A stretch of DNA of 64,000 nt from Streptomyces sp. Mut1. GTDB taxonomy: Bacteria > Actinomycetota > Actinomycetes > Streptomycetales > Streptomycetaceae. Positions 1-64,000 of this stretch are shown here, one piece after another. Position numbers and translations under genes: made by a program. How positions within the stretch are numbered: the stretch's first letter is position 1; each line of letters starts with the position of its first letter. The notes under the pieces are model-generated. The model worked only from the letters and a program-made list of their open reading frames with translations. It searched no databases and was not told where the DNA came from. The stretch is taken from NCBI RefSeq assembly GCF_030719295.1, contig NZ_CP120997.1:1178001-1242000 (forward strand), written 5' to 3'.

Positions 1-410
1 GGGCGCTGCTGGTGTGCGCGGCCGGGTACACCGAGGGCGGGAGGCTGGCGAAGGTGATGCCGGGGTGGCAGGTGACGGGCTGGGCGCTGATCCTGACGCT
101 GCCGCTCGCGCTGGCGGGTACCGCCGTCGCGCTGGTGTACGAGCCGGTGCGGCTGACGGCGCACGGGGTCGTCGGGCTCGTCTGGGTGTCGGCCGTCTCC
201 ACCTTCCTCGGTCTGTACGTCTGGTACCGGGGCATGGCGGAGATCGGGGTGGCGCGGGCCAGTCAGCTCCAGCTCGCCCAGCCGCTGCTGACCCTGTTCT
301 GGTCGTTCTTCCTGCTGGACGAACAGGTCGCGGCGGCGGCGCCGGTGGCCGCCGTCGCGGTCCTGGTCTGCATCGCGCTCACCCAGCGCGCCGGGCGCAC
401 CCGGTCTTAG
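1..410 (+). CDS. EamA/DMT-family transporter, C-terminal part (5' truncated by window edge)
   Basis: The reading frame is already open at the left edge (codons begin at base 3) and ends with TAG at 408-410. Four hydrophobic segments are visible: ALILTLPLALAGTAVALVY, GLVWVSAVSTFLGLYVWYRG, LLTLFWSFFLL and a final VAAVAVLVCIALTQ before a short Arg-rich tail. The GLYVWYRGMAEIGVARASQLQLAQPLLTL-type arrangement before the last helices is typical of the second EamA repeat of drug/metabolite transporters in the inner membrane. The substrate cannot be told from the sequence. The true start lies outside the window. Confidence 0.85.
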   Translation, partial: ALLVCAAGYTEGGRLAKVMPGWQVTGWALILTLPLALAGTAVALVYEPVRLTAHGVVGLVWVSAVSTFLGLYVWYRGMAEIGVARASQLQLAQPLLTLFWSFFLLDEQVAAAAPVAAVAVLVCIALTQRAGRTRS

Positions 411-452
411 ACTGGCGGCAACGGCACGCCACCCGTGAGGAGGTCACTCCCG

Positions 453-668
453 ATGGAGGCACACACGGGCGACCGGCTGCTGACGCACGGCAGGACCGTG
501 GGACAGCACGACCGGGTCGCGGAGATCGTCGAAGTCCTCGGGGACGGGGGCACTCCCCCGTACCGCGTCCGCTTCGACGACGGACACGAACATCTGCTCG
601 CACCGGGCCCCGACACGGTCGTCCAGCACACCGGCTGCGCGTCCGGCCGGGACGCGGACATCACGTAG
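453..668 (+). CDS. DUF1918 small protein
   Basis: A 71-residue protein that starts with MEAHTGDRLL. The ATG at 453 is preceded by GTGAGGAGG at 435-443, a good ribosome binding site 9 nt upstream, which is why this ATG is preferred over the longer in-frame GTG. The pattern GDxLxxHGRxVG..RVAEIVEVLGDGGTPPYRVRF followed by DGHEHLLxPGPD is the DUF1918 signature, a single small SH3-like domain of unknown function common in actinomycetes. No partner is obvious; it sits alone between the transporter tail and a convergent hydrolase. Confidence 0.85.
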   Translation: MEAHTGDRLLTHGRTVGQHDRVAEIVEVLGDGGTPPYRVRFDDGHEHLLAPGPDTVVQHTGCASGRDADIT

Positions 669-731
669 GCCCGCTGTCCGGACCGGCCCGCGAGCCGGGC
701 CCGATCCAGACGAAGAACCCTGGCGGAACCG

Positions 732-2012
732 TCAGCGCGGCGGCCGCGCCCGTGAGCGGTAGTGGTCGGCGACCACCCGGTCCAGCGCGCCGATCCGGTC
801 CGTGACCACGCTCTTCGCCGAGAAGTAGGCGTGGCCGCGGACCTGGTCGTGCCGGGCCGCCAGGACGATGTGGTGCGACAGCTCCGCCGGGTCCTGCCAG
901 GCTGCGGGCTGGGCCGGGTCGCCGCACTTGTAGAGCGCCTCGCCGATGAAGAGGTCGACGCCCGTGCCGCGTACGGCCTCGGACCACCAGGGCACGAGCA
1001 CGGCGTAGTCGGCCGCCGGGTAGCCGATGTTCCAGTAGAGCTGGGGGCAGATGTAGTCGATCCAGCCCTTCTTGATCCAGCCCCGGGTGTCGGCGTACAG
1101 GTCGTCGTACGTCTCCACACCCGCCCTGGTGTCCGAGCCGGCCGGGTCCGTGGCGGCGTTGCGCCAGACGCCGAAGGGGCTGATCCCGAACCGGACGCCG
1201 GGCTTGAGCGCCTTGACGCGTTCGGCGGTCTCGCGTACCAGCTGGTCCGTGTTGTCGCGCCGCCAGGCGGCCCTGTCCGGGAAGCCCGCGCCGTACTTCT
1301 CGTAGGCGGCGCCGTCCGCGAAGGTCTCGCCGGCCACCGGATACGGGTAGAAGTAGTCGTCCCAGTGCACCGCGTCGATGTCGTAGCGGCGGACCGCGTC
1401 GAGCATCGCGTCCCGCACGAAGGCGCGGACCTCGGGCAGCCCCGGGTTGTAGTACAGCTTGCCGCCGTAGGGCAGGACCCAGTCGGGGTGGCGCCGGGCC
1501 GGGTGGCTCGCGGTCAGCTTCGAGAGGTCCGTGTGGTTGGCCACCCGGTACGGGTTGAACCAGGCGTGCAGTTCGAGCCCCCGGCTGTGCGCCTCCTGGA
1601 CCGCGGTGCCCAGCGGGTCCCAGCCGGGGTCCTTGCCCTGCACCCCCGTCAGGCACTGGGCCCACGGTTCGTACGCGGAGGGCCACAGCGCGTCGGCGGA
1701 CGGGCGGACCTGGAGGATCACCGCGTTCAGCTTCCGCTCGACGGCCCGGTCGAGGTACGCGATCAGCTCGGCCCGCTGCGCGGCGGCGGACAGCCCGGCC
1801 TTCGACGGCCAGTCGGTGTTGGCGATGGTCGCCACCCACATGCCGCGCAGCTCGCGCCGCACCACGTCCCGCCGGCCGGCCGGTCCCGGGCGGGCCTGTT
1901 CCCGCCGGGGCGTCGCGACGGCGGCGTCACCGGCCACGGCCGCCGCCCCCGCCACCCCGGCGACCGTCCCGGCCGCACCGGTCACCCAACCCCTTCGGGT
2001 CACTCCTCGCAT
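732..2012 (-). CDS. Exported glycosyl-hydrolase-like family 10 protein (GHL10/DUF187), Tat-type signal
   Basis: About 426 residues if started at the ATG at 2012, which yields an N-terminus MRGVTRRGWVTGAAG with a twin arginine followed by a hydrophobic Ala/Gly-rich stretch, consistent with Tat export. The mature part opens with RELRGMWVATIANTDWPS and contains AVILQVRPSADALW, ELHAWFNPYRV and DAVHWDDYFYPYP, all hallmarks of the GHL10 (DUF187) TIM barrel of bacterial uncharacterised hydrolases. Family members are probably extracellular glycosidases; the substrate is not known. Upstream AAGGGG supports this start weakly; a longer N-terminus up to 2078 would disrupt the signal peptide and is rejected. 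Confidence 0.85.
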   Translation of the reverse strand: MRGVTRRGWVTGAAGTVAGVAGAAAVAGDAAVATPRREQARPGPAGRRDVVRRELRGMWVATIANTDWPSKAGLSAAAQRAELIAYLDRAVERKLNAVILQVRPSADALWPSAYEPWAQCLTGVQGKDPGWDPLGTAVQEAHSRGLELHAWFNPYRVANHTDLSKLTASHPARRHPDWVLPYGGKLYYNPGLPEVRAFVRDAMLDAVRRYDIDAVHWDDYFYPYPVAGETFADGAAYEKYGAGFPDRAAWRRDNTDQLVRETAERVKALKPGVRFGISPFGVWRNAATDPAGSDTRAGVETYDDLYADTRGWIKKGWIDYICPQLYWNIGYPAADYAVLVPWWSEAVRGTGVDLFIGEALYKCGDPAQPAAWQDPAELSHHIVLAARHDQVRGHAYFSAKSVVTDRIGALDRVVADHYRSRARPPR

Positions 2013-2200
2013 CGCCCCGCACCTGCCCCTTCTTCGCACTCGTTCATATGCCCGCAATCCGGGCGCAGGTCCGAGCATGCCCGCCCCGGCCCGCGATCCC
2101 CGGCAGGCGACGGAGTAACGTCGTGGAGTCGTGGTGGAGCCCGGAATCAGACGGAAGCCGCCGAACGGAGAACATCGAGAGGCACGAGGTGACGGACTCT

Positions 2201-3058
2201 ATGGCCGACATTGCACGCGTCGGAGTGGTGGGCTGCGGCCAGATGGGCGCCGGCATCGCGGAGGTCTGCGCCCGCAGCGGCCTGGACGTCAAGGTGGCCG
2301 AGACTACCGGCGAGGCGCTGGAGATCGGCCGCACCCGGCTCCACAACTCCCTGTCGAAGGCGGCGGAGCGCGGCAAGATCACCGCGGCGGAGCGCGACGA
2401 GACGCTGGACCGCCTCAGCTTCACCACCGACCTCGGCGAGTTCGCCGACCGTGACCTCGTCATCGAGGCCGTCGTGGAGAACGAGCAGGTCAAGACCGAG
2501 ATCTTCCAGGTCCTCGACCAGGTGGTGACCCGCCCGGACGCGATCCTCGCCTCCAACACCTCCTCGATCCCGCTGGTGAAGCTGGCCGTCGCCACCTCCC
2601 GGCCGGACCAGGTCATCGGCATCCACTTCTTCAACCCGGCGCCCGTGCAGAAGCTCGTCGAACTGATCCCCGCGCTCACCACCTCGGACGAGACGATCGC
2701 ACGTTCCGAGGCCGTGGTGCAGGACATACTGGGCAAGCACCCGATCCGCGCCCAGGACCGCTCCGGCTTCGTCGTCAACGCACTGCTGATCCCTTACCTC
2801 CTCTCCGCGATCCGGATGTTCGAGTCGGGCATCGCCAGCCGCGAGGACATCGACAACGGCATGGAGATGGGCTGCGCCCACCCGATGGGCCCGCTCAAGC
2901 TCGCGGACCTGATCGGCCTGGACACCGTGGCCTCCGTCGCCGACTCGATGTACGCCGAATACAAGGAGCCCCTGTACGCCGCTCCCCCGCTCCTCCAGCG
3001 CATGGTGGACGCGGGGCGGCTGGGGCGCAAGACGGGGTCGGGGTTCTACCCGTACTGA
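2201..3058 (+). CDS. hbd: 3-hydroxybutyryl-CoA dehydrogenase
   Basis: A 285-residue NAD(P)-dependent 3-hydroxyacyl-CoA dehydrogenase. The N-terminal Rossmann motif GVVGCGQMGAGIA is at about residues 7-19, LASNTSS and IGIHFFNPAPV follow, and the C-terminal helical domain has GFVVNALLIPYL and ENGMEMGCAHPMGPLKLADLIGLD-like segments, all canonical. It reduces acetoacetyl-CoA or oxidises 3-hydroxybutyryl-CoA in short-chain acyl-CoA metabolism in the cytoplasm. ATG 2201 is preferred because GAGGTGA lies 8 nt upstream; an in-frame GTG at 2189 with GAGAGG upstream would add four residues (MTDS) and cannot be excluded. A strong hairpin follows the stop. Confidence 0.95.
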   Translation: MADIARVGVVGCGQMGAGIAEVCARSGLDVKVAETTGEALEIGRTRLHNSLSKAAERGKITAAERDETLDRLSFTTDLGEFADRDLVIEAVVENEQVKTEIFQVLDQVVTRPDAILASNTSSIPLVKLAVATSRPDQVIGIHFFNPAPVQKLVELIPALTTSDETIARSEAVVQDILGKHPIRAQDRSGFVVNALLIPYLLSAIRMFESGIASREDIDNGMEMGCAHPMGPLKLADLIGLDTVASVADSMYAEYKEPLYAAPPLLQRMVDAGRLGRKTGSGFYPY

Positions 3059-3066
3059 CCGTCCTA

Positions 3067-3103
3067 CCGACAGGCCCGGCGCTGATGCCGCCGGGCCTGT
3101 CGG
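3067..3103. terminator. Bidirectional hairpin terminator after hbd
   Basis: A perfect 14-bp inverted repeat: CCGACAGGCCCGGC at 3067-3080 and its complement at 3090-3103, with a 9-nt loop. It lies 8 bp after the hbd stop and faces the 3' end of the leftward biosynthetic operon that finishes at 3235, so it probably serves both convergent units. There is no U-tract, as usual in Streptomyces. Confidence 0.85.
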
Positions 3104-3234
3104 AGCGCGTTGCCCGAGGTCCGACCCATGTGTGGCCCGTAATTCCTCGTCTCCCGCTGCCGGCCCAGTGCAGTGTCACAGCGCTGAGGAGCAGCGGTGT
3201 GGGTGGTCGTGACCGAGATCTCGGGCCTTCTGCG

Positions 3235-3519
3235 TCAGGCCAGGGTGATGACGCTGCTGGCCGCTAGTTCGACGATGACCTCGGCCGTGTCTTCGACTGC
3301 GGTCTGCTCGTCCACCTCGTACTCCGCGGCAAGCAGACGGCCGATCTGGGCGACCGTGTTGCTTCCGTCGATCTGCTTCCAGATGAACGCGGCCGTCTCG
3401 GAGAGCTCGAAGGCCTGGGTGGGGCCGGCGATCATCATCTGCCCCCGGACATTGCGGACCCGGGCATCGAGCCTGCGGGTGGGGACCGATGCGTGGACGT
3501 TCTGCTGAGTGTCGGACAT
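3235..3519 (-). CDS. PqqD-like RiPP recognition element protein
   Basis: A 94-residue protein, the size of a stand-alone PqqD or lasso B1 protein. The segment FELSETAAFIWKQIDGSNTV (residues about 38-56) followed by AQIGRLLAAEYEVDEQTAVEDTAEVI is the typical winged-helix RRE pattern that binds a leader peptide and hands it to the modifying enzyme. Its ATG (3519-3517) overlaps the stop of the upstream nucleotidyltransferase as TGATG, so it is translationally coupled. It is the last gene of the leftward operon. The probable client is the YxxP-leader peptide encoded at 9375-9443, and the partner enzyme is the asparagine-synthetase homologue at 5089-7299. That pairing is inferred from lasso-peptide systems. 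Confidence 0.88.
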   Translation of the reverse strand: MSDTQQNVHASVPTRRLDARVRNVRGQMMIAGPTQAFELSETAAFIWKQIDGSNTVAQIGRLLAAEYEVDEQTAVEDTAEVIVELAASSVITLA

Positions 3520-4307
3520 CAGACGGATACCTCCATGGATACGTGCTGGCAAAGGCGGAGTGCCTCCTCGACCCAGGCGCGGGGCGCCGAAGGGTCGAAC
3601 GATTGCATCGTCTCGATCGCCCAGTACTGGTCGAAGGTGACGATCGTGGGGTCGGCGGTGCGGAAGCGCCGGGCCCGCCACTTCGCGTTCTGGCCGTACT
3701 CGCCTTCGAAGGCGAGCAAGGCGTCCATCGCGTAGCCGAAGGCGATCTTCACGGAGAGCACGGAGCTCTCCACGTCGCCTGCTTCGAGCTGTCCGACGAC
3801 ATCCTGGGTGTAGGTGTCGACGCTGTTCAGGGCTCGGGCGACCATGACCGACCGCAGACCGGAGTCGGCCAGCTGCTTTTGACGGCTCCCGAGCCAGTCC
3901 GCCCCGGTGAGCGGATACGCGTAGGAAAGCCGCTCCAGGAAGTCCAGCTCGTCGGTGGACAGACGGCGACCGACCTCCTGGGTCCCTTCCAGTACCGACC
4001 AGTCGACCTTGGATATCACCTGCTGGATCTGATCGGTGCGCCAGTACTCGATGTCCCAGCGCCGGCCATCGACGTACTTGATCTCCACCGGGAGGGTGTC
4101 CGGCTCCAACGGCACCTGGACGTACACCGCCGTCTCGCTGCGGTAGTCCTCCTCCGTAATGACGTAGATGTCCACGTCGCTCAGTGCGTTTCCCCAGCCG
4201 CGGACCAGTGAGCCACTGATGTAGACGCTGCGGCAGGCGGCCGGGAGAACCCCCAGCTCCTGCAACTGCTCCAGGGAGGCCAGCGAGGCCCCTGGCAGGT
4301 CGGTCAT
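3519..4307 (-). CDS. MNT-type nucleotidyltransferase
   Basis: 262 residues. The N-terminal YISGSLVRGWGNALSDVDIYV (about residues 29-49; GS at 32-33 and SDVD at 43-46) is the nucleotidyltransferase-fold signature GS-x-G-x-SDxD that binds NTP and metal; WDIEYW near residue 84 may provide the third acidic residue. The rest is helical with no recognised domain. The ATG at 4307 has a perfect AAGGAGG site just upstream and overlaps the protease stop (ATGA). Comparable nucleotidyltransferases accompany some lasso-peptide clusters, but the transferred group and acceptor here (peptide, phosphonate or another small molecule) cannot be read from sequence. Confidence 0.78.
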   Translation of the reverse strand: MTDLPGASLASLEQLQELGVLPAACRSVYISGSLVRGWGNALSDVDIYVITEEDYRSETAVYVQVPLEPDTLPVEIKYVDGRRWDIEYWRTDQIQQVISKVDWSVLEGTQEVGRRLSTDELDFLERLSYAYPLTGADWLGSRQKQLADSGLRSVMVARALNSVDTYTQDVVGQLEAGDVESSVLSVKIAFGYAMDALLAFEGEYGQNAKWRARRFRTADPTIVTFDQYWAIETMQSFDPSAPRAWVEEALRLCQHVSMEVSV

Positions 4308-5092
4308 GGTGTTCCTCCTTCGTCGTGCTCCCGCTGGAGCTCGAAGACGATCGATGGCGCGTTGTTGACCACGTGCGCGACCAGCGCAGGCAGGATCGAG
4401 CCGGAAGCCACGGTGAGGCCCAGCAGCACGGCCGCGGCACTCACTTCGGTCACGGTCGCCCGTGCCGAGCCGCGCCGATTGGCGCCAGGTGCGATGTGGT
4501 GCCGGGCGACGAAGGCCGCGGCGGCGAGGAGGCCCAGCGGCCCGGCGGCGACTGCGGGGGCCGCCAGGTACGTCCCTCGGAACACCACCTCCTCGCCGGT
4601 CGGTGAAAGCAGGCTGGTCGTCACTCGGGCCAGCGCCTGCGGCCGAGGGGTCGGCCCGTACAGGAAGGCCAGATCGCCGGAGACCAGCGCGCGAAGGTTC
4701 ATCCCGCCCAGCAGGACGAGCGCGATGCCCGCGGCGGAGCCCAGCGGGTACCACCACCACGCGGGCGAGTCGCCGAACCAGGACGGGCCGGACACGACAG
4801 CGAGGACAGCGGCCCCGACCGGCACCACCATTCCGGCCGAGGTCTCGGCCCAGAAGCTCGGTCCGCTGCGTCGGCGGCGCGGCACCCGCCACGGCAGCCC
4901 GACGAGAACGGTCTCGATCCCTACGGCTACGCCTGCCCACCGGAGGGAACCACCCTGACCCCAGAGTGCTGTCGCGTAGGCGAGCACGCAGGCAGCGGCC
5001 GCGGTTCGCCCGCCGTCCAGCTTCCACGCCTTCCAGTCGAATGTCGGATCCGGACCGGCCTGGGTCATCCGAGTCCGCTCATCGGCCGTCAC
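4304..5092 (-). CDS. CPBP-family intramembrane protease
   Basis: 262 residues with several hydrophobic segments and the Abi/CPBP motifs in order: GEEVVFRG (E167, E168, R172), FVARHHI (H198/H199) and HVVNN (H240, N243/N244). These form the metal-dependent glutamic protease site of the Rce1-like family inside the membrane. It starts with GTG at 5092 overlapping the stop of the asparagine-synthetase gene as GTGA, and its own stop overlaps the next gene. No transglutaminase-like lasso leader peptidase is present in the cluster, so this enzyme is the best candidate for leader removal; a role in self-immunity is the alternative. Both roles are inference. Confidence 0.82.
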   Translation of the reverse strand: MTADERTRMTQAGPDPTFDWKAWKLDGGRTAAAACVLAYATALWGQGGSLRWAGVAVGIETVLVGLPWRVPRRRRSGPSFWAETSAGMVVPVGAAVLAVVSGPSWFGDSPAWWWYPLGSAAGIALVLLGGMNLRALVSGDLAFLYGPTPRPQALARVTTSLLSPTGEEVVFRGTYLAAPAVAAGPLGLLAAAAFVARHHIAPGANRRGSARATVTEVSAAAVLLGLTVASGSILPALVAHVVNNAPSIVFELQREHDEGGTP

Positions 5093-7299
5093 CGTGCCAC
5101 GTCCGCAGGTTCGCCGAGCCGGACCAGCCCGGCGAGTAGGGCCTCGTCGAGCGGCTCCTGGACGTCCTTCAGCGTGCAGTCGACCGCCGCGAGGATCTCC
5201 TTGAGCGACCGAACCCCGTCAACGGCCCGCAGCACGGCCAGCCAGGGCGCCGACTCCTGAGGATCGACCAGGTACTCGATGGCCCCGTCGACCAGGATCA
5301 GCCACCCGTCGTCGAGCGCCGGAGCGTGGGCGATGAGTACCTCGGGAGCGAGGGCCAAAACCCGGTCCGGATCGATGTCGGTACCCGGCGCGGCGCTGAA
5401 CCTGGCAGCGAGCTGGTCCGCCGATGCGTCCCAGTCCTCGACCGGCAGCGCCGTCGGGACGGTGTACGAGTGCTGGACGGGAGGGGCCGGCAGGTCGGTG
5501 GCCATGGTTTCCAGCAGGCCGAGGTTGACCAGCCTGAGCAGGAAGTCGACGTGTGCTGATTCGGAGTCCGCCTCCAGGCGCCGCAGTGTGGCGCGGGCCG
5601 CGTCCGCGGAGATATATGTCCGGGCGCCGGGAGCCGCCAGTGCCTCTTCCAGGAGCGCGTCCCCGTTTTGGGCGAGCATGGAGACCATGGTGGTGAAGGC
5701 ATGGCGGCGGCCCTCCCCGTAGAAGAAGGGGACCTTGGGCCGGTCCGCCAGGACCGGGTCCACCAGATCTGCCACGGCCAGGCGCAGGATGCGCTTGTCG
5801 AGAAGCAGCGCCGGGCGGCGGTGCCGGGGGATGGTCGCGAGCAGATCGACCAGCCGGTGATCGAGGAACGGGACCCGGGTTTCGATGCCGCTGCCGGATG
5901 CGGTGCGGTCCTCGTGCCAGCAGTTGTACTGCTGTAGATCGCGGTATTTGCTGGAGGTGTACGCGGCGTACGGGTCATCGAGTGCGTAGCGGCCATCGGC
6001 GGTCAGGGCGCGATCGGAGACGAGCGGGAGCTCGGAGTGTTCCCACCAGGCAGCGAGTTCCGGACGGTCGATCATTGCGCGGCGCCGGGCCATCTGCCGA
6101 AGGCTCTCCTCATGGTCCGCCCAGTCCCCTCCGCCCAGCCCGACCGAATAGCCGCCGTTGAACTCGTCGCTGCCCTGGCCCACCAGGACGACCTTGAGGT
6201 CCGGGCGGGCGGCGCGGGCATAGCGGTGCAGGCCCGCTTTGTAGAACTGCTCCGGACCGCACAGCGGTGTTTCCAGCAGCCAGAGCAGTTGCTTCCACTC
6301 CTCGGCGGTGGGGATGTCCTGCGTGCCGAAGAGCACCTGGTGGTTGGTGAGTCCCAGCGAGGCGGCTGCCCGGTGGGCGTGTTCGGCGTCGCCGTTGACG
6401 AGGGTGCTCCCGCTGAGGACGGTGAACGTCTGCAACGAGGCCGTGCGTGCGGCTAGTGCGGCGATCGCTACGGAGTCGATCCCGCCGCTCAGGAACAGGC
6501 CCACCTCGGCGTCGGCCGTCATGTGCTCGGCCACCGACGAGGCCAGCAACTCGCGGTAGGCGGCGGCGAACTCGTTGTCGGAGGCGTCCGAGTCGCCACC
6601 CGGGGTCGGGAGTTGCCAGTACCGGTGGGTGCGAGTGCGTCCGTTCGCCAACTCGATCTCCAGGACGGTGCCGGCCGGGACCTGCTCAATGCCCTGGAAC
6701 CAGCTGGTCGGTGGCGCGCCGGAGAGAGTAGGGGTGGCCGAGAGCATCGGATCGGCGAGAGCTGCGGCCCAGTCGATTCCGCGTGGAGTGCCGGGATCGG
6801 AGAAGAGCGCCTTGATCTCGGAGCCGAAGACCATCCGGGTCCCGTCGCGGTGGAGGTAGAGCGGCTTGATACCGAAGCGGTCCCGTCCCAGGAGCAGGGT
6901 GCCGCGGGTGCGGTCCCAGAGGGCGAAGGCGAACATCCCGCGGACCTCAGCCAGGAAGTCCAAGCCGCGGGCCTGGTAGAGGTGCAGCAGCACCTCGCAG
7001 TCGGATCCGGTGCGCGGTCGGACGCCGGGAAGACCTGCCAGTAATTCCCGGTGGTTGTAGATCTCGCCGTTGGCGATCAGCACGATTGAGCCGTCCGGGC
7101 TGGTCAACGGCTGGGCACCGCCGGCTGGGTCGATCACCGACAACCGGCGGAACGCCAGCCCGACCGGGCCGTCCAGCAGGAGCTGTTCGTCGTCGGGCCC
7201 CCGGTGGGCGATGGCAGCGGCCATCTTGAGCAGAGTGCCCCTGGTCTCCGGCGGTAGGGCTGTCCCGCTGGTGCTGATGACACCGGCCAGGCCGCACAT
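5089..7299 (-). CDS. Glutamine-dependent asparagine-synthetase homologue with C-terminal extension
   Basis: 736 residues, roughly 100 longer than most AsnB proteins. It has an intact class II amidotransferase domain (Met-Cys start with nucleophile C2, RLSVID about 52-57, NGEIYNH about 77-83, GSD 98-100) and an ATP-pyrophosphatase synthetase domain (SGGIDS 271-276, GQGSDE about 374-379). The C-terminal tail from about residue 640 (WLILVDGAIEYL, then VRSLKEILAAV and EALLAGLVRLGE) looks like a winged-helix or PqqD-type domain. The family adenylates a carboxylate and makes an amide. Because C2 is intact it should still generate ammonia, unlike typical lasso cyclases. Probable substrate is the cluster peptide; an acceptor amine other than ammonia is possible. 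The ATG is preceded by GGAGAGAGG. Confidence 0.9.
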   Translation of the reverse strand: MCGLAGVISTSGTALPPETRGTLLKMAAAIAHRGPDDEQLLLDGPVGLAFRRLSVIDPAGGAQPLTSPDGSIVLIANGEIYNHRELLAGLPGVRPRTGSDCEVLLHLYQARGLDFLAEVRGMFAFALWDRTRGTLLLGRDRFGIKPLYLHRDGTRMVFGSEIKALFSDPGTPRGIDWAAALADPMLSATPTLSGAPPTSWFQGIEQVPAGTVLEIELANGRTRTHRYWQLPTPGGDSDASDNEFAAAYRELLASSVAEHMTADAEVGLFLSGGIDSVAIAALAARTASLQTFTVLSGSTLVNGDAEHAHRAAASLGLTNHQVLFGTQDIPTAEEWKQLLWLLETPLCGPEQFYKAGLHRYARAARPDLKVVLVGQGSDEFNGGYSVGLGGGDWADHEESLRQMARRRAMIDRPELAAWWEHSELPLVSDRALTADGRYALDDPYAAYTSSKYRDLQQYNCWHEDRTASGSGIETRVPFLDHRLVDLLATIPRHRRPALLLDKRILRLAVADLVDPVLADRPKVPFFYGEGRRHAFTTMVSMLAQNGDALLEEALAAPGARTYISADAARATLRRLEADSESAHVDFLLRLVNLGLLETMATDLPAPPVQHSYTVPTALPVEDWDASADQLAARFSAAPGTDIDPDRVLALAPEVLIAHAPALDDGWLILVDGAIEYLVDPQESAPWLAVLRAVDGVRSLKEILAAVDCTLKDVQEPLDEALLAGLVRLGEPADVAR

Positions 7300-7366
7300 G
7301 ATGATGACCTCTCTCCGAACTTGCTGTGCTGATGCTTTGGGGTCAAACCGGCTTCCCGCGGACGGT

Positions 7367-8653
7367 TCAGGAGGGTCTGGCCGCTTCGGCGTCGGCCCGG
7401 GTGACCGTGCGCAGTGGCGTGAGCCCGGCAGCCAGGAAGACGAGCAGGCCGCCGATCGAGCCGATCACCAGGGCCAGCTTCGGGGAGGCGGCGCTCGCCA
7501 GCGCCCCGCCGGCCAGGGCACCGAGGGTGGCCCCGCTCCAGGCAGTGGTGCGCAGGGCGCTGCGCAGTCGGCCGAGCATTTCGGGCGGGGTGCGGCTCTG
7601 GCGCAGCGAGGTCGCGGTGGTGTTGTACACAACGATGCCCATCCCGGTGAACGTGCCGCCGACTCCGGCCAGCAGCCCGGCAACCCAGCCGTCACCCCAA
7701 GGCAGCAGAAGCCCGCCGAACAGGCAGGCGGTGGGAAAGGCCCACAGGGCAGTGGCGGGGGACCGGTCCGCGAGCCGACCGGTGAGTGCGGCGCCGATCA
7801 CGCCGCCGATTCCGGAGACCGCGAAGACGATACTGACCCCGGTGGTGCCCAGGCCCGCCTCGTGGACCAGGTGCGGGACGAGGACGGCCGTCGTACCGGT
7901 GGCGAAGAAGTTGTAGCTCGCGGAGACGCCGGCCAGAATCAGCAGCAGCTTCTCGCCCTTCAGGAAGCGCAGGCCTTCGAGGATGTCCAGTCGGATCGGG
8001 CGCCGGGAAGTACCGGGCTCCGCAGTGCGGCGGGCCTCGGGTACGGGAACCAGAAGGGCACCCAGCGCGCTGGCGAGATAGGTGACCGCATCGACGGCCA
8101 TCGCATATGGCGCTGTGAGCACCCCGATCAGCACGCTGGCGACGGTCGGGCCGGCGACCTGGGCCACCGAGTCGGTACCGTTCAGGCGGGCGTTGCCCCA
8201 GTTCAGTTGGGTGCGGTCCAGAACGAGCGGGACGAACGCGAAGAGTGCCAGGTCGAAGAACATGGTCAGGGCGGACACCCCGAACGCGACGGCTACGAGC
8301 AGGCCGAGCGAAAGCAGGTCCAAGGCCGCCGCAATGGGGATCAGCGCGACCAGTACGCACCTCAGCAGACTCGCCGCGATCAGGATCGGGCGTCGTCGCC
8401 AGCGGTCGACCCAGGCTCCGGCGTGCAGCCCGAAACCGAGGTAGCAAAACCCCTCCGCGGCGGTCAGCAGGCCGACCTGCCAGGCGGGGGCGTGCAGCAC
8501 GACCACGGCGATCAGGGGTAGCGCGACATGGCTGATCCGGGTGCCGAAGGCGCTCGCGGCCTCGCCTGCCCACAGCCGGTTGAAGTACCGCTTGGCACGC
8601 CGCGACACCTCATCGACGTCGGGTTCGGAACCTTCTTCTGTGGTGGCGGTCAT
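7367..8653 (-). CDS. MFS transporter (probable product exporter)
   Basis: 428 residues with about 12 hydrophobic segments and a cytoplasmic N-terminus. GAWVDRWRRRPILIAASLLR (near residue 90) is the loop 2-3 signature of major facilitator proteins of the DHA3/enterobactin-exporter type, and a second copy, GRLADRSPATALWAF, follows in the C-terminal half. It lies between the kinase-like gene and the asparagine-synthetase gene in the same direction, 67 bp before the latter. The likely role is export of the cluster product or resistance. ATG 8653 has GGAG about 10 nt upstream; a longer frame to 8860 would overlap the preceding gene and is rejected. Confidence 0.88.
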   Translation of the reverse strand: MTATTEEGSEPDVDEVSRRAKRYFNRLWAGEAASAFGTRISHVALPLIAVVVLHAPAWQVGLLTAAEGFCYLGFGLHAGAWVDRWRRRPILIAASLLRCVLVALIPIAAALDLLSLGLLVAVAFGVSALTMFFDLALFAFVPLVLDRTQLNWGNARLNGTDSVAQVAGPTVASVLIGVLTAPYAMAVDAVTYLASALGALLVPVPEARRTAEPGTSRRPIRLDILEGLRFLKGEKLLLILAGVSASYNFFATGTTAVLVPHLVHEAGLGTTGVSIVFAVSGIGGVIGAALTGRLADRSPATALWAFPTACLFGGLLLPWGDGWVAGLLAGVGGTFTGMGIVVYNTTATSLRQSRTPPEMLGRLRSALRTTAWSGATLGALAGGALASAASPKLALVIGSIGGLLVFLAAGLTPLRTVTRADAEAARPS

Positions 8654-8676
8654 GCGTGCGATTCTCCGGAGGGAGG

Positions 8677-9312
8677 CTAGTGGCGGTGGTGTTCGGCCTG
8701 CTCGACGAGGCCGACCAAATCGGCGACGATCCGGGGCACGGGGCGGGTGGAATCGAGGGTCGGCCAGTGGTTGCGTTCTGCCCAGCGGTCCAGCTGATCC
8801 GAGATCGCGCGTTGGTGGGTGAGGAACGAGTCCCTGCTGCAGGCCGGGTCCATCCCGCACTCGTAGGGGACGAGGTCGCCCTGCTTGCGCTGCCAGGCCA
8901 AGGTGAGGTCAAGGCCGAGCCGTACGGTCAGATGTGCCGTCGGAACTCCCGCGACCAGGGCCTCGACCCATTCCGGGTCAAGGCCGTAGGCGATCTCGCC
9001 GGCGGCATGCTTCATCCAGTAGCCGTCAACGACCACGATTTCCCCGGGCTCCTCACGGGCGCCTTCCAACGCCATGGCCATCGACCAGATGAGAAACAGC
9101 AGGCGGGATGTTCCGGGCATGTCGGCGATACAGGTACGAATATCCTTGATGTCATGGCTCAGGAATCGTGCTGCTGGATACCGGGAATCGGCTACGATAT
9201 CCCACCGATCGACCGTGCGGGCCCGGTACCCACGCGCGTTCAACTCGGCGACGAATGCGCGGGTGACGGTCGATTTACCGACCCCGTCGGTGCCAGTGAG
9301 TGCCAGCAGCAC
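8677..9312 (-). CDS. Thymidylate-kinase-like P-loop protein
   Basis: 211 residues from a GTG at 9312, which has AAAGGGGAA six nt upstream. The start MLLALTGTDGVGKSTVTRAF gives a Walker A motif at about residues 7-15, followed by a DRW motif near residue 35 and VVVDGYWMKHA, a Walker B-like strand, as in dTMP kinases. The chromosome normally carries a separate tmk, so this is likely a specialised kinase for a nucleotide or small molecule of the pathway. The open frame extends upstream to 9534, but that stretch runs through the peptide gene, a hairpin and the promoter, so the longer start is not credible. Substrate unknown. Confidence 0.75.
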   Translation of the reverse strand: MLLALTGTDGVGKSTVTRAFVAELNARGYRARTVDRWDIVADSRYPAARFLSHDIKDIRTCIADMPGTSRLLFLIWSMAMALEGAREEPGEIVVVDGYWMKHAAGEIAYGLDPEWVEALVAGVPTAHLTVRLGLDLTLAWQRKQGDLVPYECGMDPACSRDSFLTHQRAISDQLDRWAERNHWPTLDSTRPVPRIVADLVGLVEQAEHHRH

Positions 9313-9334
9313 GGATTCCCCTTTCAGGCGGCGA

Positions 9335-9367
9335 CTGTCGGGTCGCCACGCCTCGGCGACCCGACAG
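9335..9367 (-). terminator. Hairpin between peptide gene and downstream operon (partial terminator)
   Basis: A perfect 13-bp stem, CTGTCGGGTCGCC at 9335-9347 with its complement at 9355-9367 and a 7-nt loop. It begins 7 nt after the stop codon of the 22-codon peptide gene and ends 22 nt before the start of the kinase-like gene. Such hairpins behind RiPP precursor genes often act as leaky terminators or RNA stabilisers that raise precursor over enzyme levels. The structure is seen; the function is inferred. Confidence 0.75.
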
Positions 9368-9374
9368 CCTTGTG

Positions 9375-9443
9375 TCACGCGACGTTCGAGAGAACAGAAC
9401 CGAAGCTGACCTTCTTGACCTGCGGCTTGATGTACTTCTTCAT
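9375..9443 (-). CDS. 22-residue RiPP-type precursor peptide with YxxP leader
   Basis: ATG at 9443 is preceded by GGGGGGAGGTGAAG, one of the best ribosome binding sites in the window, and the frame closes with TGA at 9377-9375. Residues 1-11 are MKKYIKPQVKK and residues 12-22 are VSFGSVLSNVA. Y4-x-x-P7-x-V9 matches the YxxPxL leader motif that PqqD-like B1 proteins recognise in lasso precursors, and F14-G15 falls where such leaders place a conserved Gly/Phe. The peptide has four Lys after the start region and no Asp or Glu, so a lasso-type side-chain isopeptide is impossible and only the C-terminal Ala carboxylate is free for amide chemistry. A promoter lies at 9505-9534 and a hairpin follows. 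Core boundaries are unknown. Confidence 0.82.
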   Translation of the reverse strand: MKKYIKPQVKKVSFGSVLSNVA

Positions 9444-9486
9444 TTTTCTTCACCTCCCCCCCAAGTGGATTCCCCGCTTGATTCAG

Positions 9487-9629
9487 AATGGCGGACAAGT
9501 TGAGATTATCTGCCATCAAATCTGCGGACGTCAATCATTCTTGCAGACCGCCATTGCAGCGCGTCAATAGATTTCATCATTCGACCACATGCGGAGGCGA
9601 ACCCGTTTTCGGGAATGCCAAAATGGCGG
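9487..9629. repeat. Three copies of AATGGCGG around the peptide promoter
   Basis: AATGGCGG occurs at 9487-9494 and 9622-9629 in one orientation and at 9548-9555 in the other, so that one copy overlaps the predicted start region and one sits just upstream of the -35 box. The first copy extends to ATGGCGGAC (9488-9496), which recurs at 18768-18776 in the divergent control region of the phosphonate operon. This could be an operator, but no regulator gene is present inside the cluster and the sequence is short. Confidence 0.4.
9505..9534 (-). promoter_or_regulatory. Near-consensus vegetative promoter of the peptide operon
   Basis: On the minus strand TTGACG (9534-9529), an 18-nt spacer and GATAAT (9510-9505) match the HrdB-type consensus closely. 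Predicted transcription starts near 9498, giving a leader of about 55 nt that ends in the strong ribosome binding site of the peptide gene. The stretch is clearly AT-richer than its surroundings. Confidence 0.8.
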
Positions 9630-9666
9630 GCCGACACCCAGGGCGACGCGAAGGACATATGTGGAT

Positions 9667-10485
9667 TCAGCGGGTGAAGGCCATGGCGTCACGTTCCAGA
9701 ATTGCCGGGAAGAGGACATCTTGTACGTGCTGGTAATCCGCCGGGAAGTCGCATTCGGAGAAGAGCAGGGAGCCGGGGAGCTGGGCAGCCGGTAGCCGCC
9801 CCAGCGTGAAGAGGTACTGCCAGACCTCCTCGTGCTCGGAGAGCCGGCCGCCGAAGCCGTAGGGGCGGACAGCCGGGGGCTCGCCGACGATCCACCGGGT
9901 CACGTCGGCTGCCGAGACGGTGCCTGCGGCATCCAGCAGGATCAGGCCGAGGCTCTCGCCGAGCAGTTCGAGGTCGCGTGTCATACCACTGTCGAGACCC
10001 TTGCCGATCAGGACGGGTTCGTCGGCCGATCGCCCGTAGACCCGCACTTCCTCTCCGTCGCCGTTCACTCGGTCGATGGTCAGCAACTGGGACCCGTCGA
10101 GTGCCCTGACGTGGTCCATCAGCAAGCGTTCGTAGACCACGTCCGCATCCGTCACCAGCGTCCGGGCGCCGTGCGGGCGCCAGCGCAGCAGGGACTGCAG
10201 GCCCGCGAGCATGCTGACGCTGGATCCTGTGGTCCCCTGACCCGAGTCGATCACGACCAGTTCGACGAGGTCGTCCGCAAGGGCCTCGAAGGCCGCCCGG
10301 TTGGCGGAGCCGACCACCAGGAAGACCCGCTCGGTACCGATGGCCCGGAAGAGCTCCAGGTTGCGGCTCAGGAAGGTGGGCCCGGCCGGGTCGTCCGGCC
10401 GTAGCGGGAGCAGCGCCTTCGGGCCTGTCACGGCCCCCATCCGGCGGTTCTCACCGGCGGCGAGCACGACGACGCTTTCGATCAC
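9667..10485 (-). CDS. NTP transferase-like protein (candidate CMP-phosphonate cytidylyltransferase)
   Basis: 272 residues, starting with a GTG at 10485 that overlaps the stop of the FAD gene as GTGA. The nucleotide-sugar-transferase fold signature is intact: VVVLAAGENRRMG at about 5-17, GPKALLPL at 21-28, and the metal-binding TDAD at 112-115. This resembles LicC/PntC-type enzymes that make CDP-choline or CMP-aminoethylphosphonate. It is the last gene of the phosphonate operon before the peptide promoter. The PEP mutase in this cluster carries a fused domain of the same fold whose signature is degraded, so this protein may supply the activity. Alternatives are other NDP activating reactions. 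Confidence 0.78.
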   Translation of the reverse strand: MIESVVVLAAGENRRMGAVTGPKALLPLRPDDPAGPTFLSRNLELFRAIGTERVFLVVGSANRAAFEALADDLVELVVIDSGQGTTGSSVSMLAGLQSLLRWRPHGARTLVTDADVVYERLLMDHVRALDGSQLLTIDRVNGDGEEVRVYGRSADEPVLIGKGLDSGMTRDLELLGESLGLILLDAAGTVSAADVTRWIVGEPPAVRPYGFGGRLSEHEEVWQYLFTLGRLPAAQLPGSLLFSECDFPADYQHVQDVLFPAILERDAMAFTR

Positions 10486-12758
10486 GACAGCACACCTTCG
10501 GGTCGGGAAGCGGGGAGGCGAGGCTGCGAGCGGAGGTGATGTGCCCGGAATCCGGACCGGAAGCCTTGGAGCCAGACGAGCACATCGCGCATCACATGGT
10601 GGTTCTGGTCCGGTCGCAGGGCGCCGAGTTGGAAGAACATCGCGCCTTCGGACGGCGGACCGAGCGCCGTGATCCGCCGCTCCTCCGTCCCGTCGGCCCG
10701 GACCGGGTGGAACTCCGGAGTCAGGTCGATCCCACCGGGCTCGAAGCTGCTGCCGTCGGCCGAGGTGTTGCGCCAGATCCTGATCAGCCCACGTTCGAGC
10801 AGCCTCCGATAGAGCGGCAGGACGTCCCTGCGAGGGTCGAAGGCGTGGACCCGGGCGTCCACCAGAGTGTCCACCAGCCGCGAGGCGCCTGTGCGCGGGC
10901 CGGACACCAGGAACTTTCCGGAGCTCTCGTCGGGGGTCACCCTGGCGTCCGGGCCCGTGCCGATGTCCAGCAGGCCGTGCCGGACCAGGGCAAGGATCTT
11001 CTCCATCACCTCGCGGGCGGCACCGTTGGCCAACTTGTTGTGGTGGCGCATGTAACGCTCCAGGAACAGCCGGTGCGACCGCGCCGTGAGACCCGCGTCG
11101 TCGATGGCGTGGCCCAGGACCTGGCGCAGGTCGCGCCAGACACCGTCCGCCGCAGCCTTCGCCGGGTTGTCGAGATTCCCCTGCGCGGCCCACAGGTGGT
11201 CCACAGCCATGAACTCCTCGAACCGCCGCCGGTACTCCTCGGGGGTGGCAAACTCACACGCGCCCAGCGGGTCGGTGAGCCACGCCCAGTCGAAGCGGTT
11301 GCCCCGCACGCTCTCCTCCAGCCGCCAGGGCGAGCGCAGGCCGGCCGACACGGAAGACAGCTCGCCGGGGTCGCCGAGCGCGGCGAGCACCTGCTGCCGG
11401 CCCTCGGGGCCGAAGACGACCTGCGCCCAGCGGGCCAGCGCCTCCTCCAGCGGCCAGTCATCACCCGCGTGTGTCTCACCGGTTGTGGCGGAACCGGAGA
11501 GGATCTTCTCCAGCAGTGCGGTCAGCTCGTCGACCGCGGCTTCCAACGGGGCCAGCAGATCGTTGCGTCCGCCGTCGAGGAACAACCGGTAGCCGGGCGC
11601 CACCCGCTCGGTGAGGACAGCCGCCGTGCCCGGCCCGAAGAGCGTCGCGTAGTGCAGATGCGCCATCTCCAGCAGCACCAGCGGGAGGACATCCGGCTCG
11701 AAGTCGAGCTGGCGTCCGACCGTGCCGCCCCCGCGGGGGGCGGGCGTGCCGACCGCATCACGCAGCCGGTCCAGCGCCTCGACGGTCAAAAAGACACCCC
11801 GGTGCTCCAGCCGCGCCAGGTCCTGCTCCTTGTCGTTGTGCGGCCGGGCGTAGGTGAACACTCCCGTCGGGCTGAACGCGACGATGGCGGCCGGCTCGGC
11901 GCCGCTCGACCGGTAGGTCAAGGTGTCGTCGGGTCCTTGCTCGAAGCGTCCACCGCGCCCCTCGGTGAGGTGCAGGATCTCGTCGATGGCGGTCAGGCCC
12001 ATGCCGGCGCAGGCCACCACCCGGTCCGGCCCCGAAACGGCTTCGGGCAGCGCCTGGTCCAGGGGGTAGGCGTACGGGATGTAGTGGGCGCCGGTGCGGC
12101 GGGCGAAGTCGGTGAACTCCGCCGGAGCGCCGCCGGTCGTCGGGTCGGTGTGCGAGTGTCCGGTGAGCAGCAGGACCTCGTCACAGTCGTACTCACCGCC
12201 ATCCGCGGTCCTGAGCCGCAGCGCCCGGCCCTGCTCGGCCACGTCCACTACCTCGGTGGCGTGCAGCTCCACCACAGCGCCGGGACGGCTCCGCAGGTCG
12301 GCGACGAAGGCCGCGAAGCGGTCGCTCAGCGCCAGCCCGTGGACGTACCGCTTGGGCCAGTCGGCAGGCCGGAGATCGAAGTCCGGATGCCCGGTCTCAG
12401 CAAACCTCTGTCGGCACCACTCGTAGAGGGTCGGCCGCTCGCTGAGCGGCCGCAACGGGCCCGCGTCAAGAACACTCTCGTCGGCCGCGAACCCGATCTG
12501 AGCCGATATCCGGTTCAGGAAACTGGTGGTCGGCTGGGACCAGCTGTGCACTCGCCCCGCTCCGAACTCCCCGCCCCGGTCGAAGACATGAACCTCCAGT
12601 CTGCGGTCTGCCGAGGTCTCGGCGGCAGCCGAAAGCCGCTCCATGACATAGGTCGCGCTGGGTCCGGCCCCGACCAGGGCCAGGCGGTACGGCCCAGCTG
12701 CGCAGTCCCCCGGACCGCCTGCCGCCCCTGCGGCCCGACCTGGTGTAGACGTGGCCAA
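10482..12758 (-). CDS. Large FAD/NAD(P)-binding protein (NAD_binding_9 type)
   Basis: 758 residues beginning at a TTG codon; no ATG or GTG precedes the dinucleotide-binding motif LALVGAGPSATYVMERL (about residues 27-43), and GAGGGG lies six nt upstream of the TTG, so this rare start is favoured. Further features are SWSQPTTSFLNR, EVLLLTGHS and VVACAGMGLTAIDEI, as in PF13454 FAD/NAD(P)-binding proteins, which often act as flavin monooxygenases or oxidases but are poorly characterised. The C-terminal third is helical with no recognised domain. It starts 92 bp after the radical SAM gene and ends overlapping the nucleotidyltransferase. It may oxidise the phosphonate or peptide; that is speculation. 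Confidence 0.75.
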   Translation of the reverse strand: MATSTPGRAAGAAGGPGDCAAGPYRLALVGAGPSATYVMERLSAAAETSADRRLEVHVFDRGGEFGAGRVHSWSQPTTSFLNRISAQIGFAADESVLDAGPLRPLSERPTLYEWCRQRFAETGHPDFDLRPADWPKRYVHGLALSDRFAAFVADLRSRPGAVVELHATEVVDVAEQGRALRLRTADGGEYDCDEVLLLTGHSHTDPTTGGAPAEFTDFARRTGAHYIPYAYPLDQALPEAVSGPDRVVACAGMGLTAIDEILHLTEGRGGRFEQGPDDTLTYRSSGAEPAAIVAFSPTGVFTYARPHNDKEQDLARLEHRGVFLTVEALDRLRDAVGTPAPRGGGTVGRQLDFEPDVLPLVLLEMAHLHYATLFGPGTAAVLTERVAPGYRLFLDGGRNDLLAPLEAAVDELTALLEKILSGSATTGETHAGDDWPLEEALARWAQVVFGPEGRQQVLAALGDPGELSSVSAGLRSPWRLEESVRGNRFDWAWLTDPLGACEFATPEEYRRRFEEFMAVDHLWAAQGNLDNPAKAAADGVWRDLRQVLGHAIDDAGLTARSHRLFLERYMRHHNKLANGAAREVMEKILALVRHGLLDIGTGPDARVTPDESSGKFLVSGPRTGASRLVDTLVDARVHAFDPRRDVLPLYRRLLERGLIRIWRNTSADGSSFEPGGIDLTPEFHPVRADGTEERRITALGPPSEGAMFFQLGALRPDQNHHVMRDVLVWLQGFRSGFRAHHLRSQPRLPASRPEGVLS

Positions 12759-12850
12759 TGGTCACCCCTCTGCTGCGATAGACGTGTTCCGCTCGGCGGA
12801 GCACACCGGAGTAAGCGGACCGCCCCGTCGACCGGTCCGGTGTCGGGCTA

Positions 12851-14530
12851 TCAGCCGGGCACCCGGCCGCCCACGTCGATGATGGTGGCGGTGATGGCGG
12901 AGGCTGATCCCACACAGATCCGTGCCATCCGCTCCTTGTGCTCCCGGTACTTGCGCTCCCAGGCCACCGGGTCGCGCTCGTAGATGCTGCGGTTGTAGCG
13001 CGTCAGGAAGTCCTCGACGAGCTCTTCCAACCGTGCTGCCTCGATGCTGGTGAGCCGCAGCGTGGAACGGGCCGTGTCGATGTGCAAGGCGCCCTGGTAG
13101 GTGATGGTCCCGTTGCTGACCGCCCGCTCGAAAAGCTCGGACCCCGGGATCGCCTGCGCGATGAAGACGTTGATGGAGTGGAAGGGGAGCTGCTCGACGT
13201 ACTCGAAGCCCTCCTCGATCTGCGCCTCGGTCTCGCCCGGCATGCCGACCACCAGAGTGCCGTGCATCAGCACACCCAGGTTGTCCAGGTAGGCCATCAG
13301 GTCCGGCACCTTGGTCAGGTCCACGGGCTTGCGGTGCTGCTCCTTGAGTGTCTCGGCGCTGCCACTGTCGAGGGAAAGGGTGATCTGGTACAGCCCGGAC
13401 GCCACCATGCGGTCGACCAGTGGGGCGCTCAGGGTGTTCACCATGATGCCGTTGGGGGTGCACCAAGGCAGTTGGAGCGCCGTCATCCTCTCGAAGAGCT
13501 CGGTGGCACGCTTGCGGTCAAAGGTCAGGTTGTCGTCGGCGAACTGCACCTCGTCCACGCCGAAGGCGTCCTTGTAGTACTGGATTTCAGCGATCACGCT
13601 GTCGACCGACCGGGCGATGTACCTCTTCGAGAAGTTCGTGCTGGCGCAGAACGTGCAGCCCACCGGGCAGCCACGGGAGGTGTAGAGCTGCATCACGCGT
13701 TTGCCCCGCGGGTACGGGGAGAACGGCACGTTGTGGGCGAAGTACCGCTCCATCGGGACCTTGTGGTACGCGGGGAAGGGCAGCGCGTCGAGATCGGTGA
13801 CGCGCGCGAACTGCGGGTTCGCGAAGACCTTGCCTTGGTGCCAGCCGGCCAGGCCGTCGGCGCTGATGTCGATCTTCCCGTCGGCGAGGTTGCGCAGGAA
13901 GTCGCCGAGCCGGATCTCGCCCTCGCCTCGCAGCACGTAGTCAATGAACGGCGTGCCGTCCGCAACCGCGTCCTGAAGGAACCGCCGGGCGTAGATGCTG
14001 GCGTGCAGACCGCCGGCGATGACCATCGTCTGCGGCCGGACCTCCTTGACGATCTGTGCGTATCGGTAGAGATTTTGCAGGTCGGACGAGTAGATCATCG
14101 TGAAGCCGACGACCTCGAAGTCGTTCTCGGCGATGTACGCGCGAAACCTCTCCTCGGACATCCCGAGGTTCCAGACGCCTTCGGCGACCGGGGTCTCCTC
14201 ATCGATCCCCTCGACGATGCAGTCCAGGATGGAGATGTCGATCCCCTCCTGCTCCAGCGCACCGGCGATGTAGCACAGGCCCAGCGGTGGGACGACGCGC
14301 TTCACCGCGCCCTCGTACACGCACATCGGTGGCAGCACCAGCAGTGTGCGGGGAGTCCGGCCGAGCGGCTCGCGGACGTCGATCAGCCGGGTGTCCGGGC
14401 GGGGCTTGCGGACTCTCGCCGTCTCATCCTTCTCCGCCAGGTAGAGGCGCAGCGGACTGTCCTGCGGAAGGTGGTCGTCCAGCTTGTTCTGACGGACTCG
14501 TAGATCCTGGTCGGCGTTCGGCTCGGTCAC
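12851..14530 (-). CDS. Cobalamin-dependent radical SAM enzyme, Fom3-like
   Basis: 559 residues. The N-terminal part (about 60-240: TLLVLPP, VPPLGLCYIAGALEQEGI, VIAGGLHASIY, DYVLRGEGE) is a B12-binding domain, followed by QLYTSRGCPVGCTFC at 281-295 with the 4Fe-4S cysteines C288, C292 and C295. VQFADDNLTF and SGLYQITLSLDSG resemble Fom3, the methyltransferase of fosfomycin biosynthesis that methylates the carbon next to phosphonate C1 in a CMP-linked substrate. A C-methylation of a phosphonate is therefore the leading guess. Its GTG (14530) overlaps the aminotransferase stop as GTGA. Other class B radical SAM reactions remain possible. Confidence 0.85.
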   Translation of the reverse strand: MTEPNADQDLRVRQNKLDDHLPQDSPLRLYLAEKDETARVRKPRPDTRLIDVREPLGRTPRTLLVLPPMCVYEGAVKRVVPPLGLCYIAGALEQEGIDISILDCIVEGIDEETPVAEGVWNLGMSEERFRAYIAENDFEVVGFTMIYSSDLQNLYRYAQIVKEVRPQTMVIAGGLHASIYARRFLQDAVADGTPFIDYVLRGEGEIRLGDFLRNLADGKIDISADGLAGWHQGKVFANPQFARVTDLDALPFPAYHKVPMERYFAHNVPFSPYPRGKRVMQLYTSRGCPVGCTFCASTNFSKRYIARSVDSVIAEIQYYKDAFGVDEVQFADDNLTFDRKRATELFERMTALQLPWCTPNGIMVNTLSAPLVDRMVASGLYQITLSLDSGSAETLKEQHRKPVDLTKVPDLMAYLDNLGVLMHGTLVVGMPGETEAQIEEGFEYVEQLPFHSINVFIAQAIPGSELFERAVSNGTITYQGALHIDTARSTLRLTSIEAARLEELVEDFLTRYNRSIYERDPVAWERKYREHKERMARICVGSASAITATIIDVGGRVPG

Positions 14531-15684
14531 TTGCCCTCCCGATCGGCTCTCACGTGCTCGGTCCGTACGGCGGTGGTGGTGCCCAGAAGACGGCCCAGCG
14601 CGGCGAGGAAGCCCTCGATGTCCTGCTCGGTCATCCGACCCATCGTGGACAGCCGGAAGAAGTCGCGCGCCAACTGCTCCTGAGCGGCGTAGATCACGAA
14701 GCCCTCGGCGCGCAGGGCCCGGTGGAGTTCCGGGTAGCCGACGCCCTGCGGGAGACGGACGGCGGTCAGACCCAGCGATCTGTGTTCGGGGGGCAGCAGC
14801 AGGCGCAGGCCGAGATCCTCCAAACCCTGCCTGAGCCGCGCGGCGAGCGCCTGGTAGCGCTTCCCGCGGGCGGCCACCCCCTCTGCCAGCATCAGCTCCA
14901 GCGCGGTGTCGAAGGCGTAGAAGGCAGGCACCCCCGGGGTGAAGGCCGGTGACTGGGCGTGCTCCTGGGCGGTGTAGTGCCGGTGGAGGTCCAGCGAGTA
15001 GCTCCGGCGCGGCTCGGGGCCGAGCGCTGCGAAGGCGTCGTGCCGTGCGCAGACGAAGCCCAGGCCGGGCATCCCCTCAAGGTTCTTGTTGGCTGATCCG
15101 GCGACCCAGTCGAGGCCGTCGCCGACGATGTCGAGCGGCTCGGCGCCGACGCTGCTGACCGCGTCAACGATCACCTTCCGGCCGTACCGGTGCGCCACCC
15201 GGGCGACTGCCGCGACGTCGTTCAGCATGCCGGTACTGGTTTCGTGGTGCACCACCGTGATGAATCCGAGCGACGTGTCGGCGGCCAGTGCCGCTTCCAC
15301 GGAAGCGAGGTCGATTGGGACGCCCCAGCCGAGCTCCAGGTGTTGGACCGCGATTTTGTGGATCGCAGCGATGTCGTGCATCCGGCGGCCGTAGTGGCCG
15401 TTGTCGATGGCGAGCACACCGCTGTCCGCCGGAGGGACGGACGCGATCAGGGCCTCGACAGCGGAGGTACCGGACCCCGTCAGAACGACGCTGGTGAACT
15501 CCTCGGTTCCGCCGCACACTTGGGTGATCCGGGTGCGAACGCGGCCCATCAGCTCGGCGAACTCGATCTCTCGGTGGCACAAGTCGGGCCCGCAGAGGGC
15601 GGCGCGGACGCGCTCGTCCGCGAGTACCGGGCCGGGGTTCATGAGTACCAGGCGCCGTGCCGCGGGGCCTGTGGGCGAGGTCAT
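14527..15684 (-). CDS. phnW: 2-aminoethylphosphonate aminotransferase (PhnW/AEPT family)
   Basis: 385 residues, fold-type I PLP aminotransferase. LVLMNPGPVLADERVRAAL near residue 12, CHREIEFAEL, LTGSGTSAVEA, DAVSSVGAEPLDI and the PLP-lysine motif GSANKNLEGMPGLGFV (about 190-205) match 2-aminoethylphosphonate:pyruvate transaminases. In a biosynthetic setting it would convert phosphonoacetaldehyde to 2-aminoethylphosphonate. Its presence in place of the alcohol dehydrogenase used in fosfomycin synthesis points to an amino- rather than a hydroxyphosphonate. It is coupled to the decarboxylase by an ATGA overlap at 15681-15684. Confidence 0.9.
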   Translation of the reverse strand: MTSPTGPAARRLVLMNPGPVLADERVRAALCGPDLCHREIEFAELMGRVRTRITQVCGGTEEFTSVVLTGSGTSAVEALIASVPPADSGVLAIDNGHYGRRMHDIAAIHKIAVQHLELGWGVPIDLASVEAALAADTSLGFITVVHHETSTGMLNDVAAVARVAHRYGRKVIVDAVSSVGAEPLDIVGDGLDWVAGSANKNLEGMPGLGFVCARHDAFAALGPEPRRSYSLDLHRHYTAQEHAQSPAFTPGVPAFYAFDTALELMLAEGVAARGKRYQALAARLRQGLEDLGLRLLLPPEHRSLGLTAVRLPQGVGYPELHRALRAEGFVIYAAQEQLARDFFRLSTMGRMTEQDIEGFLAALGRLLGTTTAVRTEHVRADREGK

Positions 15685-16808
15685 GACGAAACCGCCTGCC
15701 GAAATCTGGACGCCACCTCGGGCGGGGTGAGAGCGGGCCGGCCGAGTGCCGGGTCGGATCCGGGTCGGATGCGAACGCGGATCAGATGCGGGCCCGCCTG
15801 CGCGGCGCAGCGGGTCACCGCGTCGCGCAGCTGCGTGGCCTGGTTCACGTCGGCGGTCGTGCGGTAGCCGCAGGCCTTGGCAACCGCGCAGAAGTCCAGC
15901 CCGCCGGAGACCGTGGGTTGACCGCCGGTGGACTCGTACACGGCGTTGTCGAGCACGATGTGCAGCAGGTTGCCGGGAGCCTGGTGGCCAATGGTGGCCA
16001 TCGCCTCCAGGCGCATCAAGGCCGCGCCGTCGCCGTCCAGCACGACGACCTCCCGGTCGGGGGCGTTCAGGGCGACCCCGAGACCGATACTGGCGGCGCA
16101 TCCCATCGAGCCGACCACGTACAGATTGCCTGGCCGGTCCCTGTCCCGTTCCAGCTCGCGGGCCGTCTTTCCGGTGGTTGCCACGAGCAGCGCGTCCTGG
16201 CCCACCGAGTCGACAGTCAGACCGATCGTCTCGGCCCGCGACATCAGGCGCGGGTCCGACGCCGGAGCTGGCCCCGCCCGGTGCGGCGCGAGGGCTCCCT
16301 TGGGCACGATGAAGGCGTACGGGCTGCCCGTGCGGTCCATGTGCCCGGTGGCTCGGTCGAGTGCCGGCCCCAGCTCGGCCGCATCGGCGGGAAACATCTC
16401 GTGGCCGATCTCCATCGTGGAGAGCAGGTCGGGGGTGATCCGGCCCATCAGCTGGTGCTGGGGTTCGTCCGGGAGGCCGGGTTCGCCGCGCCAGGTCACC
16501 AGCAGGAGCACCGGAAGCCGAAAAGTCTGGCAGAGCGAGGTAAGGGGGTTGACCGCGTTGCCGAGGCCTGAGTTCTGCAGGATGACCACCGGCCGTCGGC
16601 CCGCCAGGCGGGCGCCCGCCGCGATGGCCACCGCCTCTCCCTCGTTGGCCGCGGTGAGGTAACTGTCGGGGTGTTGCGCCTGGAGGACGCTGATCAGCGG
16701 TCCGAGGAAGGAACAGGGAACACCCGCGAACGGGCCGAACCCGGAGTCGAGCATGGTCCGGGCCACGGTGGCACTGTCGAGCGAGCCACGCGTCTTCGTG
16801 GTGCTCAC
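15681..16808 (-). CDS. ppd: Phosphonopyruvate decarboxylase (TPP-dependent)
   Basis: 375 residues, a size typical for Ppd/Fom2 and shorter than general TPP decarboxylases. Features in order: FAGVPCSFLGPLI near residue 28, ANEGEAVAIAAG (catalytic Glu region, about 54-65), NSGLGNAVNPLTSL, and the TPP/Mg motif VVVLDGDGAALMRLEAMATIG with DNAVYESTGGQ downstream. It decarboxylates phosphonopyruvate to phosphonoacetaldehyde, the step that makes C-P bond formation irreversible. It starts with GTG at 16808, overlapping the pepM stop, and is followed directly by the aminotransferase. Confidence 0.93.
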   Translation of the reverse strand: MSTTKTRGSLDSATVARTMLDSGFGPFAGVPCSFLGPLISVLQAQHPDSYLTAANEGEAVAIAAGARLAGRRPVVILQNSGLGNAVNPLTSLCQTFRLPVLLLVTWRGEPGLPDEPQHQLMGRITPDLLSTMEIGHEMFPADAAELGPALDRATGHMDRTGSPYAFIVPKGALAPHRAGPAPASDPRLMSRAETIGLTVDSVGQDALLVATTGKTARELERDRDRPGNLYVVGSMGCAASIGLGVALNAPDREVVVLDGDGAALMRLEAMATIGHQAPGNLLHIVLDNAVYESTGGQPTVSGGLDFCAVAKACGYRTTADVNQATQLRDAVTRCAAQAGPHLIRVRIRPGSDPALGRPALTPPEVASRFRQAVSS

Positions 16809-18427
16809 CGCGTCTGACCGGTGAGCAGCAGCTCGGCCCGCCGCACGTCCTCTTCGTTCCTGAGCTCGGCCCAGCCGGAGGCAATCTCCACGGCGTCGAC
16901 CGTCCAGCCCGCGTTGATCAGGTCGGACAGGAGCACCGCCAGGCCGGGCTCTCCGTCGGCCTCGGCGTGCCGCTTCTCGGCGGCCTCGCGCAGGGCCGCC
17001 CAGCCCTTGCCCGAGAAGGCGGCGATCCCGGTGAACTCGCCGTCACCGGGGCCGGTACCGAATCCGGTGACGCTGTTGCTGCGGGTCCCCTTGAGTCGCC
17101 GGCCCAGCACGGCCCCTGCTGCCATCGTCACCGATGTCCGGCTGTCCCCGGGGTCACCGGACGCGGCGGAGACGTCGATCAGTGCCGCGATGTCGCGCCC
17201 GTCGGCGACGAGTTGGAGCAGCGGCTCCGGGTCGAACAGCAGGTCGGGGGCGACTACGAGGGTATGGCCGTGGAAGTCCGGTGCGGCGCTCAGAACCACC
17301 TCCGCAGTGGCTGGCGCTTCCAGCCCTGGTGTGTGGACCAGGGTGACGCCTGCGGGATGGACGTCCCCGCCGTCGCGGCCGGTGACAACGGTGATGTTGT
17401 CGATGCCGGCGCGCCGGAGGGATCCGCACTGGAGTTCGGTGACGGTGCGGCCGTCGACGCCGGATCCGCCGGGCAGGTCGCTTCCAACGGCCAAAACGGC
17501 TCGCAGGCGACGGCCTGCCCTGCTGAGGAAGCGCTCCTCCGCCTGCTGCAGCGCGGCCATCCCCTGGAGATCGAAGACGGTGGCAAGCTCGGCGATGCGT
17601 GTCTCGATACCGCTGGTGCGGCCATCTCGCAAGATGGCCTCGAATGTCTCGCTCACTGCCGTGATCGACGCCCTCAGACCATGGTTCGCGTAGATCACCA
17701 GCTTCGCACCGGCTGCGGAAAGCTCCTCAGCGGTGATGGTGTGATAAGTGGTGGGGACAACAACGACGGGCAGTCGCTGCTGCCATTGACGCAGGAACTC
17801 CAGGACAGGTTCCGGGGATTCACCTTTCGCGTGGATGAGGACCGCGTCCGCGCCGGCCTCGGCATACGCCTCTGCCCTGCGCAGCGCTTCGTCCAGGCCC
17901 CAGCCGGCCACCAGGGCCTCGACCCGGGCGATCACCATCAGATCCGGTCCCACCTGGGCGCTCTTGGCTGCGGCGATCTTGCCGGCGAACTCGGTGATCG
18001 GTGCCAGCTCCTGGCGGCCGGGTATGAAGCTGTTCATCTTGGGGAACCGCTTGTCCTCGATCGAGACCGCAGCGATACCGGCCGCCTCGTACCGGCGGAC
18101 CATGTGCATGACATTGTTCGCGTTGCCGTAACCGGCGTCGCAGTCGGCGACCACCGGAACGGCCACAGCGGCAGCCATCGACCTCGCCACTTCGAGAAGT
18201 TCGGTCATGGTGAGAATGTCCGCGTCAGGCAGAGCGTGCGAGGCGGACACCTCCAGACCGCTCGACCAGACACCGTCGAACCCGGCTCGCTCGGCGAGGC
18301 GTGCGCCGAGAGCGTTGTGCGCCCCCACGATCCTCACCGGACCGGGACGTTCGAACAGCGCCCGGAGTTGGGCGGCCCCGCCGACCCGGTGCCCCGGGGT
18401 CTGGGCAAGGACGTTTTCGGCACGCAT
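16805..18427 (-). CDS. pepM: PEP phosphomutase fused to a degenerate cytidylyltransferase-like domain (Fom1 architecture)
   Basis: 540 residues. Residues 1-300 form a PEP mutase barrel: GAHNALGARLAERAGFDGVWSSG, DCDAGYG at 95-101 and the diagnostic EDKRFPKMNS at 124-133 that separates true PEP mutases (EDKxxxxxNS) from lyases. Residues about 308-540 resemble a nucleotidyltransferase fold, as in Fom1 of Streptomyces fosfomycin producers, but the usual GxGxR...PK signature is replaced by AVGSDLPGGSGVDGRTVTEL, so catalysis by this half is doubtful. First gene of the leftward phosphonate operon; makes phosphonopyruvate from PEP. Start ATG 18427 has only a weak GGGGG upstream. Confidence 0.93.
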   Translation of the reverse strand: MRAENVLAQTPGHRVGGAAQLRALFERPGPVRIVGAHNALGARLAERAGFDGVWSSGLEVSASHALPDADILTMTELLEVARSMAAAVAVPVVADCDAGYGNANNVMHMVRRYEAAGIAAVSIEDKRFPKMNSFIPGRQELAPITEFAGKIAAAKSAQVGPDLMVIARVEALVAGWGLDEALRRAEAYAEAGADAVLIHAKGESPEPVLEFLRQWQQRLPVVVVPTTYHTITAEELSAAGAKLVIYANHGLRASITAVSETFEAILRDGRTSGIETRIAELATVFDLQGMAALQQAEERFLSRAGRRLRAVLAVGSDLPGGSGVDGRTVTELQCGSLRRAGIDNITVVTGRDGGDVHPAGVTLVHTPGLEAPATAEVVLSAAPDFHGHTLVVAPDLLFDPEPLLQLVADGRDIAALIDVSAASGDPGDSRTSVTMAAGAVLGRRLKGTRSNSVTGFGTGPGDGEFTGIAAFSGKGWAALREAAEKRHAEADGEPGLAVLLSDLINAGWTVDAVEIASGWAELRNEEDVRRAELLLTGQTR

Positions 18428-18889
18428 CGCTGTAGGACCCCCGGGACCTCAGTCAGTCGACGAATCCCGGAGCCGGCGCCCGGGTGGTTTGGAGACTGCC
18501 CCGACGCCATTGTCCTGGGCGAGGTGGGACCGGAGCCTCCGCAGCCGGTGCCACTCTCAGCAGTTAAGCACAGGATTCCGGCCGTACGGCCGGTGATCAG
18601 GACTTGACCGAAAAGCATCCAACTACCCTTGACACGCGGGGGACTTGGCATTCCGGCAGCCCGCGCGGATCACCCCTGAACAGCGATCTGCCGTGGATGC
18701 AATGCGCATGACGGATCACCGTCCGGACGCCCCACCGTGATTGGCTCCATGTGCAGACATGTCCGCGATGGCGGACTCCGAAATGGTGAGACCTACCGGC
18801 GAGATCCAGCCGGTCGCAGCACCAACTGCACGGCCGGGCAAGTGATATGACCGGAGCGGTTGCCGTTTCGGGCCGGTAGCGTGGCCGCC
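18428..18889. promoter_or_regulatory. Divergent control region between pepM operon and pdxH operon
   Basis: A 462-bp gap with no credible gene. It contains several symmetric elements: a 16-bp palindrome at 18578-18593, GATCACC repeats at 18592-18598 (inverted), 18668-18674 and 18714-18720, CATGT-N4-ACATG at 18748-18761 and GTCCGC-N4-GCGGAC at 18761-18776. TAGCGT at 18877-18882, 7 nt before the GTG at 18890, could be the -10 box of a leaderless pdxH transcript. No convincing promoter for pepM was found by eye. Both operons are probably controlled here. Confidence 0.55.
18578..18593. repeat. 16-bp perfect palindrome in the divergent promoter region
   Basis: CCGGCCGTACGGCCGG is fully self-complementary, about 150 bp upstream of the pepM start. 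It may be an operator for a dimeric regulator or simply a GC-rich hairpin in the leader RNA. Confidence 0.45.
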
Positions 18890-19543
18890 GTGAGCGAGAA
18901 GACACGCAACCAGTTCAGGGCGCTCCAGGTCTTCGCGGACCTGGAGCCGTCGGGATTCACCATCGAGGACCTGCCGGCCAATCCGCTGCGGGCCCTGGAG
19001 GAGTGGATCCTCTCGGCAGCCGAGGCCGGGCAGGCTGAGCCCCACGCCATGACCCTGTGCACCGTCGACGCCGACGGGACGCCGTCCAGCCGGGTGCTGC
19101 TCTGCAAGGACATCGACGACGAGCGGCTCTACTTCGCCACCCACTCGGACAGCCGCAAGGGCCAGGAGATCGCCCGGAACCCGCGTGTCGCCGTCCAGTT
19201 CCACTGGCCGACGGTGGGCCGCCAACTGCGCATTGTCGGGGACGCCGAGGCGACCGGGCAAGCCGACAGCCGGCGGGACTTCGCCGAGCGCGGTCGCGGC
19301 TCGCGGCTCTCCGCGCACCTGCACAGGCCCACCCCGCCGGCGGACCGGGACGAGGTCCTGTCCGAGTACGCACGGCTGTCCGCGTCGTACCCCGACGAGG
19401 TGCCCTACTTGCCGAGTTGGACCCTCTACGGCATCCGGCCGAACGAACTGGAGTTCTGGGAGGCCAGCCCGGACCGCATCCACACCCGGGTGATCTATCG
19501 GCGCGAAGCGGGCGGCTGGCAGACCGAGTACCTCTGGCCGTGA
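18890..19543 (+). CDS. Pyridoxamine 5'-phosphate oxidase-like flavoprotein (PdxH family)
   Basis: 217 residues from GTG 18890. The arrangement NPLRALEEWILSA, AMTLCTVDADGTPSSRVLLCKDIDDERLYFATHSDSRKG (FMN-binding split barrel) and C-terminal WTLYGIRPNELEFWEASPDRIHTRVIYR is that of PdxH. In PdxH it makes PLP; inside the cluster it may provide PLP for the aminotransferase or act as a specialised oxidase like PhzG. No ribosome binding site is seen, but TAGCGT 7 nt upstream would give a leaderless mRNA. It is the first gene of a rightward three-gene operon and its TGA overlaps the sulfatase start. Confidence 0.85.
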   Translation: MSEKTRNQFRALQVFADLEPSGFTIEDLPANPLRALEEWILSAAEAGQAEPHAMTLCTVDADGTPSSRVLLCKDIDDERLYFATHSDSRKGQEIARNPRVAVQFHWPTVGRQLRIVGDAEATGQADSRRDFAERGRGSRLSAHLHRPTPPADRDEVLSEYARLSASYPDEVPYLPSWTLYGIRPNELEFWEASPDRIHTRVIYRREAGGWQTEYLWP

Positions 19544-21063
19544 CTGACCGGACCGCAACGCCACACCGCCGCAACGTCCTGCTGATCGTCGCGGACCAGC
19601 TCCGCGCAGACGCGTTGGGCTGCTACGGCGCCCTCCACGCACGAACCCCGCACCTGGACGCGCTGGCCGCCAGAGGTACGCGCTTCGAGCGGCACTACTC
19701 CGTGACCGCGCCGTGCGGGCCCGCCCGCGCGTCCCTGCTCACCGGTGTCTACCAGTCGATCCACCGCGTGGTAAGCAACCGTACCCGCGCCGACGACACG
19801 CGGCCGAACCTGGCGACCGCACTTGCCCCGGCCGGCATTGCTTCCCATGTCGTCGGCTACACCGACACCGTAGCCGAGGGGACATCGGGCGACGCCGAGA
19901 CCGTCCCCAGGGGATTCAACTGGCATACCAGGTTCAACCTCAACCGTGCAGGGCTGCGCTCATGGCTCGACCAACTGGCCTCGCACGGGCAGCTGGTGCC
20001 CGACGACCCGATGGACGTGCTGCTCCCCGCGCCGGGCAGCCGCAACCTCGCCCGTTACCCGGCCGAGCTCAGCGACACCGCCTTCGTTGCCGACCGCACC
20101 ATTGCCTGCATGACCGGACTGCAGGACCAACCCTGGCTCATCCTGGCGACGTTCCTGCGCCCGCATCCACCCTGGGTGGCGCCGTTCCCCTACGATCGGC
20201 TGCACGACCCGGCCGATATGGCGGCCCCTCTCCGGGCAGCGAGCCCGGCGGAGGAGGGCAGACGCCATCCCTTCCTGCGCCACTGGGTCGGGCGTGACGT
20301 ACCGGACACCGCTCCCGCAGACCTGACCGCGGAAGCCATCGCCGCGCACCGGGCGACCTACTTCGGGCTGGTGAGCGAGGTGGACCATCACGTCGGACGG
20401 ATCCTCGCCGCCCTGGAGAACCTCGGCCGAGCGCACGACACTCTCGTCGTGGTCACCGCCGACCACGGCGACACACTCGGCGATCACTGGAGCCTTGGGA
20501 CGGGAGGCTTCCGGGAGACCGCCTACCGGGTGCCCCTGATTGTCGCCGCCCCCGACCGACGAGCCGCCGCGGCAGTGACCGCTCCCACAGAATCGGTGGA
20601 CGTCGCGCCGACCGTACTCGACTGGGCTCGGGCGCCGGCACTGCCGTGGAGCAGCGGGCACTCGCTTCTTCCGCTCCTGTCCGACCCGGCGGAACGCACG
20701 CCATGGCCCCGATCCGAGATCGTCCACGAATTCGATTTCCGCGACCCGGTGGACCACATTCCGGAACGGGTGATGAGCCTCAGCCCACAGGAGTGCAACC
20801 TCGCGGTCCTGCGCGGACCGCGCTTCACCTACGTCCACTTTCCGGCACAACGGCCCCTGCTTTTCGATCAGTTGATGGACCCGGGGGAATGCCGGAACCT
20901 CGCCGAACTACCGCAGTACGGGCAGGTGCTGGCCGACTGCGCCCGCCGCCTGCTGGACCATCGGATGCGGCACGTCGACCAGGCGCGTACAGATCTTGTC
21001 GCCACGGCCGCACCGGCCACGGGCAATGGCCCCGCCCCGAGTCCTCCCAGGAGAGTCACATGA
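19540..21063 (+). CDS. Sulfatase / phosphonate monoester hydrolase family enzyme
   Basis: 507 residues of the alkaline-phosphatase superfamily. LLIVADQLRADALGCYG at about 15-30 provides metal ligands, the CGPAR box at 59-63 fits the CxPxR motif in which Cys becomes formylglycine, and VTADHGDTLGDH at about 305-316 supplies further ligands. The family includes arylsulfatases and phosphonate monoester hydrolases. No signal peptide is visible, so it should act in the cytoplasm. In this context a role in cleaving a nucleotide (CMP) ester of the phosphonate, the job of FomD in fosfomycin synthesis, is an attractive inference. GTG 19540 overlaps the PdxH stop. Confidence 0.87.
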   Translation: MTDRTATPHRRNVLLIVADQLRADALGCYGALHARTPHLDALAARGTRFERHYSVTAPCGPARASLLTGVYQSIHRVVSNRTRADDTRPNLATALAPAGIASHVVGYTDTVAEGTSGDAETVPRGFNWHTRFNLNRAGLRSWLDQLASHGQLVPDDPMDVLLPAPGSRNLARYPAELSDTAFVADRTIACMTGLQDQPWLILATFLRPHPPWVAPFPYDRLHDPADMAAPLRAASPAEEGRRHPFLRHWVGRDVPDTAPADLTAEAIAAHRATYFGLVSEVDHHVGRILAALENLGRAHDTLVVVTADHGDTLGDHWSLGTGGFRETAYRVPLIVAAPDRRAAAAVTAPTESVDVAPTVLDWARAPALPWSSGHSLLPLLSDPAERTPWPRSEIVHEFDFRDPVDHIPERVMSLSPQECNLAVLRGPRFTYVHFPAQRPLLFDQLMDPGECRNLAELPQYGQVLADCARRLLDHRMRHVDQARTDLVATAAPATGNGPAPSPPRRVT

Positions 21064-21908
21064 CCCCGGCCACCGCTGACCCGTCGGACCTGCCGAATTT
21101 CCTGATCCTCAAAATCGGCGGGGGGCTGTTCTCCGTCAAGAGTCGCGACCACGACATCGACCACGACGCCGTCGCTGGTTACGTCAGGCAGGTCGCGGAC
21201 CTGGCCGCGGCGGCGCCCGGCCGAATGGTGCTCATTTCGGGTGGAGGGTCCTACGGCCATGGAGCGGTGCGTCATCTGGATCCGGAGGATCCATGGGCAG
21301 CCCTCCCCCTCACCGGTGCCAACGCCGAGTTGCGCTGGATCTGGACCACAGCCCTCCAGCGGGCCGGAGCACGGGCATTCCCCGTCCAACTGGCAGCCGC
21401 CGCCGTGCTGGAGGAGGGCGGTGCGGTCGTCGGTGTCGGCAGCCTCCAGCGCCTCCTGGCCACCGGATCGCTGCCCGTACTCACCGGCGACTGCCTTCCC
21501 CACCCTGACGGCTCCTTGCGCGTAATCGGCAGCGACCACGTGCCGTCCGCGCTGCTCGGACTGTCGGCGGGCTCGGTCCGGGTCGCCATGCTCACCGACG
21601 TGGACGGTGTGCTCGACGACGGGCGGACCATCCCGTGGATCGATCCACGCGCGACCGGGCCCGCTCGCGAGGCCCTGCGGGTTGCACCCGACTGGGACAC
21701 CACCGGGGCGATGGCCGGCAAGCTCGACGCCGTCCTCGACTGTGCCCGGCGCGGTGCCGAGTGCCTGATCCTGCGCGGTGACCCCGATCAGCCCGATCTG
21801 CGGCACCTGCTCCGCCCGGTGTCCGAATGGCCCGCACAGCTCCGGCACACCCGGATCGCCCCCAGCGAGCCGACGACCGGGCAACGGGTGGACGCAGTGC
21901 CCGCTTGA
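21060..21908 (+). CDS. Amino-acid-kinase-fold small-molecule kinase, FomA / isopentenyl-phosphate-kinase-like
   Basis: 282 residues. LILKIGGGLFS at 15-25, LISGGGSYGHGAV at 58-70 (the His of the GGGSxGH loop is typical of isopentenyl phosphate kinase and FomA), LTDVDGVLD at 178-186 and TTGAMAGKLDAVL near 214-226 are all in place. FomA phosphorylates fosfomycin on its phosphonate and confers producer resistance, so a self-protection or pathway kinase role for a phosphonate is likely. Bacteria of this type use the MEP pathway, which makes an isoprenoid role less likely. ATG 21060 overlaps the sulfatase stop (ATGA). A hairpin terminator follows. Confidence 0.85.
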   Translation: MTPATADPSDLPNFLILKIGGGLFSVKSRDHDIDHDAVAGYVRQVADLAAAAPGRMVLISGGGSYGHGAVRHLDPEDPWAALPLTGANAELRWIWTTALQRAGARAFPVQLAAAAVLEEGGAVVGVGSLQRLLATGSLPVLTGDCLPHPDGSLRVIGSDHVPSALLGLSAGSVRVAMLTDVDGVLDDGRTIPWIDPRATGPAREALRVAPDWDTTGAMAGKLDAVLDCARRGAECLILRGDPDQPDLRHLLRPVSEWPAQLRHTRIAPSEPTTGQRVDAVPA

Positions 21909-22021
21909 CGACGCCGCGCCGTCTTCGGTGGACGAGTCCAGCGTGACCCCGCTTGATCGGTAAGGGCTGCGCGGTGGCGTGGAGGCTGGGGCCGCCCACC
22001 CGTACCACCGACACGGCGCAA

Positions 22022-22060
22022 CGGTACGGGCGAGGGGCGTGCCGTCCCTCGCCCGTACCG
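22022..22060. terminator. Bidirectional hairpin terminator at the right end of the cluster
   Basis: A perfect 15-bp inverted repeat, CGGTACGGGCGAGGG at 22022-22036 and its complement at 22046-22060, loop 9 nt. It separates the rightward kinase operon (end 21908) from the leftward Nudix gene (end 22069). Confidence 0.88.
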
Positions 22061-22068
22061 GGTGCGGC

Positions 22069-22599
22069 TCAGCCCAGCCGTAAGTGGTGCAGCATCATCA
22101 GCCCGGCCGCCATGCCCGCCGCCGGGACCTCGCCGCGGGCGATCAGGTCGGGCACCAGCTTGAGCGGTATCCACTCGCGGCGCGAGGACTCGAAGGCGTC
22201 GCGGGGCTCCCCGGTCCAGGCCGCCTCCTCGCCCCAGTAGAAGTGGTGCCGGGCGTCGGTGAGGCCGTTGGACGGTTCCACGGTCAGCAGGGGGTGCAGC
22301 GGGCCGGGGCGCCAGCCGGTCTCCTCCTCCATCTCCCGGGCGGCCGCCGCGGCCGGCTCCTCGCCGTCCTCCACCACGCCCGCGGCCAGTTCCCAGCCCC
22401 AGCTGTCGGTGATGAACCGGTGCCGCCACAGCAGCAGCACCTCGTTCGCCGCGTTGACGACGGTCGCCGCCGCCACCGGGCGGAGCCGGATCACGAAGTG
22501 GTCGAGACGGCCCCCGTCGGGGAGCGCGACGTCGGCCAGATTGACCCGGAACCAACGGTTCTCATACACAGTCTGTTCGTTCAGGTTCGTCCATTGCAC
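22069..22599 (-). CDS. Nudix hydrolase
   Basis: 176 residues. The Nudix box is complete: GVVEDGEEPAAAAAREMEEETGW at about 73-95, i.e. G-x5-E-x7-RE-x-x-EE-x-G. The N-terminus (VYENRWFRVNLADVALPDG) and the C-terminal EWIPL-type segment fit ADP-ribose pyrophosphatase-like enzymes that hydrolyse nucleoside diphosphates linked to another group. Single gene, ending at the shared terminator and lying 51 bp from the regulator gene upstream. Substrate not deducible. Confidence 0.9.
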   Translation of the reverse strand: MQWTNLNEQTVYENRWFRVNLADVALPDGGRLDHFVIRLRPVAAATVVNAANEVLLLWRHRFITDSWGWELAAGVVEDGEEPAAAAAREMEEETGWRPGPLHPLLTVEPSNGLTDARHHFYWGEEAAWTGEPRDAFESSRREWIPLKLVPDLIARGEVPAAGMAAGLMMLHHLRLG

Positions 22600-22650
22600 G
22601 GTTCTGCCACCTTCTTGCTCGTAGGTGGCCGTATCGCAGCAGACCAGGGC

Positions 22651-24000
22651 TCACAGCGGTACGCGCAGCGCCCCCTCGACCCGTTCGGCGGCCCGCTCCG
22701 CGTCCGCGCACCCGCTGGCGACCAGCTCCTCGCGCACCGTCCGCAGCCGGTCACGCAGCCGCTGCGACTCCATGCCGCGGGCCCGGTCCGCCATCTCGGT
22801 GGCCGTGACCGCAGCCCGGTCCGCCTCGCCCTGCCGCAGCTCGATGGTGGTCAGCATCGCGAGCCGGTGGACCATGCCCCGGTCGTGCGCGGGCGTGCTC
22901 ACCGCCGCCACCGCGTGCTCCCGCGCCCCCGCGAGATCCCCGAGGCTCAACAGCGCCTCCGCCACCTGCACATCGACCAGCCCCGGCTGGACGTACCCGG
23001 TCTCGTCCGGCTCCCGGCCCGGCCGGATCCGGGCGGCCTCCGACTCGGCGTGGCCGATGCACGTCAGCGCGCCCACCCGGTCCCCGAGCCGGGCGTACGC
23101 CTTGGCCTGCATCGCGTGGAGGTCGGCGGCGAGGGCGGGGGTGATCTCGCGTCCCGCCGCGCGCAGGGCCGCCTCGGCGAAGGCCACGGACTGGCGGTAC
23201 TCGGCCAGGAACAGCGACTGGTTGACCAGCAGGGCGATCACATAGCCGCCGAGCCCCCGGTCCCCGCTCGCCTTGGCCAGGCGCAGCGCCTGGTGGAAGT
23301 AGCGCTGGGCGAGGCCGTGCGCGTCGGAGTCGTAGGCGCAGATCCCGGCGACGGCCACCAACGCGCCCGTCGCGCGGTGCAGCTGACGCCCCGTCGTGTC
23401 GCTGTAGCCGCCCCGCAGCAGGGGGGCGGTCTCGGCGTTGAGAAAACCGACGACGCGCGAACGCGTCGCGATTCCGCCGGCCCTGCGGTACATCAGTTCG
23501 TAGTGGTCACGGGCGGCCCGCAGCGTTGCTATGTCGGCGGCACCGACCCGGTTGGGCCCGGCCCGTGACACATCGGCGTCCTCCGGCGGGTTCTCCCACT
23601 CCCAGACGGGCATCACCGCGGTGGTCCCGGTGGCGGCCGGCGCGGTGACGACGTACGGGCGCTGCTGGGCGTCCGACCGCCAGACGGCGGTGGCCCGTTC
23701 CACGAAGCCGGTGAGCGAGGAGCCCTGGGCGGGCGCGTGGCCGTCGGGGGCGGCCATGCCGATGTCGTCCAGCGAAACGGCCCGGCGCAGGCGGTTTCCG
23801 AGCACCTCGCAGATCAGGTCGGGCACCTCGCCGCGCGGGCGCTGGCCCTTGAGCCAGCGGGCGACGGCGGTGTGTTCGTAGCGCAGGCCCAGCCCCCGGG
23901 TGCGGCCGGCCCGGTTCACATGGGCGGCGAGTCCGGCCCGGGAGACGCCCGCCTCGTCGATCAGAGCCTCCAGCGCAGTGTTGGGCTCCCTTGGCCCCAT
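22651..24000 (-). CDS. TPR-containing transcriptional regulator
   Basis: 449 residues from ATG 24000, which has GGAGGGGG directly upstream. The N-terminus (ALIDEAGVSRAGLAAHVNRAG, then HTAVARWLKGQRP) looks like an atypical helix-turn-helix, and the remainder is built of helical pairs such as AQRYFHQALRLAKASGDRGLGGY and AEALLSLGDLAGAREHAV typical of tetratricopeptide repeats. Streptomyces genomes carry many such proteins, some related to the NsdA-type developmental/antibiotic regulators. A 17-bp palindrome at 24054-24070 upstream may be its own operator. Target genes unknown. Confidence 0.8.
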   Translation of the reverse strand: MGPREPNTALEALIDEAGVSRAGLAAHVNRAGRTRGLGLRYEHTAVARWLKGQRPRGEVPDLICEVLGNRLRRAVSLDDIGMAAPDGHAPAQGSSLTGFVERATAVWRSDAQQRPYVVTAPAATGTTAVMPVWEWENPPEDADVSRAGPNRVGAADIATLRAARDHYELMYRRAGGIATRSRVVGFLNAETAPLLRGGYSDTTGRQLHRATGALVAVAGICAYDSDAHGLAQRYFHQALRLAKASGDRGLGGYVIALLVNQSLFLAEYRQSVAFAEAALRAAGREITPALAADLHAMQAKAYARLGDRVGALTCIGHAESEAARIRPGREPDETGYVQPGLVDVQVAEALLSLGDLAGAREHAVAAVSTPAHDRGMVHRLAMLTTIELRQGEADRAAVTATEMADRARGMESQRLRDRLRTVREELVASGCADAERAAERVEGALRVPL

Positions 24001-24053
24001 GTCCCCCTCCGGTGGGTCGGCACGCCAGGACGTGTCGCCCCAGTGGAGCACGA

Positions 24054-24070
24054 TTCACACGGGGTGTGAA
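24054..24070. promoter_or_regulatory. Palindromic operator candidate upstream of the TPR regulator
   Basis: TTCACAC-GGG-GTGTGAA is a perfect inverted repeat with 7-bp arms, 54 bp upstream of the regulator start. Its position and symmetry suggest autoregulation or control by another dimeric protein. Confidence 0.5.
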
Positions 24071-24251
24071 CGGAATGCCCGAACCGTCCCGCCGCGCACG
24101 CTGCCGCACGGACCGGCGGCTCGCTTGAATGAATCCCTCGCAGGACGCGGACGGGTCGCCTGCTCCCCCTCGTACAGCACGGCGACCGCCCCCCGCACAG
24201 TCCCCCGCCGGCCTGCCCGACACTCCGCGGCGGAGAGGACCTGCGAGACAC

Positions 24252-24289
24252 AGGAGGGGCGTATCCGGTCTCCCGGATACGCCCCTCCT
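24252..24289 (-). terminator. Terminator of the pheST operon
   Basis: A 17-bp perfect stem with a TCTC loop (left arm 24252-24268 starting AGGAGGGGCGTATCC, right arm 24273-24289), starting 16 bp after the pheT stop. The rest of the 304-bp gap (24001-24304) holds the regulator promoter region and nothing else recognisable. Confidence 0.9.
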
Positions 24290-24304
24290 CATCGTGCGGA
24301 GCGG

Positions 24305-26814
24305 CTACGCGCCGCGCAGCACCGCGCCCGTACGCTCGGCGGCCAGCGCCACCGCCGCGTCCCGGGCGGCACTCGCCTCGTCGACCGTCAGCGTGCGGTC
24401 GCCGGCACGGAACCGCAGCGCGTACGCCAGGGACTTGCGCCCCTCGCCGATCTGCTCGCCCGTGAAGACGTCGAACAGCCGCAGCGACTCCAGGAGTTCA
24501 CCCGCTCCCGCGCGCAGCGCCCGCTCCACGTCGGCGGCGGGCACGTCCTGGCCGACGACCAGCGCGACGTCCTGGGTGGCCACCGGGAAGGTGGAGATCC
24601 GCGGGGCTCGCAGGACGCCGTCCACGGCCTGCTCCAGGACGTCGAGGTCGACCTCCATGGCGCAGGTGCGCTCGGGCAGGTGGAGCTCCTTGATGACGCG
24701 CGGGTGCAGCTCGCCCGCGTGTCCGAACAGGGTCTCCTCGCCGGCGACCGTCACATACAGCGCGGCGCAGCGGCCCGGGTGCCAGGGGGCGTGCCGGTCG
24801 GCGCGGACGCTGACCTCGACACCGGCCTCGCGGGCGACGGTGCGCGCCGCCTCGACGGAGTCCGCCCAGTCGGCGGGGCGGCCCTTGCCCCACCAGCCGG
24901 CCTGCTCGCGGGCGCCCGCGAGGACTACGGCGGCGTGGCGCGGCTGGCGCGGCAGCGCGGCGTCGAGCGAGGCGATCTCCTCGTCCGACGGGCGCCGGTC
25001 GACGGGCAGCCGGACGGGCTTGGTCTCCTGCCCCGACGGCCTGAAGACCAGACCGGTCTCGAAGAGCGCGAGGTCGTGGCTGCCGCGGCCGTCGTTGCGC
25101 CGCAGCGCGCCGAGGAGGCCCGGCAGCAGCGTGGTGCGCAGCGAGGGCTCCTCGTCGGAGATCGGGTTGACCAGCTCGACGGTGCGGCGGCGGTCGTCGT
25201 CCGCCTCCAGACCGAGCTGGTCGAGGACCGCCTCGCCGGTGAACGGGTAGTTCAGCGCCTCGACGTAGCCCGCGCCCGCGAGCGCCCGGCCGACGCGGCG
25301 GTGCAGCCGCTGGCGGTCGGTGAGCCCGCGGCCGGAGGGCGGCGTCGGGAGGGTGGAGGGGAGGTTCTCGTAGCCCTCCAGCCGGATGACCTCTTCGGCG
25401 AGGTCGTTCGGCTCGTTCAGGTCGGGCCGCCAGGACGGGGTCGTGACGAAGAGCTCGTCCTGCCCGTAGACGTCGCAGCCGACCTCCTGGAGGCGGCGCA
25501 CGACGGTCTCGCGGCCGTAGGTGACACCGGCGACCTTGTCGGGGTGGTCGGCGGGCATCGTGATGGTGCGGGGCGCGGAGGGGGCGGTCACCTCGGTGAC
25601 ACCCGCCTCGGCCGTGCCGCCGGCCAGGAGCACCAGCAGGTCGACGGTGCGCTGCGCGGCAGCGGCGGCGGCCTGCGGGTCGACGCCGCGCTCGAAGCGC
25701 TTGGACGCCTCGGAGGGCAGCTTGTGGCGGCGCGCGGTGCGGGCGATCGAGATCGCGTCGAAGTGCGCGGCCTCGATGACGACCTCGGCGGTGTGCGCGC
25801 CCTCGGCGGCGTCCGCGATCTCCGTGTCGGCGCCGCCCATGACGCCCGCGAGGCCGATGGGGCCGCGGTTGTCCGTGATGACGAGGTCCCCGGCGTCCAG
25901 GACGCGGACCGCGTCGTCGAGCGTGGTGAGCTTCTCGCCCTGCTCGGCGCGGCGCACCCCGATCGGCCCGTCGATGCGGGTGCGGTCGTAGGCGTGCAGC
26001 GGCTGGCCGAGTTCGAGCATCACGTAGTTGGTGACGTCGACGGCGAGCGAGATCGGCCGCATGCCCGCCTTCTGGAGCCGGCGCCGCATCCAGATCGGGG
26101 TACGGGCCTCGGGCTGGAGTCCGACGACGGTGCGCGCGGTGAAGCGGGAGCAGCCGATCGGGTCGGAGACCTCGACCGGGTAGCCGTACGCGTTGGGCGC
26201 GGGCACGTCCAGGAGAGCCGGGTCGCGCAGCGGCAGGCCGTAGGCGGTGGCGGTCTCGCGGGCGACGCCCCGCATCGACAGGCAGTAGCCGCGGTCGGGC
26301 GTGACGGCGATGTCGAGGACCTCGTCCACGAGTTCGAGCAGCTCGATGGCGTCGGTGCCGGCCTCGTGCTCCGGCGGCAGCACGATGATGCCGTGCGTAC
26401 CGTCGTCGCCCATGCCGAGCTCGTCGGTGGAGCAGATCATGCCGTGCGAGGTCTTGCCGTACGTCTTGCGGGCGGCGATCGCGAAGTCGCCGGGCAGCAC
26501 GGCGCCGGGCAGGACCACGACGACCTTGTCGCCGACGGCGAAGTTACGGGCTCCGCAGACGATCTCCTGCGGCTCGCCGGTGCCGTTGGCCGTGCCGACG
26601 TCCACCGTGCAGAAGCGGATCGGCTTCTTGAAGCCCTCCAGCTCCTCGATGGTCAGCACCTGTCCGACGACCAGCGGGCCGGTGAGGCCGGCGCCGATCT
26701 GCTCGACCGTCTCGACCTCCAGGCCGACGGCGACGAGCTTGGCCTGTACGTCACGGCCGGTCTCGGTGGCCGGCAGGTCGACGTACTCCCGCAGCCAGGA
26801 AAGCGGGACGCGCA

Positions 26815-26815
<1 letters not shown>
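24305..26815 (-). CDS. pheT: Phenylalanine--tRNA ligase beta subunit
   Basis: 836 residues, normal for actinobacterial PheT. It starts [15 protein letters not shown], has the tRNA-binding (EMAP-like) domain at about 40-150, B3/B4 editing region, B5 domain and the C-terminal anticodon-binding FDX-ACB domain ([24 protein letters not shown] segment, [25 protein letters not shown]). It forms the alpha2-beta2 enzyme with PheS. The ATG overlaps the pheS stop by one base (TGATG). Confidence 0.97.
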
Positions 26816-28050
<1,235 letters not shown>

Positions 28051-28097
28051 CTAAGGGTCACGAGATGTGCGGGGCGCCCGTGGGCCGCTCGGGCCCG

Positions 28098-29249
28098 CTA
28101 CTGCATGTAGGCCGGCGTGCTCACGGGCAGCATAAATCGGAACTCGGCGCCGCCTCCGGGGCCGCGGCCGACCGTGATGGTGCCGCCGTGGGCCTCGACG
28201 ATGCCCTTGACGATGTAGAGGCCGAGGCCCGTGCCGCCGCGCTTGCTCCCCCGCCAGAACCGGGTGAAGACACGGCTCATGGACTCCTCGGGGATGCCGG
28301 GACCTTCGTCGCTCACGGTGACGGCCGCTCCCCTCTCGTCGCTCTTCGCCGGTGCGGGTGCCACGTCGATGGTGACAGTTCCCTCGCCGTGGCGCACCGC
28401 GTTTTCCAGCAGGTTGCCGAGGACCTGGTCGACCTTGTCGGGGTCGGCCCACACGGCGGGCAGCGGCTGGCAGGTGCGGACGAGGAAGCGGCCCGGGTCC
28501 TGGCCGGCCGCCGTGTGCGCCCGGACGTGGCGCTCGACGGCTGCGGAGAGGTCCACGGGCTGGCGCCGCAGCTCCAGGCGGCCCGAGTCGATCCGGGAGA
28601 TGTCCAGGAGCTCGGTGATGAGCCGGGTGACCCGGTTGGCGTCCGCGTAGACGGTCTCCAGCATCAGGCGCTTCTGGGCGTCCGTGAACCGCTCCCATTT
28701 GGCCAGGAGGGTCGCGGTGAAACCCTTGACCGAGGTCAGCGGCGAGCGCAGTTCGTGGGCGACGGTCGCGATCAGCTCGGCGTCGCTGCGCTCGGTACGG
28801 CGCCGGGCCTCGGTGCCGCGCAGGCTGATCACCAGCCGGCTCACCGGTCCGGTGGGGCTCTCGCGTACGTAGCGGGCGGAGACGAGGACCTCGCGGCCGC
28901 CGGGCAGCAGGAGGTTGCGCTCGGGCTGGCCGACGCGGGTGGCGAGGCCGCCGTAGGGGTCGGTCAGCTCCCACCAGCGGCGGCCCTTGAGGTCCTCCAG
29001 CGGCAGTGCGTGCTCCACCGGGCGGCCGAGGGCGGCGGCCCTGGGGACGGCGGTGATGCGGACGGCGGCGGCGTTGAAGCAGATGATCCGGCCGGTCTCG
29101 TCCGCGACGACCAGCCCGTCGGGGAGGTCGTCGGGGTCCAGCGCCTGTCCGCCGGGGCCGGTGCCCGCGACGGTCACGCCGTCCGGCTCACCGGCGGCGC
29201 GCACGACGGCCGTGCGTGTCGCCCGCGGCCCGCTCATGCCGACAGCCAT
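28098..29249 (-). CDS. PAS-domain sensor histidine kinase
   Basis: 383 residues from ATG 29249 with GAGAGGTGGGG upstream. A PAS domain covers about 40-140 (LPDGLVVADETGRIICFNAAAVRITA), the phosphoacceptor is in VAHELRSPLTSVKGF with H165, and the ATPase domain has NLLENAVRHGEG (N box), DEGPGIPEE (G1) and GGTGLGLYIVKGIVEAHGG (G2). No transmembrane segment, so it is cytoplasmic. No response regulator gene is adjacent, so it is an orphan. It lies between the rRNA methylase and pheS in the same direction. Confidence 0.92.
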   Translation of the reverse strand: MAVGMSGPRATRTAVVRAAGEPDGVTVAGTGPGGQALDPDDLPDGLVVADETGRIICFNAAAVRITAVPRAAALGRPVEHALPLEDLKGRRWWELTDPYGGLATRVGQPERNLLLPGGREVLVSARYVRESPTGPVSRLVISLRGTEARRRTERSDAELIATVAHELRSPLTSVKGFTATLLAKWERFTDAQKRLMLETVYADANRVTRLITELLDISRIDSGRLELRRQPVDLSAAVERHVRAHTAAGQDPGRFLVRTCQPLPAVWADPDKVDQVLGNLLENAVRHGEGTVTIDVAPAPAKSDERGAAVTVSDEGPGIPEESMSRVFTRFWRGSKRGGTGLGLYIVKGIVEAHGGTITVGRGPGGGAEFRFMLPVSTPAYMQ

Positions 29250-29371
29250 ATCCCGTACCCCACCTCTCGAACCGGTGCAGTGGGCCCCCGAGTTCGTCAC
29301 CCTACTAGTCGTCGGTGACGGAGCGACACCCTGCGGGGACTCTCCGCTGGGGACAGGGGTGCGTGGCGGGG

Positions 29372-30214
29372 TCAGCCGGCCGTGCGGCGGGGGCGCTGGG
29401 CGCGCGCGGAGGCGTACAGGCAGACCGCGGCGGCGGTGGCGAGGTTGAGGCTCTCGGCCTTGCCGTGGATCGGGACCCGCACGACGGCGTCGGCCAGGGC
29501 GCGGGTCTCCTCGGGCAGGCCCCACGCCTCGTTGCCGAAGACCCAGGCGGTGGGCCCGCCCATCGTGCCGGCGTCGAGTTCGTCGTCCAGGTCGTCCGCT
29601 CCGGCGCCGTCGGCGGCCAGGATGCGCACGCCCGCCGCGCGCAGCCCCCGTACCGCCTGCTCGACGGGCACGCCCACGGCGACCGGCAGGTGGAAGAGCG
29701 AACCGACCGAGGCACGGACCGACTTGGGGTTGTACAGGTCGACGGAGGCGTCGGTCAGGACGACCGCGTCGGCTCCCGCGGCGTCGGCGCAGCGCAGCAC
29801 CGTGCCGGCGTTGCCGGGGTCGCGGACGTGGGCCAGGACGGCGACCAGCTTGGGCCGGGCGGCGAGGATCGATTCGAAGGGCGAGTCGAGGAAGCGGCAG
29901 ACCCCGATCAGCCCCTGCGGGGTGACGGTCTGGGAGACGTCGGCCAGGACGTCGCCGTCGGCGAGGTGGACGCGGGCGCCCGCGTCGTGGGCGGCTTCGA
30001 TGATGGGCGCGTAGCGCTCGGCGGCCTCGACGGTGGCGAAGAGTTCGGTCAGGGTCGGCTCGCCGTCGTCGCCCCGGTGGACGGCGGCCTCACGCACGGC
30101 CTGCGGCCCCTCGGCGATGAACCTGCGCTCCTTGCCGCGGAAGTTGCGCCTGGCCAGCCGCCGGGCGGCGGCGACCCGTGGCGAACGCGGGGAGATCAGT
30201 TCAGGGATGCCCAT
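29372..30214 (-). CDS. TrmH/SpoU-family 2'-O-ribose methyltransferase
   Basis: 280 residues starting at ATG 30214 (MGIPELISPRSPRV). The N-terminal substrate-binding domain (RRNFRGKERRFIAEGPQAVREA) precedes a SPOUT domain with knot motifs NAGTVLRCADAAGADAVVL, WVFGNEAWGLPEETRALADAVVRVPI and ESLNLATAAAVCLY. These enzymes methylate 23S rRNA or tRNA using S-adenosylmethionine; some, such as TsnR, confer thiostrepton resistance, but housekeeping RNA methylation is more likely here next to rplT. Confidence 0.92.
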   Translation of the reverse strand: MGIPELISPRSPRVAAARRLARRNFRGKERRFIAEGPQAVREAAVHRGDDGEPTLTELFATVEAAERYAPIIEAAHDAGARVHLADGDVLADVSQTVTPQGLIGVCRFLDSPFESILAARPKLVAVLAHVRDPGNAGTVLRCADAAGADAVVLTDASVDLYNPKSVRASVGSLFHLPVAVGVPVEQAVRGLRAAGVRILAADGAGADDLDDELDAGTMGGPTAWVFGNEAWGLPEETRALADAVVRVPIHGKAESLNLATAAAVCLYASARAQRPRRTAG

Positions 30215-30282
30215 GATCGGCGGCGAGCCTCTCTGCGTACGAGGGTGCGGGTCGTGACAGGTGGTGACGGGGCGTGCAACGC

Positions 30283-30319
30283 ACCGGACCCGCAGACGGC
30301 GAGCGCCTGCGGGTCCGGT
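30283..30319 (-). terminator. Terminator of the infC-rpmI-rplT operon
   Basis: Perfect 13-bp stem (ACCGGACCCGCAG at 30283-30295, complement at 30307-30319, loop 11 nt), 26 bp after the rplT stop. Confidence 0.85.
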
Positions 30320-30345
30320 TCGGAAACCGAGAAGTGCGGCCTGGA

Positions 30346-30729
30346 TCAGGCGGCCTTCGGGGCGTTGACGTCGCTCGGGAGGGCCTTCTGGGCGACCTCG
30401 ACGAGGGCGGCGAACGCGTTGGCGTCGTTGACCGCGAGCTCGGCCAGGATCTTGCGGTCCACCTCGACGTTGGCGGCCTTCAGACCCTGGATGAGGCGGT
30501 TGTACGTCATGCCGTTCTGGCGGGCAGCGGCGTTGATGCGCTGGATCCACAGCTGACGGAAGTCGCCCTTGCGCTTCTTGCGGTCGTTGTAGTTGTAGAC
30601 CAGGGAGTGGGTGACCTGCTCCTTGGCCTTGCGGTACAGGCGCGAGCGCTGTCCGCGGTAGCCGCTGGCCTGCTCCAGGATCGCCCGGCGCTTCTTGTGT
30701 GCGTTGACTGCCCGCTTGACGCGTGCCAC
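30346..30729 (-). CDS. rplT: 50S ribosomal protein L20
   Basis: 127 residues with the full L20 pattern: [20 protein letters not shown] at the start (GTG codon), [36 protein letters not shown] and [22 protein letters not shown]. It binds 23S rRNA early in large-subunit assembly. Third gene of the infC-rpmI-rplT operon, 107 bp downstream of rpmI. Confidence 0.98.
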
Positions 30730-30836
30730 TTGTTAACTCCTTGTAGCGGGGCCGTGGTCGTACTCACACGGCCCGGAAACGAATTGGTCCCGGTCGGATC
30801 GAGGGCGCGTCCCCGGACTGGGCGGGGACGGCGGCC

Positions 30837-31031
30837 TCACTTGCCGAGAAGCTTCTTGATCTTCTTGGCGTCGGCCGGAGCCACGACGACCGTGCCGGTC
30901 AGCGAGCGGGTCTTCTTGGACGACTTGTGCTCAAGAAGGTGGCGCTTGCCGGCCCTCTCGCGGAGCACCTTGCCGGAGCCGGTGATCTTGAAGCGCTTGC
31001 TGGCACCGCTGTGCGTCTTGTTCTTCGGCAT
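30837..31031 (-). CDS. rpmI: 50S ribosomal protein L35
   Basis: 64 residues: [20 protein letters not shown] at the start, then [15 protein letters not shown] and the Lys-rich end KKIKKLLGK. Standard L35, middle gene of the operon with infC and rplT. Confidence 0.98.
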
Positions 31032-31153
31032 CGCGCCGTTCTCTCCTCGTCAGTGGCGCCCCTCTCGGTGCGGGGCACCGGACCTCAGGGGCGTCAGATC
31101 TTCATGGGATTCCGGGGGGACCCGGGGGGCGCCTGGATGGCGGCCCCCGAAGG

Positions 31154-31834
31154 TCACGCCTCGGAAGGTGTCTCGGCCTCGGGCGCCTCGGCCGGAGCCT
31201 CGGGCGCCTCGGCCGGAGCCTCGGGCGCCTGGTCCGCGGGCCCGGCGTCGGGGGTGTTGTTCCCCTGGCGCTCCGCCTTGCGGGCGGCCTGGGCCTCGCG
31301 GGCCTCGGCCATGGCTTCGGTCTTCTTCTTGTGCGGGCCCAGAACCATGATCATGTTCCGGCCGTCCTGCTTCGGGTTGGACTCGATGAAGCCGAGTTCC
31401 TCCACGTCCGAAGCGAGACGCTGGAGCAGCCGGAAGCCCAGCTCGGGGCGGGACTGCTCGCGACCACGGAACATGATCGTGATCTTGACCTTGTCGCCCT
31501 GCTTGAGGAACCGGACGACGTGACCCTTCTTGGTGTCATAGTCGTGCGGGTCGATCTTCGGCCGGAGCTTCATTTCCTTGATGACCGTGTGCGCCTGGTT
31601 CTTGCGCGCCTCACGGGCCTTCATGGCCGACTCGTACTTGAACTTCCCGTAGTCCATGAGCTTGCACACGGGCGGACGGGCGGTAGCCGCCACCTCGACC
31701 AGGTCGAGGTCGTACTCCTGTGCGAGTTCCAGGGCCTTGGCAAGCGGAACAATCCCGACCTGCTCGCCACTGGGACCGACAAGTCGCACCTCGGGCACGC
31801 GAATCCGGTCGTTGATGCGGGGCTCGGCGCTGAT
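31154..31834 (-). CDS. infC: Translation initiation factor IF-3, probable AUC start
   Basis: About 226 residues if translation begins at the ATC codon at 31834-31832, giving (M)[26 protein letters not shown] lies just upstream of that codon, exactly where a ribosome binding site belongs, whereas the nearest canonical in-frame starts lie well upstream and would put this sequence inside the protein. infC of other bacteria is known for AUU/AUC/AUA starts used in autoregulation. The IF3 N domain, the linker ([20 protein letters not shown]) and the C domain ([19 protein letters not shown]) are complete. A low-complexity Pro/Ala/Glu tail with a repeated EAPAEAP unit extends the C-terminus beyond the usual length. 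Confidence 0.93.
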
Positions 31835-31918
31835 GGATCCTCCTCGGTAGCACCACGCGGCCGCCTGGCGGACAGCCGCGTAACGTCTGTTTCGACGGAC
31901 CAACCGCATCGGAGCAAG

Positions 31919-31950
31919 AAAAATGCCCCGGACGGGACACAGGCGGGGCT
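31919..31950 (-). terminator. Leader terminator (attenuator) upstream of infC
   Basis: On the minus strand GCCCCG (31950-31945) and CGGGGC (31931-31926) can pair around a 13-nt loop and are followed by A and six U residues (31925-31919), one of the few U-tract terminators in this window. It lies about 85 nt upstream of the infC start and about 145 nt into the predicted transcript. The gap 31835-32219 otherwise holds this leader, the infC promoter and the upstream region of the divergent DUF1844 gene. Confidence 0.6.
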
Positions 31951-32100
31951 CCTGGCAAACCGGAACACCGCCACGGTGAACCGCGGGGCGCATCGGGCGG
32001 TTCCATCGTCCGTACGGAACGATGGGCACCACCTGACCGGTGACCCGCCGCCCTGAGGACGGCCAGGTGGGAGATCGGAGCCTCCACTTGTGGGCCGGGC

Positions 32101-32129
32101 ACATAGCTGCCCAGCCGGTCGTTACACAA
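32101..32129 (-). promoter_or_regulatory. Candidate promoter of the infC operon
   Basis: Minus-strand TTGTGT (32129-32124), 17-nt spacer and CTATGT (32106-32101). Predicted start near 32094 would give a leader of about 260 nt before infC, consistent with leader-based control of the operon. Confidence 0.5.
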
Positions 32130-32219
32130 GGTTAGCAGCTCGGCGGGGCCCGCACCAACCGGCCCACACACCCGCTCCCGCGGGCGGAGGGCCGGCGCCG
32201 TGGGCCTATCGTAAGGCGC

Positions 32220-32582
32220 ATGAGTGACGCGACCCCCAGCAGTGATTCCCCCGGCTTCGACGAGATGGCCCGCGACATCGCGGAGGTGCCCGCCGTCGAG
32301 GTGATCGTGACGGTCGCGGTCAACCTGATGAGCGCCGCCGCCGTGAAGCTCGGGCTGACCGAGGACGGCGACGACCACAAGGACCTGGACGAGGCCCGCA
32401 AGCTGGTCCACGCGCTGGCCGGACTGCTGGACGCGAGCACCACCGAGATCAGCTCCTTCCACGCTGCTCCGCTGCGTGACGGCCTGAAGTCCCTCCAGCT
32501 GGCCTTCCGCGAGGCCTCGCTCGTCCCGGACGAGCCGGGCAAGGGGCCGGGCGAGAAGTACACCGGCCCGGTCTTCGGCTGA
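32220..32582 (+). CDS. DUF1844 family protein
   Basis: 120 residues: ARDIAEVPAVEVIVTVAVNLMSAAAVKLGL followed by DLDEARKLVHALAGLLDA and LRDGLKSLQLAFREAS, the DUF1844 pattern of small helical proteins conserved next to infC in actinomycetes. Function unknown. No ribosome binding site precedes the ATG, but TATCGT lies 8 nt upstream, so the message is probably leaderless. Confidence 0.9.
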   Translation: MSDATPSSDSPGFDEMARDIAEVPAVEVIVTVAVNLMSAAAVKLGLTEDGDDHKDLDEARKLVHALAGLLDASTTEISSFHAAPLRDGLKSLQLAFREASLVPDEPGKGPGEKYTGPVFG

Positions 32583-32617
32583 GCGCCGCCCGCCCCTTCC
32601 TCCGTACGTACCCGAAT

Positions 32618-32650
32618 GAGCCCCCTGCCGGTCCTTCCGGCAGGGGGCTC
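32618..32650. terminator. Bidirectional terminator between DUF1844 gene and aquaporin gene
   Basis: Perfect 14-bp stem (GAGCCCCCTGCCGG at 32618-32631, complement at 32637-32650) with a 5-nt loop, between two convergent genes. Confidence 0.92.
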
Positions 32651-32669
32651 ATCGCGTCGCGGGCGCGGG

Positions 32670-33389
32670 TCAGACCTCGGCGGTCGCCTCGGCGGTGGCC
32701 TCCCCGCCGCGCATCGAGGGGTGGGTCAGCCGGTGGGCGAGCGCCGCGAGCAGGCCGCCGACCAGCGGGGCCACGATGAACAGCCACAGCTGGGAGAGGG
32801 CGGCGCCACCCGCGAACAGGGCCGGGCCCAGGCTGCGGGCCGGGTTGACCGAGGTGCCGGTGAGCGGGATACCGACCAGGTGGATCACCGCGAGGGAGAT
32901 CCCGATGGGCAGTCCGTCGAAGCCCACGACCGCCACCTTGTGGGTCACCGCGAGGACCACGAAGACCAGCAGGAAGGTGAGCACGATCTCGGCGAGGAAG
33001 GCGCCGCCGAGGTTGATGTGCACGTCGGAGCGGCTGCCGTAGCCGTTGCTGCCGAACTTTCCGCTGGTCTTCAGCCCCGGCACCTGCTTGGCCAGCAGGA
33101 ACAGCAGCGCCGCCCCGGCGATACCGCCGAGGAACTGCGCGATCCAGTACGTGACCGCGGTGCGCACGTCGATCCGCCGGGCGGTCAGCATGCCCAGGGT
33201 GACCGCCGGGTTGAGATGGCATCCGGAGATCGGACCGAGGGCGTAGGCGAGCGCGAGGAGTACGAAACCGAAGGCCAGGGCGATGCCCACGGTCCCGATG
33301 TACTCGACGCACAGCACCGCCGCTCCCACGGCGAAGAAGACCAGCAGCAGGGTGCCGAGAAACTCCGACACGGCTGTCCGCGTCTGCAT
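32670..33389 (-). CDS. Aquaporin / MIP-family channel
   Basis: 239 residues with six hydrophobic segments and both half-helix signatures: GCHLNPAVTLG (about 56-66) and GTSVNPARSLGPA (about 178-190). The His/Ile-containing loop (DVHINLGGAFLAEI) and overall length fit AqpZ-like channels. It would conduct water or small neutral solutes across the membrane. Single gene with a terminator after it. Acidic/Ala-rich C-terminal tail (GGEATAEATAEV). Confidence 0.93.
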   Translation of the reverse strand: MQTRTAVSEFLGTLLLVFFAVGAAVLCVEYIGTVGIALAFGFVLLALAYALGPISGCHLNPAVTLGMLTARRIDVRTAVTYWIAQFLGGIAGAALLFLLAKQVPGLKTSGKFGSNGYGSRSDVHINLGGAFLAEIVLTFLLVFVVLAVTHKVAVVGFDGLPIGISLAVIHLVGIPLTGTSVNPARSLGPALFAGGAALSQLWLFIVAPLVGGLLAALAHRLTHPSMRGGEATAEATAEV

Positions 33390-33472
33390 ACAACCACCTC
33401 GCGAAGATCGTCCCTTTTCTTCGCAATTCTCCGGCCGGTCGCGGTGTCGCGCGCGCTGAGCCGTACGGGTGA

Positions 33473-34201
33473 TCAGCGCGTGAACAGGGCCTCACCGGGC
33501 GTGTGCGCTCCGGCCGGGAGAAGCGCGAGGTCCAAGCCCCGCACCAGCCGGGCGCGCAGCACCTCGTCGGCCGCCAGGGCACGGGCGACGCGGGCCGCCG
33601 CCTCGGCGGGGTCGGTGCCCGCCGCGAGGACCAGGGCGAGGGTGCCGTCCGCGCTGCCCGGCCCGAGGTGGGCGCTGAGCACGGCGGGTTCGGCGGCGAC
33701 CGCGTCCCGTACGGCGGCGGTGACGGCGGGGTCGTCCAGCGGGTTCGCGCTGGTGCGGCCCTCGGCGAGGGCGAGCAGGGCCGGTCCTGTCAGCTCGAAG
33801 GCCACCGGGCCCGCGAGGTCGAGCACCACCGTGTCGGCCTTCTCGTGCGCGGCGGCCCGGAGCGCCTGGTGCAGGGGTACGGCGACGGGCCGGGCCTGCG
33901 GGTCCCAGCGGGCCAGCGAGGCGGTGGAGGTGAAGGCGGGCAGCGCGCGGCGGCCGCCGGCCTGGAGGGTCGGGACGGCCATGTCGCTGGTCTTCTCCCG
34001 GCGCAGGCCCCTCTCGTCCTCCTCCACCTCGCCGAGCACGGCCACGACGGGGACCAGGAGCCGGGCCCCCCGTAGCGCTTCGAGCACCGGTTCGACGGCG
34101 GTGCGGTCCTCGGCCCAGGCGGCCAGCGCCCCGGCCAGTGCGGGGTCGGCCGTGCCGTCGTCGTCGGAGTAACCGGGGTCCGGAATGTTCTTCTGCTCCA
34201 C
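33473..34201 (-). CDS. SseB-family protein
   Basis: 242 residues from GTG 34201 (MEQKNIPDPGYSDDD). Segments RLLVPVVAVLGEVEEDERGLRREKTSDMAVPTL and RRALPAFTSTASLARWDP, VPLHQALRAAA are typical of the SseB N-terminal domain, whose function is not firmly known. TACGCT about 6 nt upstream of the GTG and lack of a ribosome binding site suggest a leaderless transcript. Divergent from the serine hydrolase gene that starts 86 bp away. Confidence 0.85.
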   Translation of the reverse strand: MEQKNIPDPGYSDDDGTADPALAGALAAWAEDRTAVEPVLEALRGARLLVPVVAVLGEVEEDERGLRREKTSDMAVPTLQAGGRRALPAFTSTASLARWDPQARPVAVPLHQALRAAAHEKADTVVLDLAGPVAFELTGPALLALAEGRTSANPLDDPAVTAAVRDAVAAEPAVLSAHLGPGSADGTLALVLAAGTDPAEAAARVARALAADEVLRARLVRGLDLALLPAGAHTPGEALFTR

Positions 34202-34287
34202 AGGGCGAGCGTAGTGCCTGGTCGTTCTCATCCTGCCGACAGGTGGGGCCCAGCCCGTTCTCAGCCTCGGTTCCTAGCGTCCGGACC

Positions 34288-35208
34288 ATGCCCCGACACC
34301 GCGTGCGCCGATCCGTTCCGCCCGTCTCCCTGGCGGCCGCCGTCATGCTGGCCGCGTCGGCCGCGACGGGCACGTACCTCGTGGGGCGCTCGCCGGACCG
34401 GGCGCCGGCCGCCGTCGCCTCCGTATCGTCGGCGTCGCCGGCCTCGTCGCCGGCGTCCGCGGAGTCGAGTGAGGAGCCGGTGGTGGATCTGGACGCGGAG
34501 CTGGCCGGGGCCGTCGCACCGCTGCTGGGCACGGCGCCCGGGGCGGCGCTCTCGGTCGCGGTGCTGGACAGCGGGGGCGGGGCGCGCGCGGTGTACGGGG
34601 GCGGGAAGGCGGCGTACGACACGGCGAGCATCGTCAAGGTGGACATCCTGGCGGCGCTGCTGCTGCGGGCGCAGGACGAGGGGCGCGAGCTGACCGCGGA
34701 CGAGCGCGCGCGGGCGGCCGCGATGATCGAGAAGAGCGACAACGACTCGGCGACCGCGCTGCTGGCGGCGGTCGGCGGGGCGGCCGGGCTCGACGCCGCG
34801 AACGAGCGGCTGGGGCTGACGGCCACGACCGCCGCGCAGGCGTGGGGGCTGACCAGGACCACGGCGGCCGACCAGCTGACGCTGCTGGGGGCGGTGTTCG
34901 GTACGGAGGCGGACGCGGAGCTCGGCGCGACGTCCCGGGCCTATGTGCGGGGGCTGATGTCCCAGGTGGAGGCCGACCAGCAGTGGGGCGTGTCGGCCGC
35001 GGGCGAGAGCTGGGCGCTGAAGAACGGCTGGATGCCGCGTTCCGCCACCGGGCTGTGGAACGTCAACAGCATCGGCCGGGTGACGGCGGACGGGCACACC
35101 TACTTGGTGGCGGTGCTCTGTGACGGCGGGCAGACCAAGGAGTCGGGCATCTCGCTGGTCGAGTCAGCGGCGAAGGCGGCCGTGGAGGTGCTGAAGGCCG
35201 CGCGGTGA
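34288..35208 (+). CDS. Class A beta-lactamase-like serine hydrolase, membrane-anchored or secreted
   Basis: 306 residues. An N-terminal basic/hydrophobic segment (VSLAAAVMLAASAATGTYLVG, about 12-32) and a Ser/Ala/Pro-rich linker precede a beta-lactamase-like domain with SIVK (S-x-x-K, near 112-115), SDN in IEKSDNDSA (near 150) and a KNG triad in WALKNGWMP in place of KTG. It may be a PBP-like peptidase or esterase rather than a true beta-lactamase. TAGCGT ends 7 nt before the ATG, so the mRNA is likely leaderless. The 3' end lies 12 bp from the convergent mycosin gene. Confidence 0.85.
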   Translation: MPRHRVRRSVPPVSLAAAVMLAASAATGTYLVGRSPDRAPAAVASVSSASPASSPASAESSEEPVVDLDAELAGAVAPLLGTAPGAALSVAVLDSGGGARAVYGGGKAAYDTASIVKVDILAALLLRAQDEGRELTADERARAAAMIEKSDNDSATALLAAVGGAAGLDAANERLGLTATTAAQAWGLTRTTAADQLTLLGAVFGTEADAELGATSRAYVRGLMSQVEADQQWGVSAAGESWALKNGWMPRSATGLWNVNSIGRVTADGHTYLVAVLCDGGQTKESGISLVESAAKAAVEVLKAAR

Positions 35209-35220
35209 GGGCGGGCGGGG

Positions 35221-36411
35221 TCAGCGGCGCCGGGCGAACGGGGAGCGGCCGTCGCGCCCGCGCCACAGCACCACGGCTCCCGCGAGCAGGAGCACCCCCA
35301 GGCCGCCGGCCGCCGGGGCGAGCCAGCCGGCCGGTCCGTCGTCCTCGGGCTCGGGCGTGGGTCCGGTGCCGAAGTACCGCTTGCGGTAGCCGGCGGTGTC
35401 GGCGCCCGCGTCGGCGGGGCGCAGGGCGGCGCCCGCCTCGATGGCCGCGGCCGGGTCGACGATCCCGTAGCCGCGCGCGTCGTCGCGGCCGGAGGCGGGG
35501 GCGTCGCGCGCGGTGTCCGTGAGGAGCTTCCTGATCTGCGCGGGCGAGAGCCCGGGGTGGGCGGACCTGACGAGGGCCACCGCCCCGGAGACGAACGCGG
35601 CGGCCGCCGAGGTGCCCCACTCCACGTAGTACTTGCGGTCGGGGGCCGGTACGACGATGTCGTCGCCGGGTGCGCTCACGGTGGCGTACCAGCGGCGGGT
35701 GGAGAACGAGGCGTGGGTGCCGTACCGGTCCACGGCGGCGGCCGCGATCACTCCGGGGTAGGCGGCGGGGTACGAGATGTGGTCGCCCTTCTCTCCCCCG
35801 TTGCCGGCCGAGGCGACGACGACGGCGCCCTTCTTCAGCGCGTACTGGACGGCTGCGTCCTCGCCGGGCTCGGGGTGTGCGGACTCGCTGTCGTCACCCA
35901 GGGAGAGGTTGATGACGTCGGCCCCGTGGTCGGCGGCCCAGCGGATGCCGTCGGCGAGTGCCGTGCCCCGGGTCCTGCGGGCCTCGGCGCGGGCCGGGTC
36001 GCTCGCTTCGAGGATGACGCGCACCGGCAGGATCCTCGCCTCGGGGGCGATGCCGAGCACACCGTCGGCGCGGCCCTCGCCGTGGCCCCGGCCCGCGATG
36101 ATCCCGGCCATGGCGGTGCCGTGCCGGGCCCAGGCCTTGTCGCCGCGGACCGCGCCGAAGCCGATCATGTCCTTGCCGGCCAGGACCTGGCCCGCCAGGT
36201 CGGGCAGGCTTCCGTCGACCCCGGTGTCGACGACGGCGACGGTGACGCCCTTGCCGCGGGTGGTCTGCCAGGCCCGGTCGGTGTGCAGGGCGTCCAGGCC
36301 CCACTGCTGGGCCCGGATGGTGTCCGCGGCGGCCGGGGTGGCGGGCAGCAGCGCGAAGGCGGTGGCCGCGCAGAGGGCGCCCAGGAAGCGGCGGCGGGCG
36401 CGGCGGGTCAT
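35221..36411 (-). CDS. Mycosin-like subtilisin-family serine protease (S8)
   Basis: 396 residues. Signal peptide MTRRARRRFLGALCAATAFALLPATPAAA, then the catalytic Asp in VAVVDTGVDGSLPDL, His in ARHGTAMAGIIAG, and Ser in WGTSAAAAFVSGAVALVR. A C-terminal transmembrane helix (APAAGGLGVLLLAGAVVLW) followed by a basic tail anchors it in the membrane, the layout of MycP proteases of type VII secretion. No ESX components are nearby, so its substrate is unknown. The ATG overlaps the stop of the upstream gene (ATGA). Confidence 0.92.
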   Translation of the reverse strand: MTRRARRRFLGALCAATAFALLPATPAAADTIRAQQWGLDALHTDRAWQTTRGKGVTVAVVDTGVDGSLPDLAGQVLAGKDMIGFGAVRGDKAWARHGTAMAGIIAGRGHGEGRADGVLGIAPEARILPVRVILEASDPARAEARRTRGTALADGIRWAADHGADVINLSLGDDSESAHPEPGEDAAVQYALKKGAVVVASAGNGGEKGDHISYPAAYPGVIAAAAVDRYGTHASFSTRRWYATVSAPGDDIVVPAPDRKYYVEWGTSAAAAFVSGAVALVRSAHPGLSPAQIRKLLTDTARDAPASGRDDARGYGIVDPAAAIEAGAALRPADAGADTAGYRKRYFGTGPTPEPEDDGPAGWLAPAAGGLGVLLLAGAVVLWRGRDGRSPFARRR

Positions 36412-37334
36412 TCCGGCTTCTCCGTGAGGTCGGCGATCTTGGTGCGCAGGACGCGCTCGACGCGGTCGGCCATGCCCTTGGCCTCGTGGCCGAGTCCGGC
36501 CTGCGCGGCGGCGGTCGTGGCGCCCGACGCCATGGCCCGGTCGGCGGGCTGGGGCGAGGCGGTCACGCGCCCGTCGGCGAACCCGGACACGGCGTAGACG
36601 ACGACGGGCAGCTCGCTCAGCACCCGCACGGACCAGCTGGCGCGCTGCCGGTTGCCGAACGCGGCGGCGGGGCTGTTGTCCACGGGGTAGGTGCGGGGCA
36701 GCAGGTCGGCGCGCCGGTCGAGGTGCTCGTCGGCGAACCGGGTGCTCAGGGCGCGCATCGCGTCGGTGTCGCCCTCGGTGAAGACGAGCCCGACGGTGGT
36801 GACGCTGCTGGCCGTCGCGTCCGTGTAGGTGGCGCGCAGCACGTGCGCGCAGCCGGCCGGGCGGAGCGTCTTGGCCAGCAGGGGGTCCAGTGCGGTGGCG
36901 CAGCCGCTGTCCGGGGCGACGGCGAGCCTGGTCCAGACCCGGTCGGCCCCGCCGGGCCCGGCGCCGTTCCCCTTGAGGGTGCGGGGGAAGAGGGTGTCCA
37001 CGGGGATGCTGTGCCAGGCGTCGCGGCCCACGGTGTAGGCGCTGCGGGCGACCGGGTCGGCGGTGGAGTCGCTGATGAGCCAGCTGCCGGTGGCGGCTCC
37101 GCCGATCAGTCCGAGACCGAGCACGGCGCAGACGCCGGCGGCCACGGTCCGGTACGGACGCCGGAAGTGCGCGGGGGGCTTTCCGGGGAGCGGCGGGGCC
37201 GTCGGGGGCGGTGGGGCACTCGTGCCCGGATACCAGGTCGGGGGGAAGTACGGGGCCGGGGGCGGCGGGCTCGCGGGACGCGGCGGGGTGGTCGGGCGGG
37301 GCGGGACGGGAGCGCGCTGCGCCTCGGTACTCAT
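36408..37334 (-). CDS. Proline-rich membrane-anchored protein of unknown function
   Basis: 308 residues. The first ~55 residues are Pro-rich (PPRPTTPPRPASPPPPAPYFPP) and cytoplasmic, followed by one transmembrane helix (VAAGVCAVLGLGLIGGAATGSWLI, about 63-86) and an extracellular domain of about 220 residues with two cysteines (DSGCATALDPLLAKTLRPAGCAHV) that could form a disulfide. No known domain recognised. Translationally coupled to the mycosin gene, so the two products probably work together at the cell surface. Confidence 0.8.
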   Translation of the reverse strand: MSTEAQRAPVPPRPTTPPRPASPPPPAPYFPPTWYPGTSAPPPPTAPPLPGKPPAHFRRPYRTVAAGVCAVLGLGLIGGAATGSWLISDSTADPVARSAYTVGRDAWHSIPVDTLFPRTLKGNGAGPGGADRVWTRLAVAPDSGCATALDPLLAKTLRPAGCAHVLRATYTDATASSVTTVGLVFTEGDTDAMRALSTRFADEHLDRRADLLPRTYPVDNSPAAAFGNRQRASWSVRVLSELPVVVYAVSGFADGRVTASPQPADRAMASGATTAAAQAGLGHEAKGMADRVERVLRTKIADLTEKPE

Positions 37335-37486
37335 CCGCCCCCCTGGTCCGTTCCGTACCGCGCGCGGACCCCGCCTTGGCCGGACGGGACGCCGCTCGCC
37401 GTGTGGGCGTCACTCTACGGGCTGCGGCGCCCCAGGTGGGAGCGGGCGGCCCGGCACCGGACGATCTGCGCGGATCGTCCCCCTCG

Positions 37487-37646
37487 GGGCTGTCCCGTAA
37501 TCCCTGGCGGGCGTACGACGCCGGCTGCGGCCGCTCGCCGTGTGGCCGGAACACCCGGATACATCCGGTATGCGGACGGCCTTCCGCCTCGCGGCGCACC
37601 GCGCCCGACGCCGCGTGCTGATCCACCAGGGATTACGGGACAGCCC
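37487..37646. mobile_element. 160-bp MITE-like element with 21-bp perfect terminal inverted repeats
   Basis: The left end 37487-37507 begins GGGCTGTCCCGTAA and the right end 37626-37646 is its exact 21-bp reverse complement. The interior (118 bp) has no open frame that resembles a transposase. The termini look like those of Streptomyces IS5-type insertion sequences, so this is probably a non-autonomous derivative. No clear target-site duplication is visible (CTC on the left, TTA on the right). It lies in the 348-bp gap between two divergent genes, 37 bp before the start of the racemase-like gene; apart from the element that gap shows nothing recognisable. Confidence 0.7.
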
Positions 37647-37682
37647 TTACCCAGCGGTACAACCGTCTGGCAAGCTGCGGCC

Positions 37683-38885
37683 ATGACTGCCCGTGCCACT
37701 GACCGGACCCGCTACGACCGGGCCACCGCACATCTCGACGCGCCCGTGGCCGTCGTCGATCTGGAGGCGTTCGACGCCAACGCCGACGACCTCGTGCGCC
37801 GCGCCGGCGGCAAGCCCATCCGCGTGGCGAGCAAGTCGGTGCGCTGCCGGGCCCTACTGGAACGGGTGCTGGCCCGGCCCGGGTTCGCCGGGATCATGTC
37901 GTTCACGCTCGCGGAGTCGCTGTGGCTGGCGCGCGCCGGGTTCGAGGACGTGCTGCTCGCGTATCCCTCCGCCGACCGGCCGGCGTACGCGGAGCTGGCC
38001 GCCGACCCGAAGCTCGCCGCCGCCGTGACGGTGATGGTGGACGACCACGCCCAGCTGGACCTGATCGACGCGGCGCGGGCGGGCGGCACCCAGGAGATCC
38101 GGGTCTGCCTGGAGCTGGACACCTCGCTGCGGATGCTGGGCGGCCGGGTCAGGATCGGGGCCCTGCGCTCGCCGCTGCGCTCCCCCGCCCAGCTGGCCGA
38201 GCTGGCCAGGTCCGTGGAGCGGCGGCCCGGCTTCCGGCTGGTGGGGCTGATGGCGTACGAGGGGCACATCGCGGGGGTCGGTGACTCGGTCGCGGGCCGG
38301 CCGCTGCGGTCCCGGGCGATCCGGCTCATGCAGGCGACGGCCCGCAGGGAGCTGGCGGTCCGGCGGGCCGAGGTGGTGCGGGCGGTGCGGGCCGTGGCGC
38401 CGGACCTGGAGTTCGTGAACGGCGGCGGTACCGGCAGCGTGCAGCACACCGCGGCGGAGGACGCCGTGACGGAGATCGCTGCCGGTTCGGGCCTCTACGT
38501 GCCGCGCCTGTTCGACAACTACACCTCGTTCACCGCGCGCCCGGCGGCGCTGTTCGCGCAGCCCGTGGTGCGCCGGCCCGGGGTCGGCGTGGTGACGGTG
38601 CTCGGGGGCGGCTACCCGGCGTCGGGGGCGGCAGGGGCGGACCGGCTGCCGGTCCCGTATCTGCCGGAGGGGCTGCGCTACGACCCGCAGGAGGGGCCCG
38701 GCGAGGTGCAGACCCCGCTGCTGGGCGCCCCGGCCGACGATCTGCTGATCGGCGACAAGGTGTGGTTCCGGCACGCGAAGGCCGGTGAGCTGTGCGAGCG
38801 GTTCGACACGTTGCGGCTGATCGAGGGCGACCGGGTGACGGCGACCGTGCCGACGTACCGGGGCGAGGGCCGCACGTTCCTCTGA
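37683..38885 (+). CDS. Alanine-racemase-fold PLP enzyme (D-threonine aldolase / amino acid deaminase-aldolase family)
   Basis: 400 residues. The PLP lysine is in IRVASKSVRC (about residue 51), followed by GIMSFTLAESLWLARAG, EIRVCLELDTSLRM and a C-terminal beta domain with VTVLGGGYPASG and LLIGDKVWFRHAKAGELCERF, which hold metal-binding residues in D-threonine aldolases. It could cleave or deaminate D-beta-hydroxy amino acids; the exact substrate is not clear. The ATG is just downstream of the MITE-like element, so the element probably forms part of its 5' region. Confidence 0.85.
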   Translation: MTARATDRTRYDRATAHLDAPVAVVDLEAFDANADDLVRRAGGKPIRVASKSVRCRALLERVLARPGFAGIMSFTLAESLWLARAGFEDVLLAYPSADRPAYAELAADPKLAAAVTVMVDDHAQLDLIDAARAGGTQEIRVCLELDTSLRMLGGRVRIGALRSPLRSPAQLAELARSVERRPGFRLVGLMAYEGHIAGVGDSVAGRPLRSRAIRLMQATARRELAVRRAEVVRAVRAVAPDLEFVNGGGTGSVQHTAAEDAVTEIAAGSGLYVPRLFDNYTSFTARPAALFAQPVVRRPGVGVVTVLGGGYPASGAAGADRLPVPYLPEGLRYDPQEGPGEVQTPLLGAPADDLLIGDKVWFRHAKAGELCERFDTLRLIEGDRVTATVPTYRGEGRTFL

Positions 38886-38893
38886 GGCGCGTT

Positions 38894-39850
38894 CTACCGT
38901 TCGATCGCGCTGCCGACGCCGCCGTCGGTCGCGCTGTCGCCGATCGGCCGGATGCCCCGGGTGAGGGTGTCCATGAGCGTGAGCGGCGGTCCGTCGGGGC
39001 CGGCGTCGAAGGCGTACCGGACGATGACGGGCGACTCGCTGCCGACGGCCGAGGGGAAGGCGAGCGACTGTACGTAGCCGCCGGGGCCCTTGGCGGTGGT
39101 GACCTTCCAGCGGATGAAGTAGCCGGTGCGGCCGGCCACGGCGACCTCGCCCGCGGCGATCTGCCGGTGCGAGGTGATGCCGCCGTGGATGCGCCGGCCG
39201 ACGTAGTCCTCCTCGTAGGCGCGGTCGGCGGCCTCGCCGATGTCCTCCTTGGCCAGCGCCTGCGGTGTGGTGGCGTCGGTGCCGCTCGGGGTCCGGGTGC
39301 TGACCGTTCCGTGGTAGCAGAAGGACGAGGAGGCCCCCGGGCAGTCGTAGGAGCCCTTGGTGCGGATGCTGAGGAGGCCGTCCCCGATGGCGCGCTCCGG
39401 CCGCTCCCAGCCGTCGGGGATGGGCAGGGTGATGCCGTTGAGCTGGTCCACGAGCACCGTGGGGTCCTGCGCCGACGGCGAGCCGGCCGGGGAAGGGCTT
39501 TCGCCGCCGGGGGCCGCGTCGTCCGTGCCGGTCCGGGTGGGTGTGCGCGTGGAGTGGGCCTGCGGGCTCGCGGGGTCCTCGTCGCCGCCGTTGCCGGTGA
39601 GCAGGACGGCCCCGGTCACGAAGGCGCCGACGACGAGCGCACCGGCCGCCACGAGCGCGACGGCTCGTGCGCTGCCGCCGCCCCTGCCGCCCGCCGGGGC
39701 GGCCGGCTGGTGCGCGGCGTACGGCGGGGCGGGGGCGGCGGCAGGTGCGACGGCGCGGATGTGGGCGGTCCAGGCCGTCCCGTCCCACCAGCGTTCGCTG
39801 CCGGGCGCGGACGTGTCCGGATACCAGCCGGGCGGGGTCGCGTTGCTCAT
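38894..39850 (-). CDS. DUF2510 membrane protein
   Basis: 318 residues. The N-terminal PPGWYPDTSAPGSERWWDGTAWTAH is the DUF2510 motif, followed by an Ala/Pro linker, one transmembrane helix (ARAVALVAAGALVVGAFVTGAVLLTG, about 60-85), a Thr/Pro/Ser-rich spacer and an extracytoplasmic domain of about 190 residues with a cysteine pair (GSYDCPGASSSFCYH). Function unknown. Convergent with the racemase-like gene, 8 bp apart. Confidence 0.85.
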   Translation of the reverse strand: MSNATPPGWYPDTSAPGSERWWDGTAWTAHIRAVAPAAAPAPPYAAHQPAAPAGGRGGGSARAVALVAAGALVVGAFVTGAVLLTGNGGDEDPASPQAHSTRTPTRTGTDDAAPGGESPSPAGSPSAQDPTVLVDQLNGITLPIPDGWERPERAIGDGLLSIRTKGSYDCPGASSSFCYHGTVSTRTPSGTDATTPQALAKEDIGEAADRAYEEDYVGRRIHGGITSHRQIAAGEVAVAGRTGYFIRWKVTTAKGPGGYVQSLAFPSAVGSESPVIVRYAFDAGPDGPPLTLMDTLTRGIRPIGDSATDGGVGSAIER

Positions 39851-39890
39851 CGCCCCACTCTAGAAGAGGCGATGCCCGGCGGGGACCCGG

Positions 39891-40679
39891 CTACAGGGGT
39901 GTGACGTAGGCGCCGGAGATGCCGCCGTCGACCAGGAAGTCGGTGGCGTTGACGAACGAGGAGTCGTCGCTCGCCAGGAACGCGACGGCGGCGGCGATCT
40001 CGGTCGCCTCGGCGAAGCGGCCGAGCGGGATGTGCACCAGCCGGCGGGCCGCGCGCTCCGGGTCCTTCGCGAACAGCTCCTGGAGCAGCGGGGTGTTGAC
40101 GGGTCCGGGGCACAGCGCGTTGACGCGGATGCCCTCGCGGGCGAACTGGACGCCCAGTTCGCGGGTCATCGCCAGCACCCCGCCCTTGGAGGCGGTGTAC
40201 GAGATCTGGGAGGTCGCGGCGCCCATCCGGGCCACGAAGGAGGCGGTGTTGATGATGGAGCCGCGGCCCTGGCGGCGCATGTAGGGCAGGGCCGCCTTGC
40301 AGCAGAGGTAGACGGAGGTGAGGTTGACGTCCTGGACGCGTTGCCACGCCTCCAGTCCTGTGGTGAGGATCGAGTCGTCGTCGGGCGGCGAGATGCCGGC
40401 GTTGTTGAACGCGATGTCGACCGATCCGTAGGTGTCGTCGGCGGTCCGGAACAGCTCCGCGACCTGTCCGGGGTCGGTCACGTCGACGCGTACGAAGGTG
40501 CCGCCGACCGCTTCGGCCGCCGCCTCGCCGGCCGCCGCGTCGATGTCGCCGCAGACGACGTGGGCCCCTTCGGAGGCGAGCCGGTGGGCGGTGGCCAGGC
40601 CGATGCCGCTGCCGGCGCCGGTGATGACGGCGGTGCGGCCGACGAGGCGGCGGCAGACGATCGAGTGGTCCGTGGTCAT
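39891..40679 (-). CDS. SDR-family NAD(P)-dependent oxidoreductase
   Basis: 262 residues of the classical SDR type: TGAGSGIGLATA (cofactor loop, about 20-31), a DIDAAAGEAA acidic residue suggesting NAD, NNAG near 92-95, catalytic Ser in IINTASFVARMG and YTASKGG (Y-x3-K, about 165-169). Third gene of a leftward set with glutamine synthetase-like GlnA4 and aldehyde dehydrogenase, 6 bp after the latter, which suggests a shared catabolic route for an amine-derived alcohol or aldehyde. Confidence 0.93.
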   Translation of the reverse strand: MTTDHSIVCRRLVGRTAVITGAGSGIGLATAHRLASEGAHVVCGDIDAAAGEAAAEAVGGTFVRVDVTDPGQVAELFRTADDTYGSVDIAFNNAGISPPDDDSILTTGLEAWQRVQDVNLTSVYLCCKAALPYMRRQGRGSIINTASFVARMGAATSQISYTASKGGVLAMTRELGVQFAREGIRVNALCPGPVNTPLLQELFAKDPERAARRLVHIPLGRFAEATEIAAAVAFLASDDSSFVNATDFLVDGGISGAYVTPL

Positions 40680-40685
40680 GGGGGT

Positions 40686-42050
40686 TCAGGCCTCCGTACT
40701 GAGGAAGACGTTCTTGGTCTCGGTGAAGGCGGCGAGGGCGTCGGGCCCGAGTTCGCGGCCGATGCCGGACTGCTTGAACCCGCCGAACGGGGTCCAGTAG
40801 CGCACCGCGGCATGCGAGTTGACGGAGAGGTTGCCCGCCCTGACGGCCTGGGCGACGCGCAGCGCGCGCCCCACGTCCCGCGTCCAGAGCGAGCCGGCGA
40901 GGCCGTACTCGGTGGCGTTGGCGAGCCGCACGGCGTCCGCCTCGTCCTCGAAGGGCAGCACGACGGCGACGGGCCCGAAGACCTCGTCGGTGGCGACGGG
41001 AGCGTCGGCGGGGGTGTCGGTGAGGACGGTCGGCGGGAACCAGAAACCGGGCCCCTCGGGGGCGCTTCCCCGGATCGCGGCGGCGCCCTCGGGGACGTAG
41101 CCGCGTACCCGTTCCAGCTGGGTACGGGAGATGAGCGGGCCCATCCGGGTCTTCTCGTCGGCGGGGTCGCCGACGACGACCGACGCGACGGCGGGGGCGA
41201 GGAGTTCCAGGAAGCGGTCGTACGCGGAGCGCTGTACGAGGATGCGGGTGCGGGCGCAGCAGTCCTGGCCCGCGTTGTCCAGGAAGGAGAGGGGTGCGGC
41301 GGCGGCCGCGGCCTCGATGTCGGCGTCGGCGAAGACGATGTTGGGGCTCTTGCCGCCGAGTTCGAGGGTGAACCGCTTCAGACTCTCGGCGCACTTGGCC
41401 ATGATCCGCTTGCCGGTGCGGGTGGAGCCGGTGAAGACGATCTTGGCGACGCCGGGGTGTTCGACCAGGGCGTTGCCGGCCTCGTCGCCCGCGCCGGGCA
41501 GGACCTGGAAGAGGTGTTCGGGCAGGCCCGCCTCCAGGGCGATCTCGGCGAGCCTGAGGGCGGTCAGCGGGGTGGTCTCGGCGGGTTTGAGGACGACGGC
41601 GTTGCCGGCGGCGAGGGCGGGGGCGGTGCCCCAGGCGGCGATGGGCAGGGGGAAGTTCCAGGGTGCGATCACGCCGACGACGCCGAGGGGTTCCAGGAGG
41701 GTGAGGTCGATGCCGCCGGGGACGGGGATCTGCCGGCCGCTGAGCCGTTCCACTCCCCCGGCGGCGAAGTCGAGCAGGTCGCGGACGTTGCCCGCCTCCC
41801 AGCGGGCGTTGTTGATGGTGTGTCCGGCCTCCGTGACCTCCAGACGGGCCAGCTCCTCGGTGCGGGAGTCGACGGCGGCGGCGAAGCGGCGCAGCAGCCG
41901 GGCCCGGTCGGCGGGGGCGAGCGCGGCCCAGGTGCGCTGGGCGGCGACGGCGCGGGTGATGGCGGTGTGCACGCCGGCCGGGGTGGTGGCCGGGACGGTG
42001 GCCACGACCTCCCCGGTCGCCGGGTTCAGGACGTGGTGCTCGTGGATCAC
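40686..42050 (-). CDS. Aldehyde dehydrogenase family protein
   Basis: 454 residues. GVIAPWNFPLPIAAWG (about 138-153), the ELGGKSPNIVFADADIE segment with the catalytic Glu, the nucleophile in NAGQDCCARTRILVQ (Cys near 280) and the C-terminal PFGGFKQSGIGRELG are all canonical for NAD(P)-dependent aldehyde dehydrogenases. With a gamma-glutamylation enzyme upstream, it probably oxidises a gamma-glutamylated aminoaldehyde. GTG start at 42050; the bases just upstream are part of a short duplicated tail of the glnA4 gene. Confidence 0.93.
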   Translation of the reverse strand: MIHEHHVLNPATGEVVATVPATTPAGVHTAITRAVAAQRTWAALAPADRARLLRRFAAAVDSRTEELARLEVTEAGHTINNARWEAGNVRDLLDFAAGGVERLSGRQIPVPGGIDLTLLEPLGVVGVIAPWNFPLPIAAWGTAPALAAGNAVVLKPAETTPLTALRLAEIALEAGLPEHLFQVLPGAGDEAGNALVEHPGVAKIVFTGSTRTGKRIMAKCAESLKRFTLELGGKSPNIVFADADIEAAAAAAPLSFLDNAGQDCCARTRILVQRSAYDRFLELLAPAVASVVVGDPADEKTRMGPLISRTQLERVRGYVPEGAAAIRGSAPEGPGFWFPPTVLTDTPADAPVATDEVFGPVAVVLPFEDEADAVRLANATEYGLAGSLWTRDVGRALRVAQAVRAGNLSVNSHAAVRYWTPFGGFKQSGIGRELGPDALAAFTETKNVFLSTEA

Positions 42051-42120
42051 GCGGGCCTCACAGGCGTTCGAAGGAGCGGTGCCGGGGTCACGCGGGCGTC
42101 AGAGGCGTTCGAAGGAGCGG
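42047..42120. repeat. Tandem 33-bp near-duplicate of the glnA4 3' end
   Basis: Copies at 42047-42079 and 42088-42120 differ at about two positions and lie 41 bp apart. The second contains the last codons of glnA4 (RSFERL and stop); the first repeats that tail in the spacer and carries the ribosome binding site region and first base triplet of the aldehyde dehydrogenase gene. Confidence 0.75.
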
Positions 42121-43466
42121 CGCAGCTCCCAGTCGGTCACCGCCGCGTCGAAGGCGTCCAGTTCGACGCGGGCCATGGTGCGGTAGTGCGCCACGACGTC
42201 CTCGCCGAAGGCCTCGCGGGCGATCTCGCTGGCCTCCCAGAGCGCGGCGGCCTCGCGCAGGGTGGCGGGGACCTGCTCGTAGGCGGCGGTGTAGGCGTTG
42301 CCCTCGCAGGGGTCGGGGAGTTCGAGCTTGTGCTCAATGCCGTGGAGGCCGGCGGCGACGAGGGCGGCGACGGCCAGGTAGGGGTTGACGTCGCCGCCGG
42401 GGAGCCGGTTCTCGAAGCGCAGCGAGTGGCCGTGGCCGACGACGCGCAGCGCGCAGGTCCGGTTGTCGTGGCCCCAGGCGACGGCGGTCGGGGCGAAGGA
42501 GCCGGGGCGCAGCCGCTTGTAGGAGTTGATGTTCGGCGCGAAGAGGAGGCTGAGGTCGCGCAGGGCGGCGAGCTGGCCGGCCAGGAAGTGCCGCATCACC
42601 GGGGACATGGCGCCGTCCTCGTCGGCCATGGCGGACCGGCCGGGGTCGGTGGTGGAGCGGAGCGAGAGGTGGATGTGGCAGGAGTTGCCCTCGCGCTCGT
42701 TGAACTTGGCCATGAAGGTGAGGGCGAAGCCTTCCTGGGCGGCGATCTCCTTGGCGCCTGTCTTGTAGACGGCGTGCTGGTCGCAGGTGACCAGGGCCTC
42801 GTCGTAGCGGAACACGATCTCGTGCTGGCCGGGGTTGCACTCGCCCTTGGCGGACTCGACGGCGAGGCCGGCGCCCGCCATCTCGTTGCGGATGCGGCGC
42901 AGCAGCGGCTCGACGCGGCCGGTGCCGAGGACGGAGTAGTCGACGTTGTACTGGTTGACCGGGGTCAGATCGCGGTAGCCGCGGTCCCAGGCCTGTTCGT
43001 AGGTGTCCTTGAAGACGATGAACTCGAGTTCGGTGCCGGCGTGCGCCGTGTAACCGTGCTCGGCCAGGCGTTCGAGCTGGCGGCGCAGGATCTGCCGGGG
43101 CGCGGCGGTGACGGGCGAGCCGTCGGCCCAGGCGAGGTCGGCGAGGACCATGGCGGTGCCCTCGTGCCAGGGGACCCGGCGCAGGGTGCCGAGGTCGGGG
43201 CGCATCGCGAAGTCTCCGTAGCCGTTGTCCCAGGAGGACATGGCGTAGCCGTCGACGGTGTTCATGTCGGTGTCGACGGCGAGGAGATAGGCGCAGCCCT
43301 CGGTGCCGTGCCGCACGACCTCGTCGAGGAAGAAGGGGGCGGCGAAGCGTTTGCCCTGGAGCCGCCCCTGCATGTCGGGGAAGGCCAGGACCACGGTGTC
43401 GATCTCGCCGCTGTGCACGAGGCGGCGCAGGTCTCCGAGGGCGAGCGGGGGTGTTCGGTCGGACAC
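42099..43466 (-). CDS. glnA4: Glutamine-synthetase-like gamma-glutamylamide synthetase (GlnA4 type)
   Basis: 455 residues. The glutamine synthetase fold is complete: LAFPDMQGRLQGKRF at the N-terminus, GTELEFIVFKDTY, KGECNPGQHEIVFRYDEAL, NSCHIHLSLRS and NRTCALRVVGHGHSLRFENRLPGGDVNPYLAVAAL. Sequence and neighbours (aldehyde dehydrogenase, SDR, class I amidotransferase) match the S. coelicolor GlnA4 locus, whose product is reported to ligate ethanolamine to glutamate rather than ammonia. A polyamine or other monoamine substrate is the alternative. Starts divergently from the amidotransferase gene, with a 123-bp shared control region. Confidence 0.88.
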   Translation of the reverse strand: MSDRTPPLALGDLRRLVHSGEIDTVVLAFPDMQGRLQGKRFAAPFFLDEVVRHGTEGCAYLLAVDTDMNTVDGYAMSSWDNGYGDFAMRPDLGTLRRVPWHEGTAMVLADLAWADGSPVTAAPRQILRRQLERLAEHGYTAHAGTELEFIVFKDTYEQAWDRGYRDLTPVNQYNVDYSVLGTGRVEPLLRRIRNEMAGAGLAVESAKGECNPGQHEIVFRYDEALVTCDQHAVYKTGAKEIAAQEGFALTFMAKFNEREGNSCHIHLSLRSTTDPGRSAMADEDGAMSPVMRHFLAGQLAALRDLSLLFAPNINSYKRLRPGSFAPTAVAWGHDNRTCALRVVGHGHSLRFENRLPGGDVNPYLAVAALVAAGLHGIEHKLELPDPCEGNAYTAAYEQVPATLREAAALWEASEIAREAFGEDVVAHYRTMARVELDAFDAAVTDWELRRSFERL

Positions 43467-43589
43467 GGACGGGTCCTCTCCTCACGGGCCGGCAGGCGGT
43501 CCAAATCTATGGGCAGGGCGGGGGTTGTGGGTACGGTGCCGGGTGTTCCGCGCGCCGTGCGGGGGACGCTCCGTGCGAGGAGGAGTCCG

Positions 43590-44354
43590 GTGAACCGTCC
43601 GCTGATCGGGATCAGCACCTATCTGGAGACTTCGGTGCGCTGGGGCGTGTGGGACCTGCCCGCCGCGCTGCTGCCCGCCGGGTACGCGCGGATGGTGCGG
43701 GAGGCGGGCGGTCTGGCCGCGCTGCTCCCGCCGGACTCGCCGGACGCCGCGGCGGAGGCGGTGGCGCGGCTCGACGCGGTGGTGGTGGCGGGCGGGCCGG
43801 ATGTGGAGCCCGCGCGGTACGGGGCCGGGCGCGATCCGCGGACCGGGCCGCCGGCGCCGGAGCGTGACGCCTGGGAGGCGGCGCTGATCGGTGCGGCGCT
43901 GGACGCCGGGACGCCGTTGCTGGGGATCTGCCGGGGGATGCAGTTGCTGAACGTGGTGTGCGGCGGCACCCTGACACAGCATCTGGACGGGCACGCGGGC
44001 CCCGACGGGGCGACGGGCGTGTTCGGTTCGCATCCGGTGACTCCGGTGCCGGGCACCCGGTACGCGTCGCTGGTGCCGGACGTGTGTGCCGTCCCCGCGT
44101 ACCACCACCAGGCCGTCGACCGGATCGGCACCGGCCTGGTGGTCTCGGCGTACGCGGCGGACGGCACGGTGGAGGCGGTGGAACTGCCGGGTTCCCGCTG
44201 GGTCCTGGGGGTGCAGTGGCATCCGGAGGCGGGCGACGACCTCCGCGTGCTGCGGGGGCTGGTGGACGCCGCGACGAGGGCGGTGGACACCGCGACGGGG
44301 GCGGGGGCTCCCGCGACGGAGCTACCCGGCCCGCTCGCCCAGCCGTCGGCGTAG
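43590..44354 (+). CDS. Class I glutamine amidotransferase-like gamma-glutamyl hydrolase (peptidase C26, PuuD-like)
   Basis: 254 residues from GTG 43590 with GAGGAGGAG upstream. IGISTYLE start, DAVVVAGGPDVEPARYG, the nucleophile elbow LLGICRGMQLLNV with Cys near 112, and the His in VQWHPE near 210 make up the triad. In PuuD such enzymes release GABA from gamma-glutamyl-GABA; here it may release the product from a gamma-glutamylated amine processed by the divergent glnA4 operon. The last 33 bp overlap the convergent kinase gene. Confidence 0.9.
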   Translation: MNRPLIGISTYLETSVRWGVWDLPAALLPAGYARMVREAGGLAALLPPDSPDAAAEAVARLDAVVVAGGPDVEPARYGAGRDPRTGPPAPERDAWEAALIGAALDAGTPLLGICRGMQLLNVVCGGTLTQHLDGHAGPDGATGVFGSHPVTPVPGTRYASLVPDVCAVPAYHHQAVDRIGTGLVVSAYAADGTVEAVELPGSRWVLGVQWHPEAGDDLRVLRGLVDAATRAVDTATGAGAPATELPGPLAQPSA

Positions 44355-45293
44355 CCAGTCCAGGGCGGCGGCGCCCTGGGCCGCCTGGAAGGCCCGGAGC
44401 GTCGGCAGGCCCGGCGGGGCGGGGCGCAGCGCGTGCTGCGCGAAGTAACCGGCCATGGCGGCGAGTACGGCGGTGACCGCGCCGGGGTCCGCGTCCCGGC
44501 CGAGCGGGTGGGCGGTGAACAGGGCCTCCGGGTCCGGGGCCTGCCCGGAGGCGAAGCCCTGGGCCGCCACGCAGGGGAGCATCGCCAGCAGGTCGAACCA
44601 GGGCCGGGCGCGCACCGCGTGCGGCCAGTCGACGAAGACGACCCGGTCCTCGGTGAGCAGGATGTTGTCGGCGCGCAGGTCGCCGTGGACGAGGGTGTCC
44701 CCTTCGGCGGCCCGTGCCCAGCCCGACTCCAGTTCCGCCAGGACGCCGAGCCGGCGGGCCGCCCACGGGTCCAGGCCCGTCGTGTCGCCCGCGGCGCACA
44801 GGGTCCGCCAGCCGGTGAACATCGTGGACTTGCCCCCGTCGGCGACCGGCGCCCCGGCCGGGGCGGGGGTGAGGACGCCGGCCAGATCCTGGAGGGCCTC
44901 AAGGACCCGGTCCAGCTCGTTGCGGCTCCAGGGGACGCGGGGCTGGCGGCCCTCGATGTCCTGGAGCACGAGCGCGACGCAGGTGCCGTCGTCGTACGAG
45001 CCGAGCAGCCGGGGCACCGGGGCGTGCGCCGGCAGGGCCGCCGTGAGGCGGATCTCGGCACGGTGCATGTCCGGGCTGTCGGCGTTCACGTCGGCGCTCA
45101 CGGCCTTGACGAAGGCCCGGCCGCCGTTCGCGAGCCGGACCCGGGCGGCGACCCCGGGCGAGAAGCCGCCGTGCTGGGTGCGGGCCTCCACGACGGGCGC
45201 GCCGAGGATGTCCTCGACGCCGCGGCGGACGGCGGCGGGCAGGTCGGCCCAGTGGTGGCGGACGCCCCGGGCGGGCGGTGCGGTGGCGGTCAT
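44322..45293 (-). CDS. Aminoglycoside phosphotransferase-family kinase
   Basis: 323 residues with a protein-kinase-like fold: GFSPGVAARVRL glycine loop, FVKAVS (Lys), DTLVHGDLRADNILLTEDRVVFVDWPHA holding the Brenner motif HGDxxxxN and the metal-binding D. The family phosphorylates small hydroxyl substrates (aminoglycosides, choline, homoserine and others). Next to the GlnA4 group, an amino-alcohol substrate is conceivable, but it is the convergent neighbour, overlapping by 33 bp, so co-function is uncertain. Confidence 0.87.
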   Translation of the reverse strand: MTATAPPARGVRHHWADLPAAVRRGVEDILGAPVVEARTQHGGFSPGVAARVRLANGGRAFVKAVSADVNADSPDMHRAEIRLTAALPAHAPVPRLLGSYDDGTCVALVLQDIEGRQPRVPWSRNELDRVLEALQDLAGVLTPAPAGAPVADGGKSTMFTGWRTLCAAGDTTGLDPWAARRLGVLAELESGWARAAEGDTLVHGDLRADNILLTEDRVVFVDWPHAVRARPWFDLLAMLPCVAAQGFASGQAPDPEALFTAHPLGRDADPGAVTAVLAAMAGYFAQHALRPAPPGLPTLRAFQAAQGAAALDWLRRRLGERAG

Positions 45294-45337
45294 CGGCCCA
45301 TTCTTCTCGTCGGGCCGCCCGGCGGGCCACCGGTTTG

Positions 45338-45393
45338 GGGCCGGTCCGGCGGATGTTCGCGGGCTGCTCCGCGAAGATCCGCCGGTCCGGCCC
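45338..45393 (-). terminator. Long imperfect hairpin after the LysR gene
   Basis: Arms 45338-45362 and 45369-45393 pair over 25 positions with two mismatches and a 6-nt loop; the right arm abuts the LysR stop codon. It probably terminates the leftward LysR transcript before the kinase gene. Confidence 0.8.
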
Positions 45394-46331
45394 TAAGCCA
45401 TGCCCCCGGAGGGTTCCGACCGGGTCAGCGAGAGCAGGTCGCGGGCCGGGCCCGTGGGCCGGTGGCCCGCCGGCCACACCGCGCGCAGCTGGCGCCGCAG
45501 CCGGACCCCGGCGATGGGGACCTTGACCAGGCGGCGGGCCGACAGCTCCTCGCCGAGCGCGAGTTCGCTCAGGACGCAGGGGCCCGCGCCGCTCTCCGCC
45601 GCGCCCTTCACGGAGGTGGTCGACGACAGCTCCAGGAGCGGCGGGGCGAGCGGGCCGTGCGCGGCGAGCGCGGCGTCCAGGACCTGGCGGGTGCCGGAGC
45701 CGTGTTCGCGCAGGATCAGCGGGGTCGCGGCCAGTTCGCGCGGGGTCAGCGGGGTGCGGCGGCGGGCCCAGGCGTGCGAGGGGGCGACCACGACGACCAG
45801 GCGGTCGTGGGCGATGACGGTGCCGTCGAGCCCTTCCGGGACGGACAGGCCCTCGACGAAGCCGAGGTCGGCGTCACCGGTCAGCAGCCGCTCGGCGACC
45901 ACCGCGGAGTTCCCGGCGAGCAGCGAGACCGCGGTGCCGGGCCGTTCGGCGCGCAGGGCGATCAGCCAGCCCGGCAGCAGGTATTCGGCGATGGTCATGG
46001 ACGCGGCGACCCGCAGCCGGGAGTCACGGCGGTCCCGCAGCGCCTGGGCGCCCGCGTCGAACGCCTCGGCGGACTCCACGACCCGGCGCGCCCAGTCGGT
46101 GACCAGCGCGCCCGAGTCGGTGAGCCGGGAGCCCCGGGGCGAGCGGTCGAGCAGGGCGAGGCCGAGCTGCCGTTCCATGGAACGGATGCGGCTGCTGGCG
46201 GCGGGCTGGGTGATGCCGACATCGCGGGCGGCCCGGCCGAGGCTGCCGTGCCGGGCGACGGCGAGGAGCAGCTCCAGCGCGCCGAGGTCGGGCACCCGGT
46301 GGGACAGGGGGGCGGACGGTTCGCTGGTCAT
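45393..46331 (-). CDS. LysR-family transcriptional regulator
   Basis: 312 residues. The N-terminal helix-turn-helix (LELLLAVARHGSLGRAARDVGITQPAASSRIRSMERQLGLALLDR, about 19-63) is followed by a periplasmic-binding-like effector domain (RLRVAASMTIAEYLLPGWL; FVEGLSVPEGLDGTVI). It is divergent from a TDT-family transporter gene 70 bp away, with a perfect inverted repeat over its own start, so it most likely regulates itself and the transporter. Effector unknown. Confidence 0.93.
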   Translation of the reverse strand: MTSEPSAPLSHRVPDLGALELLLAVARHGSLGRAARDVGITQPAASSRIRSMERQLGLALLDRSPRGSRLTDSGALVTDWARRVVESAEAFDAGAQALRDRRDSRLRVAASMTIAEYLLPGWLIALRAERPGTAVSLLAGNSAVVAERLLTGDADLGFVEGLSVPEGLDGTVIAHDRLVVVVAPSHAWARRRTPLTPRELAATPLILREHGSGTRQVLDAALAAHGPLAPPLLELSSTTSVKGAAESGAGPCVLSELALGEELSARRLVKVPIAGVRLRRQLRAVWPAGHRPTGPARDLLSLTRSEPSGGMA

Positions 46332-46345
46332 AAGCCCACCTTATG
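46329..46345. promoter_or_regulatory. Candidate LysR operator
   Basis: CATAAG-CCCAC-CTTATG, a perfect 6-bp inverted repeat with the T-N11-A form, overlapping the lysR start codon in the divergent intergenic region. Confidence 0.6.
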
Positions 46346-46401
46346 ACCTCATAGAGCAGCACTCCCTGGTGGGGCCCTGCCCGGCCCCGGAGAATCGTGG
46401 C

Positions 46402-47550
46402 ATGGCCATCTTTCCGCAGACCCGCACATATACCCCGCACGCCGGCACGGACCGGCGGCCCACGCTGCGGCACTTCGGCCCCAACTGGTACGCGACGGTC
46501 ATGGGCACCTCGATCGTGGCGAGCGCGGGCGTCGCGCTGCCCGTGCACGTCCCCGGACTGCGGGGTGCCTGCACGGCGGTGTGGCTGCTCTCCGCGCTGC
46601 TGCTCGCCGCCGTGCTGACGGCGCGCGCCGGGCACTGGGCGGCCCACCGCGACCAGGCGCGCGCCCACCTCCTGGACCCGGCCGTCGCGCCGTTCTACGG
46701 CTGCCTCTCGATGGCGCTGCTGGCCGTCGGGGGCTCCGGCATGGTCGTGGGCAAGGACGTCATCGGCCATCCGGCGGCGCTCGCGCTGAACGTGGTCCTG
46801 TACACGGCGGGCACGCTGACCGGACTGGCCGCCGCGGTGGCGGTCCCGTACCTGATGATCGTGCGCCACCGGCCGGAGCCGGGCACGGCGTCCCCGGTGT
46901 GGCTGCTGCCGGTGGTGGCCCCGATGGTGTCGGCCGCGCTCGGCCCGCTGCTGGTGCCGGAACTGCCCGCGGGCCAGGGCCGGGAGGCGCTGCTGCTGGG
47001 CTGCTACGCGATGTTCGGGCTGAGCCTGCTGGCGACCCTGGTGATGCTGCCGCTCGTCTTCGGCCGGCTGGTGCACCGCGGCCCGCTGCCGCTCGCGCTG
47101 ACTCCGACCCTGTTCCTGGTGCTCGGTCCGCTGGGCCAGTCGACGACGGCGGTCAACGCGCTGGCCGATGTGGCGCCGGACGCGGTCCCGGGGGCGTACG
47201 CCTCCGCGCTGGGGGCGTTCGCCGTGCTGTACGGGGTGCCGGTGATGGGGTTCGCCCTGCTGTGGCTGGCCCTGGCCGTCGCCCTGGTGGTCCGGGCCGT
47301 GCGGGGCGGGATGACGTTCTCGATGACGTGGTGGGGCTTCACGTTCCCCGTCGGTACGTGTGTGACGGGCGCCGCCGGTCTGGCCCGGCACACCGGGCTG
47401 AGCGCGTACACCTGGCTGGCGGTCGCGCTGTACGTGCTGCTGGTGTCGGCCTGGGCGGTGGCCGGGGTGCGCACGGTGCGCGGACTGGTCAGCGGGGCGC
47501 TGCTCGCGGCGCCCAAGGGGGCCGCCGCGGTGGCGGCCCGTACCGCCTGA
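46402..47550 (+). CDS. TDT-family membrane transporter (TehA/SLAC1-like)
   Basis: 382 residues with about ten hydrophobic segments: HFGPNWYATVMGTSIVA at the N-terminus is the TDT signature, then helices such as LNVVLYTAGTLTGLAAAVAVPYLMIV and GMTFSMTWWGFTFPVGTCVTG. Relatives export sulfite, C4-dicarboxylates or conduct anions. The divergent LysR gene is its likely regulator. Confidence 0.9.
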   Translation: MAIFPQTRTYTPHAGTDRRPTLRHFGPNWYATVMGTSIVASAGVALPVHVPGLRGACTAVWLLSALLLAAVLTARAGHWAAHRDQARAHLLDPAVAPFYGCLSMALLAVGGSGMVVGKDVIGHPAALALNVVLYTAGTLTGLAAAVAVPYLMIVRHRPEPGTASPVWLLPVVAPMVSAALGPLLVPELPAGQGREALLLGCYAMFGLSLLATLVMLPLVFGRLVHRGPLPLALTPTLFLVLGPLGQSTTAVNALADVAPDAVPGAYASALGAFAVLYGVPVMGFALLWLALAVALVVRAVRGGMTFSMTWWGFTFPVGTCVTGAAGLARHTGLSAYTWLAVALYVLLVSAWAVAGVRTVRGLVSGALLAAPKGAAAVAARTA

Positions 47551-47583
47551 GGAAGCCTGCCGGCCTCCGGCCCCCGGGCGCGG

Positions 47584-48129
47584 TCAGCGCCGGGGGTCGG
47601 ACGTGGCGTCGATGTGTTCGGCGACCGCGACGCACAGCAGCCGGGTGCCGGGGAGGGTGGCCCGCCAGCGGTGGCGCACCCCGCCGGACAGGAACAGCGT
47701 GTCGCCCTGGACCAGCCGGTAGGCCTGGCCCTCGGCCTCCACCTCGGCGGCGCCCTCCGCGACGTACATCACCTCGTCGTTGCGGTGCTGGAACTCGCGC
47801 CCGAGGTCGAGTTCCCCGGTGAACTCCAGCGCGCTGAGCTGGTGGCGTCCGCGCACCACGCGGTGCACCCCGTCCTCCGGCACGCCGCGCACGACGTCGA
47901 CCGCGCGGGCGGAGTCCGCGGCGGCGCGCAGCCGTGCGGGGGTGGTCTCCAGCGCTTCGGCGACCCGGTCCAGGGACCGGGCGCTGGGTCTGGCGCGTTC
48001 GTTCTCGATCTGGCTGAGGAACGGTACGGACAGACCGCTGCGCGAGGCGACCGCGGCCAGGGTGAGTCCCAGGGATCTGCGCTGTCGGCGGACGGCGGCG
48101 CCCACCCGGAGTGTTTCCTTCTCGTCCAT
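47584..48129 (-). CDS. XRE-family regulator with C-terminal cupin domain
   Basis: 181 residues from ATG 48129, with GGGAGGG about 8 nt upstream. Helix-turn-helix at about 8-62 (VRRQRRSLGLTLAAVASRSGLSVPFLSQIENERARPS) and a cupin domain (QHRNDEVMYVAEGAAEVEAEGQAYRLVQGDTLFLSGGVRHRW, about 110-160). Such regulators sense small metabolites through the cupin pocket. It precedes nothing in its own direction except the end of the transporter gene on the opposite strand; upstream lies the glycine betaine operon. Confidence 0.92.
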   Translation of the reverse strand: MDEKETLRVGAAVRRQRRSLGLTLAAVASRSGLSVPFLSQIENERARPSARSLDRVAEALETTPARLRAAADSARAVDVVRGVPEDGVHRVVRGRHQLSALEFTGELDLGREFQHRNDEVMYVAEGAAEVEAEGQAYRLVQGDTLFLSGGVRHRWRATLPGTRLLCVAVAEHIDATSDPRR

Positions 48130-48227
48130 GTCCGGCTCCCTCCCGACTGGCCATCCTTCCGGTTGTGGGCGCCTCGCGCACACCGTTACGCCAGGTCGGC
48201 CCGGAAAGTGACCTCTTCGGAACGCCG

Positions 48228-48266
48228 GAAGGGGTGGGTCCCGCCGTCGGCGGGACCCACCCCTTC
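48228..48266 (-). terminator. Terminator of the glycine betaine transporter operon
   Basis: Perfect 18-bp stem (GAAGGGGTGGGTCCCGCC at 48228-48245, complement at 48249-48266) with a 3-nt loop, 34 bp after the stop of the transporter gene. Confidence 0.93.
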
Positions 48267-48299
48267 ATGTGCCGCGGCCCCGGTGGGGGCCGGTCGCGG

Positions 48300-50936
48300 C
48301 TACGACTGGGGAGCCATCTTGTCCGCGATGCCCGGGTTCTTCTCCATCCAGGCCTTCACGGCTTCCTCCTCGTGTCCGGTACCGAGCTTCTGGATCTGGT
48401 TCTCCAGACCGGCGAGCTGGTCCTCGCTGAGCTTGAAGTCCTTGAACCACTTCGTCAGCTGCGGGTAGTTCTCCGGGAACTCCTTGGAGGCGATGGTGTG
48501 CAGCCGGTCGCCGTCGCCGAAGGCCTTCTCGGGGTCCTGGAGCTTGGTCATCTTGTACTCGCTGTACGCCCAGTGCGGGGTCCACAGCAGGACGGCGATG
48601 GGCTCCTTCTTGGCGTACGCCCGCTTCAGCTCGGAGAGCATGCCGGGCGTCGAGGCGTCGACGACCTTGTACTCGTCGTCCAGGCCGTAGGCCGGGAGCA
48701 CGTTCTTCTTGAGGTTCTCCATCGTGGCCGTGCCGGGCTCGATGCCGACGATGCGGCCCTTGAACTTCGAGCTCTTGCCCTTGAGGTCGGCCAGGGACTT
48801 GACGTCCTTGACGTAGTCGGGCACCGCGACCTCGATCGAGGTCGGGCCGTACCAGGAGCCGATGTCCGTCAGCTTGGAGCCGTACTTGTCCCAGTAGTTC
48901 TTCTGGGTGAACGGGAGCCAGCCGTCGAACTGCACGTCGATCTGGCCGCGCGACATGGCGGTGTACATCGGACCGACCTCGAACTGCTTGAGGTTGATCT
49001 TGTATCCGCGCTCCTCCAGGACGGCCTTCCACAGGTACGTGGCGGCGATGTCCTCCTCCCAGGGGAACCAGGCCATCTCGACCGCGCGGTCGCGCTCGTC
49101 CTTGCCGTTCGCGCCCTTGGAGGTGGCGGCCTTCTTGACCGGGGCCAGCGTGTCGGCGACCTCCGGGTTGGCCTTGAGCCAGATACGGACGGCCTCCTGC
49201 TCCTTGCCGGAGCCGCTCTTCTGGATCTGCGCCTCAAGGCTGGTGAGCTGGTCCTCGCTCATCTTGAAGTCCTTGAGCCACGTGCCGACCTCGGGGTTGT
49301 CCTCGGCGAAGCCCTTACGGGTCAGCGTGTGGATCCCGTCGCCCTTGCCCCAGAGGTCCTTGGGGTCCTTGAGCTTGGTCAGCTCGTACTGGTTGTACGC
49401 CCAGTGCGGCGACCACAGCGGAACGACGATCGGTTCCTTCTTGGCGTACGCGCGCTTGAGCTCGGCCAGCATGGACGGCGTGGAGCCGTCGATGACCTTG
49501 TACTCCTTGTCCAGGCCGTAGCCGGGCAGGATCTTGTCCTTGAGCAGGCCCATCTCACCGGCGCTCGGCTCGATGCCCACGATCCGGCCCTTGAAGTCGG
49601 ACGCCTTGCCCTTGAGGTCGTCGAGCGAGTCGACGCCCTTCACGTACGAGGGGACGGCCAGCTCCAGCGAGGTGGGGCCGTACCAGGAGCCCATGTCGTC
49701 CAGGCGGTCCTTGTACTTCTTCCAGTACGAGGCGTGGGTCACCGGCAGCCAGGAGTCGGTCTCGAAGTCGATCTGGCCGCTCGCCATGCCCGTGTAGAGC
49801 GCGCCGGCCTCGTACTGCTTGACGTCGACCTCGAAGCCGCGCTGCTCCAGCAGTTCCTTCCACAGGAACGTGGAGGCGATGCCCTCGTCCCACGGGATGT
49901 AACCCATGCTGATCTTCTTGCCGGCCCCGATGTTCTTCGGGTCCGAGGCGGTCGTGGCGTCGTCGTCCGAGGAACCGAACAGGCCCATGCCGCCGGCGAC
50001 GAGGGCGAGCGCGACCACACCGGCCACGGCCACGACGGGCTGCGGGCGGTGGTGCCAGATCTTCAGGCCGCCGGCCACCGACTGCGCCTTGGCGAGCGCG
50101 CGGCGGGCGAGCGGGGAGACCTCGCGGCCCAGGGCACTGGTCATCCGGTCCAGGTACATGGCCAGGATGACGATGGAGACACCGGCCTCGAAGCCGAGAC
50201 CGACGTCGACGTTGCCGATGGCGCGGTAGACGGAGCCACCGAGGCCGCCGCCGCCGACCATGCCGGCGATGACCACCATGGACAGGCCCAGCATGATGAC
50301 CTGGTTGATGCCCGCCATGATCGTGGGCAGGGCCAGCGGCAGCTGCACCCGCAGCAGGGTGTTGCGGGAGGTGGTGCCGAATGCCTCGGCCGCCTCGACG
50401 AGCTCGCCGTCGACCTGGCGGATGCCCAGCTCGGTCATCCGGACGCCCGGGGGCAGCGCGAAGATGATGGTGGCGATGATGCCGGGGACGACACCGACGC
50501 CGAAGAAGATCACGCCGGGGATCAGGTAGACCATGGCGGGCATGGTCTGCATGAAGTCGAGGACCGGCCGGATCACCGCGCTGACCGTCTTGGAACGGGA
50601 CGCCCAGATGCCGAGCGGCACGGCCAGCACCAGCGTCACGATCGTCGCGACGAGCACCAGCGTGAGGGTGTCCATCGCTTCGTCCCACAACTCGACGGAG
50701 TCGATGAGGGCGAAGCCCACGAACGCGAGGAGACCGGCGAGCAGGCCGCGCAGCCACCAGGCGATGACGGCGACGATGCCGGCGAAGAGCAGGGGCGCGG
50801 GGGCGGACAGGACGGCGGCGATGCCGTCGAACATGCCGCTGACCACGGAGCTGATGGCGTCGAAGAGCCAGGACAGGTGGGTCTGGAGCCAGTCGACGGC
50901 GGAGTCGACCCAGTCGCCGAGATGAAGCCTAAACAC
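48300..50936 (-). CDS. Glycine betaine/proline ABC transporter permease fused to two tandem substrate-binding domains
   Basis: 878 residues. Residues about 1-300 are an OpuAB/ProW-type permease (ATIVTLVLAVPLGIWASRS, EAAEAFGTTSRNTLLRVQLPLALPTIMAGINQ). After a further membrane helix near 315-330, two OpuAC-type binding domains follow: the first from about 350 (ISMGYIPWDEGIASTFLWKELLEQRGFEV) and the second from about 610 (VEMAWFPWEEDIAATYLWKAVLEERGYKI), each with the SWYGPTS and HWAYxxYxxTKL motifs that shape the aromatic betaine pocket. Single-SBD fusions are known in OpuA; two in tandem are less common. Its GTG overlaps the ATPase gene by 8 bp. Confidence 0.93.
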   Translation of the reverse strand: MFRLHLGDWVDSAVDWLQTHLSWLFDAISSVVSGMFDGIAAVLSAPAPLLFAGIVAVIAWWLRGLLAGLLAFVGFALIDSVELWDEAMDTLTLVLVATIVTLVLAVPLGIWASRSKTVSAVIRPVLDFMQTMPAMVYLIPGVIFFGVGVVPGIIATIIFALPPGVRMTELGIRQVDGELVEAAEAFGTTSRNTLLRVQLPLALPTIMAGINQVIMLGLSMVVIAGMVGGGGLGGSVYRAIGNVDVGLGFEAGVSIVILAMYLDRMTSALGREVSPLARRALAKAQSVAGGLKIWHHRPQPVVAVAGVVALALVAGGMGLFGSSDDDATTASDPKNIGAGKKISMGYIPWDEGIASTFLWKELLEQRGFEVDVKQYEAGALYTGMASGQIDFETDSWLPVTHASYWKKYKDRLDDMGSWYGPTSLELAVPSYVKGVDSLDDLKGKASDFKGRIVGIEPSAGEMGLLKDKILPGYGLDKEYKVIDGSTPSMLAELKRAYAKKEPIVVPLWSPHWAYNQYELTKLKDPKDLWGKGDGIHTLTRKGFAEDNPEVGTWLKDFKMSEDQLTSLEAQIQKSGSGKEQEAVRIWLKANPEVADTLAPVKKAATSKGANGKDERDRAVEMAWFPWEEDIAATYLWKAVLEERGYKINLKQFEVGPMYTAMSRGQIDVQFDGWLPFTQKNYWDKYGSKLTDIGSWYGPTSIEVAVPDYVKDVKSLADLKGKSSKFKGRIVGIEPGTATMENLKKNVLPAYGLDDEYKVVDASTPGMLSELKRAYAKKEPIAVLLWTPHWAYSEYKMTKLQDPEKAFGDGDRLHTIASKEFPENYPQLTKWFKDFKLSEDQLAGLENQIQKLGTGHEEEAVKAWMEKNPGIADKMAPQS

Positions 50937-52053
50937 CGGCCACCTTCTTCAGCGTGGTCACGGCGTCCTGGGGCGCCTCGGCGGGGGTCATCGGCTCGCC
51001 GAGCACGGCGAGCAGCCGGGCCCGGGGCACGACGCCCACGAGCTTGCCCTTGTCGTCGGTCACGGCGACCGCGACCCCGCTCTGCGAGCAGGGCGTGAAC
51101 AGCTCGATGATCGGCGTGGACTCCGTGACGGTGGCCGGGGCGGCCCGCAGCACGTCGGCCGGGGTCCGCAGCTCCTTGCCCTCGTCGTCGGGGGTGCCCA
51201 TGACGGTGTGCGGTTCGGCCATGATGGCGCCCGCGGTCAGCACCCGGGAGCGGTCCACGTCCTGGGTGAAGGAGGCGACGTAGTCGTTGGCCGGGGTGAC
51301 GAGGATGTCCTCGGCGGTGCCGAGCTGGACTATCTCCCCGTCGCGCATCACGGCGATGCGGTCGCCGAGGCGCATGGCCTCGTTGAGGTCGTGGGTGATG
51401 AAGACGATCGTCTTCTTCAGCCGCTTCTGCAGCTCCAGGAGCTGGTCCTGCATGTCGCGGCGGATCAGCGGGTCGAGCGCGCTGAACGACTCGTCCATCA
51501 GGAGCAGGTCGGCGTCGGTGGCGAGCGCGCGGGCGAGGCCCACGCGCTGCTGCATGCCGCCGGACAGCTCGTCGGGCCAGGACTTCTCCCAGCCGGCGAG
51601 GCCGGTCAGCTCCAGGGCCTCGGCGGCGCGGCGGTGGCGCTCGGCGCGCGGGACGCCCTGCACCTCCAGGCCGTACGCGGCGTTCTCCAGGACGCTCCGG
51701 TGGGGGAAGAGCGCGAAGTGCTGGAACACCATGCTGATCTTGGTGGAGCGGACGTGACGGAGCTGGGCGGGGCTCAGCGCGGTCAGATCCTCACCGTCGA
51801 AGAGCACCTGGCCGGAAGTGGGCTCCAGCAGGCCGTTGAGCATCCGCAGCAAGGTGGACTTGCCCGAGCCGGACAGACCCATCACGACGAAGATGTGGCC
51901 CGGTTCCACGGTGAACGATGCATCGATCACCGCTGCGGTCGTTCCGTCGGCGCGCAGCGCGTCGCGGTCGGTGCCGCTCTTCAGCTTCTGCACGGCTTGA
52001 TCGGGTCGTCTGCCGAAAACTTTGTACAAGTGCTCGGCTTGCAGCCTGGACAC
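50929..52053 (-). CDS. opuAA: Glycine betaine ABC transporter ATP-binding protein with CBS domains
   Basis: 374 residues from GTG 52053 (MSRLQAEHLYKVFGRRP), with GTGAGG just upstream. Walker A VVMGLSGSGKSTLLRML at about 55-71, signature DELSGGMQQRVGLARAL, Walker B ADLLLMDESFSALDP and H-loop VFITHDLNEAMRLGDR. The C-terminal CBS pair (about 270-355) is used by OpuA-type importers as an ionic-strength sensor, so the system is probably osmotically gated. First gene of the operon; drives the fused permease-SBD protein. Confidence 0.95.
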   Translation of the reverse strand: MSRLQAEHLYKVFGRRPDQAVQKLKSGTDRDALRADGTTAAVIDASFTVEPGHIFVVMGLSGSGKSTLLRMLNGLLEPTSGQVLFDGEDLTALSPAQLRHVRSTKISMVFQHFALFPHRSVLENAAYGLEVQGVPRAERHRRAAEALELTGLAGWEKSWPDELSGGMQQRVGLARALATDADLLLMDESFSALDPLIRRDMQDQLLELQKRLKKTIVFITHDLNEAMRLGDRIAVMRDGEIVQLGTAEDILVTPANDYVASFTQDVDRSRVLTAGAIMAEPHTVMGTPDDEGKELRTPADVLRAAPATVTESTPIIELFTPCSQSGVAVAVTDDKGKLVGVVPRARLLAVLGEPMTPAEAPQDAVTTLKKVAGV

Positions 52054-52296
52054 ATACACCTCACGCGTTGAACCGAAAACGGTCTGCCACCCCCGCCGGC
52101 AGACCGTGGAGCGGCACGGATTCTGTCCGTTTGGCACGTGCAAAAGTTGAAATGCGACGTGGTCCGCTCCGATGGCGCGCCTGCCCGGCCTTACCCGGAG
52201 CAAACACAAGAGTGACCCAGATCACATATTCGAACCCCGACTCCGGGAACCGCGTCCGGGGCGGCCGCTGTCGGTGCCGTGCGGCATCATCGGCGT

Positions 52297-53220
52297 GTGA
52301 CGCGACGCCTGATGCTCCTCGACACCGCTTCCCTCTATTTCCGCGCCTACTTCGGCGTACCCGATTCGGTGCGCGCGCCGGACGGGACCCCGGTCAACGC
52401 CGTGCGCGGGCTGCTGGACTTCATCGGCCGGCTCGTGCGGGACCACCGGCCCGACGACCTCGTCGCCTGCTGGGACGCGGACTGGCGGCCGCAGTGGCGG
52501 GTGGACCTGATCCCCTCGTACAAGGCGCACCGTGTGGCGGTTCGGACCGGGGCCGGCGTGCCCGACGAGGAGGAGACGCCCGACACGCTGGCGCCGCAGG
52601 TGCCGGTCATCGCGGAGGTCCTGGACACCCTCGGCATCGCCCGGGTCGGGGTCGCGGGGTACGAGGCGGACGACGTGATCGGCACGCTGACGGGCCGGGC
52701 GGCCGGGCCGGTCGACATCGTGACCGGCGACCGGGACCTCTACCAGCTGGTGGACGACGCCCGGCGGGTGCGGGTCCTCTACCCGCTCAAGGGGGTCGGC
52801 ACGCTCCAGGTGACGGACGAGGCATGGCTGCGCGAGAAGTACGGGGTGGACGGTCCGGGCTACGTGGACCTGGCGCTGCTGCGCGGCGACCCGAGCGACG
52901 GGCTGCCCGGAGTGCCCGGCATCGGTGAGAAGACGGCGGCGAAGCTGCTGGACGCCTTCGGCGACCTGGCCGGGATCATGGCCGCGGTGGACGATCCGGC
53001 GGCCGGGCTGACGCCCTCGCAGCGCAAGCGGCTGGACGAGGCCCGCGCCTACGTGGCCGTCGCGCCGAAGGTGGTGCGGGTCGCGGGTGACGTGCCGCTG
53101 CCGGACTTCGACCCGGCGCTGCCGGCCGGGCCGCGCGACCCGGCCGCACTCGACGTTCTCGCGGCCCGGTGGGGGCTGGGCGGAGCGCTTCAGCGCCTGC
53201 TCGCCGTACTGCACCCCTGA
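52297..53220 (+). CDS. 5'-3' exonuclease (PolI N-terminal-like / FEN family)
   Basis: 307 residues from GTG 52297 (MTRRLMLLDTASLYFRAYFG). Acidic metal ligands occur in LLDTASLYFR, CWDADWRPQWR and GYEADDVIGTL..VDIVTGDRDLYQLV, and the helix-hairpin-helix DNA-binding motif in GLPGVPGIGEKTAAKLLDAFGDL. It is the isolated exonuclease domain of DNA polymerase I type, probably active on RNA primers or flaps. No ribosome binding site is obvious; possible leaderless start. The 243-bp gap upstream contains the opuAA promoter region and nothing else recognised. Confidence 0.92.
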   Translation: MTRRLMLLDTASLYFRAYFGVPDSVRAPDGTPVNAVRGLLDFIGRLVRDHRPDDLVACWDADWRPQWRVDLIPSYKAHRVAVRTGAGVPDEEETPDTLAPQVPVIAEVLDTLGIARVGVAGYEADDVIGTLTGRAAGPVDIVTGDRDLYQLVDDARRVRVLYPLKGVGTLQVTDEAWLREKYGVDGPGYVDLALLRGDPSDGLPGVPGIGEKTAAKLLDAFGDLAGIMAAVDDPAAGLTPSQRKRLDEARAYVAVAPKVVRVAGDVPLPDFDPALPAGPRDPAALDVLAARWGLGGALQRLLAVLHP

Positions 53221-53224
53221 GGTG

Positions 53225-53243
53225 TTAAGTTAGGTAACCCTAA
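53225..53243 (+). promoter_or_regulatory. Iron box (DmdR/IdeR-type) upstream of siderophore-interacting protein
   Basis: TTAAGTTAGGTAACCCTAA matches 15 of 19 positions of the actinobacterial iron box consensus, including both TTA/TAA ends. It lies 55 bp before the gene start, where DmdR1-Fe2+ would block transcription in iron-replete cells. Confidence 0.8.
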
Positions 53244-53298
53244 GATCGATGTCCGTATCGGTCGACGGCCCCATTTCCGGCAGCAGGGAGCAAACCTC

Positions 53299-54141
53299 GT
53301 GGCAGAACGACCGGAGCGGCGGGCACCCAGGGCTCAGGGGGCGCAGGTTCTGCGCACCGAGCAGGTCACCCCGCACATGATCCGGGTGGTGCTCGGCGGT
53401 GACGGTCTCGCGGACTTCACGCTCTCGGGCTTCACCGACCACTACGTCAAACTGTGCTTCGCCCCCGAGGGCGCGGACTACGCCCACCCCTTCGACATGG
53501 CCCGCATCCGCGAGGAGTACCCCCGCGAGCTGTGGCCCACCACCCGTACGTACACGGTCCGTTCCTGGGACGCCGCCGCCCGCGAGCTGGCGATCGACTT
53601 CGTGGTGCACGGCGACGAGGGCCTCGCGGGCCCGTGGGCGGCGCGCGCCGAGCCCGGTGACCAGGTGACGTTCCTGGGCCCCGGCGGCGGTTACGCCCCC
53701 GACGCGTCGGCCGGCTGGCACCTGCTGGTGGGCGACGAGAGCGCGCTGCCGGCCGTCGCCGCCGCGCTGGAGCAGATGCCGGCGGGTGCGGTGGTCCGCG
53801 CGTTCGTCGAGGTGGAGGACGCGACGGAGGAGCAGAAGGTCGCCACGCCCGACGGCGTCGAGGTCACCTGGCTGCACCGCGCGGGCCGACCGTTCGGCGA
53901 GGGGCTCACCGCGGCGGTGAAGGGGCTGGAGTTCCCGCCCGGCGATGTGCAGGCGTTCGTCCACGGCGAGGCCGGCTTCGTCAAGGAGATCCGCCGCCAC
54001 CTGCGTCTGGAGCGCGGGATCCCCGTGTCGCAGCTGTCGATCTCCGGCTACTGGCGGCTCGGCAAGGACGACGACGCCTGGCGCTCCGTCAAGCGTGAGT
54101 GGAACGAGCAGGTGGAGCGCGAGCAGGAGGGCGCCGCGTAG
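53299..54141 (+). CDS. Siderophore-interacting protein (ferric-siderophore reductase, ViuB-like)
   Basis: 280 residues. FAD-binding segment RTYTVRSWDA (about 75-84), the preceding DHYVKLCFAPEGADYAHPFD and the NAD(P)H-reductase-like half with LLVGDESALPAVAAALEQMPAG and FVHGEAGFVKEIRRHL..ISGYWRLGKDDDAWR are the full SIP pattern. These flavoproteins reduce ferric siderophores in the cytoplasm to release iron. An iron box upstream fits this. GTG 53299 has GGGAG 8 nt upstream. Closed by a strong terminator. Confidence 0.95.
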   Translation: MAERPERRAPRAQGAQVLRTEQVTPHMIRVVLGGDGLADFTLSGFTDHYVKLCFAPEGADYAHPFDMARIREEYPRELWPTTRTYTVRSWDAAARELAIDFVVHGDEGLAGPWAARAEPGDQVTFLGPGGGYAPDASAGWHLLVGDESALPAVAAALEQMPAGAVVRAFVEVEDATEEQKVATPDGVEVTWLHRAGRPFGEGLTAAVKGLEFPPGDVQAFVHGEAGFVKEIRRHLRLERGIPVSQLSISGYWRLGKDDDAWRSVKREWNEQVEREQEGAA

Positions 54142-54160
54142 CGCCCCGCGTACGTACCAC

Positions 54161-54197
54161 CGCCTGTGCCCCGGCCCCTCGGACCGGGGCACAGGCG
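54161..54197. terminator. Bidirectional terminator between SIP gene and MerR gene
   Basis: Perfect 14-bp stem (CGCCTGTGCCCCGG at 54161-54174, complement at 54184-54197), loop 9 nt, between convergent genes. Confidence 0.92.
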
Positions 54198-54204
54198 TGC
54201 CGCC

Positions 54205-54906
54205 TCAGGCCCCGGCCTCTTCCGGCTCCGCCCCTCCCCCGTCCTCGTAGACGCGCGCGGACGCCTCCGCCTGGGCGAGCCGTCGCAGCGCGCCGAACAT
54301 CGCTTCGCCGAGGACGGTGCCGACGACCACTCTCTCGACCAGGTCCTCCCGCGCCGCCTCGCGGCTGACGTAGGCGAGGTCGGTGAGCGCGACCTGTTCG
54401 GCCGCTGCCGCGTAGTCGTCGAGCAGGTCGATGAAGGCGCCGTGCCCGGCCCGGCGCAGCGCCACCAGCACCTCGGCCAGGGCCTCCGAACCCGCGCTCC
54501 CGGTTCCGGCACGCCACCCCCTGCGCTTCAGCAGGGCCAGCACCTCCTCGCGGGCGCCCCGCAGTTCGGGATCGGAGTCGTCGCGGGGTGACGAAGTGAG
54601 GCGCTTCGCCGCGATCCCCAGAATGTCGTGCACCGGCTGGTCCGGGTCCTCCATGGCCCGCAGCACATCTCCGATGGCCGACAGCGAGAGCCCGCCGACG
54701 TCCAGCAGGGCGCGGATCAGCCGCAGCCTGCGCTCGTGCCCGGCGTCGTAACTCGCCTGATTGGGGCTCGTCAGCTGTCCGGCGGGCAGCAGTCCCTCCC
54801 GTACGTAGAACTTGATCGTCGGTACCGGCACCCCGGACCTGCGGCTCAACTCACCCATGCGCACCGCGCGTTCGCTCCTTCCGATTGCCAACTCCGCCCT
54901 CAGCAT
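54205..54906 (-). CDS. MerR-family transcriptional regulator
   Basis: 233 residues. The winged helix-turn-helix MGELSRRSGVPVPTIKFYVREGLLPAG (about 17-43) plus YDAGHERRLRLIRALLDVGGLSLSAIGDVLRAM is MerR-type. The C-terminal part is helical with no cysteines for metal binding, so it senses something other than a thiol-ligated metal. The ATG at 54906 has GTAGGGG upstream; a shorter start at MGEL is possible. It is divergent from a membrane protein gene with inverted repeats between them, so it probably controls that gene. Confidence 0.88.
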   Translation of the reverse strand: MLRAELAIGRSERAVRMGELSRRSGVPVPTIKFYVREGLLPAGQLTSPNQASYDAGHERRLRLIRALLDVGGLSLSAIGDVLRAMEDPDQPVHDILGIAAKRLTSSPRDDSDPELRGAREEVLALLKRRGWRAGTGSAGSEALAEVLVALRRAGHGAFIDLLDDYAAAAEQVALTDLAYVSREAAREDLVERVVVGTVLGEAMFGALRRLAQAEASARVYEDGGGAEPEEAGA

Positions 54907-54947
54907 GGATAGTACCCCTACCGATAGTGGAGAGCGCCGCTATCCAT
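54905..54947. promoter_or_regulatory. Inverted and direct repeats in the MerR / membrane protein intergenic region
   Basis: ATGGATAG at 54905-54912 is repeated in inverse orientation at 54940-54947 (CTATCCAT), and GATAGT occurs as a direct repeat at 54908-54913 and 54923-54928. These sit over the start of the MerR gene and the probable promoters of both divergent genes. Confidence 0.5.
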
Positions 54948-54973
54948 ACTTTCGAACCTCTCAAGGGGGACCC

Positions 54974-55963
54974 ATGCCGCAATGGCGCACCTGGCACCGA
55001 CCGTTAGTCCTCTTCGCGGCCGCGATGGCCGTCATGACCGTCGTCTCGGGCGTGGGCCTGCTGGCCGACGACCGGATCCTGGCGGGCGCGGCGATCTGGG
55101 CCAAGCCCTTCAAGTTCGCGATCTCCTTCGTGGTCTACGCCCTCGGCCTCGCCTGGATGCTGACGCTGGTCACCCGGGGCCGGCGCGTCGGCTGGTGGGC
55201 CGGGACCGTGGTCGCGCTGACCGGCCTGGCCGAGGTGGTGATCATCACCGGGCAGGTGGTGCGGGGGAAGCGGAGCCACTTCAACGTGGCCACACATCTC
55301 GACGCCCTGCTGTTCCGGGTGATGGGGGTGACCGTGGCCCTCCTGTGGGCCGCGATGCTCGTCATCGCGATCCTGCTGCTGCGCGCCCGGATCGCCGACC
55401 GCGCGTCCGCCGCGGCGATCCGGGCGGGCGTTCTCCTGGCCCTCGCCGGCGCGGGCCTCGGCTTCCTGATGACCCTGCCGACGCCCGAACAACGGGCAGC
55501 CGACCGGCTCGGCACGGCGGACGTGATCGGCGCGCACACGGTCGGCGTCCCGGACGGCGGGCCTTCGATGCCGCTCACCGGCTGGTCCACGACCGGAGGC
55601 GATCTGCGTATCCCGCACTTCGTGGGGATGCACGCGCTCCAGGTCCTCCCGCTGTTCCTGCTCGTCCTCGCCGCCCTGGCGCCCCACGTGCCCCGGCTGC
55701 GGGAACCGCGGGTGCGGCTGCGCCTGGTGCTGGTGGCGTCCGGCGCGTACGCGGCGCTCATCGCCCTGGTCCTGTGGCAGGCGCTGCGCGGCCAGCCCCT
55801 CATCCACCCGGACGGCGCGACCCTCGTCTGCGCCGTGCTGATCGCCCTGTCCACCGCGGCCGGCGCGTACGCGGCGCTGCGGCGCCCGCCCCGGACGGAC
55901 GCAGCCCGGCCGGAGAGCGGGCTCCCGGACCGGACGGCCGAAGCGGTGCCGTCGGGCCGGTGA
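54974..55963 (+). CDS. Multi-pass integral membrane protein of unknown function
   Basis: 329 residues from ATG 54974 with AAGGGGG upstream. Seven to eight hydrophobic helices: LVLFAAAMAVMTVVSGVGLL, AISFVVYALGLAWML, WAGTVVALTGLAEVVIITGQV, ALLWAAMLVIAILLL, AGVLLALAGAGLGFLMTL, ALQVLPLFLLVLAAL, LRLVLVASGAYAALIALVLWQAL and a last one before a Pro/Arg tail. The central loop has ADVIGAHTVGVPDGGPSMPLTGWS. No known family recognised. Likely regulated by the divergent MerR protein. Confidence 0.82.
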   Translation: MPQWRTWHRPLVLFAAAMAVMTVVSGVGLLADDRILAGAAIWAKPFKFAISFVVYALGLAWMLTLVTRGRRVGWWAGTVVALTGLAEVVIITGQVVRGKRSHFNVATHLDALLFRVMGVTVALLWAAMLVIAILLLRARIADRASAAAIRAGVLLALAGAGLGFLMTLPTPEQRAADRLGTADVIGAHTVGVPDGGPSMPLTGWSTTGGDLRIPHFVGMHALQVLPLFLLVLAALAPHVPRLREPRVRLRLVLVASGAYAALIALVLWQALRGQPLIHPDGATLVCAVLIALSTAAGAYAALRRPPRTDAARPESGLPDRTAEAVPSGR

Positions 55964-56087
55964 ACGGGCCGGCCGCCGGACGGACTTCCGGTACGAGCGC
56001 AACGTACGGGCCGGCGGCTCCCGCCGGGGTCCGCCGCTCACGGCGTCACGCCGGCCGCGAAGGCGTGGAAGGATTCCCCGCCCCGAC

Positions 56088-56115
56088 CCATCCGCACCGG
56101 CACCGGCTCCGAATC
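56088..56115 (+). promoter_or_regulatory. SigK-type ECF promoter upstream of sigK
   Basis: CCATCC (56088-56093), 16-nt spacer and CGAATC (56110-56115). This matches the -35 CCATCC / -10 CGAAT form described for mycobacterial SigK promoters and recurs with the same spacing before the molybdoprotein gene, pointing to autoregulation. Confidence 0.7.
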
Positions 56116-56129
56116 ACCCCAGGAGAGCG

Positions 56130-56156
56130 ATGACCACCGAAGGGAACCCCGCGTGA
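56130..56156 (+). CDS. Eight-codon upstream ORF coupled to sigK
   Basis: ATG at 56130, preceded by AGGAGAG, encodes MTTEGNPA and ends with TGA that overlaps the sigK GTG as GTGA. It could tune sigK translation, or the AGGAGAG/ATG may be accidental. Too short to be a functional protein. Confidence 0.35.
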   Translation: MTTEGNPA

Positions 56157-56737
56157 AGGAAGCCGTGTACATCACCGGAACGGCCTCGGCGGGGCCCGAT
56201 CTCCAGGAGTTGATGAGCAGGGTCGCCCGGGGCGACCAGGACGCCTTCGCCCAGGTCTACGACACGGTGAGCGGCCCGGTGCTGGGGCTCGTCCGCAGCG
56301 TCCTGCGCGATCCGGCCCAGTCCGAGGAGGTCGCCCAGGAGGTCCTGGTCGAGGTGTGGCGTACGGCGTCGCGCTTCCGGGCCGCCCGGGGCAGCGCCAT
56401 GAACTGGGTGCTCACCCTGGCCCACCACCGCGCCGTCGACCGCGTCCGCTCGGCGCAGGCGGCCGCCGCCCGCGAGCACAAGGCGGCGCTGCTCGACCGC
56501 ACGCCGCCCTTCGACAACGTCACCGAACAGGTCGAGAGCCGGCTGGAGCGCGAGCAGGTGCGCCGCTGCATGCTGACCCTCTCCGAACTGCAGCGGGAGT
56601 CCGTCACGCTGGCGTACTACCGCGGGCTGACCTACCGCGAGGTGGCCGAACTGCTCGCGGTGCCGCTCGGCACGATCAAGACCCGACTGCGCGACGGACT
56701 GATCCGGATGCGCGACTGCCTCGGAGTGAGCGCATGA
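56153..56737 (+). CDS. sigK: ECF RNA polymerase sigma factor, SigK type
   Basis: 194 residues. Region 2 (DLQELMSRVARGDQDAFAQVYDTV, then EEVAQEVLVEVWRTASRFRAARGSAMNWVLTLAHHRAVDRVRS) and region 4 (LSELQRESVTLAYYRGLTYREVAELLAVPLGTIKTRLRDGL) are complete. Partner and neighbours (RskA-like anti-sigma, molybdoprotein, fasciclin lipoprotein) match the SigK locus known from mycobacteria. GTG 56153 is coupled to a short upstream ORF and has AAGGG about 8 nt before it. The promoter at 56088-56115 suggests autoregulation. Confidence 0.93.
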   Translation: MKEAVYITGTASAGPDLQELMSRVARGDQDAFAQVYDTVSGPVLGLVRSVLRDPAQSEEVAQEVLVEVWRTASRFRAARGSAMNWVLTLAHHRAVDRVRSAQAAAAREHKAALLDRTPPFDNVTEQVESRLEREQVRRCMLTLSELQRESVTLAYYRGLTYREVAELLAVPLGTIKTRLRDGLIRMRDCLGVSA

Positions 56738-57498
56738 GTGACGCCGGACTCCACACACTGACGGGCGCCTACGCCCTGCACGCCCTGCCGGCCGCGGAAC
56801 GCCGCGACTTCGAACGCCACCTCGGCGCCTGCGATGCCTGCTCCGTCGAGGTGCGCGAGCTGACCGAGACCGCGACCCGGCTCGGGCTCGCCGTCACCGC
56901 CCCGGTCCCCCGGGACATGCGCGAGCGGGTGCTGCGGGAGATCACGGCGGTACGTCAGGAGCCGCCCGCCGTGGACCGCCGCGACCGTCCGCGCGTCCGG
57001 CCGCCCTGGGCGGGCCGGTGGCCCCGGTTCGCACTGGCGGCGAGCCTGGCCGCGGCGGCGGGCTTCGGCGGCATCGCGGTCTGGCAGCACCAGGATGCGC
57101 GGGCCGCCCGCCAGGAGGCGGACGCCGCCCGGCAGCAGGGCGCGGCGGTGGCCCGGGTCATCGCCGCCCCCGACGCCCGGTCGTCGGCCGGGACGCTGAA
57201 GAACGGCGCGAAGGGCACGGTGGTGGTCTCCCGGAGCCAGGACCGCGCTGTCTTCCTGGCCTCGGGGCTGGGGCAGGCGCCGAGCGGCAAGGTGTACCAG
57301 CTGTGGTTCGACGACGGCGGCACGATGCGGCCGGCGGGCCTGATGCGGGCCTCGGGCGCCTCGCCGACGACCTACGCGGCCATGCTCGAAGGACCGGTCG
57401 ACGGGGCCACGGGCATGGGCGTCACGGTCGAGCCCGCGGGCGGCTCGGCGCAGCCGACCTCCGCCCCGCTGACGATGATGGACCTGCCTTCGGCATGA
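56734..57498 (+). CDS. rskA: Anti-sigma-K factor RskA-like, membrane-anchored
   Basis: 254 residues. The cytoplasmic N-terminal zinc-finger-like anti-sigma domain (YALHALPAAERRDFERHLGACDACSVEVREL, about 13-43; H-x3-C-x2-C) is followed by one transmembrane helix (WPRFALAASLAAAAGFGGIAVWQ, about 98-120) and an extracytoplasmic domain (KGTVVVSRSQDRAVFLASGLGQAPSGKVYQLWFDD) typical of RskA. It would hold SigK inactive until proteolysis. The ATG overlaps the sigK stop. A stretch of repeated GGCATGAGCGAC after the stop has no clear meaning. Confidence 0.93.
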   Translation: MSDAGLHTLTGAYALHALPAAERRDFERHLGACDACSVEVRELTETATRLGLAVTAPVPRDMRERVLREITAVRQEPPAVDRRDRPRVRPPWAGRWPRFALAASLAAAAGFGGIAVWQHQDARAARQEADAARQQGAAVARVIAAPDARSSAGTLKNGAKGTVVVSRSQDRAVFLASGLGQAPSGKVYQLWFDDGGTMRPAGLMRASGASPTTYAAMLEGPVDGATGMGVTVEPAGGSAQPTSAPLTMMDLPSA

Positions 57499-57599
57499 AC
57501 GACGGCATGAGCGACGGCATGAGCGACGGCTGGAAGGCACCTCATGGGCTGCCAGCAGACTGCCGGCCGTTCGAAGTCTCATCCGATCGAGTGACAGAC

Positions 57600-57627
57600 C
57601 AATCCGCCCGGCCCCCGGCTCCGAATC
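57600..57627 (+). promoter_or_regulatory. Second SigK-type promoter, upstream of the molybdoprotein gene
   Basis: CAATCC (57600-57605), 16-nt spacer and CGAATC (57622-57627). Same spacing and nearly the same boxes as at 56088-56115. The predicted start coincides with the GTG at 57634, i.e. a leaderless transcript. Confidence 0.7.
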
Positions 57628-57633
57628 CAGTCC

Positions 57634-59244
57634 GTGAGTGAAGATCGGAACGATCCGGAGACCGGGGCCGCCGCGCCCCGGCGGCGCGGCTGGGCACGTG
57701 CGGCCTGCGGCGCGCTGAGCGGTGTGATCGCCGGGTTCTGCGCCCTCGCCTTCGCGGAGCTGGTGGCGGCGGTCGTACGTCCCGAGGCGGGGCCGGTCAC
57801 GGCGGTGGGCGGTGCGGTGATCGACCGCACTCCCCCGGCGCTCAAGGACTTCGCCGTACGGAACTTCGGGACGAACGACAAGCTGGTCCTGGAGCTCGGC
57901 ATCCTGGCCCTGCTGACGCTGTTCGCCGTGGCGGTCGGGCTGCTGGCGCTGCGGCACCGGCTGCCGGGCGCCGCGGCCGTGCTGGTCTTCGGGGCGGTCG
58001 GGGCGGCGGCGGCGATCGGGCGGCCGGAGGGCCGGGTGTCCGACGCCCTGCCGTCCGTGCTCGGCGCCGTGGCCGCTGCGGGGGTGCTGTACCTCCTGGC
58101 CGGGCGGCTGTCCCCGGCCACCGCGTCCTCACCCGGCGGAGCCGCGGCCGGTGCGTTCGACCGGCGCGGGTTCGTCATCGCGGCGAGCGCGGCCGCGGCC
58201 GCCTCGGCCGGAGCCGGTCTGCTGGGGCGGCAGCTCACCTCCGCCGTGCAGGCCGGGGCCGCCGCCTCCCGGCGGGACCTGGCCCTCCCCGTACCCGACT
58301 CGCCGGCCCCGGCCGTACCGGCGGGCGCGGACCTGGGGATCCGGGGACTCGGTCCTTTCGTCACACCGAACAAGGACTTCTACCGCATCGACACGGCCCT
58401 GGTCGTACCGCGTCTGGACGCCGGCGAGTGGCGGCTGCGGATTCACGGTACGGGAGTCACCCGGCCGGTGACGCTGAGCTTCCGGGACCTGCTGCGCCGG
58501 GAGATCGTCGAGCGCGACATCACCCTGACCTGCGTCTCCAACGAGGTGGGCGGCCCCTACGTGGGCAACGCGCGGTGGATCGGCGTGCGGCTGGCCGATC
58601 TGCTGCGGGAGGCCGGGGTCAGACCGCCGTCCGAGGGCGGGCGCGCCGACCAGATCGTGGCGCGCTCGGTGGACGGGATGACGATCGGCACGCCGGTCGA
58701 GGACGTCATGGACGGCCGCGACGCCCTGCTCGCCCTCGGCATGAACGGGGAGCCGCTGCCCTTCGAGCACGGCTTCCCGGTCCGGATGGTCGTCCCCGGC
58801 CTCTACGGATATGTGTCGGCGTGCAAGTGGATCAAGGACATCGAGCTGACCACGTTCGACGCGTACGACGCCTACTGGGTCAGGCGGTCGTGGTCCCCGC
58901 GGGCGCCCATCAAGACCCAGTCCCGCATCGACACCCCCCGCCCCTTCTCCTCCCCGAAGGCCGGCACGGTCCCGGTCGCCGGGGTCGCCTGGGCCCAGCA
59001 CCGCGGCATCACGCGGGTCGAGGTCCGGGTGGACGACGGCCCGTGGCATCCCGCGCGGCTGGCGGCGCAGGACGGCCGCGACACCTGGCGCCAGTGGGTG
59101 TGGGAATGGCCGGCCACTCCCGGCAGCCACACCTTGGAGGTCCGCGCGACGGACCGGACCGGCGCCGTCCAGACCGGCCGGCGCGTCGGGACCGTACCCG
59201 ACGGGGCGACGGGCCGGCACACGGTGGTGGTCGACGTGACCTGA
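57634..59244 (+). CDS. Membrane-anchored sulfite-oxidase-type molybdopterin oxidoreductase
   Basis: 536 residues. Four to five N-terminal transmembrane helices (about 20-170; e.g. GVIAGFCALAFAELVAAV, GILALLTLFAVAVGLLALR, AAAVLVFGAVGAAAAIG) precede an oxidoreductase molybdopterin domain: DFYRIDTALVVPRLDAGEWRLRIHG, ITLTCVSNEVGGPYVGNARWIGV with the probable Mo-ligating Cys, and GFPVRMVVPGLYGYVSACKWI; the C-terminus is a Mo-co dimerisation domain (GVAWAQHRGITRVEVRVDDGPW). Likely an extracytoplasmic reductase/oxidase of the SigK regulon; substrate unknown. Confidence 0.92.
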   Translation: MSEDRNDPETGAAAPRRRGWARAACGALSGVIAGFCALAFAELVAAVVRPEAGPVTAVGGAVIDRTPPALKDFAVRNFGTNDKLVLELGILALLTLFAVAVGLLALRHRLPGAAAVLVFGAVGAAAAIGRPEGRVSDALPSVLGAVAAAGVLYLLAGRLSPATASSPGGAAAGAFDRRGFVIAASAAAAASAGAGLLGRQLTSAVQAGAAASRRDLALPVPDSPAPAVPAGADLGIRGLGPFVTPNKDFYRIDTALVVPRLDAGEWRLRIHGTGVTRPVTLSFRDLLRREIVERDITLTCVSNEVGGPYVGNARWIGVRLADLLREAGVRPPSEGGRADQIVARSVDGMTIGTPVEDVMDGRDALLALGMNGEPLPFEHGFPVRMVVPGLYGYVSACKWIKDIELTTFDAYDAYWVRRSWSPRAPIKTQSRIDTPRPFSSPKAGTVPVAGVAWAQHRGITRVEVRVDDGPWHPARLAAQDGRDTWRQWVWEWPATPGSHTLEVRATDRTGAVQTGRRVGTVPDGATGRHTVVVDVT

Positions 59245-59353
59245 CCGGCGCGCCACGCCACCCCCACGCGCGCGCGGCCGGCCGGGCCCCGCGCTGCCCC
59301 ATTCGACTACTCGACGCAATCATTCAGTTACGCATTCGAACCAGGAGAACATC

Positions 59354-60007
59354 ATGAAGGTCATCCACGCCCGCCGCGCCGCCGTCGCCCTGTCCGCCGC
59401 GGTCGTCCTGCCGCTGGCCCTGACGGCCTGCGGCGGCGATTCCAAGGACAGCGCGTCCGGTTCCACCGCCTCGTCGGCGAAGGCACCGGCGTCCGACTCG
59501 CCGTCCGCCGGTGACTCCATGGGCGCGGACAAGCCCTTCGGCCCGGCCTGCGCCTCGGTCCCGAAGACCGGCGCGGGCTCCTTCTCCGGCATGGCCACGG
59601 ACCCGGTCGCCACCGCGGCCTCGCACAATCCCGCCCTGTCCACCCTGGTCACCGCGGTCAAGAAGGCGGGCCTGGTCGACACGCTGAACAGCGCGCAGAA
59701 CATCACCGTCTTCGCCCCGACCAACGACGCCTTCGCCAAGATCCCGAAGGCCGACCTCGACAAGCTGCTCGCCGACAAGGCCGCGCTCACCAAGGTCCTC
59801 ACGTACCACGTGGTGGGCCAGAAGCTGACGCCGGAGCAGCTGGACAAGGGGTCCTTCGAGACCCTGGAGAAGGAGGAGCTGACCACGGCCGGCTCGGGCA
59901 CGGAGTACACCGTGAACGACGCGTCGAAGGTCGTCTGCGGCAATGTCCCGACCGCCAACGCGACGGTCTACATCGTCGACACGGTGCTCATGCCGCCCGC
60001 CGCGTAA
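59354..60007 (+). CDS. Fasciclin-domain lipoprotein (MPT70/MPT83-like)
   Basis: 217 residues. Lipoprotein signal with lipobox LALTAC (Cys near residue 26), a Ser/Ala linker, then one FAS1 domain: HNPALSTLVTAVKKAGLVDTLNSAQNITVFAPTNDAFAKIP and VLTYHVVGQKLTPEQL. In M. tuberculosis the homologues MPT70/MPT83 are SigK targets, which fits this locus. Ribosome binding site AGGAG just before the ATG. Surface-anchored; probably adhesive or structural. Confidence 0.93.
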   Translation: MKVIHARRAAVALSAAVVLPLALTACGGDSKDSASGSTASSAKAPASDSPSAGDSMGADKPFGPACASVPKTGAGSFSGMATDPVATAASHNPALSTLVTAVKKAGLVDTLNSAQNITVFAPTNDAFAKIPKADLDKLLADKAALTKVLTYHVVGQKLTPEQLDKGSFETLEKEELTTAGSGTEYTVNDASKVVCGNVPTANATVYIVDTVLMPPAA

Positions 60008-60015
60008 CAGCTCTC

Positions 60016-60045
60016 CTCGCGGTGGGCACCCACGCCCACCGCGAG
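60016..60045 (+). terminator. Terminator after the fasciclin gene
   Basis: Perfect 12-bp stem (CTCGCGGTGGGC at 60016-60027, complement at 60034-60045), loop 6 nt, 8 bp after the stop. A second hairpin, GTGTGCGGG-CCTT-CCCGCACAC at 60126-60147, lies further on in the leader of the next gene. Confidence 0.88.
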
Positions 60046-60084
60046 GCCGGCGGCGGCATCGCGGATCCCACGGAGATCCGGTCG

Positions 60085-60120
60085 CCATAAAACTACACAT
60101 AAGCCACATATAAGAGCACA
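60085..60120 (+). promoter_or_regulatory. AT-rich promoter region of the SPW protein gene
   Basis: An unusually AT-rich stretch for this genome, with TATAAG at 60109-60114 as a possible -10 box. No clear -35. A 9-bp hairpin at 60126-60147 follows within the predicted leader. Confidence 0.35.
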
Positions 60121-60189
60121 CTGGTGTGTGCGGGCCTTCCCGCACACAGCGGTTGGCCAGGTCCGCACGATCCGAAGGGGAACGAACTC

Positions 60190-60639
60190 ATGTCAAACGT
60201 CTCGCATGCCGGCCACGACATGGCCGGACACCCCGATGTATCGGAAATGAGCGACCGCTACGCGCGCGTGATGGGCGGCCGCGACGTGGCGCTCGTGGAC
60301 GCGCCGGTCTTCCTGGTCGGCCTGTACTGCGCCGTCTCCCCGTGGGTGCTGCACTTCACGACCTCGCAGTCCTCCCTGGTGACGCACAACCTGGTGATGG
60401 GTATCGCGATCGCCGTGCTCGGTCTCGGGTTCACCGCGATGCCGCAGCGGATGTACGGCCTGAGCTGGGCCATCGTCGCCATGGGTGCCTGGATGATCGT
60501 CTCGCCCTGGGTGGTGGGCAGCAGCCCGGACACGGGAGTCATCCTGAACAACGTCATCATCGGCGGACTGGCCGCCCTGCTGGGACTGGTATGCGCGGGC
60601 GCCTCGATGAAGATGAGCCGCAGTCGCCGACGGGGCTAG
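60190..60639 (+). CDS. SPW-repeat membrane protein
   Basis: 149 residues from ATG 60190 with GAAGGGGAACG upstream. Two repeats of the SPW motif are visible, LVGLYCAVSPWVLHF (about 39-53) and IVAMGAWMIVSPWVVGS (about 95-111), each followed by a hydrophobic helix pair, the layout of the SPW family of four-helix membrane proteins of unknown function. The His/Asp-rich N-terminus (HAGHDMAGHPD) might bind metal. Confidence 0.9.
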   Translation: MSNVSHAGHDMAGHPDVSEMSDRYARVMGGRDVALVDAPVFLVGLYCAVSPWVLHFTTSQSSLVTHNLVMGIAIAVLGLGFTAMPQRMYGLSWAIVAMGAWMIVSPWVVGSSPDTGVILNNVIIGGLAALLGLVCAGASMKMSRSRRRG

Positions 60640-60680
60640 CCTCCCGCGACACACTCCCGGGGCACGGAGCCCCCGCACCT

Positions 60681-60711
60681 CCGCCGACCGGACCGCGTGT
60701 CCGGCCGGCGG
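60681..60711. terminator. Terminator between SPW gene and helicase gene
   Basis: Arms 60681-60693 (CCGCCGACCGGAC) and 60699-60711 pair with a single mismatch and a 5-nt loop. A second, weaker repeat (TGCGACGGG at 60715-60723 with its complement at 60739-60747) follows. Convergent genes on both sides. Confidence 0.75.
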
Positions 60712-60756
60712 CCGTGCGACGGGACCGGTGCGCGCCGGCCCGTCGCAGCCTCCCGG

Positions 60757-63591
60757 TCAGCCGAGGGAGCTGTACGCCACCACGCCCCGCAGCACCTCGT
60801 CCACCGCCTTGCGCGCGCTGCGCGCCACCGAGCTGTTCTCCCGCGGTGCGGCGGCCGCGACCTGGCCCAGCACGTCGATGACCTGCTTGCACCACCGTAC
60901 GAAGTCGCCCGCGGGCATCTCCGCCTCCCGCAGGACCTCGTCCAGCGACCGGCCGGACGCCCACATGTGGACCGCCCAGGCGAAGCCGAGGTCCGGCTCG
61001 CGCTGCCCGACCCCCTCCGCCTGGTTGATCTTGAAGTCCTCCTCCAGGGCGTCGAGCCGCCCCCAGATCCGGACCATCTCGCCCATCGCGGTCTTCGCCG
61101 GACCGGACGGCAGCTTCGGCGCCACCGCATCGTCGGCCTGCCGCGCCTCGTACACCAGGGCGGAGACGCAGGCCGCGAGCTCGGCCGGGTTGAGCCCCTC
61201 CCAGACGCCCGCGCGCAGGCACTCGCTCGCCAGCAGGTCCAGCTCGCCGTAGAGCCGGGCCAGCCGCCTGCCGTGCTCGGTGACCTCGCTGCCGCGCAGG
61301 TAGTCCAGCTCGGTGAGCAGGGCCACGATCCGGTCGAAGGTGCGGGCGATCGTGTTGGTCCGGCCCTCGATGCGGCGCTCCAGCTGCCGGGTGTCGCGCT
61401 GAAGCCGGTGGTAGCGCTCGGCCCACCGGGCATGGTCCTCGCGCTCGTCGCACCCGTGACAGGGGTGGGCGCGCAGTTCGGTGCGCAGGCGCGCGATCTC
61501 ACGGTCGTCGGCCGCGGGGGCGCGCCCCTTGCGGTGCCGGTCCGGGACGATGTGGCCGGCCTTGGTGCGCAGCGCGGACGCCAGATCGCGGCGCGACTGC
61601 GGGGAGCGCGGGTTGAACGACTTCGGGACCCGCATCCGCTCCACCGCCTCCACCGGGACCGGGAAGTCGATCGAGGCGAGCCGCTTGACCTGCCGCTCGG
61701 CGGTCAGCACCAGCGGCCGGGGGCCGTCGTGGTACTCCATGCCGCGGTGTCCGTGCCCGTTGGTCCGGCCGGCCGGGAGCCCGGGGTCGAGGACGAGCGC
61801 GAGACCGGCGAACTTGCCGGTCGGCACATGGATGACATCGCCGGGCCTGAGCTTCTCCAGGGACGCCGCTGCGGCGGCCCGCCGCTGCGTGGCGCCCTGC
61901 TTGGCCAGCTCCGTCTCCCGGTCCTTGAGGTCGCGGCGCAGCCGCGCGTACTCCTCGAAGTCCCCGAGGTGGCAGGTCATGCCCTCGCGGTAGCCCTCCA
62001 GGCCCTCCTCGTTCCTCTGGACCTGGCGGGAGATGCCGACGACCGACCGGTCCGCCTGGAACTGCGCGAACGAGGTCTCCAGCAGCTCGCGCGAACGGTG
62101 CCGCCCGAACTGGTGCACGAGGTTGACCGCCATGTTGTACGACGGGCGGAAGCTGGAGCGCAGCGGATACGTGCGTGTACCGGCGAGCCCGGCGAGGGCG
62201 CCCGGGTCCATGCCGCGCTGCCAGAGCACCACGGCGTGGCCCTCGACGTCGATCCCGCGCCGCCCGGCCCGGCCGGTCAGCTGGGTGTACTCGCCGGGGG
62301 TGATGTCGGCGTGCTGCTCGCCGTTCCACTTGACGAGCTTCTCCAGGACCACCGAGCGGGCGGGCATGTTGATGCCGAGCGCCAGCGTCTCCGTCGCGAA
62401 GACCGCCTTCACCAGGCCCCGGACGAACAGCTCCTCGACGATCTCCTTGAACCGGGGCAGCATCCCGGCGTGGTGCGCGGCGATGCCCCGCTCCAGGCCC
62501 TCCAGCCACTCGTAGTAGCCCAGGACATGCAGGTCCTCGGAGGGAATGGACGCCGTCCGCTCCTCCACGATCTCCCGCACCAGCCGGCGCTTGTCGTCGT
62601 CGTTGAGCCGGAGCCCGGCGTGCAGGCACTGCTGTACGGCGGCCTCGCAGGCGGCCCGGCTGAAGATGAACGTGATGGCGGGCAGCAGGCCCTCGGCGTC
62701 CAGCCGGTCGATGACCTCGGGGCGCGAAGGCGTCCAGATCCGGCTGCGCCGGCGGCGCTCGCGCTCGCGGTCGGCCTCGCGCACCATCTTGCCGCGCCGC
62801 CGTTCGCGCGGGTCGTATCCGCGCTGGTTCTCCATCCGGGCGAGCCGGACGAGGTCGGGGTTGACCTCGCGGCGGGTGACGCCCCGGCCGCCGTGGTCGC
62901 CCTCCTCCTCGAAGAGGTCGTACATCCGCCGGCCGGCCAGCACGTGCTGCCAGAGCGGCACGGGCCGGTGCTCGGAGACGATCACCTCGGTGTCGCCGCG
63001 CACGGTGTCCAGCCAGTCGCCGAACTCCTCGGCGTTGGACACGGTCGCCGACAGGGAGACCAGGGTGACGGACTCGGGCAGGTGGATGATCACTTCCTCC
63101 CACACCGCGCCCCGGAAGCGGTCGGAGAGGTAGTGCACCTCGTCCATCACCACGTACCCCAGGCCGTTCAGCGCCTGGGAACCCGCGTACAGCATGTTCC
63201 GCAGGACCTCGGTCGTCATCACGACCACCGGCGCGTCGGCGTTGACGCTGTTGTCACCGGTCAGCAGGCCGACCTTCCCGGCGCCGTAGCGCTTGACCAG
63301 GTCGGCGAACTTCTGGTTCGACAGGGCCTTGATCGGGGTGGTGTAGAAGCACTTGCGGCCCTGCTCCAGGGCGAGGTGCACGGCGAATTCGCCGACGATC
63401 GTCTTGCCCGAGCCGGTCGGGGCCGCGACGAGCACGCCCTTGCCGGCCTCCAGCGCCTGGCACGCCTCGATCTGGTACGGGTCGAGAGCGAAGTCGTACA
63501 TCTCGCGGAACGGCCCGAGCGCGGTCGCCTGCTCGGCGGCCCGGAGCCGGGAAGCCTGGTATCGCTCAGCTGGTGAGAGGTCCTCTGTCAT
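60757..63591 (-). CDS. helY: Superfamily 2 DEAD/DEAH-box RNA helicase, HelY/Mtr4-like
   Basis: 944 residues from ATG 63591 (MTEDLSPAERYQASRLRAAE). Motif I VAAPTGSGKTIVGEFA at about 53-68, Ia TPIKALSNQKFADL, II MDEVHYLSDR, III SLSATVSNAEEFG, and the second RecA domain with FATETLALGINMPARSVV and YTQLTGRAGRRGID, as in Ski2/Mtr4 helicases. The C-terminal winged-helix and DSHCT region (ADDAVAPKLPSGPAKTAMGEMVRIWGRLDALEEDF) is also present. Likely acts in RNA turnover. A GTG at 63600 is an alternative start. Confidence 0.93.
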   Translation of the reverse strand: MTEDLSPAERYQASRLRAAEQATALGPFREMYDFALDPYQIEACQALEAGKGVLVAAPTGSGKTIVGEFAVHLALEQGRKCFYTTPIKALSNQKFADLVKRYGAGKVGLLTGDNSVNADAPVVVMTTEVLRNMLYAGSQALNGLGYVVMDEVHYLSDRFRGAVWEEVIIHLPESVTLVSLSATVSNAEEFGDWLDTVRGDTEVIVSEHRPVPLWQHVLAGRRMYDLFEEEGDHGGRGVTRREVNPDLVRLARMENQRGYDPRERRRGKMVREADRERERRRRSRIWTPSRPEVIDRLDAEGLLPAITFIFSRAACEAAVQQCLHAGLRLNDDDKRRLVREIVEERTASIPSEDLHVLGYYEWLEGLERGIAAHHAGMLPRFKEIVEELFVRGLVKAVFATETLALGINMPARSVVLEKLVKWNGEQHADITPGEYTQLTGRAGRRGIDVEGHAVVLWQRGMDPGALAGLAGTRTYPLRSSFRPSYNMAVNLVHQFGRHRSRELLETSFAQFQADRSVVGISRQVQRNEEGLEGYREGMTCHLGDFEEYARLRRDLKDRETELAKQGATQRRAAAAASLEKLRPGDVIHVPTGKFAGLALVLDPGLPAGRTNGHGHRGMEYHDGPRPLVLTAERQVKRLASIDFPVPVEAVERMRVPKSFNPRSPQSRRDLASALRTKAGHIVPDRHRKGRAPAADDREIARLRTELRAHPCHGCDEREDHARWAERYHRLQRDTRQLERRIEGRTNTIARTFDRIVALLTELDYLRGSEVTEHGRRLARLYGELDLLASECLRAGVWEGLNPAELAACVSALVYEARQADDAVAPKLPSGPAKTAMGEMVRIWGRLDALEEDFKINQAEGVGQREPDLGFAWAVHMWASGRSLDEVLREAEMPAGDFVRWCKQVIDVLGQVAAAAPRENSSVARSARKAVDEVLRGVVAYSSLG

Positions 63592-63635
63592 CTTGTCCAC
63601 GAGCCTACCCGCCACCTCCGACAGTGACGCGATCT

Positions 63636-64000
63636 TTAATCGCCCGTGGAACGGGCCGGGGAAGCCGCCCCGAGCACCCGCACGGCCCGCGGCACGCAGG
63701 TGGCGGTCAGCGGCAGGCCGCCGAGGGGTTCGCCGTCCGCGTACGCGGTGATCCCGGCGGCCTCCAGCGTGATCGAGGAGACCCGGTGCACGCTCACGAC
63801 GGGGTGGCTGAGGTGCGTCCCCTTGTACACCTGGGGGAAGACCTTGAGCAGCGTCGTACGGCTGCACTCGCCGACCACCGTCACGTCGAAGAGGCCGTCG
63901 TCCATGACCGCGTCCGCGCAGATGCGCATGCCGCCGCCGTAGGCCGTGCCGTTCCCGACGGCGATGAGAGTCGCCTCGATCTCGTGGGCGGGACCGTTGT
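63636..64000 (-). CDS. Diacylglycerol/lipid kinase-like protein, C-terminal part (5' truncated by window edge)
   Basis: The frame is open to the right edge. ATLIAVGNGTAYGGGMRICADAVMDDGLFDVTVVG and the C-terminal AAGITAYADGEPLGGLPLTATCVPRAVRVL match the distal part of the DAGK catalytic family (YegS/DgkB-like), which phosphorylates diacylglycerol or related lipids. The N-terminal nucleotide-binding domain is outside the window. Confidence 0.85.
   Translation of the reverse strand, partial: NGPAHEIEATLIAVGNGTAYGGGMRICADAVMDDGLFDVTVVGECSRTTLLKVFPQVYKGTHLSHPVVSVHRVSSITLEAAGITAYADGEPLGGLPLTATCVPRAVRVLGAASPARSTGD

Follow-up and report, generated by a model that had tools for sequence, protein, structure and literature searches.

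The DNA analysed here (the window) is a stretch of 64,000 nucleotides from Streptomyces sp. Mut1, which carries a cassette of densely arranged biosynthetic genes (Table 1). Profile and structure matches confirm the phosphonate enzymes named in a preliminary, sequence-only reading, i.e., PEP mutase (PepM), phosphonopyruvate decarboxylase (Ppd), 2-aminoethylphosphonate (AEP) aminotransferase, a B12 radical SAM enzyme and a FomA-like kinase. Beside them lie, as that reading had also described, a gene for a YxxP peptide, a PqqD-like protein, an asparagine-synthetase homologue (AsnB homologue), a membrane protease (identified here as CPBP-type) and an MFS exporter. Its account of tight packing agrees with the overlaps of 1 or 4 bases at nine adjacent gene pairs. 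The nucleotidyltransferase (NTase), thymidylate-kinase-like (TMK-like) protein, NTP transferase, FAD protein, PdxH-like oxidase and sulfatase were absent from it.

Table 1. Features of the cassette, in window positions, with the evidence for each assignment.
Feature	Position	Strand	Evidence or remark
Whole cassette	3056..22012	.	Missing en bloc from same-species genome
PqqD-like peptide-binding protein (RRE)	3235..3519	-	PF05402 E 2.6e-15, 56.9 bits, cut-off 23.4
NTase, antibiotic-adenylyltransferase fold, GS...SDVD motif	3519..4307	-	AF2 pLDDT 93.9
CPBP (Rce1-like) intramembrane protease	4304..5092	-	PF02517 E 1.2e-7
Asparagine-synthetase-like enzyme (AsnB homologue)	5089..7299	-	Cys2, SGGIDS, Glu379/Tyr384, PqqD-like C-terminal domain ~628-736
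MFS exporter	7367..8653	-	PF07690 E 5e-27
TMK-like protein	8677..9312	-	Comparison with relatives among loci
22-aa YxKP peptide, putative carrier/handle, MKKYIKPQVKKVSFGSVLSNVA	9375..9443	-	Preceded by GGGGGGAGGTG ribosome-binding site
Promoter-like site, 10 of 12, consensus match only	9505..9534	-	Upstream of peptide gene; weak
MobA-like NTP transferase (Sden_1164 family)	9667..10485	-	NF038362 412 bits, cut-off 300
FAD/NAD(P)-binding oxidoreductase (NAD_binding_9), large	10482..12758	-	PF13454 E 1e-26
B12-binding radical SAM methyltransferase (Sden_1168 family)	12851..14530	-	NF038361 1151.4 bits, cut-off 575
AEP aminotransferase	14527..15684	-	TIGR03301 349.3 bits, just below 360.8 cut-off
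Ppd	15681..16808	-	TIGR03297 425.6 bits, cut-off 312.5
PepM, extra C-terminal domain	16805..18427	-	PF13714 E 3e-60; PDB 5unc E 5e-142
PdxH/PhzG-like FMN oxidase	18890..19543	+	Profile matches
Sulfatase-fold hydrolase similar to phosphonate monoester hydrolases	19540..21063	+	PDB 2vqr, 4upk, 2w8s, E 5e-88 to 3e-90
FomA-like kinase	21060..21908	+	PDB FomA 3d40 E 6e-62

PepM carries the motif EDKX5NS, which is named as a PEP mutase motif in an excerpt of PMC6697681, in the form EDKRFPKMNS. For the radical SAM enzyme, P-methyltransferase is the name of its family only, and a role as a C-methyltransferase would be equally possible. The NTP transferase is predicted to nucleotidylate the phosphonate. 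The FomA-like kinase, which scores 221.8 bits against the FomA equivalog model, well below the cut-off of 550, is a candidate for either a pathway kinase or a self-protection enzyme. In the peptide half, the best Foldseek matches of the NTase model are 3c18 and the ANT(4'') structures 6p01/1kny (E 2e-7 to 9e-7, TM 0.5-0.6), and the closest structures to the AsnB homologue are TsnB9 and AsnB. Its C-terminal tail resembles PqqD (Prob 87%, versus 0.1-0.6% for three control pieces), and the CPBP protein is a candidate releasing protease. The TMK-like gene is positioned between the peptide and MFS genes, within the peptide operon; its product is 52% identical to a homologue in one phosphonate cluster without the peptide half (L005) and 42% identical to those in two others (L015 and L017), versus 27-33% for homologues at peptide loci.

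The arrangement had been taken for one cluster rather than two side by side, and comparison among genomes bears this out. In contig C79 of a same-species genome (G155), window positions 1-3055 directly adjoin 22013-26214 at 98% identity, with 5 bases between the flanks in one comparison and matches overlapping by 8 bases in others, so that a block of ~19 kb is missing as a whole. Positions 3232-21921 are present in Streptomyces sp. AC1-42W (L009) at 90-92% identity, where the flanks (2.6 + 0.4 kb examined) show no match to the first 30 kb of the window. Additionally, a 2,007,853-base contig, putatively of Streptomyces sp. NPDC012769, encodes relatives of the NTase (66%), the AsnB homologue (63%) and the radical SAM enzyme (83%). 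Because the block is absent as a whole in one genome and has other flanks in AC1-42W, because a kinase with its nearest relatives in phosphonate clusters sits inside the peptide operon, and because the peptide module and PepM recur together in other architectures, the two halves are, on the evidence of gene comparison, one unit; the reading as two independent neighbouring clusters was rejected on the absent block, the AC1-42W flanks and the position of the kinase. The radical SAM family was detected in 1 of 392 genomes drawn from the genus and 1 of 199 drawn from relatives, in each case the own genome only, and no more hybrids were found there. A published description of a phosphonate pathway combined with the 22-residue peptide was not found in searches of one open-access library, which omits most subscription-journal papers.

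The window peptide comprises 22 residues in total, with no core and without a single Asp or Glu, and its C-terminus is thus its sole carboxylate. The AC1-42W peptide is identical, with one silent base change in the gene, and 19 of the 20 further AsnB loci encode a homologue of 22 residues, which argues that the reading frame is not due to chance. This length assumes the ATG behind the ribosome-binding site; an in-frame start lies further upstream in 9 loci. Across 21 peptide rows (window and AC1-42W being the same peptide), M1, Y4, K6 and P7 are invariant, Asp and Glu are missing after position 13 from every row, and the C-terminal residue is restricted to A (8), R (6), V (5) or K (2), the window peptide ending in ...NVA. 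The flanks of the peptide gene differ by 0.62/0.69, versus 0.31-0.36 inside, and no third-position excess was seen in a coding test of the peptide. The promoter scan found 2 sites versus 0.8 expected, and terminator matches were at chance level. A loose peptide scan of the radical SAM loci returned AC1-42W only, beyond a 28-aa reading frame in L012 starting MSIYQKP, which was taken as chance since it has no ribosome-binding site and tblastn found no AsnB there.

The 22-residue peptide, AsnB homologue, NTase and PqqD are, as far as gene content tells, a separable module, the neighbours of which vary among the 20 further AsnB loci. NTase homologues were found in 17 of these and not in 3, PqqD homologues in 15 and not in 5, and a CPBP homologue in 3, a rarity implying that CPBP is no general releasing protease of the module. 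An AurF-like diiron oxygenase, present in 18 of the 20, is absent from the window, which may therefore be an atypical member. All AsnB genes of the window and loci (22/22) encode the MCG start, SGGxDS and Glu-x4-Tyr, the last pair being matched by spacing rather than superposition. In a wider set, the MCG start is found in 47 of 54 sequences; alignment A3 leaves out the seven others, so that the "invariant C2" there reflects a choice of rows. PepM (with EDKX5NS) and Ppd accompany the AsnB-peptide pair in three further loci (L039, L054 and L055), in two architectures. In L054 and L055, the genes for the peptide, AsnB, a methyltransferase, PepM and Ppd share a strand, and those from the methyltransferase gene onward overlap. 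L038, a sister of L039 with the same kind of peptide cluster, has no PepM or Ppd, neither within its own 20 kb nor within the adjacent 20 kb in each direction. A PepM-like match near L033 (L062) is partial (34%), lacks EDKX5NS and was not counted, and PF13714 was dropped as a gauge of PepM in AsnB genomes, since it matches 19 of 20 and includes isocitrate-lyase relatives.

Judged by the refuting condition of the preliminary reading, homologous clusters with one half only, the halves are separable in evolution: AsnB and the peptide were not found at 14 of the 15 radical SAM loci (flanks ≤10 kb), and no PepM was seen within the 14-20 kb examined at 17 of the 20 further AsnB loci.

In the proposed mechanism, which we regard as having about an even chance of being correct, the 22-mer would serve as a carrier or handle: the AsnB-like enzyme would activate its C-terminal carboxylate and couple it to the amine of an aminophosphonate. 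PepM, Ppd and the aminotransferase, families supported by the matches above, would convert PEP to phosphonopyruvate, phosphonoacetaldehyde and then AEP. By analogy with fosfomycin, the NTP transferase would attach a nucleotide to the phosphonate; methylation by the B12 radical SAM enzyme would follow, and the hydrolase resembling phosphonate monoester hydrolases would remove the nucleotide. PqqD and the PqqD-like tail of AsnB would hold the peptide via the invariant Y-x-K-P, in line with the W/Y/LxxP motifs bound by RREs (PMC12710340), while AsnB would adenylate the C-terminal carboxylate. In the weakest steps of the scheme, the ANT-fold NTase, FAD protein and kinases might tailor the tethered or free molecule, and the CPBP protease might release it for export by the MFS protein. 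The fixed length and the lack of other carboxylates suggest C-terminal carrier loading. The constant 22 residues at all 21 loci that yielded the peptide, several of which have very dissimilar neighbours, favour a reusable carrier over a core that would form the product. Against this reading, the phosphonate half mostly occurs without the peptide half, so the peptide is dispensable for core phosphonate chemistry. Furthermore, Cys2 is often lost in AsnB-fold enzymes that work with other amines, and the glutaminase here, being intact, points to ammonia and not to an aminophosphonate as the nucleophile. Also counting against the reading are L038 with its lack of PepM and Ppd, the incomplete occurrence of PqqD and the NTase among the loci, the rarity of CPBP, the AurF-like oxygenase missing from the window and the choice of start codon at 9 loci. 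More tentatively, and with somewhat lower confidence than in the loading step, the module may be a general device in which an AsnB-like ligase, using neither tRNA nor a thioester, loads the 22-mer, PqqD-type proteins read it, and an amide at its C-terminus holds small molecules of several unrelated pathways, three differently built phosphonate clusters among them; in the window, the loaded form would be a peptide-tethered aminophosphonate.

An unlikely alternative is a Trojan-horse antibiotic, in which the last residues of the 22-mer (...NVA) remain on the aminophosphonate and target cells import and then cleave the product. Known phosphonate antibiotics such as bialaphos, argolaphos and rhizocticin bear Ala, Arg or Val, which fits the restricted C-termini of the peptides, and the cassette encodes a protease and an exporter. 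However, the peptide length stays constant although neighbouring genes differ among loci, and the last residue drifts between A and V or K and R in similar-looking loci (L031/L032/L052; L030/L048), which speaks for an enzyme preference more than a product-defining residue. We give still less credence to the AsnB homologue merely amidating the peptide C-terminus, or converting it to a nitrile, with glutamine-derived ammonia, the peptide and phosphonate being separate co-inherited agents. The prevalent MCG glutaminase start and the occurrence of the halves apart would accord with it, as would the precedents TsrC, ScdTA and PesC described in an excerpt of PMC13060819, whereas the single cassette, the phosphonate-type kinase within the peptide operon and the gene run common to peptide, AsnB and PepM in L054/L055 argue against it. 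It is highly improbable that the reading frame is a regulatory upstream frame of asnB rather than a substrate: it does begin 151-242 bases upstream of asnB in 18 loci, but two genes intervene in the window and AC1-42W, the distance is 6 kb in L058, the invariant part is a motif of the type bound by RREs, and PqqD co-occurs. The chance that a genuine lasso peptide cluster adjoins a phosphonate cluster here is negligible, and the earlier label "lasso-like" does not hold, since despite the features shared with lasso clusters (YxxP as Y4..P7, a PqqD-type B1 protein and an AsnB homologue) the precursor has neither a core nor an acceptor Asp/Glu, the lasso-type (transglutaminase-type) B2 protease is found in 0 of 16 cluster proteins, with CPBP instead, and the AsnB homologue scores 176 bits against the lasso cyclase model NF033535 (cut-off 525).

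If carrier loading is correct, PEARL peptides and amino-group carrier proteins would be joined by a further amide-carrier system, the carrier of which is likely missed by gene callers on account of its small size. It would also offer a testable role for some AS-like enzymes linked to RiPPs, a group with ~300 uncharacterised candidates according to an excerpt of PMC13060819, to which the present enzymes may belong. Searching upstream of asnB for 22-aa M-x-x-Y-x-K-P peptides would retrieve clusters, cryptic phosphonates included, that lasso or PepM models alone would split or misname. Recurrence of the module beside two differently built phosphonate gene sets hints at a small-molecule route for which no description was found in the library searched.

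Among known systems, the Shewanella Sden_116x-type cluster (L015, L017) has ten genes in common with the window, those for PepM, Ppd, FAD protein, NTP transferase, aminotransferase, kinase, TMK-like protein, radical SAM enzyme, PdxH-like oxidase and sulfatase; in addition, a nucleotidyltransferase there matches weakly (21%). Specific to Shewanella are a phosphopantetheine carrier protein, a beta-lactamase-like hydrolase and a GNAT protein, and neither L015 nor L017 gave a match to AsnB, PqqD or the peptide. The fosfomycin pathway includes methylation by a B12 radical SAM enzyme. The cassette resembles it in this step and in nucleotidyl activation, the latter described in an excerpt of PMC6697681, while none of the 16 cluster proteins matches the fosfomycin epoxidase. 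PesC (a nitrile synthetase), TsrC and ScdTA, AS-like enzymes acting on peptide C-termini according to an excerpt of PMC13060819, share with the AsnB homologue the asparagine-synthetase fold, the Cys2 glutaminase, the Glu-Tyr pair (by spacing) and a predicted C-terminal carboxylate substrate. Unlike those systems, the one described here has a C-terminal PqqD-like domain, a separate PqqD, an ANT-fold NTase and PepM pathways alongside; next to its 22-mer, none of the 16 cluster proteins matches an MNIO. In pearlins, TglA/TmoA carrier peptides are loaded by PEARL enzymes (PMC9303977, in excerpt); alike are the short ribosomal peptide with a C-terminal amide holding the molecule (predicted for the window) and the presence of an RRE protein, B12 radical SAM enzyme, protease and exporter. 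No Pfam or NCBIfam match to a PEARL (LanB-type, tRNA-dependent) ligase was obtained among the 16 cluster proteins, and the cassette differs from pearlins in its predicted loading by an AsnB homologue, its carrier of only 22 residues and its phosphonate cargo pathway.

Gene and domain searches of the window recovered the genes named by the sequence-only reading, which had proposed a hybrid of a phosphonate and a lasso-like RiPP cluster, each where that reading had placed it. The region comprises 16 genes in three runs, and nine adjacent gene pairs share start/end overlaps of 1 or 4 bases. Beside it, at window 22069-28041, lie ordinary genes: one for a NUDIX hydrolase, one for an NsdA-type regulator, and after these both phenylalanyl-tRNA synthetase genes.

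Gene runs of the cassette and the peptide gene, in window coordinates
Feature	Coordinates	Strand	Remark
Run 1: PepM, Ppd, AEP aminotransferase, B12 radical SAM, FAD protein, NTP transferase	18427-9667	minus	
Run 2: 22-aa peptide, TMK-like kinase, MFS, AsnB homologue, CPBP protease, nucleotidyltransferase, PqqD	9443-3235	minus	
Run 3: PdxH-like, phosphonate-monoester-hydrolase-like, FomA-like kinase	18890-21908	plus	
Peptide gene, product MKKYIKPQVKKVSFGSVLSNVA	9375-9443	minus	strong ribosome-binding site directly ahead

In G155, another genome labelled as the same species, matches to window 1-3055 and 22013-26214, 98% identical, lie side by side, separated by 5 bases (in another comparison, the matches overlap by 8 bases), so that the ~19-kb block is missing there as a whole; the difference reflects either a gain in the window genome or a loss in G155. 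Locus L009, from Streptomyces sp. AC1-42W, shares window 3232-18622 (91.6%) and 18865-21921 (89.7%), and the flanking stretches compared, of 2.6 kb and 0.4 kb, gave no match to the first 30 kb of the window. A candidate third member is Streptomyces sp. NPDC012769, whose protein matches, a radical SAM protein (83%), AsnB (63%) and nucleotidyltransferase (66%), each come from a contig of one and the same length.

Homologues of the asparagine-synthetase-like AsnB were counted at E <= 1e-150. The genus draw had them in 10 of 121 genomes, the order draw in 11 of 391 (among the best two candidates of each genome) and the class draw in 3 of 296 (among the best three), every count including the own genome. 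These draws, in which two genomes turned up twice, gave 20 distinct further AsnB loci, own genome aside. A search for a Y/F/W-x-K/R-P motif, with length left free, found a 22-residue peptide ORF beginning 151-242 bases upstream of asnB at 18 of the 20; at L058, from a genome of another family, the 22-residue ORF sits 6 kb upstream in the same orientation, and at L059, the most distant locus (46%), no ORF with this motif was found. At nine of the 19 peptide loci the frame also has earlier starts, which would give ORFs of 25 to 36 aa; the ATG following a ribosome-binding site was used. Across the 21 rows of the peptide alignment, in which the window peptide equals that of L009 and L035 equals L053, M1, Y4, K6 and P7 never vary; position 12 holds V in 20 rows and I in one, and the C-terminal position holds A, R, V or K. 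Pairwise difference is 0.31-0.36 within the peptide ORF versus 0.62-0.69 in the flanks. No excess of differences at third positions was seen, so this conservation marks constraint on the stretch and is alone no proof of coding; conservation of the start, the stop, the length and the ribosome-binding site adds to the case for a coding ORF.

The peptide module (peptide, AsnB, nucleotidyltransferase and PqqD) is a movable part, since other AsnB loci have other neighbours. The nucleotidyltransferase is present at 17 of the 20 further loci, PqqD at 15 and CPBP at 3. An AurF-like diiron oxygenase is found at 18 (L030:13047-14051, Pfam AurF E 7.5e-24, plus 17 of the other 19), and the window has no AurF match; this oxygenase may oxidise a nitrogen that AsnB would install. 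Oddly, the AurF-like proteins of L031, L032, L033 and L034 have, at their N-terminus or close to it, MCG(I/T)VG(L/M)F.GCSA, which resembles the start of an AsnB glutaminase. A related protein pair of ~200-235 aa recurs with the module at L031, L032, L034, L035, L037, L049, L051, L052 and L053; the one copy tested, L031:12654-13337, had no Pfam match. At the module locus L033, positions 1506-3470 encode a homologue (44%) of the FAD protein in the window, and no radical SAM homologue was found there.

For the phosphonate half, a radical SAM alignment of 19 sequences, the window's and 18 from the 90 homologues listed, retrieved 15 loci from a one-genome-per-species collection, with flanks of <=10 kb. 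Within these flanks, PepM matches occur at 10 of the 15 loci, nine with EDKX5NS; the tenth, at L008, is partial (28%) and lacks it. AsnB with the peptide occurs at one locus of the 15, L009. The Shewanella loci L015 and L017 have ten genes in common with the window's phosphonate set, including the TMK-like kinase (42%), and also show a weak nucleotidyltransferase match (21%); in place of the window's peptide module they encode a phosphopantetheine carrier protein, a beta-lactamase-like hydrolase and a GNAT protein (L015:13191-15468 and L017). Could this carrier protein be a different carrier serving the same phosphonate pathway? In the homologous protein P0088 (795 aa), the B12 radical SAM part is naturally fused to a MobA-like NTP-transferase domain, which fits nucleotidyl activation preceding methylation, by analogy with fosfomycin; PMC6697681 describes such activation as common in phosphonate pathways. 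'P-methyltransferase' is solely the family label of NF038361 and not evidence of the methylation target in the window. In a structure-database comparison, the nearest relatives of the sulfatase-like protein are phosphonate monoester hydrolases.

The meeting of the two halves recurs: three further AsnB-peptide loci, L039, L054 and L055, also contain Ppd and a PepM with EDKX5NS. At L039 they adjoin a putative iron alcohol dehydrogenase (read by eye); the closely alike L054 and L055 carry peptide, AsnB, methyltransferase, PepM, Ppd and phosphoesterase in order on a single strand, the genes from methyltransferase through phosphoesterase overlapping stop to start. Evidence against a link comes from L038, the sister of L039, where PepM and Ppd are absent from its 20 kb and from 20 kb on either side. 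FemAB/GNAT-like proteins, possibly for an aminoacyl-transfer step, are encoded in the PepM-type cluster L054 (18032-19333) and in L038 (16108-17220).

Each of the 22 AsnB genes from the window and the loci retains an MCG start, an SGGxDS ATP motif and a D-E-F-x-G-G-Y stretch; the MCG start also holds for 47 of 54 members of a wider set. The predicted structure of the window AsnB (pLDDT 88.1) is nearest to TsnB9 hydroxyamidotransferase and E. coli AsnB. Its last ~110 residues resemble the PqqD family in a profile comparison (Prob 87%, single-pair E 3.9e-6). Three pieces of that alignment run as controls reached 0.1-0.6%; the two proteins with fused PqqD were left out. In the model, this tail forms four strands followed by three helices, the arrangement of an RRE. 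Two AsnB relatives, P0160 and P0191, bear an additional fused PqqD domain. The nucleotidyltransferase model has the fold of aminoglycoside adenylyltransferases, and the enzyme could act in tailoring or self-protection. The D-E-F-x-G-G-Y stretch supplies Glu379 and Tyr384 in the window AsnB, spaced like the Glu363-Tyr368 pair reported for five AS-like enzymes, PesC among them (PMC13060819).

Because the window peptide and eight others of the 21 rows have no Asp or Glu, the C-terminal carboxylate is the sole possible site for an AsnB-type enzyme on such a peptide. From this only reachable carboxylate and the fixed 22-residue length, we infer that the 22-mer may serve as a carrier or handle, an amine being joined to its C-terminal carboxylate by the AsnB-type enzyme. 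The amine would be either ammonia or an aminophosphonate, the glutaminase, intact in sequence, speaking for ammonia; the peptide residues would either be kept in the final product or not.

Among known systems, pearlin carrier peptides (PMC9303977) and AS-like enzymes acting at peptide C-termini (PMC13060819) are already published, and PqqD-like RREs bind W/Y/LxxP motifs (PMC12710340). Searches of one open-access library, in which subscription journals are mostly absent, turned up no description of the AsnB-linked family of 22-aa peptides or of its pairing with PepM pathways. Set beside these precedents, the AsnB-linked 22-aa peptide system is possibly a new form of carrier-peptide biosynthesis, and possibly more.
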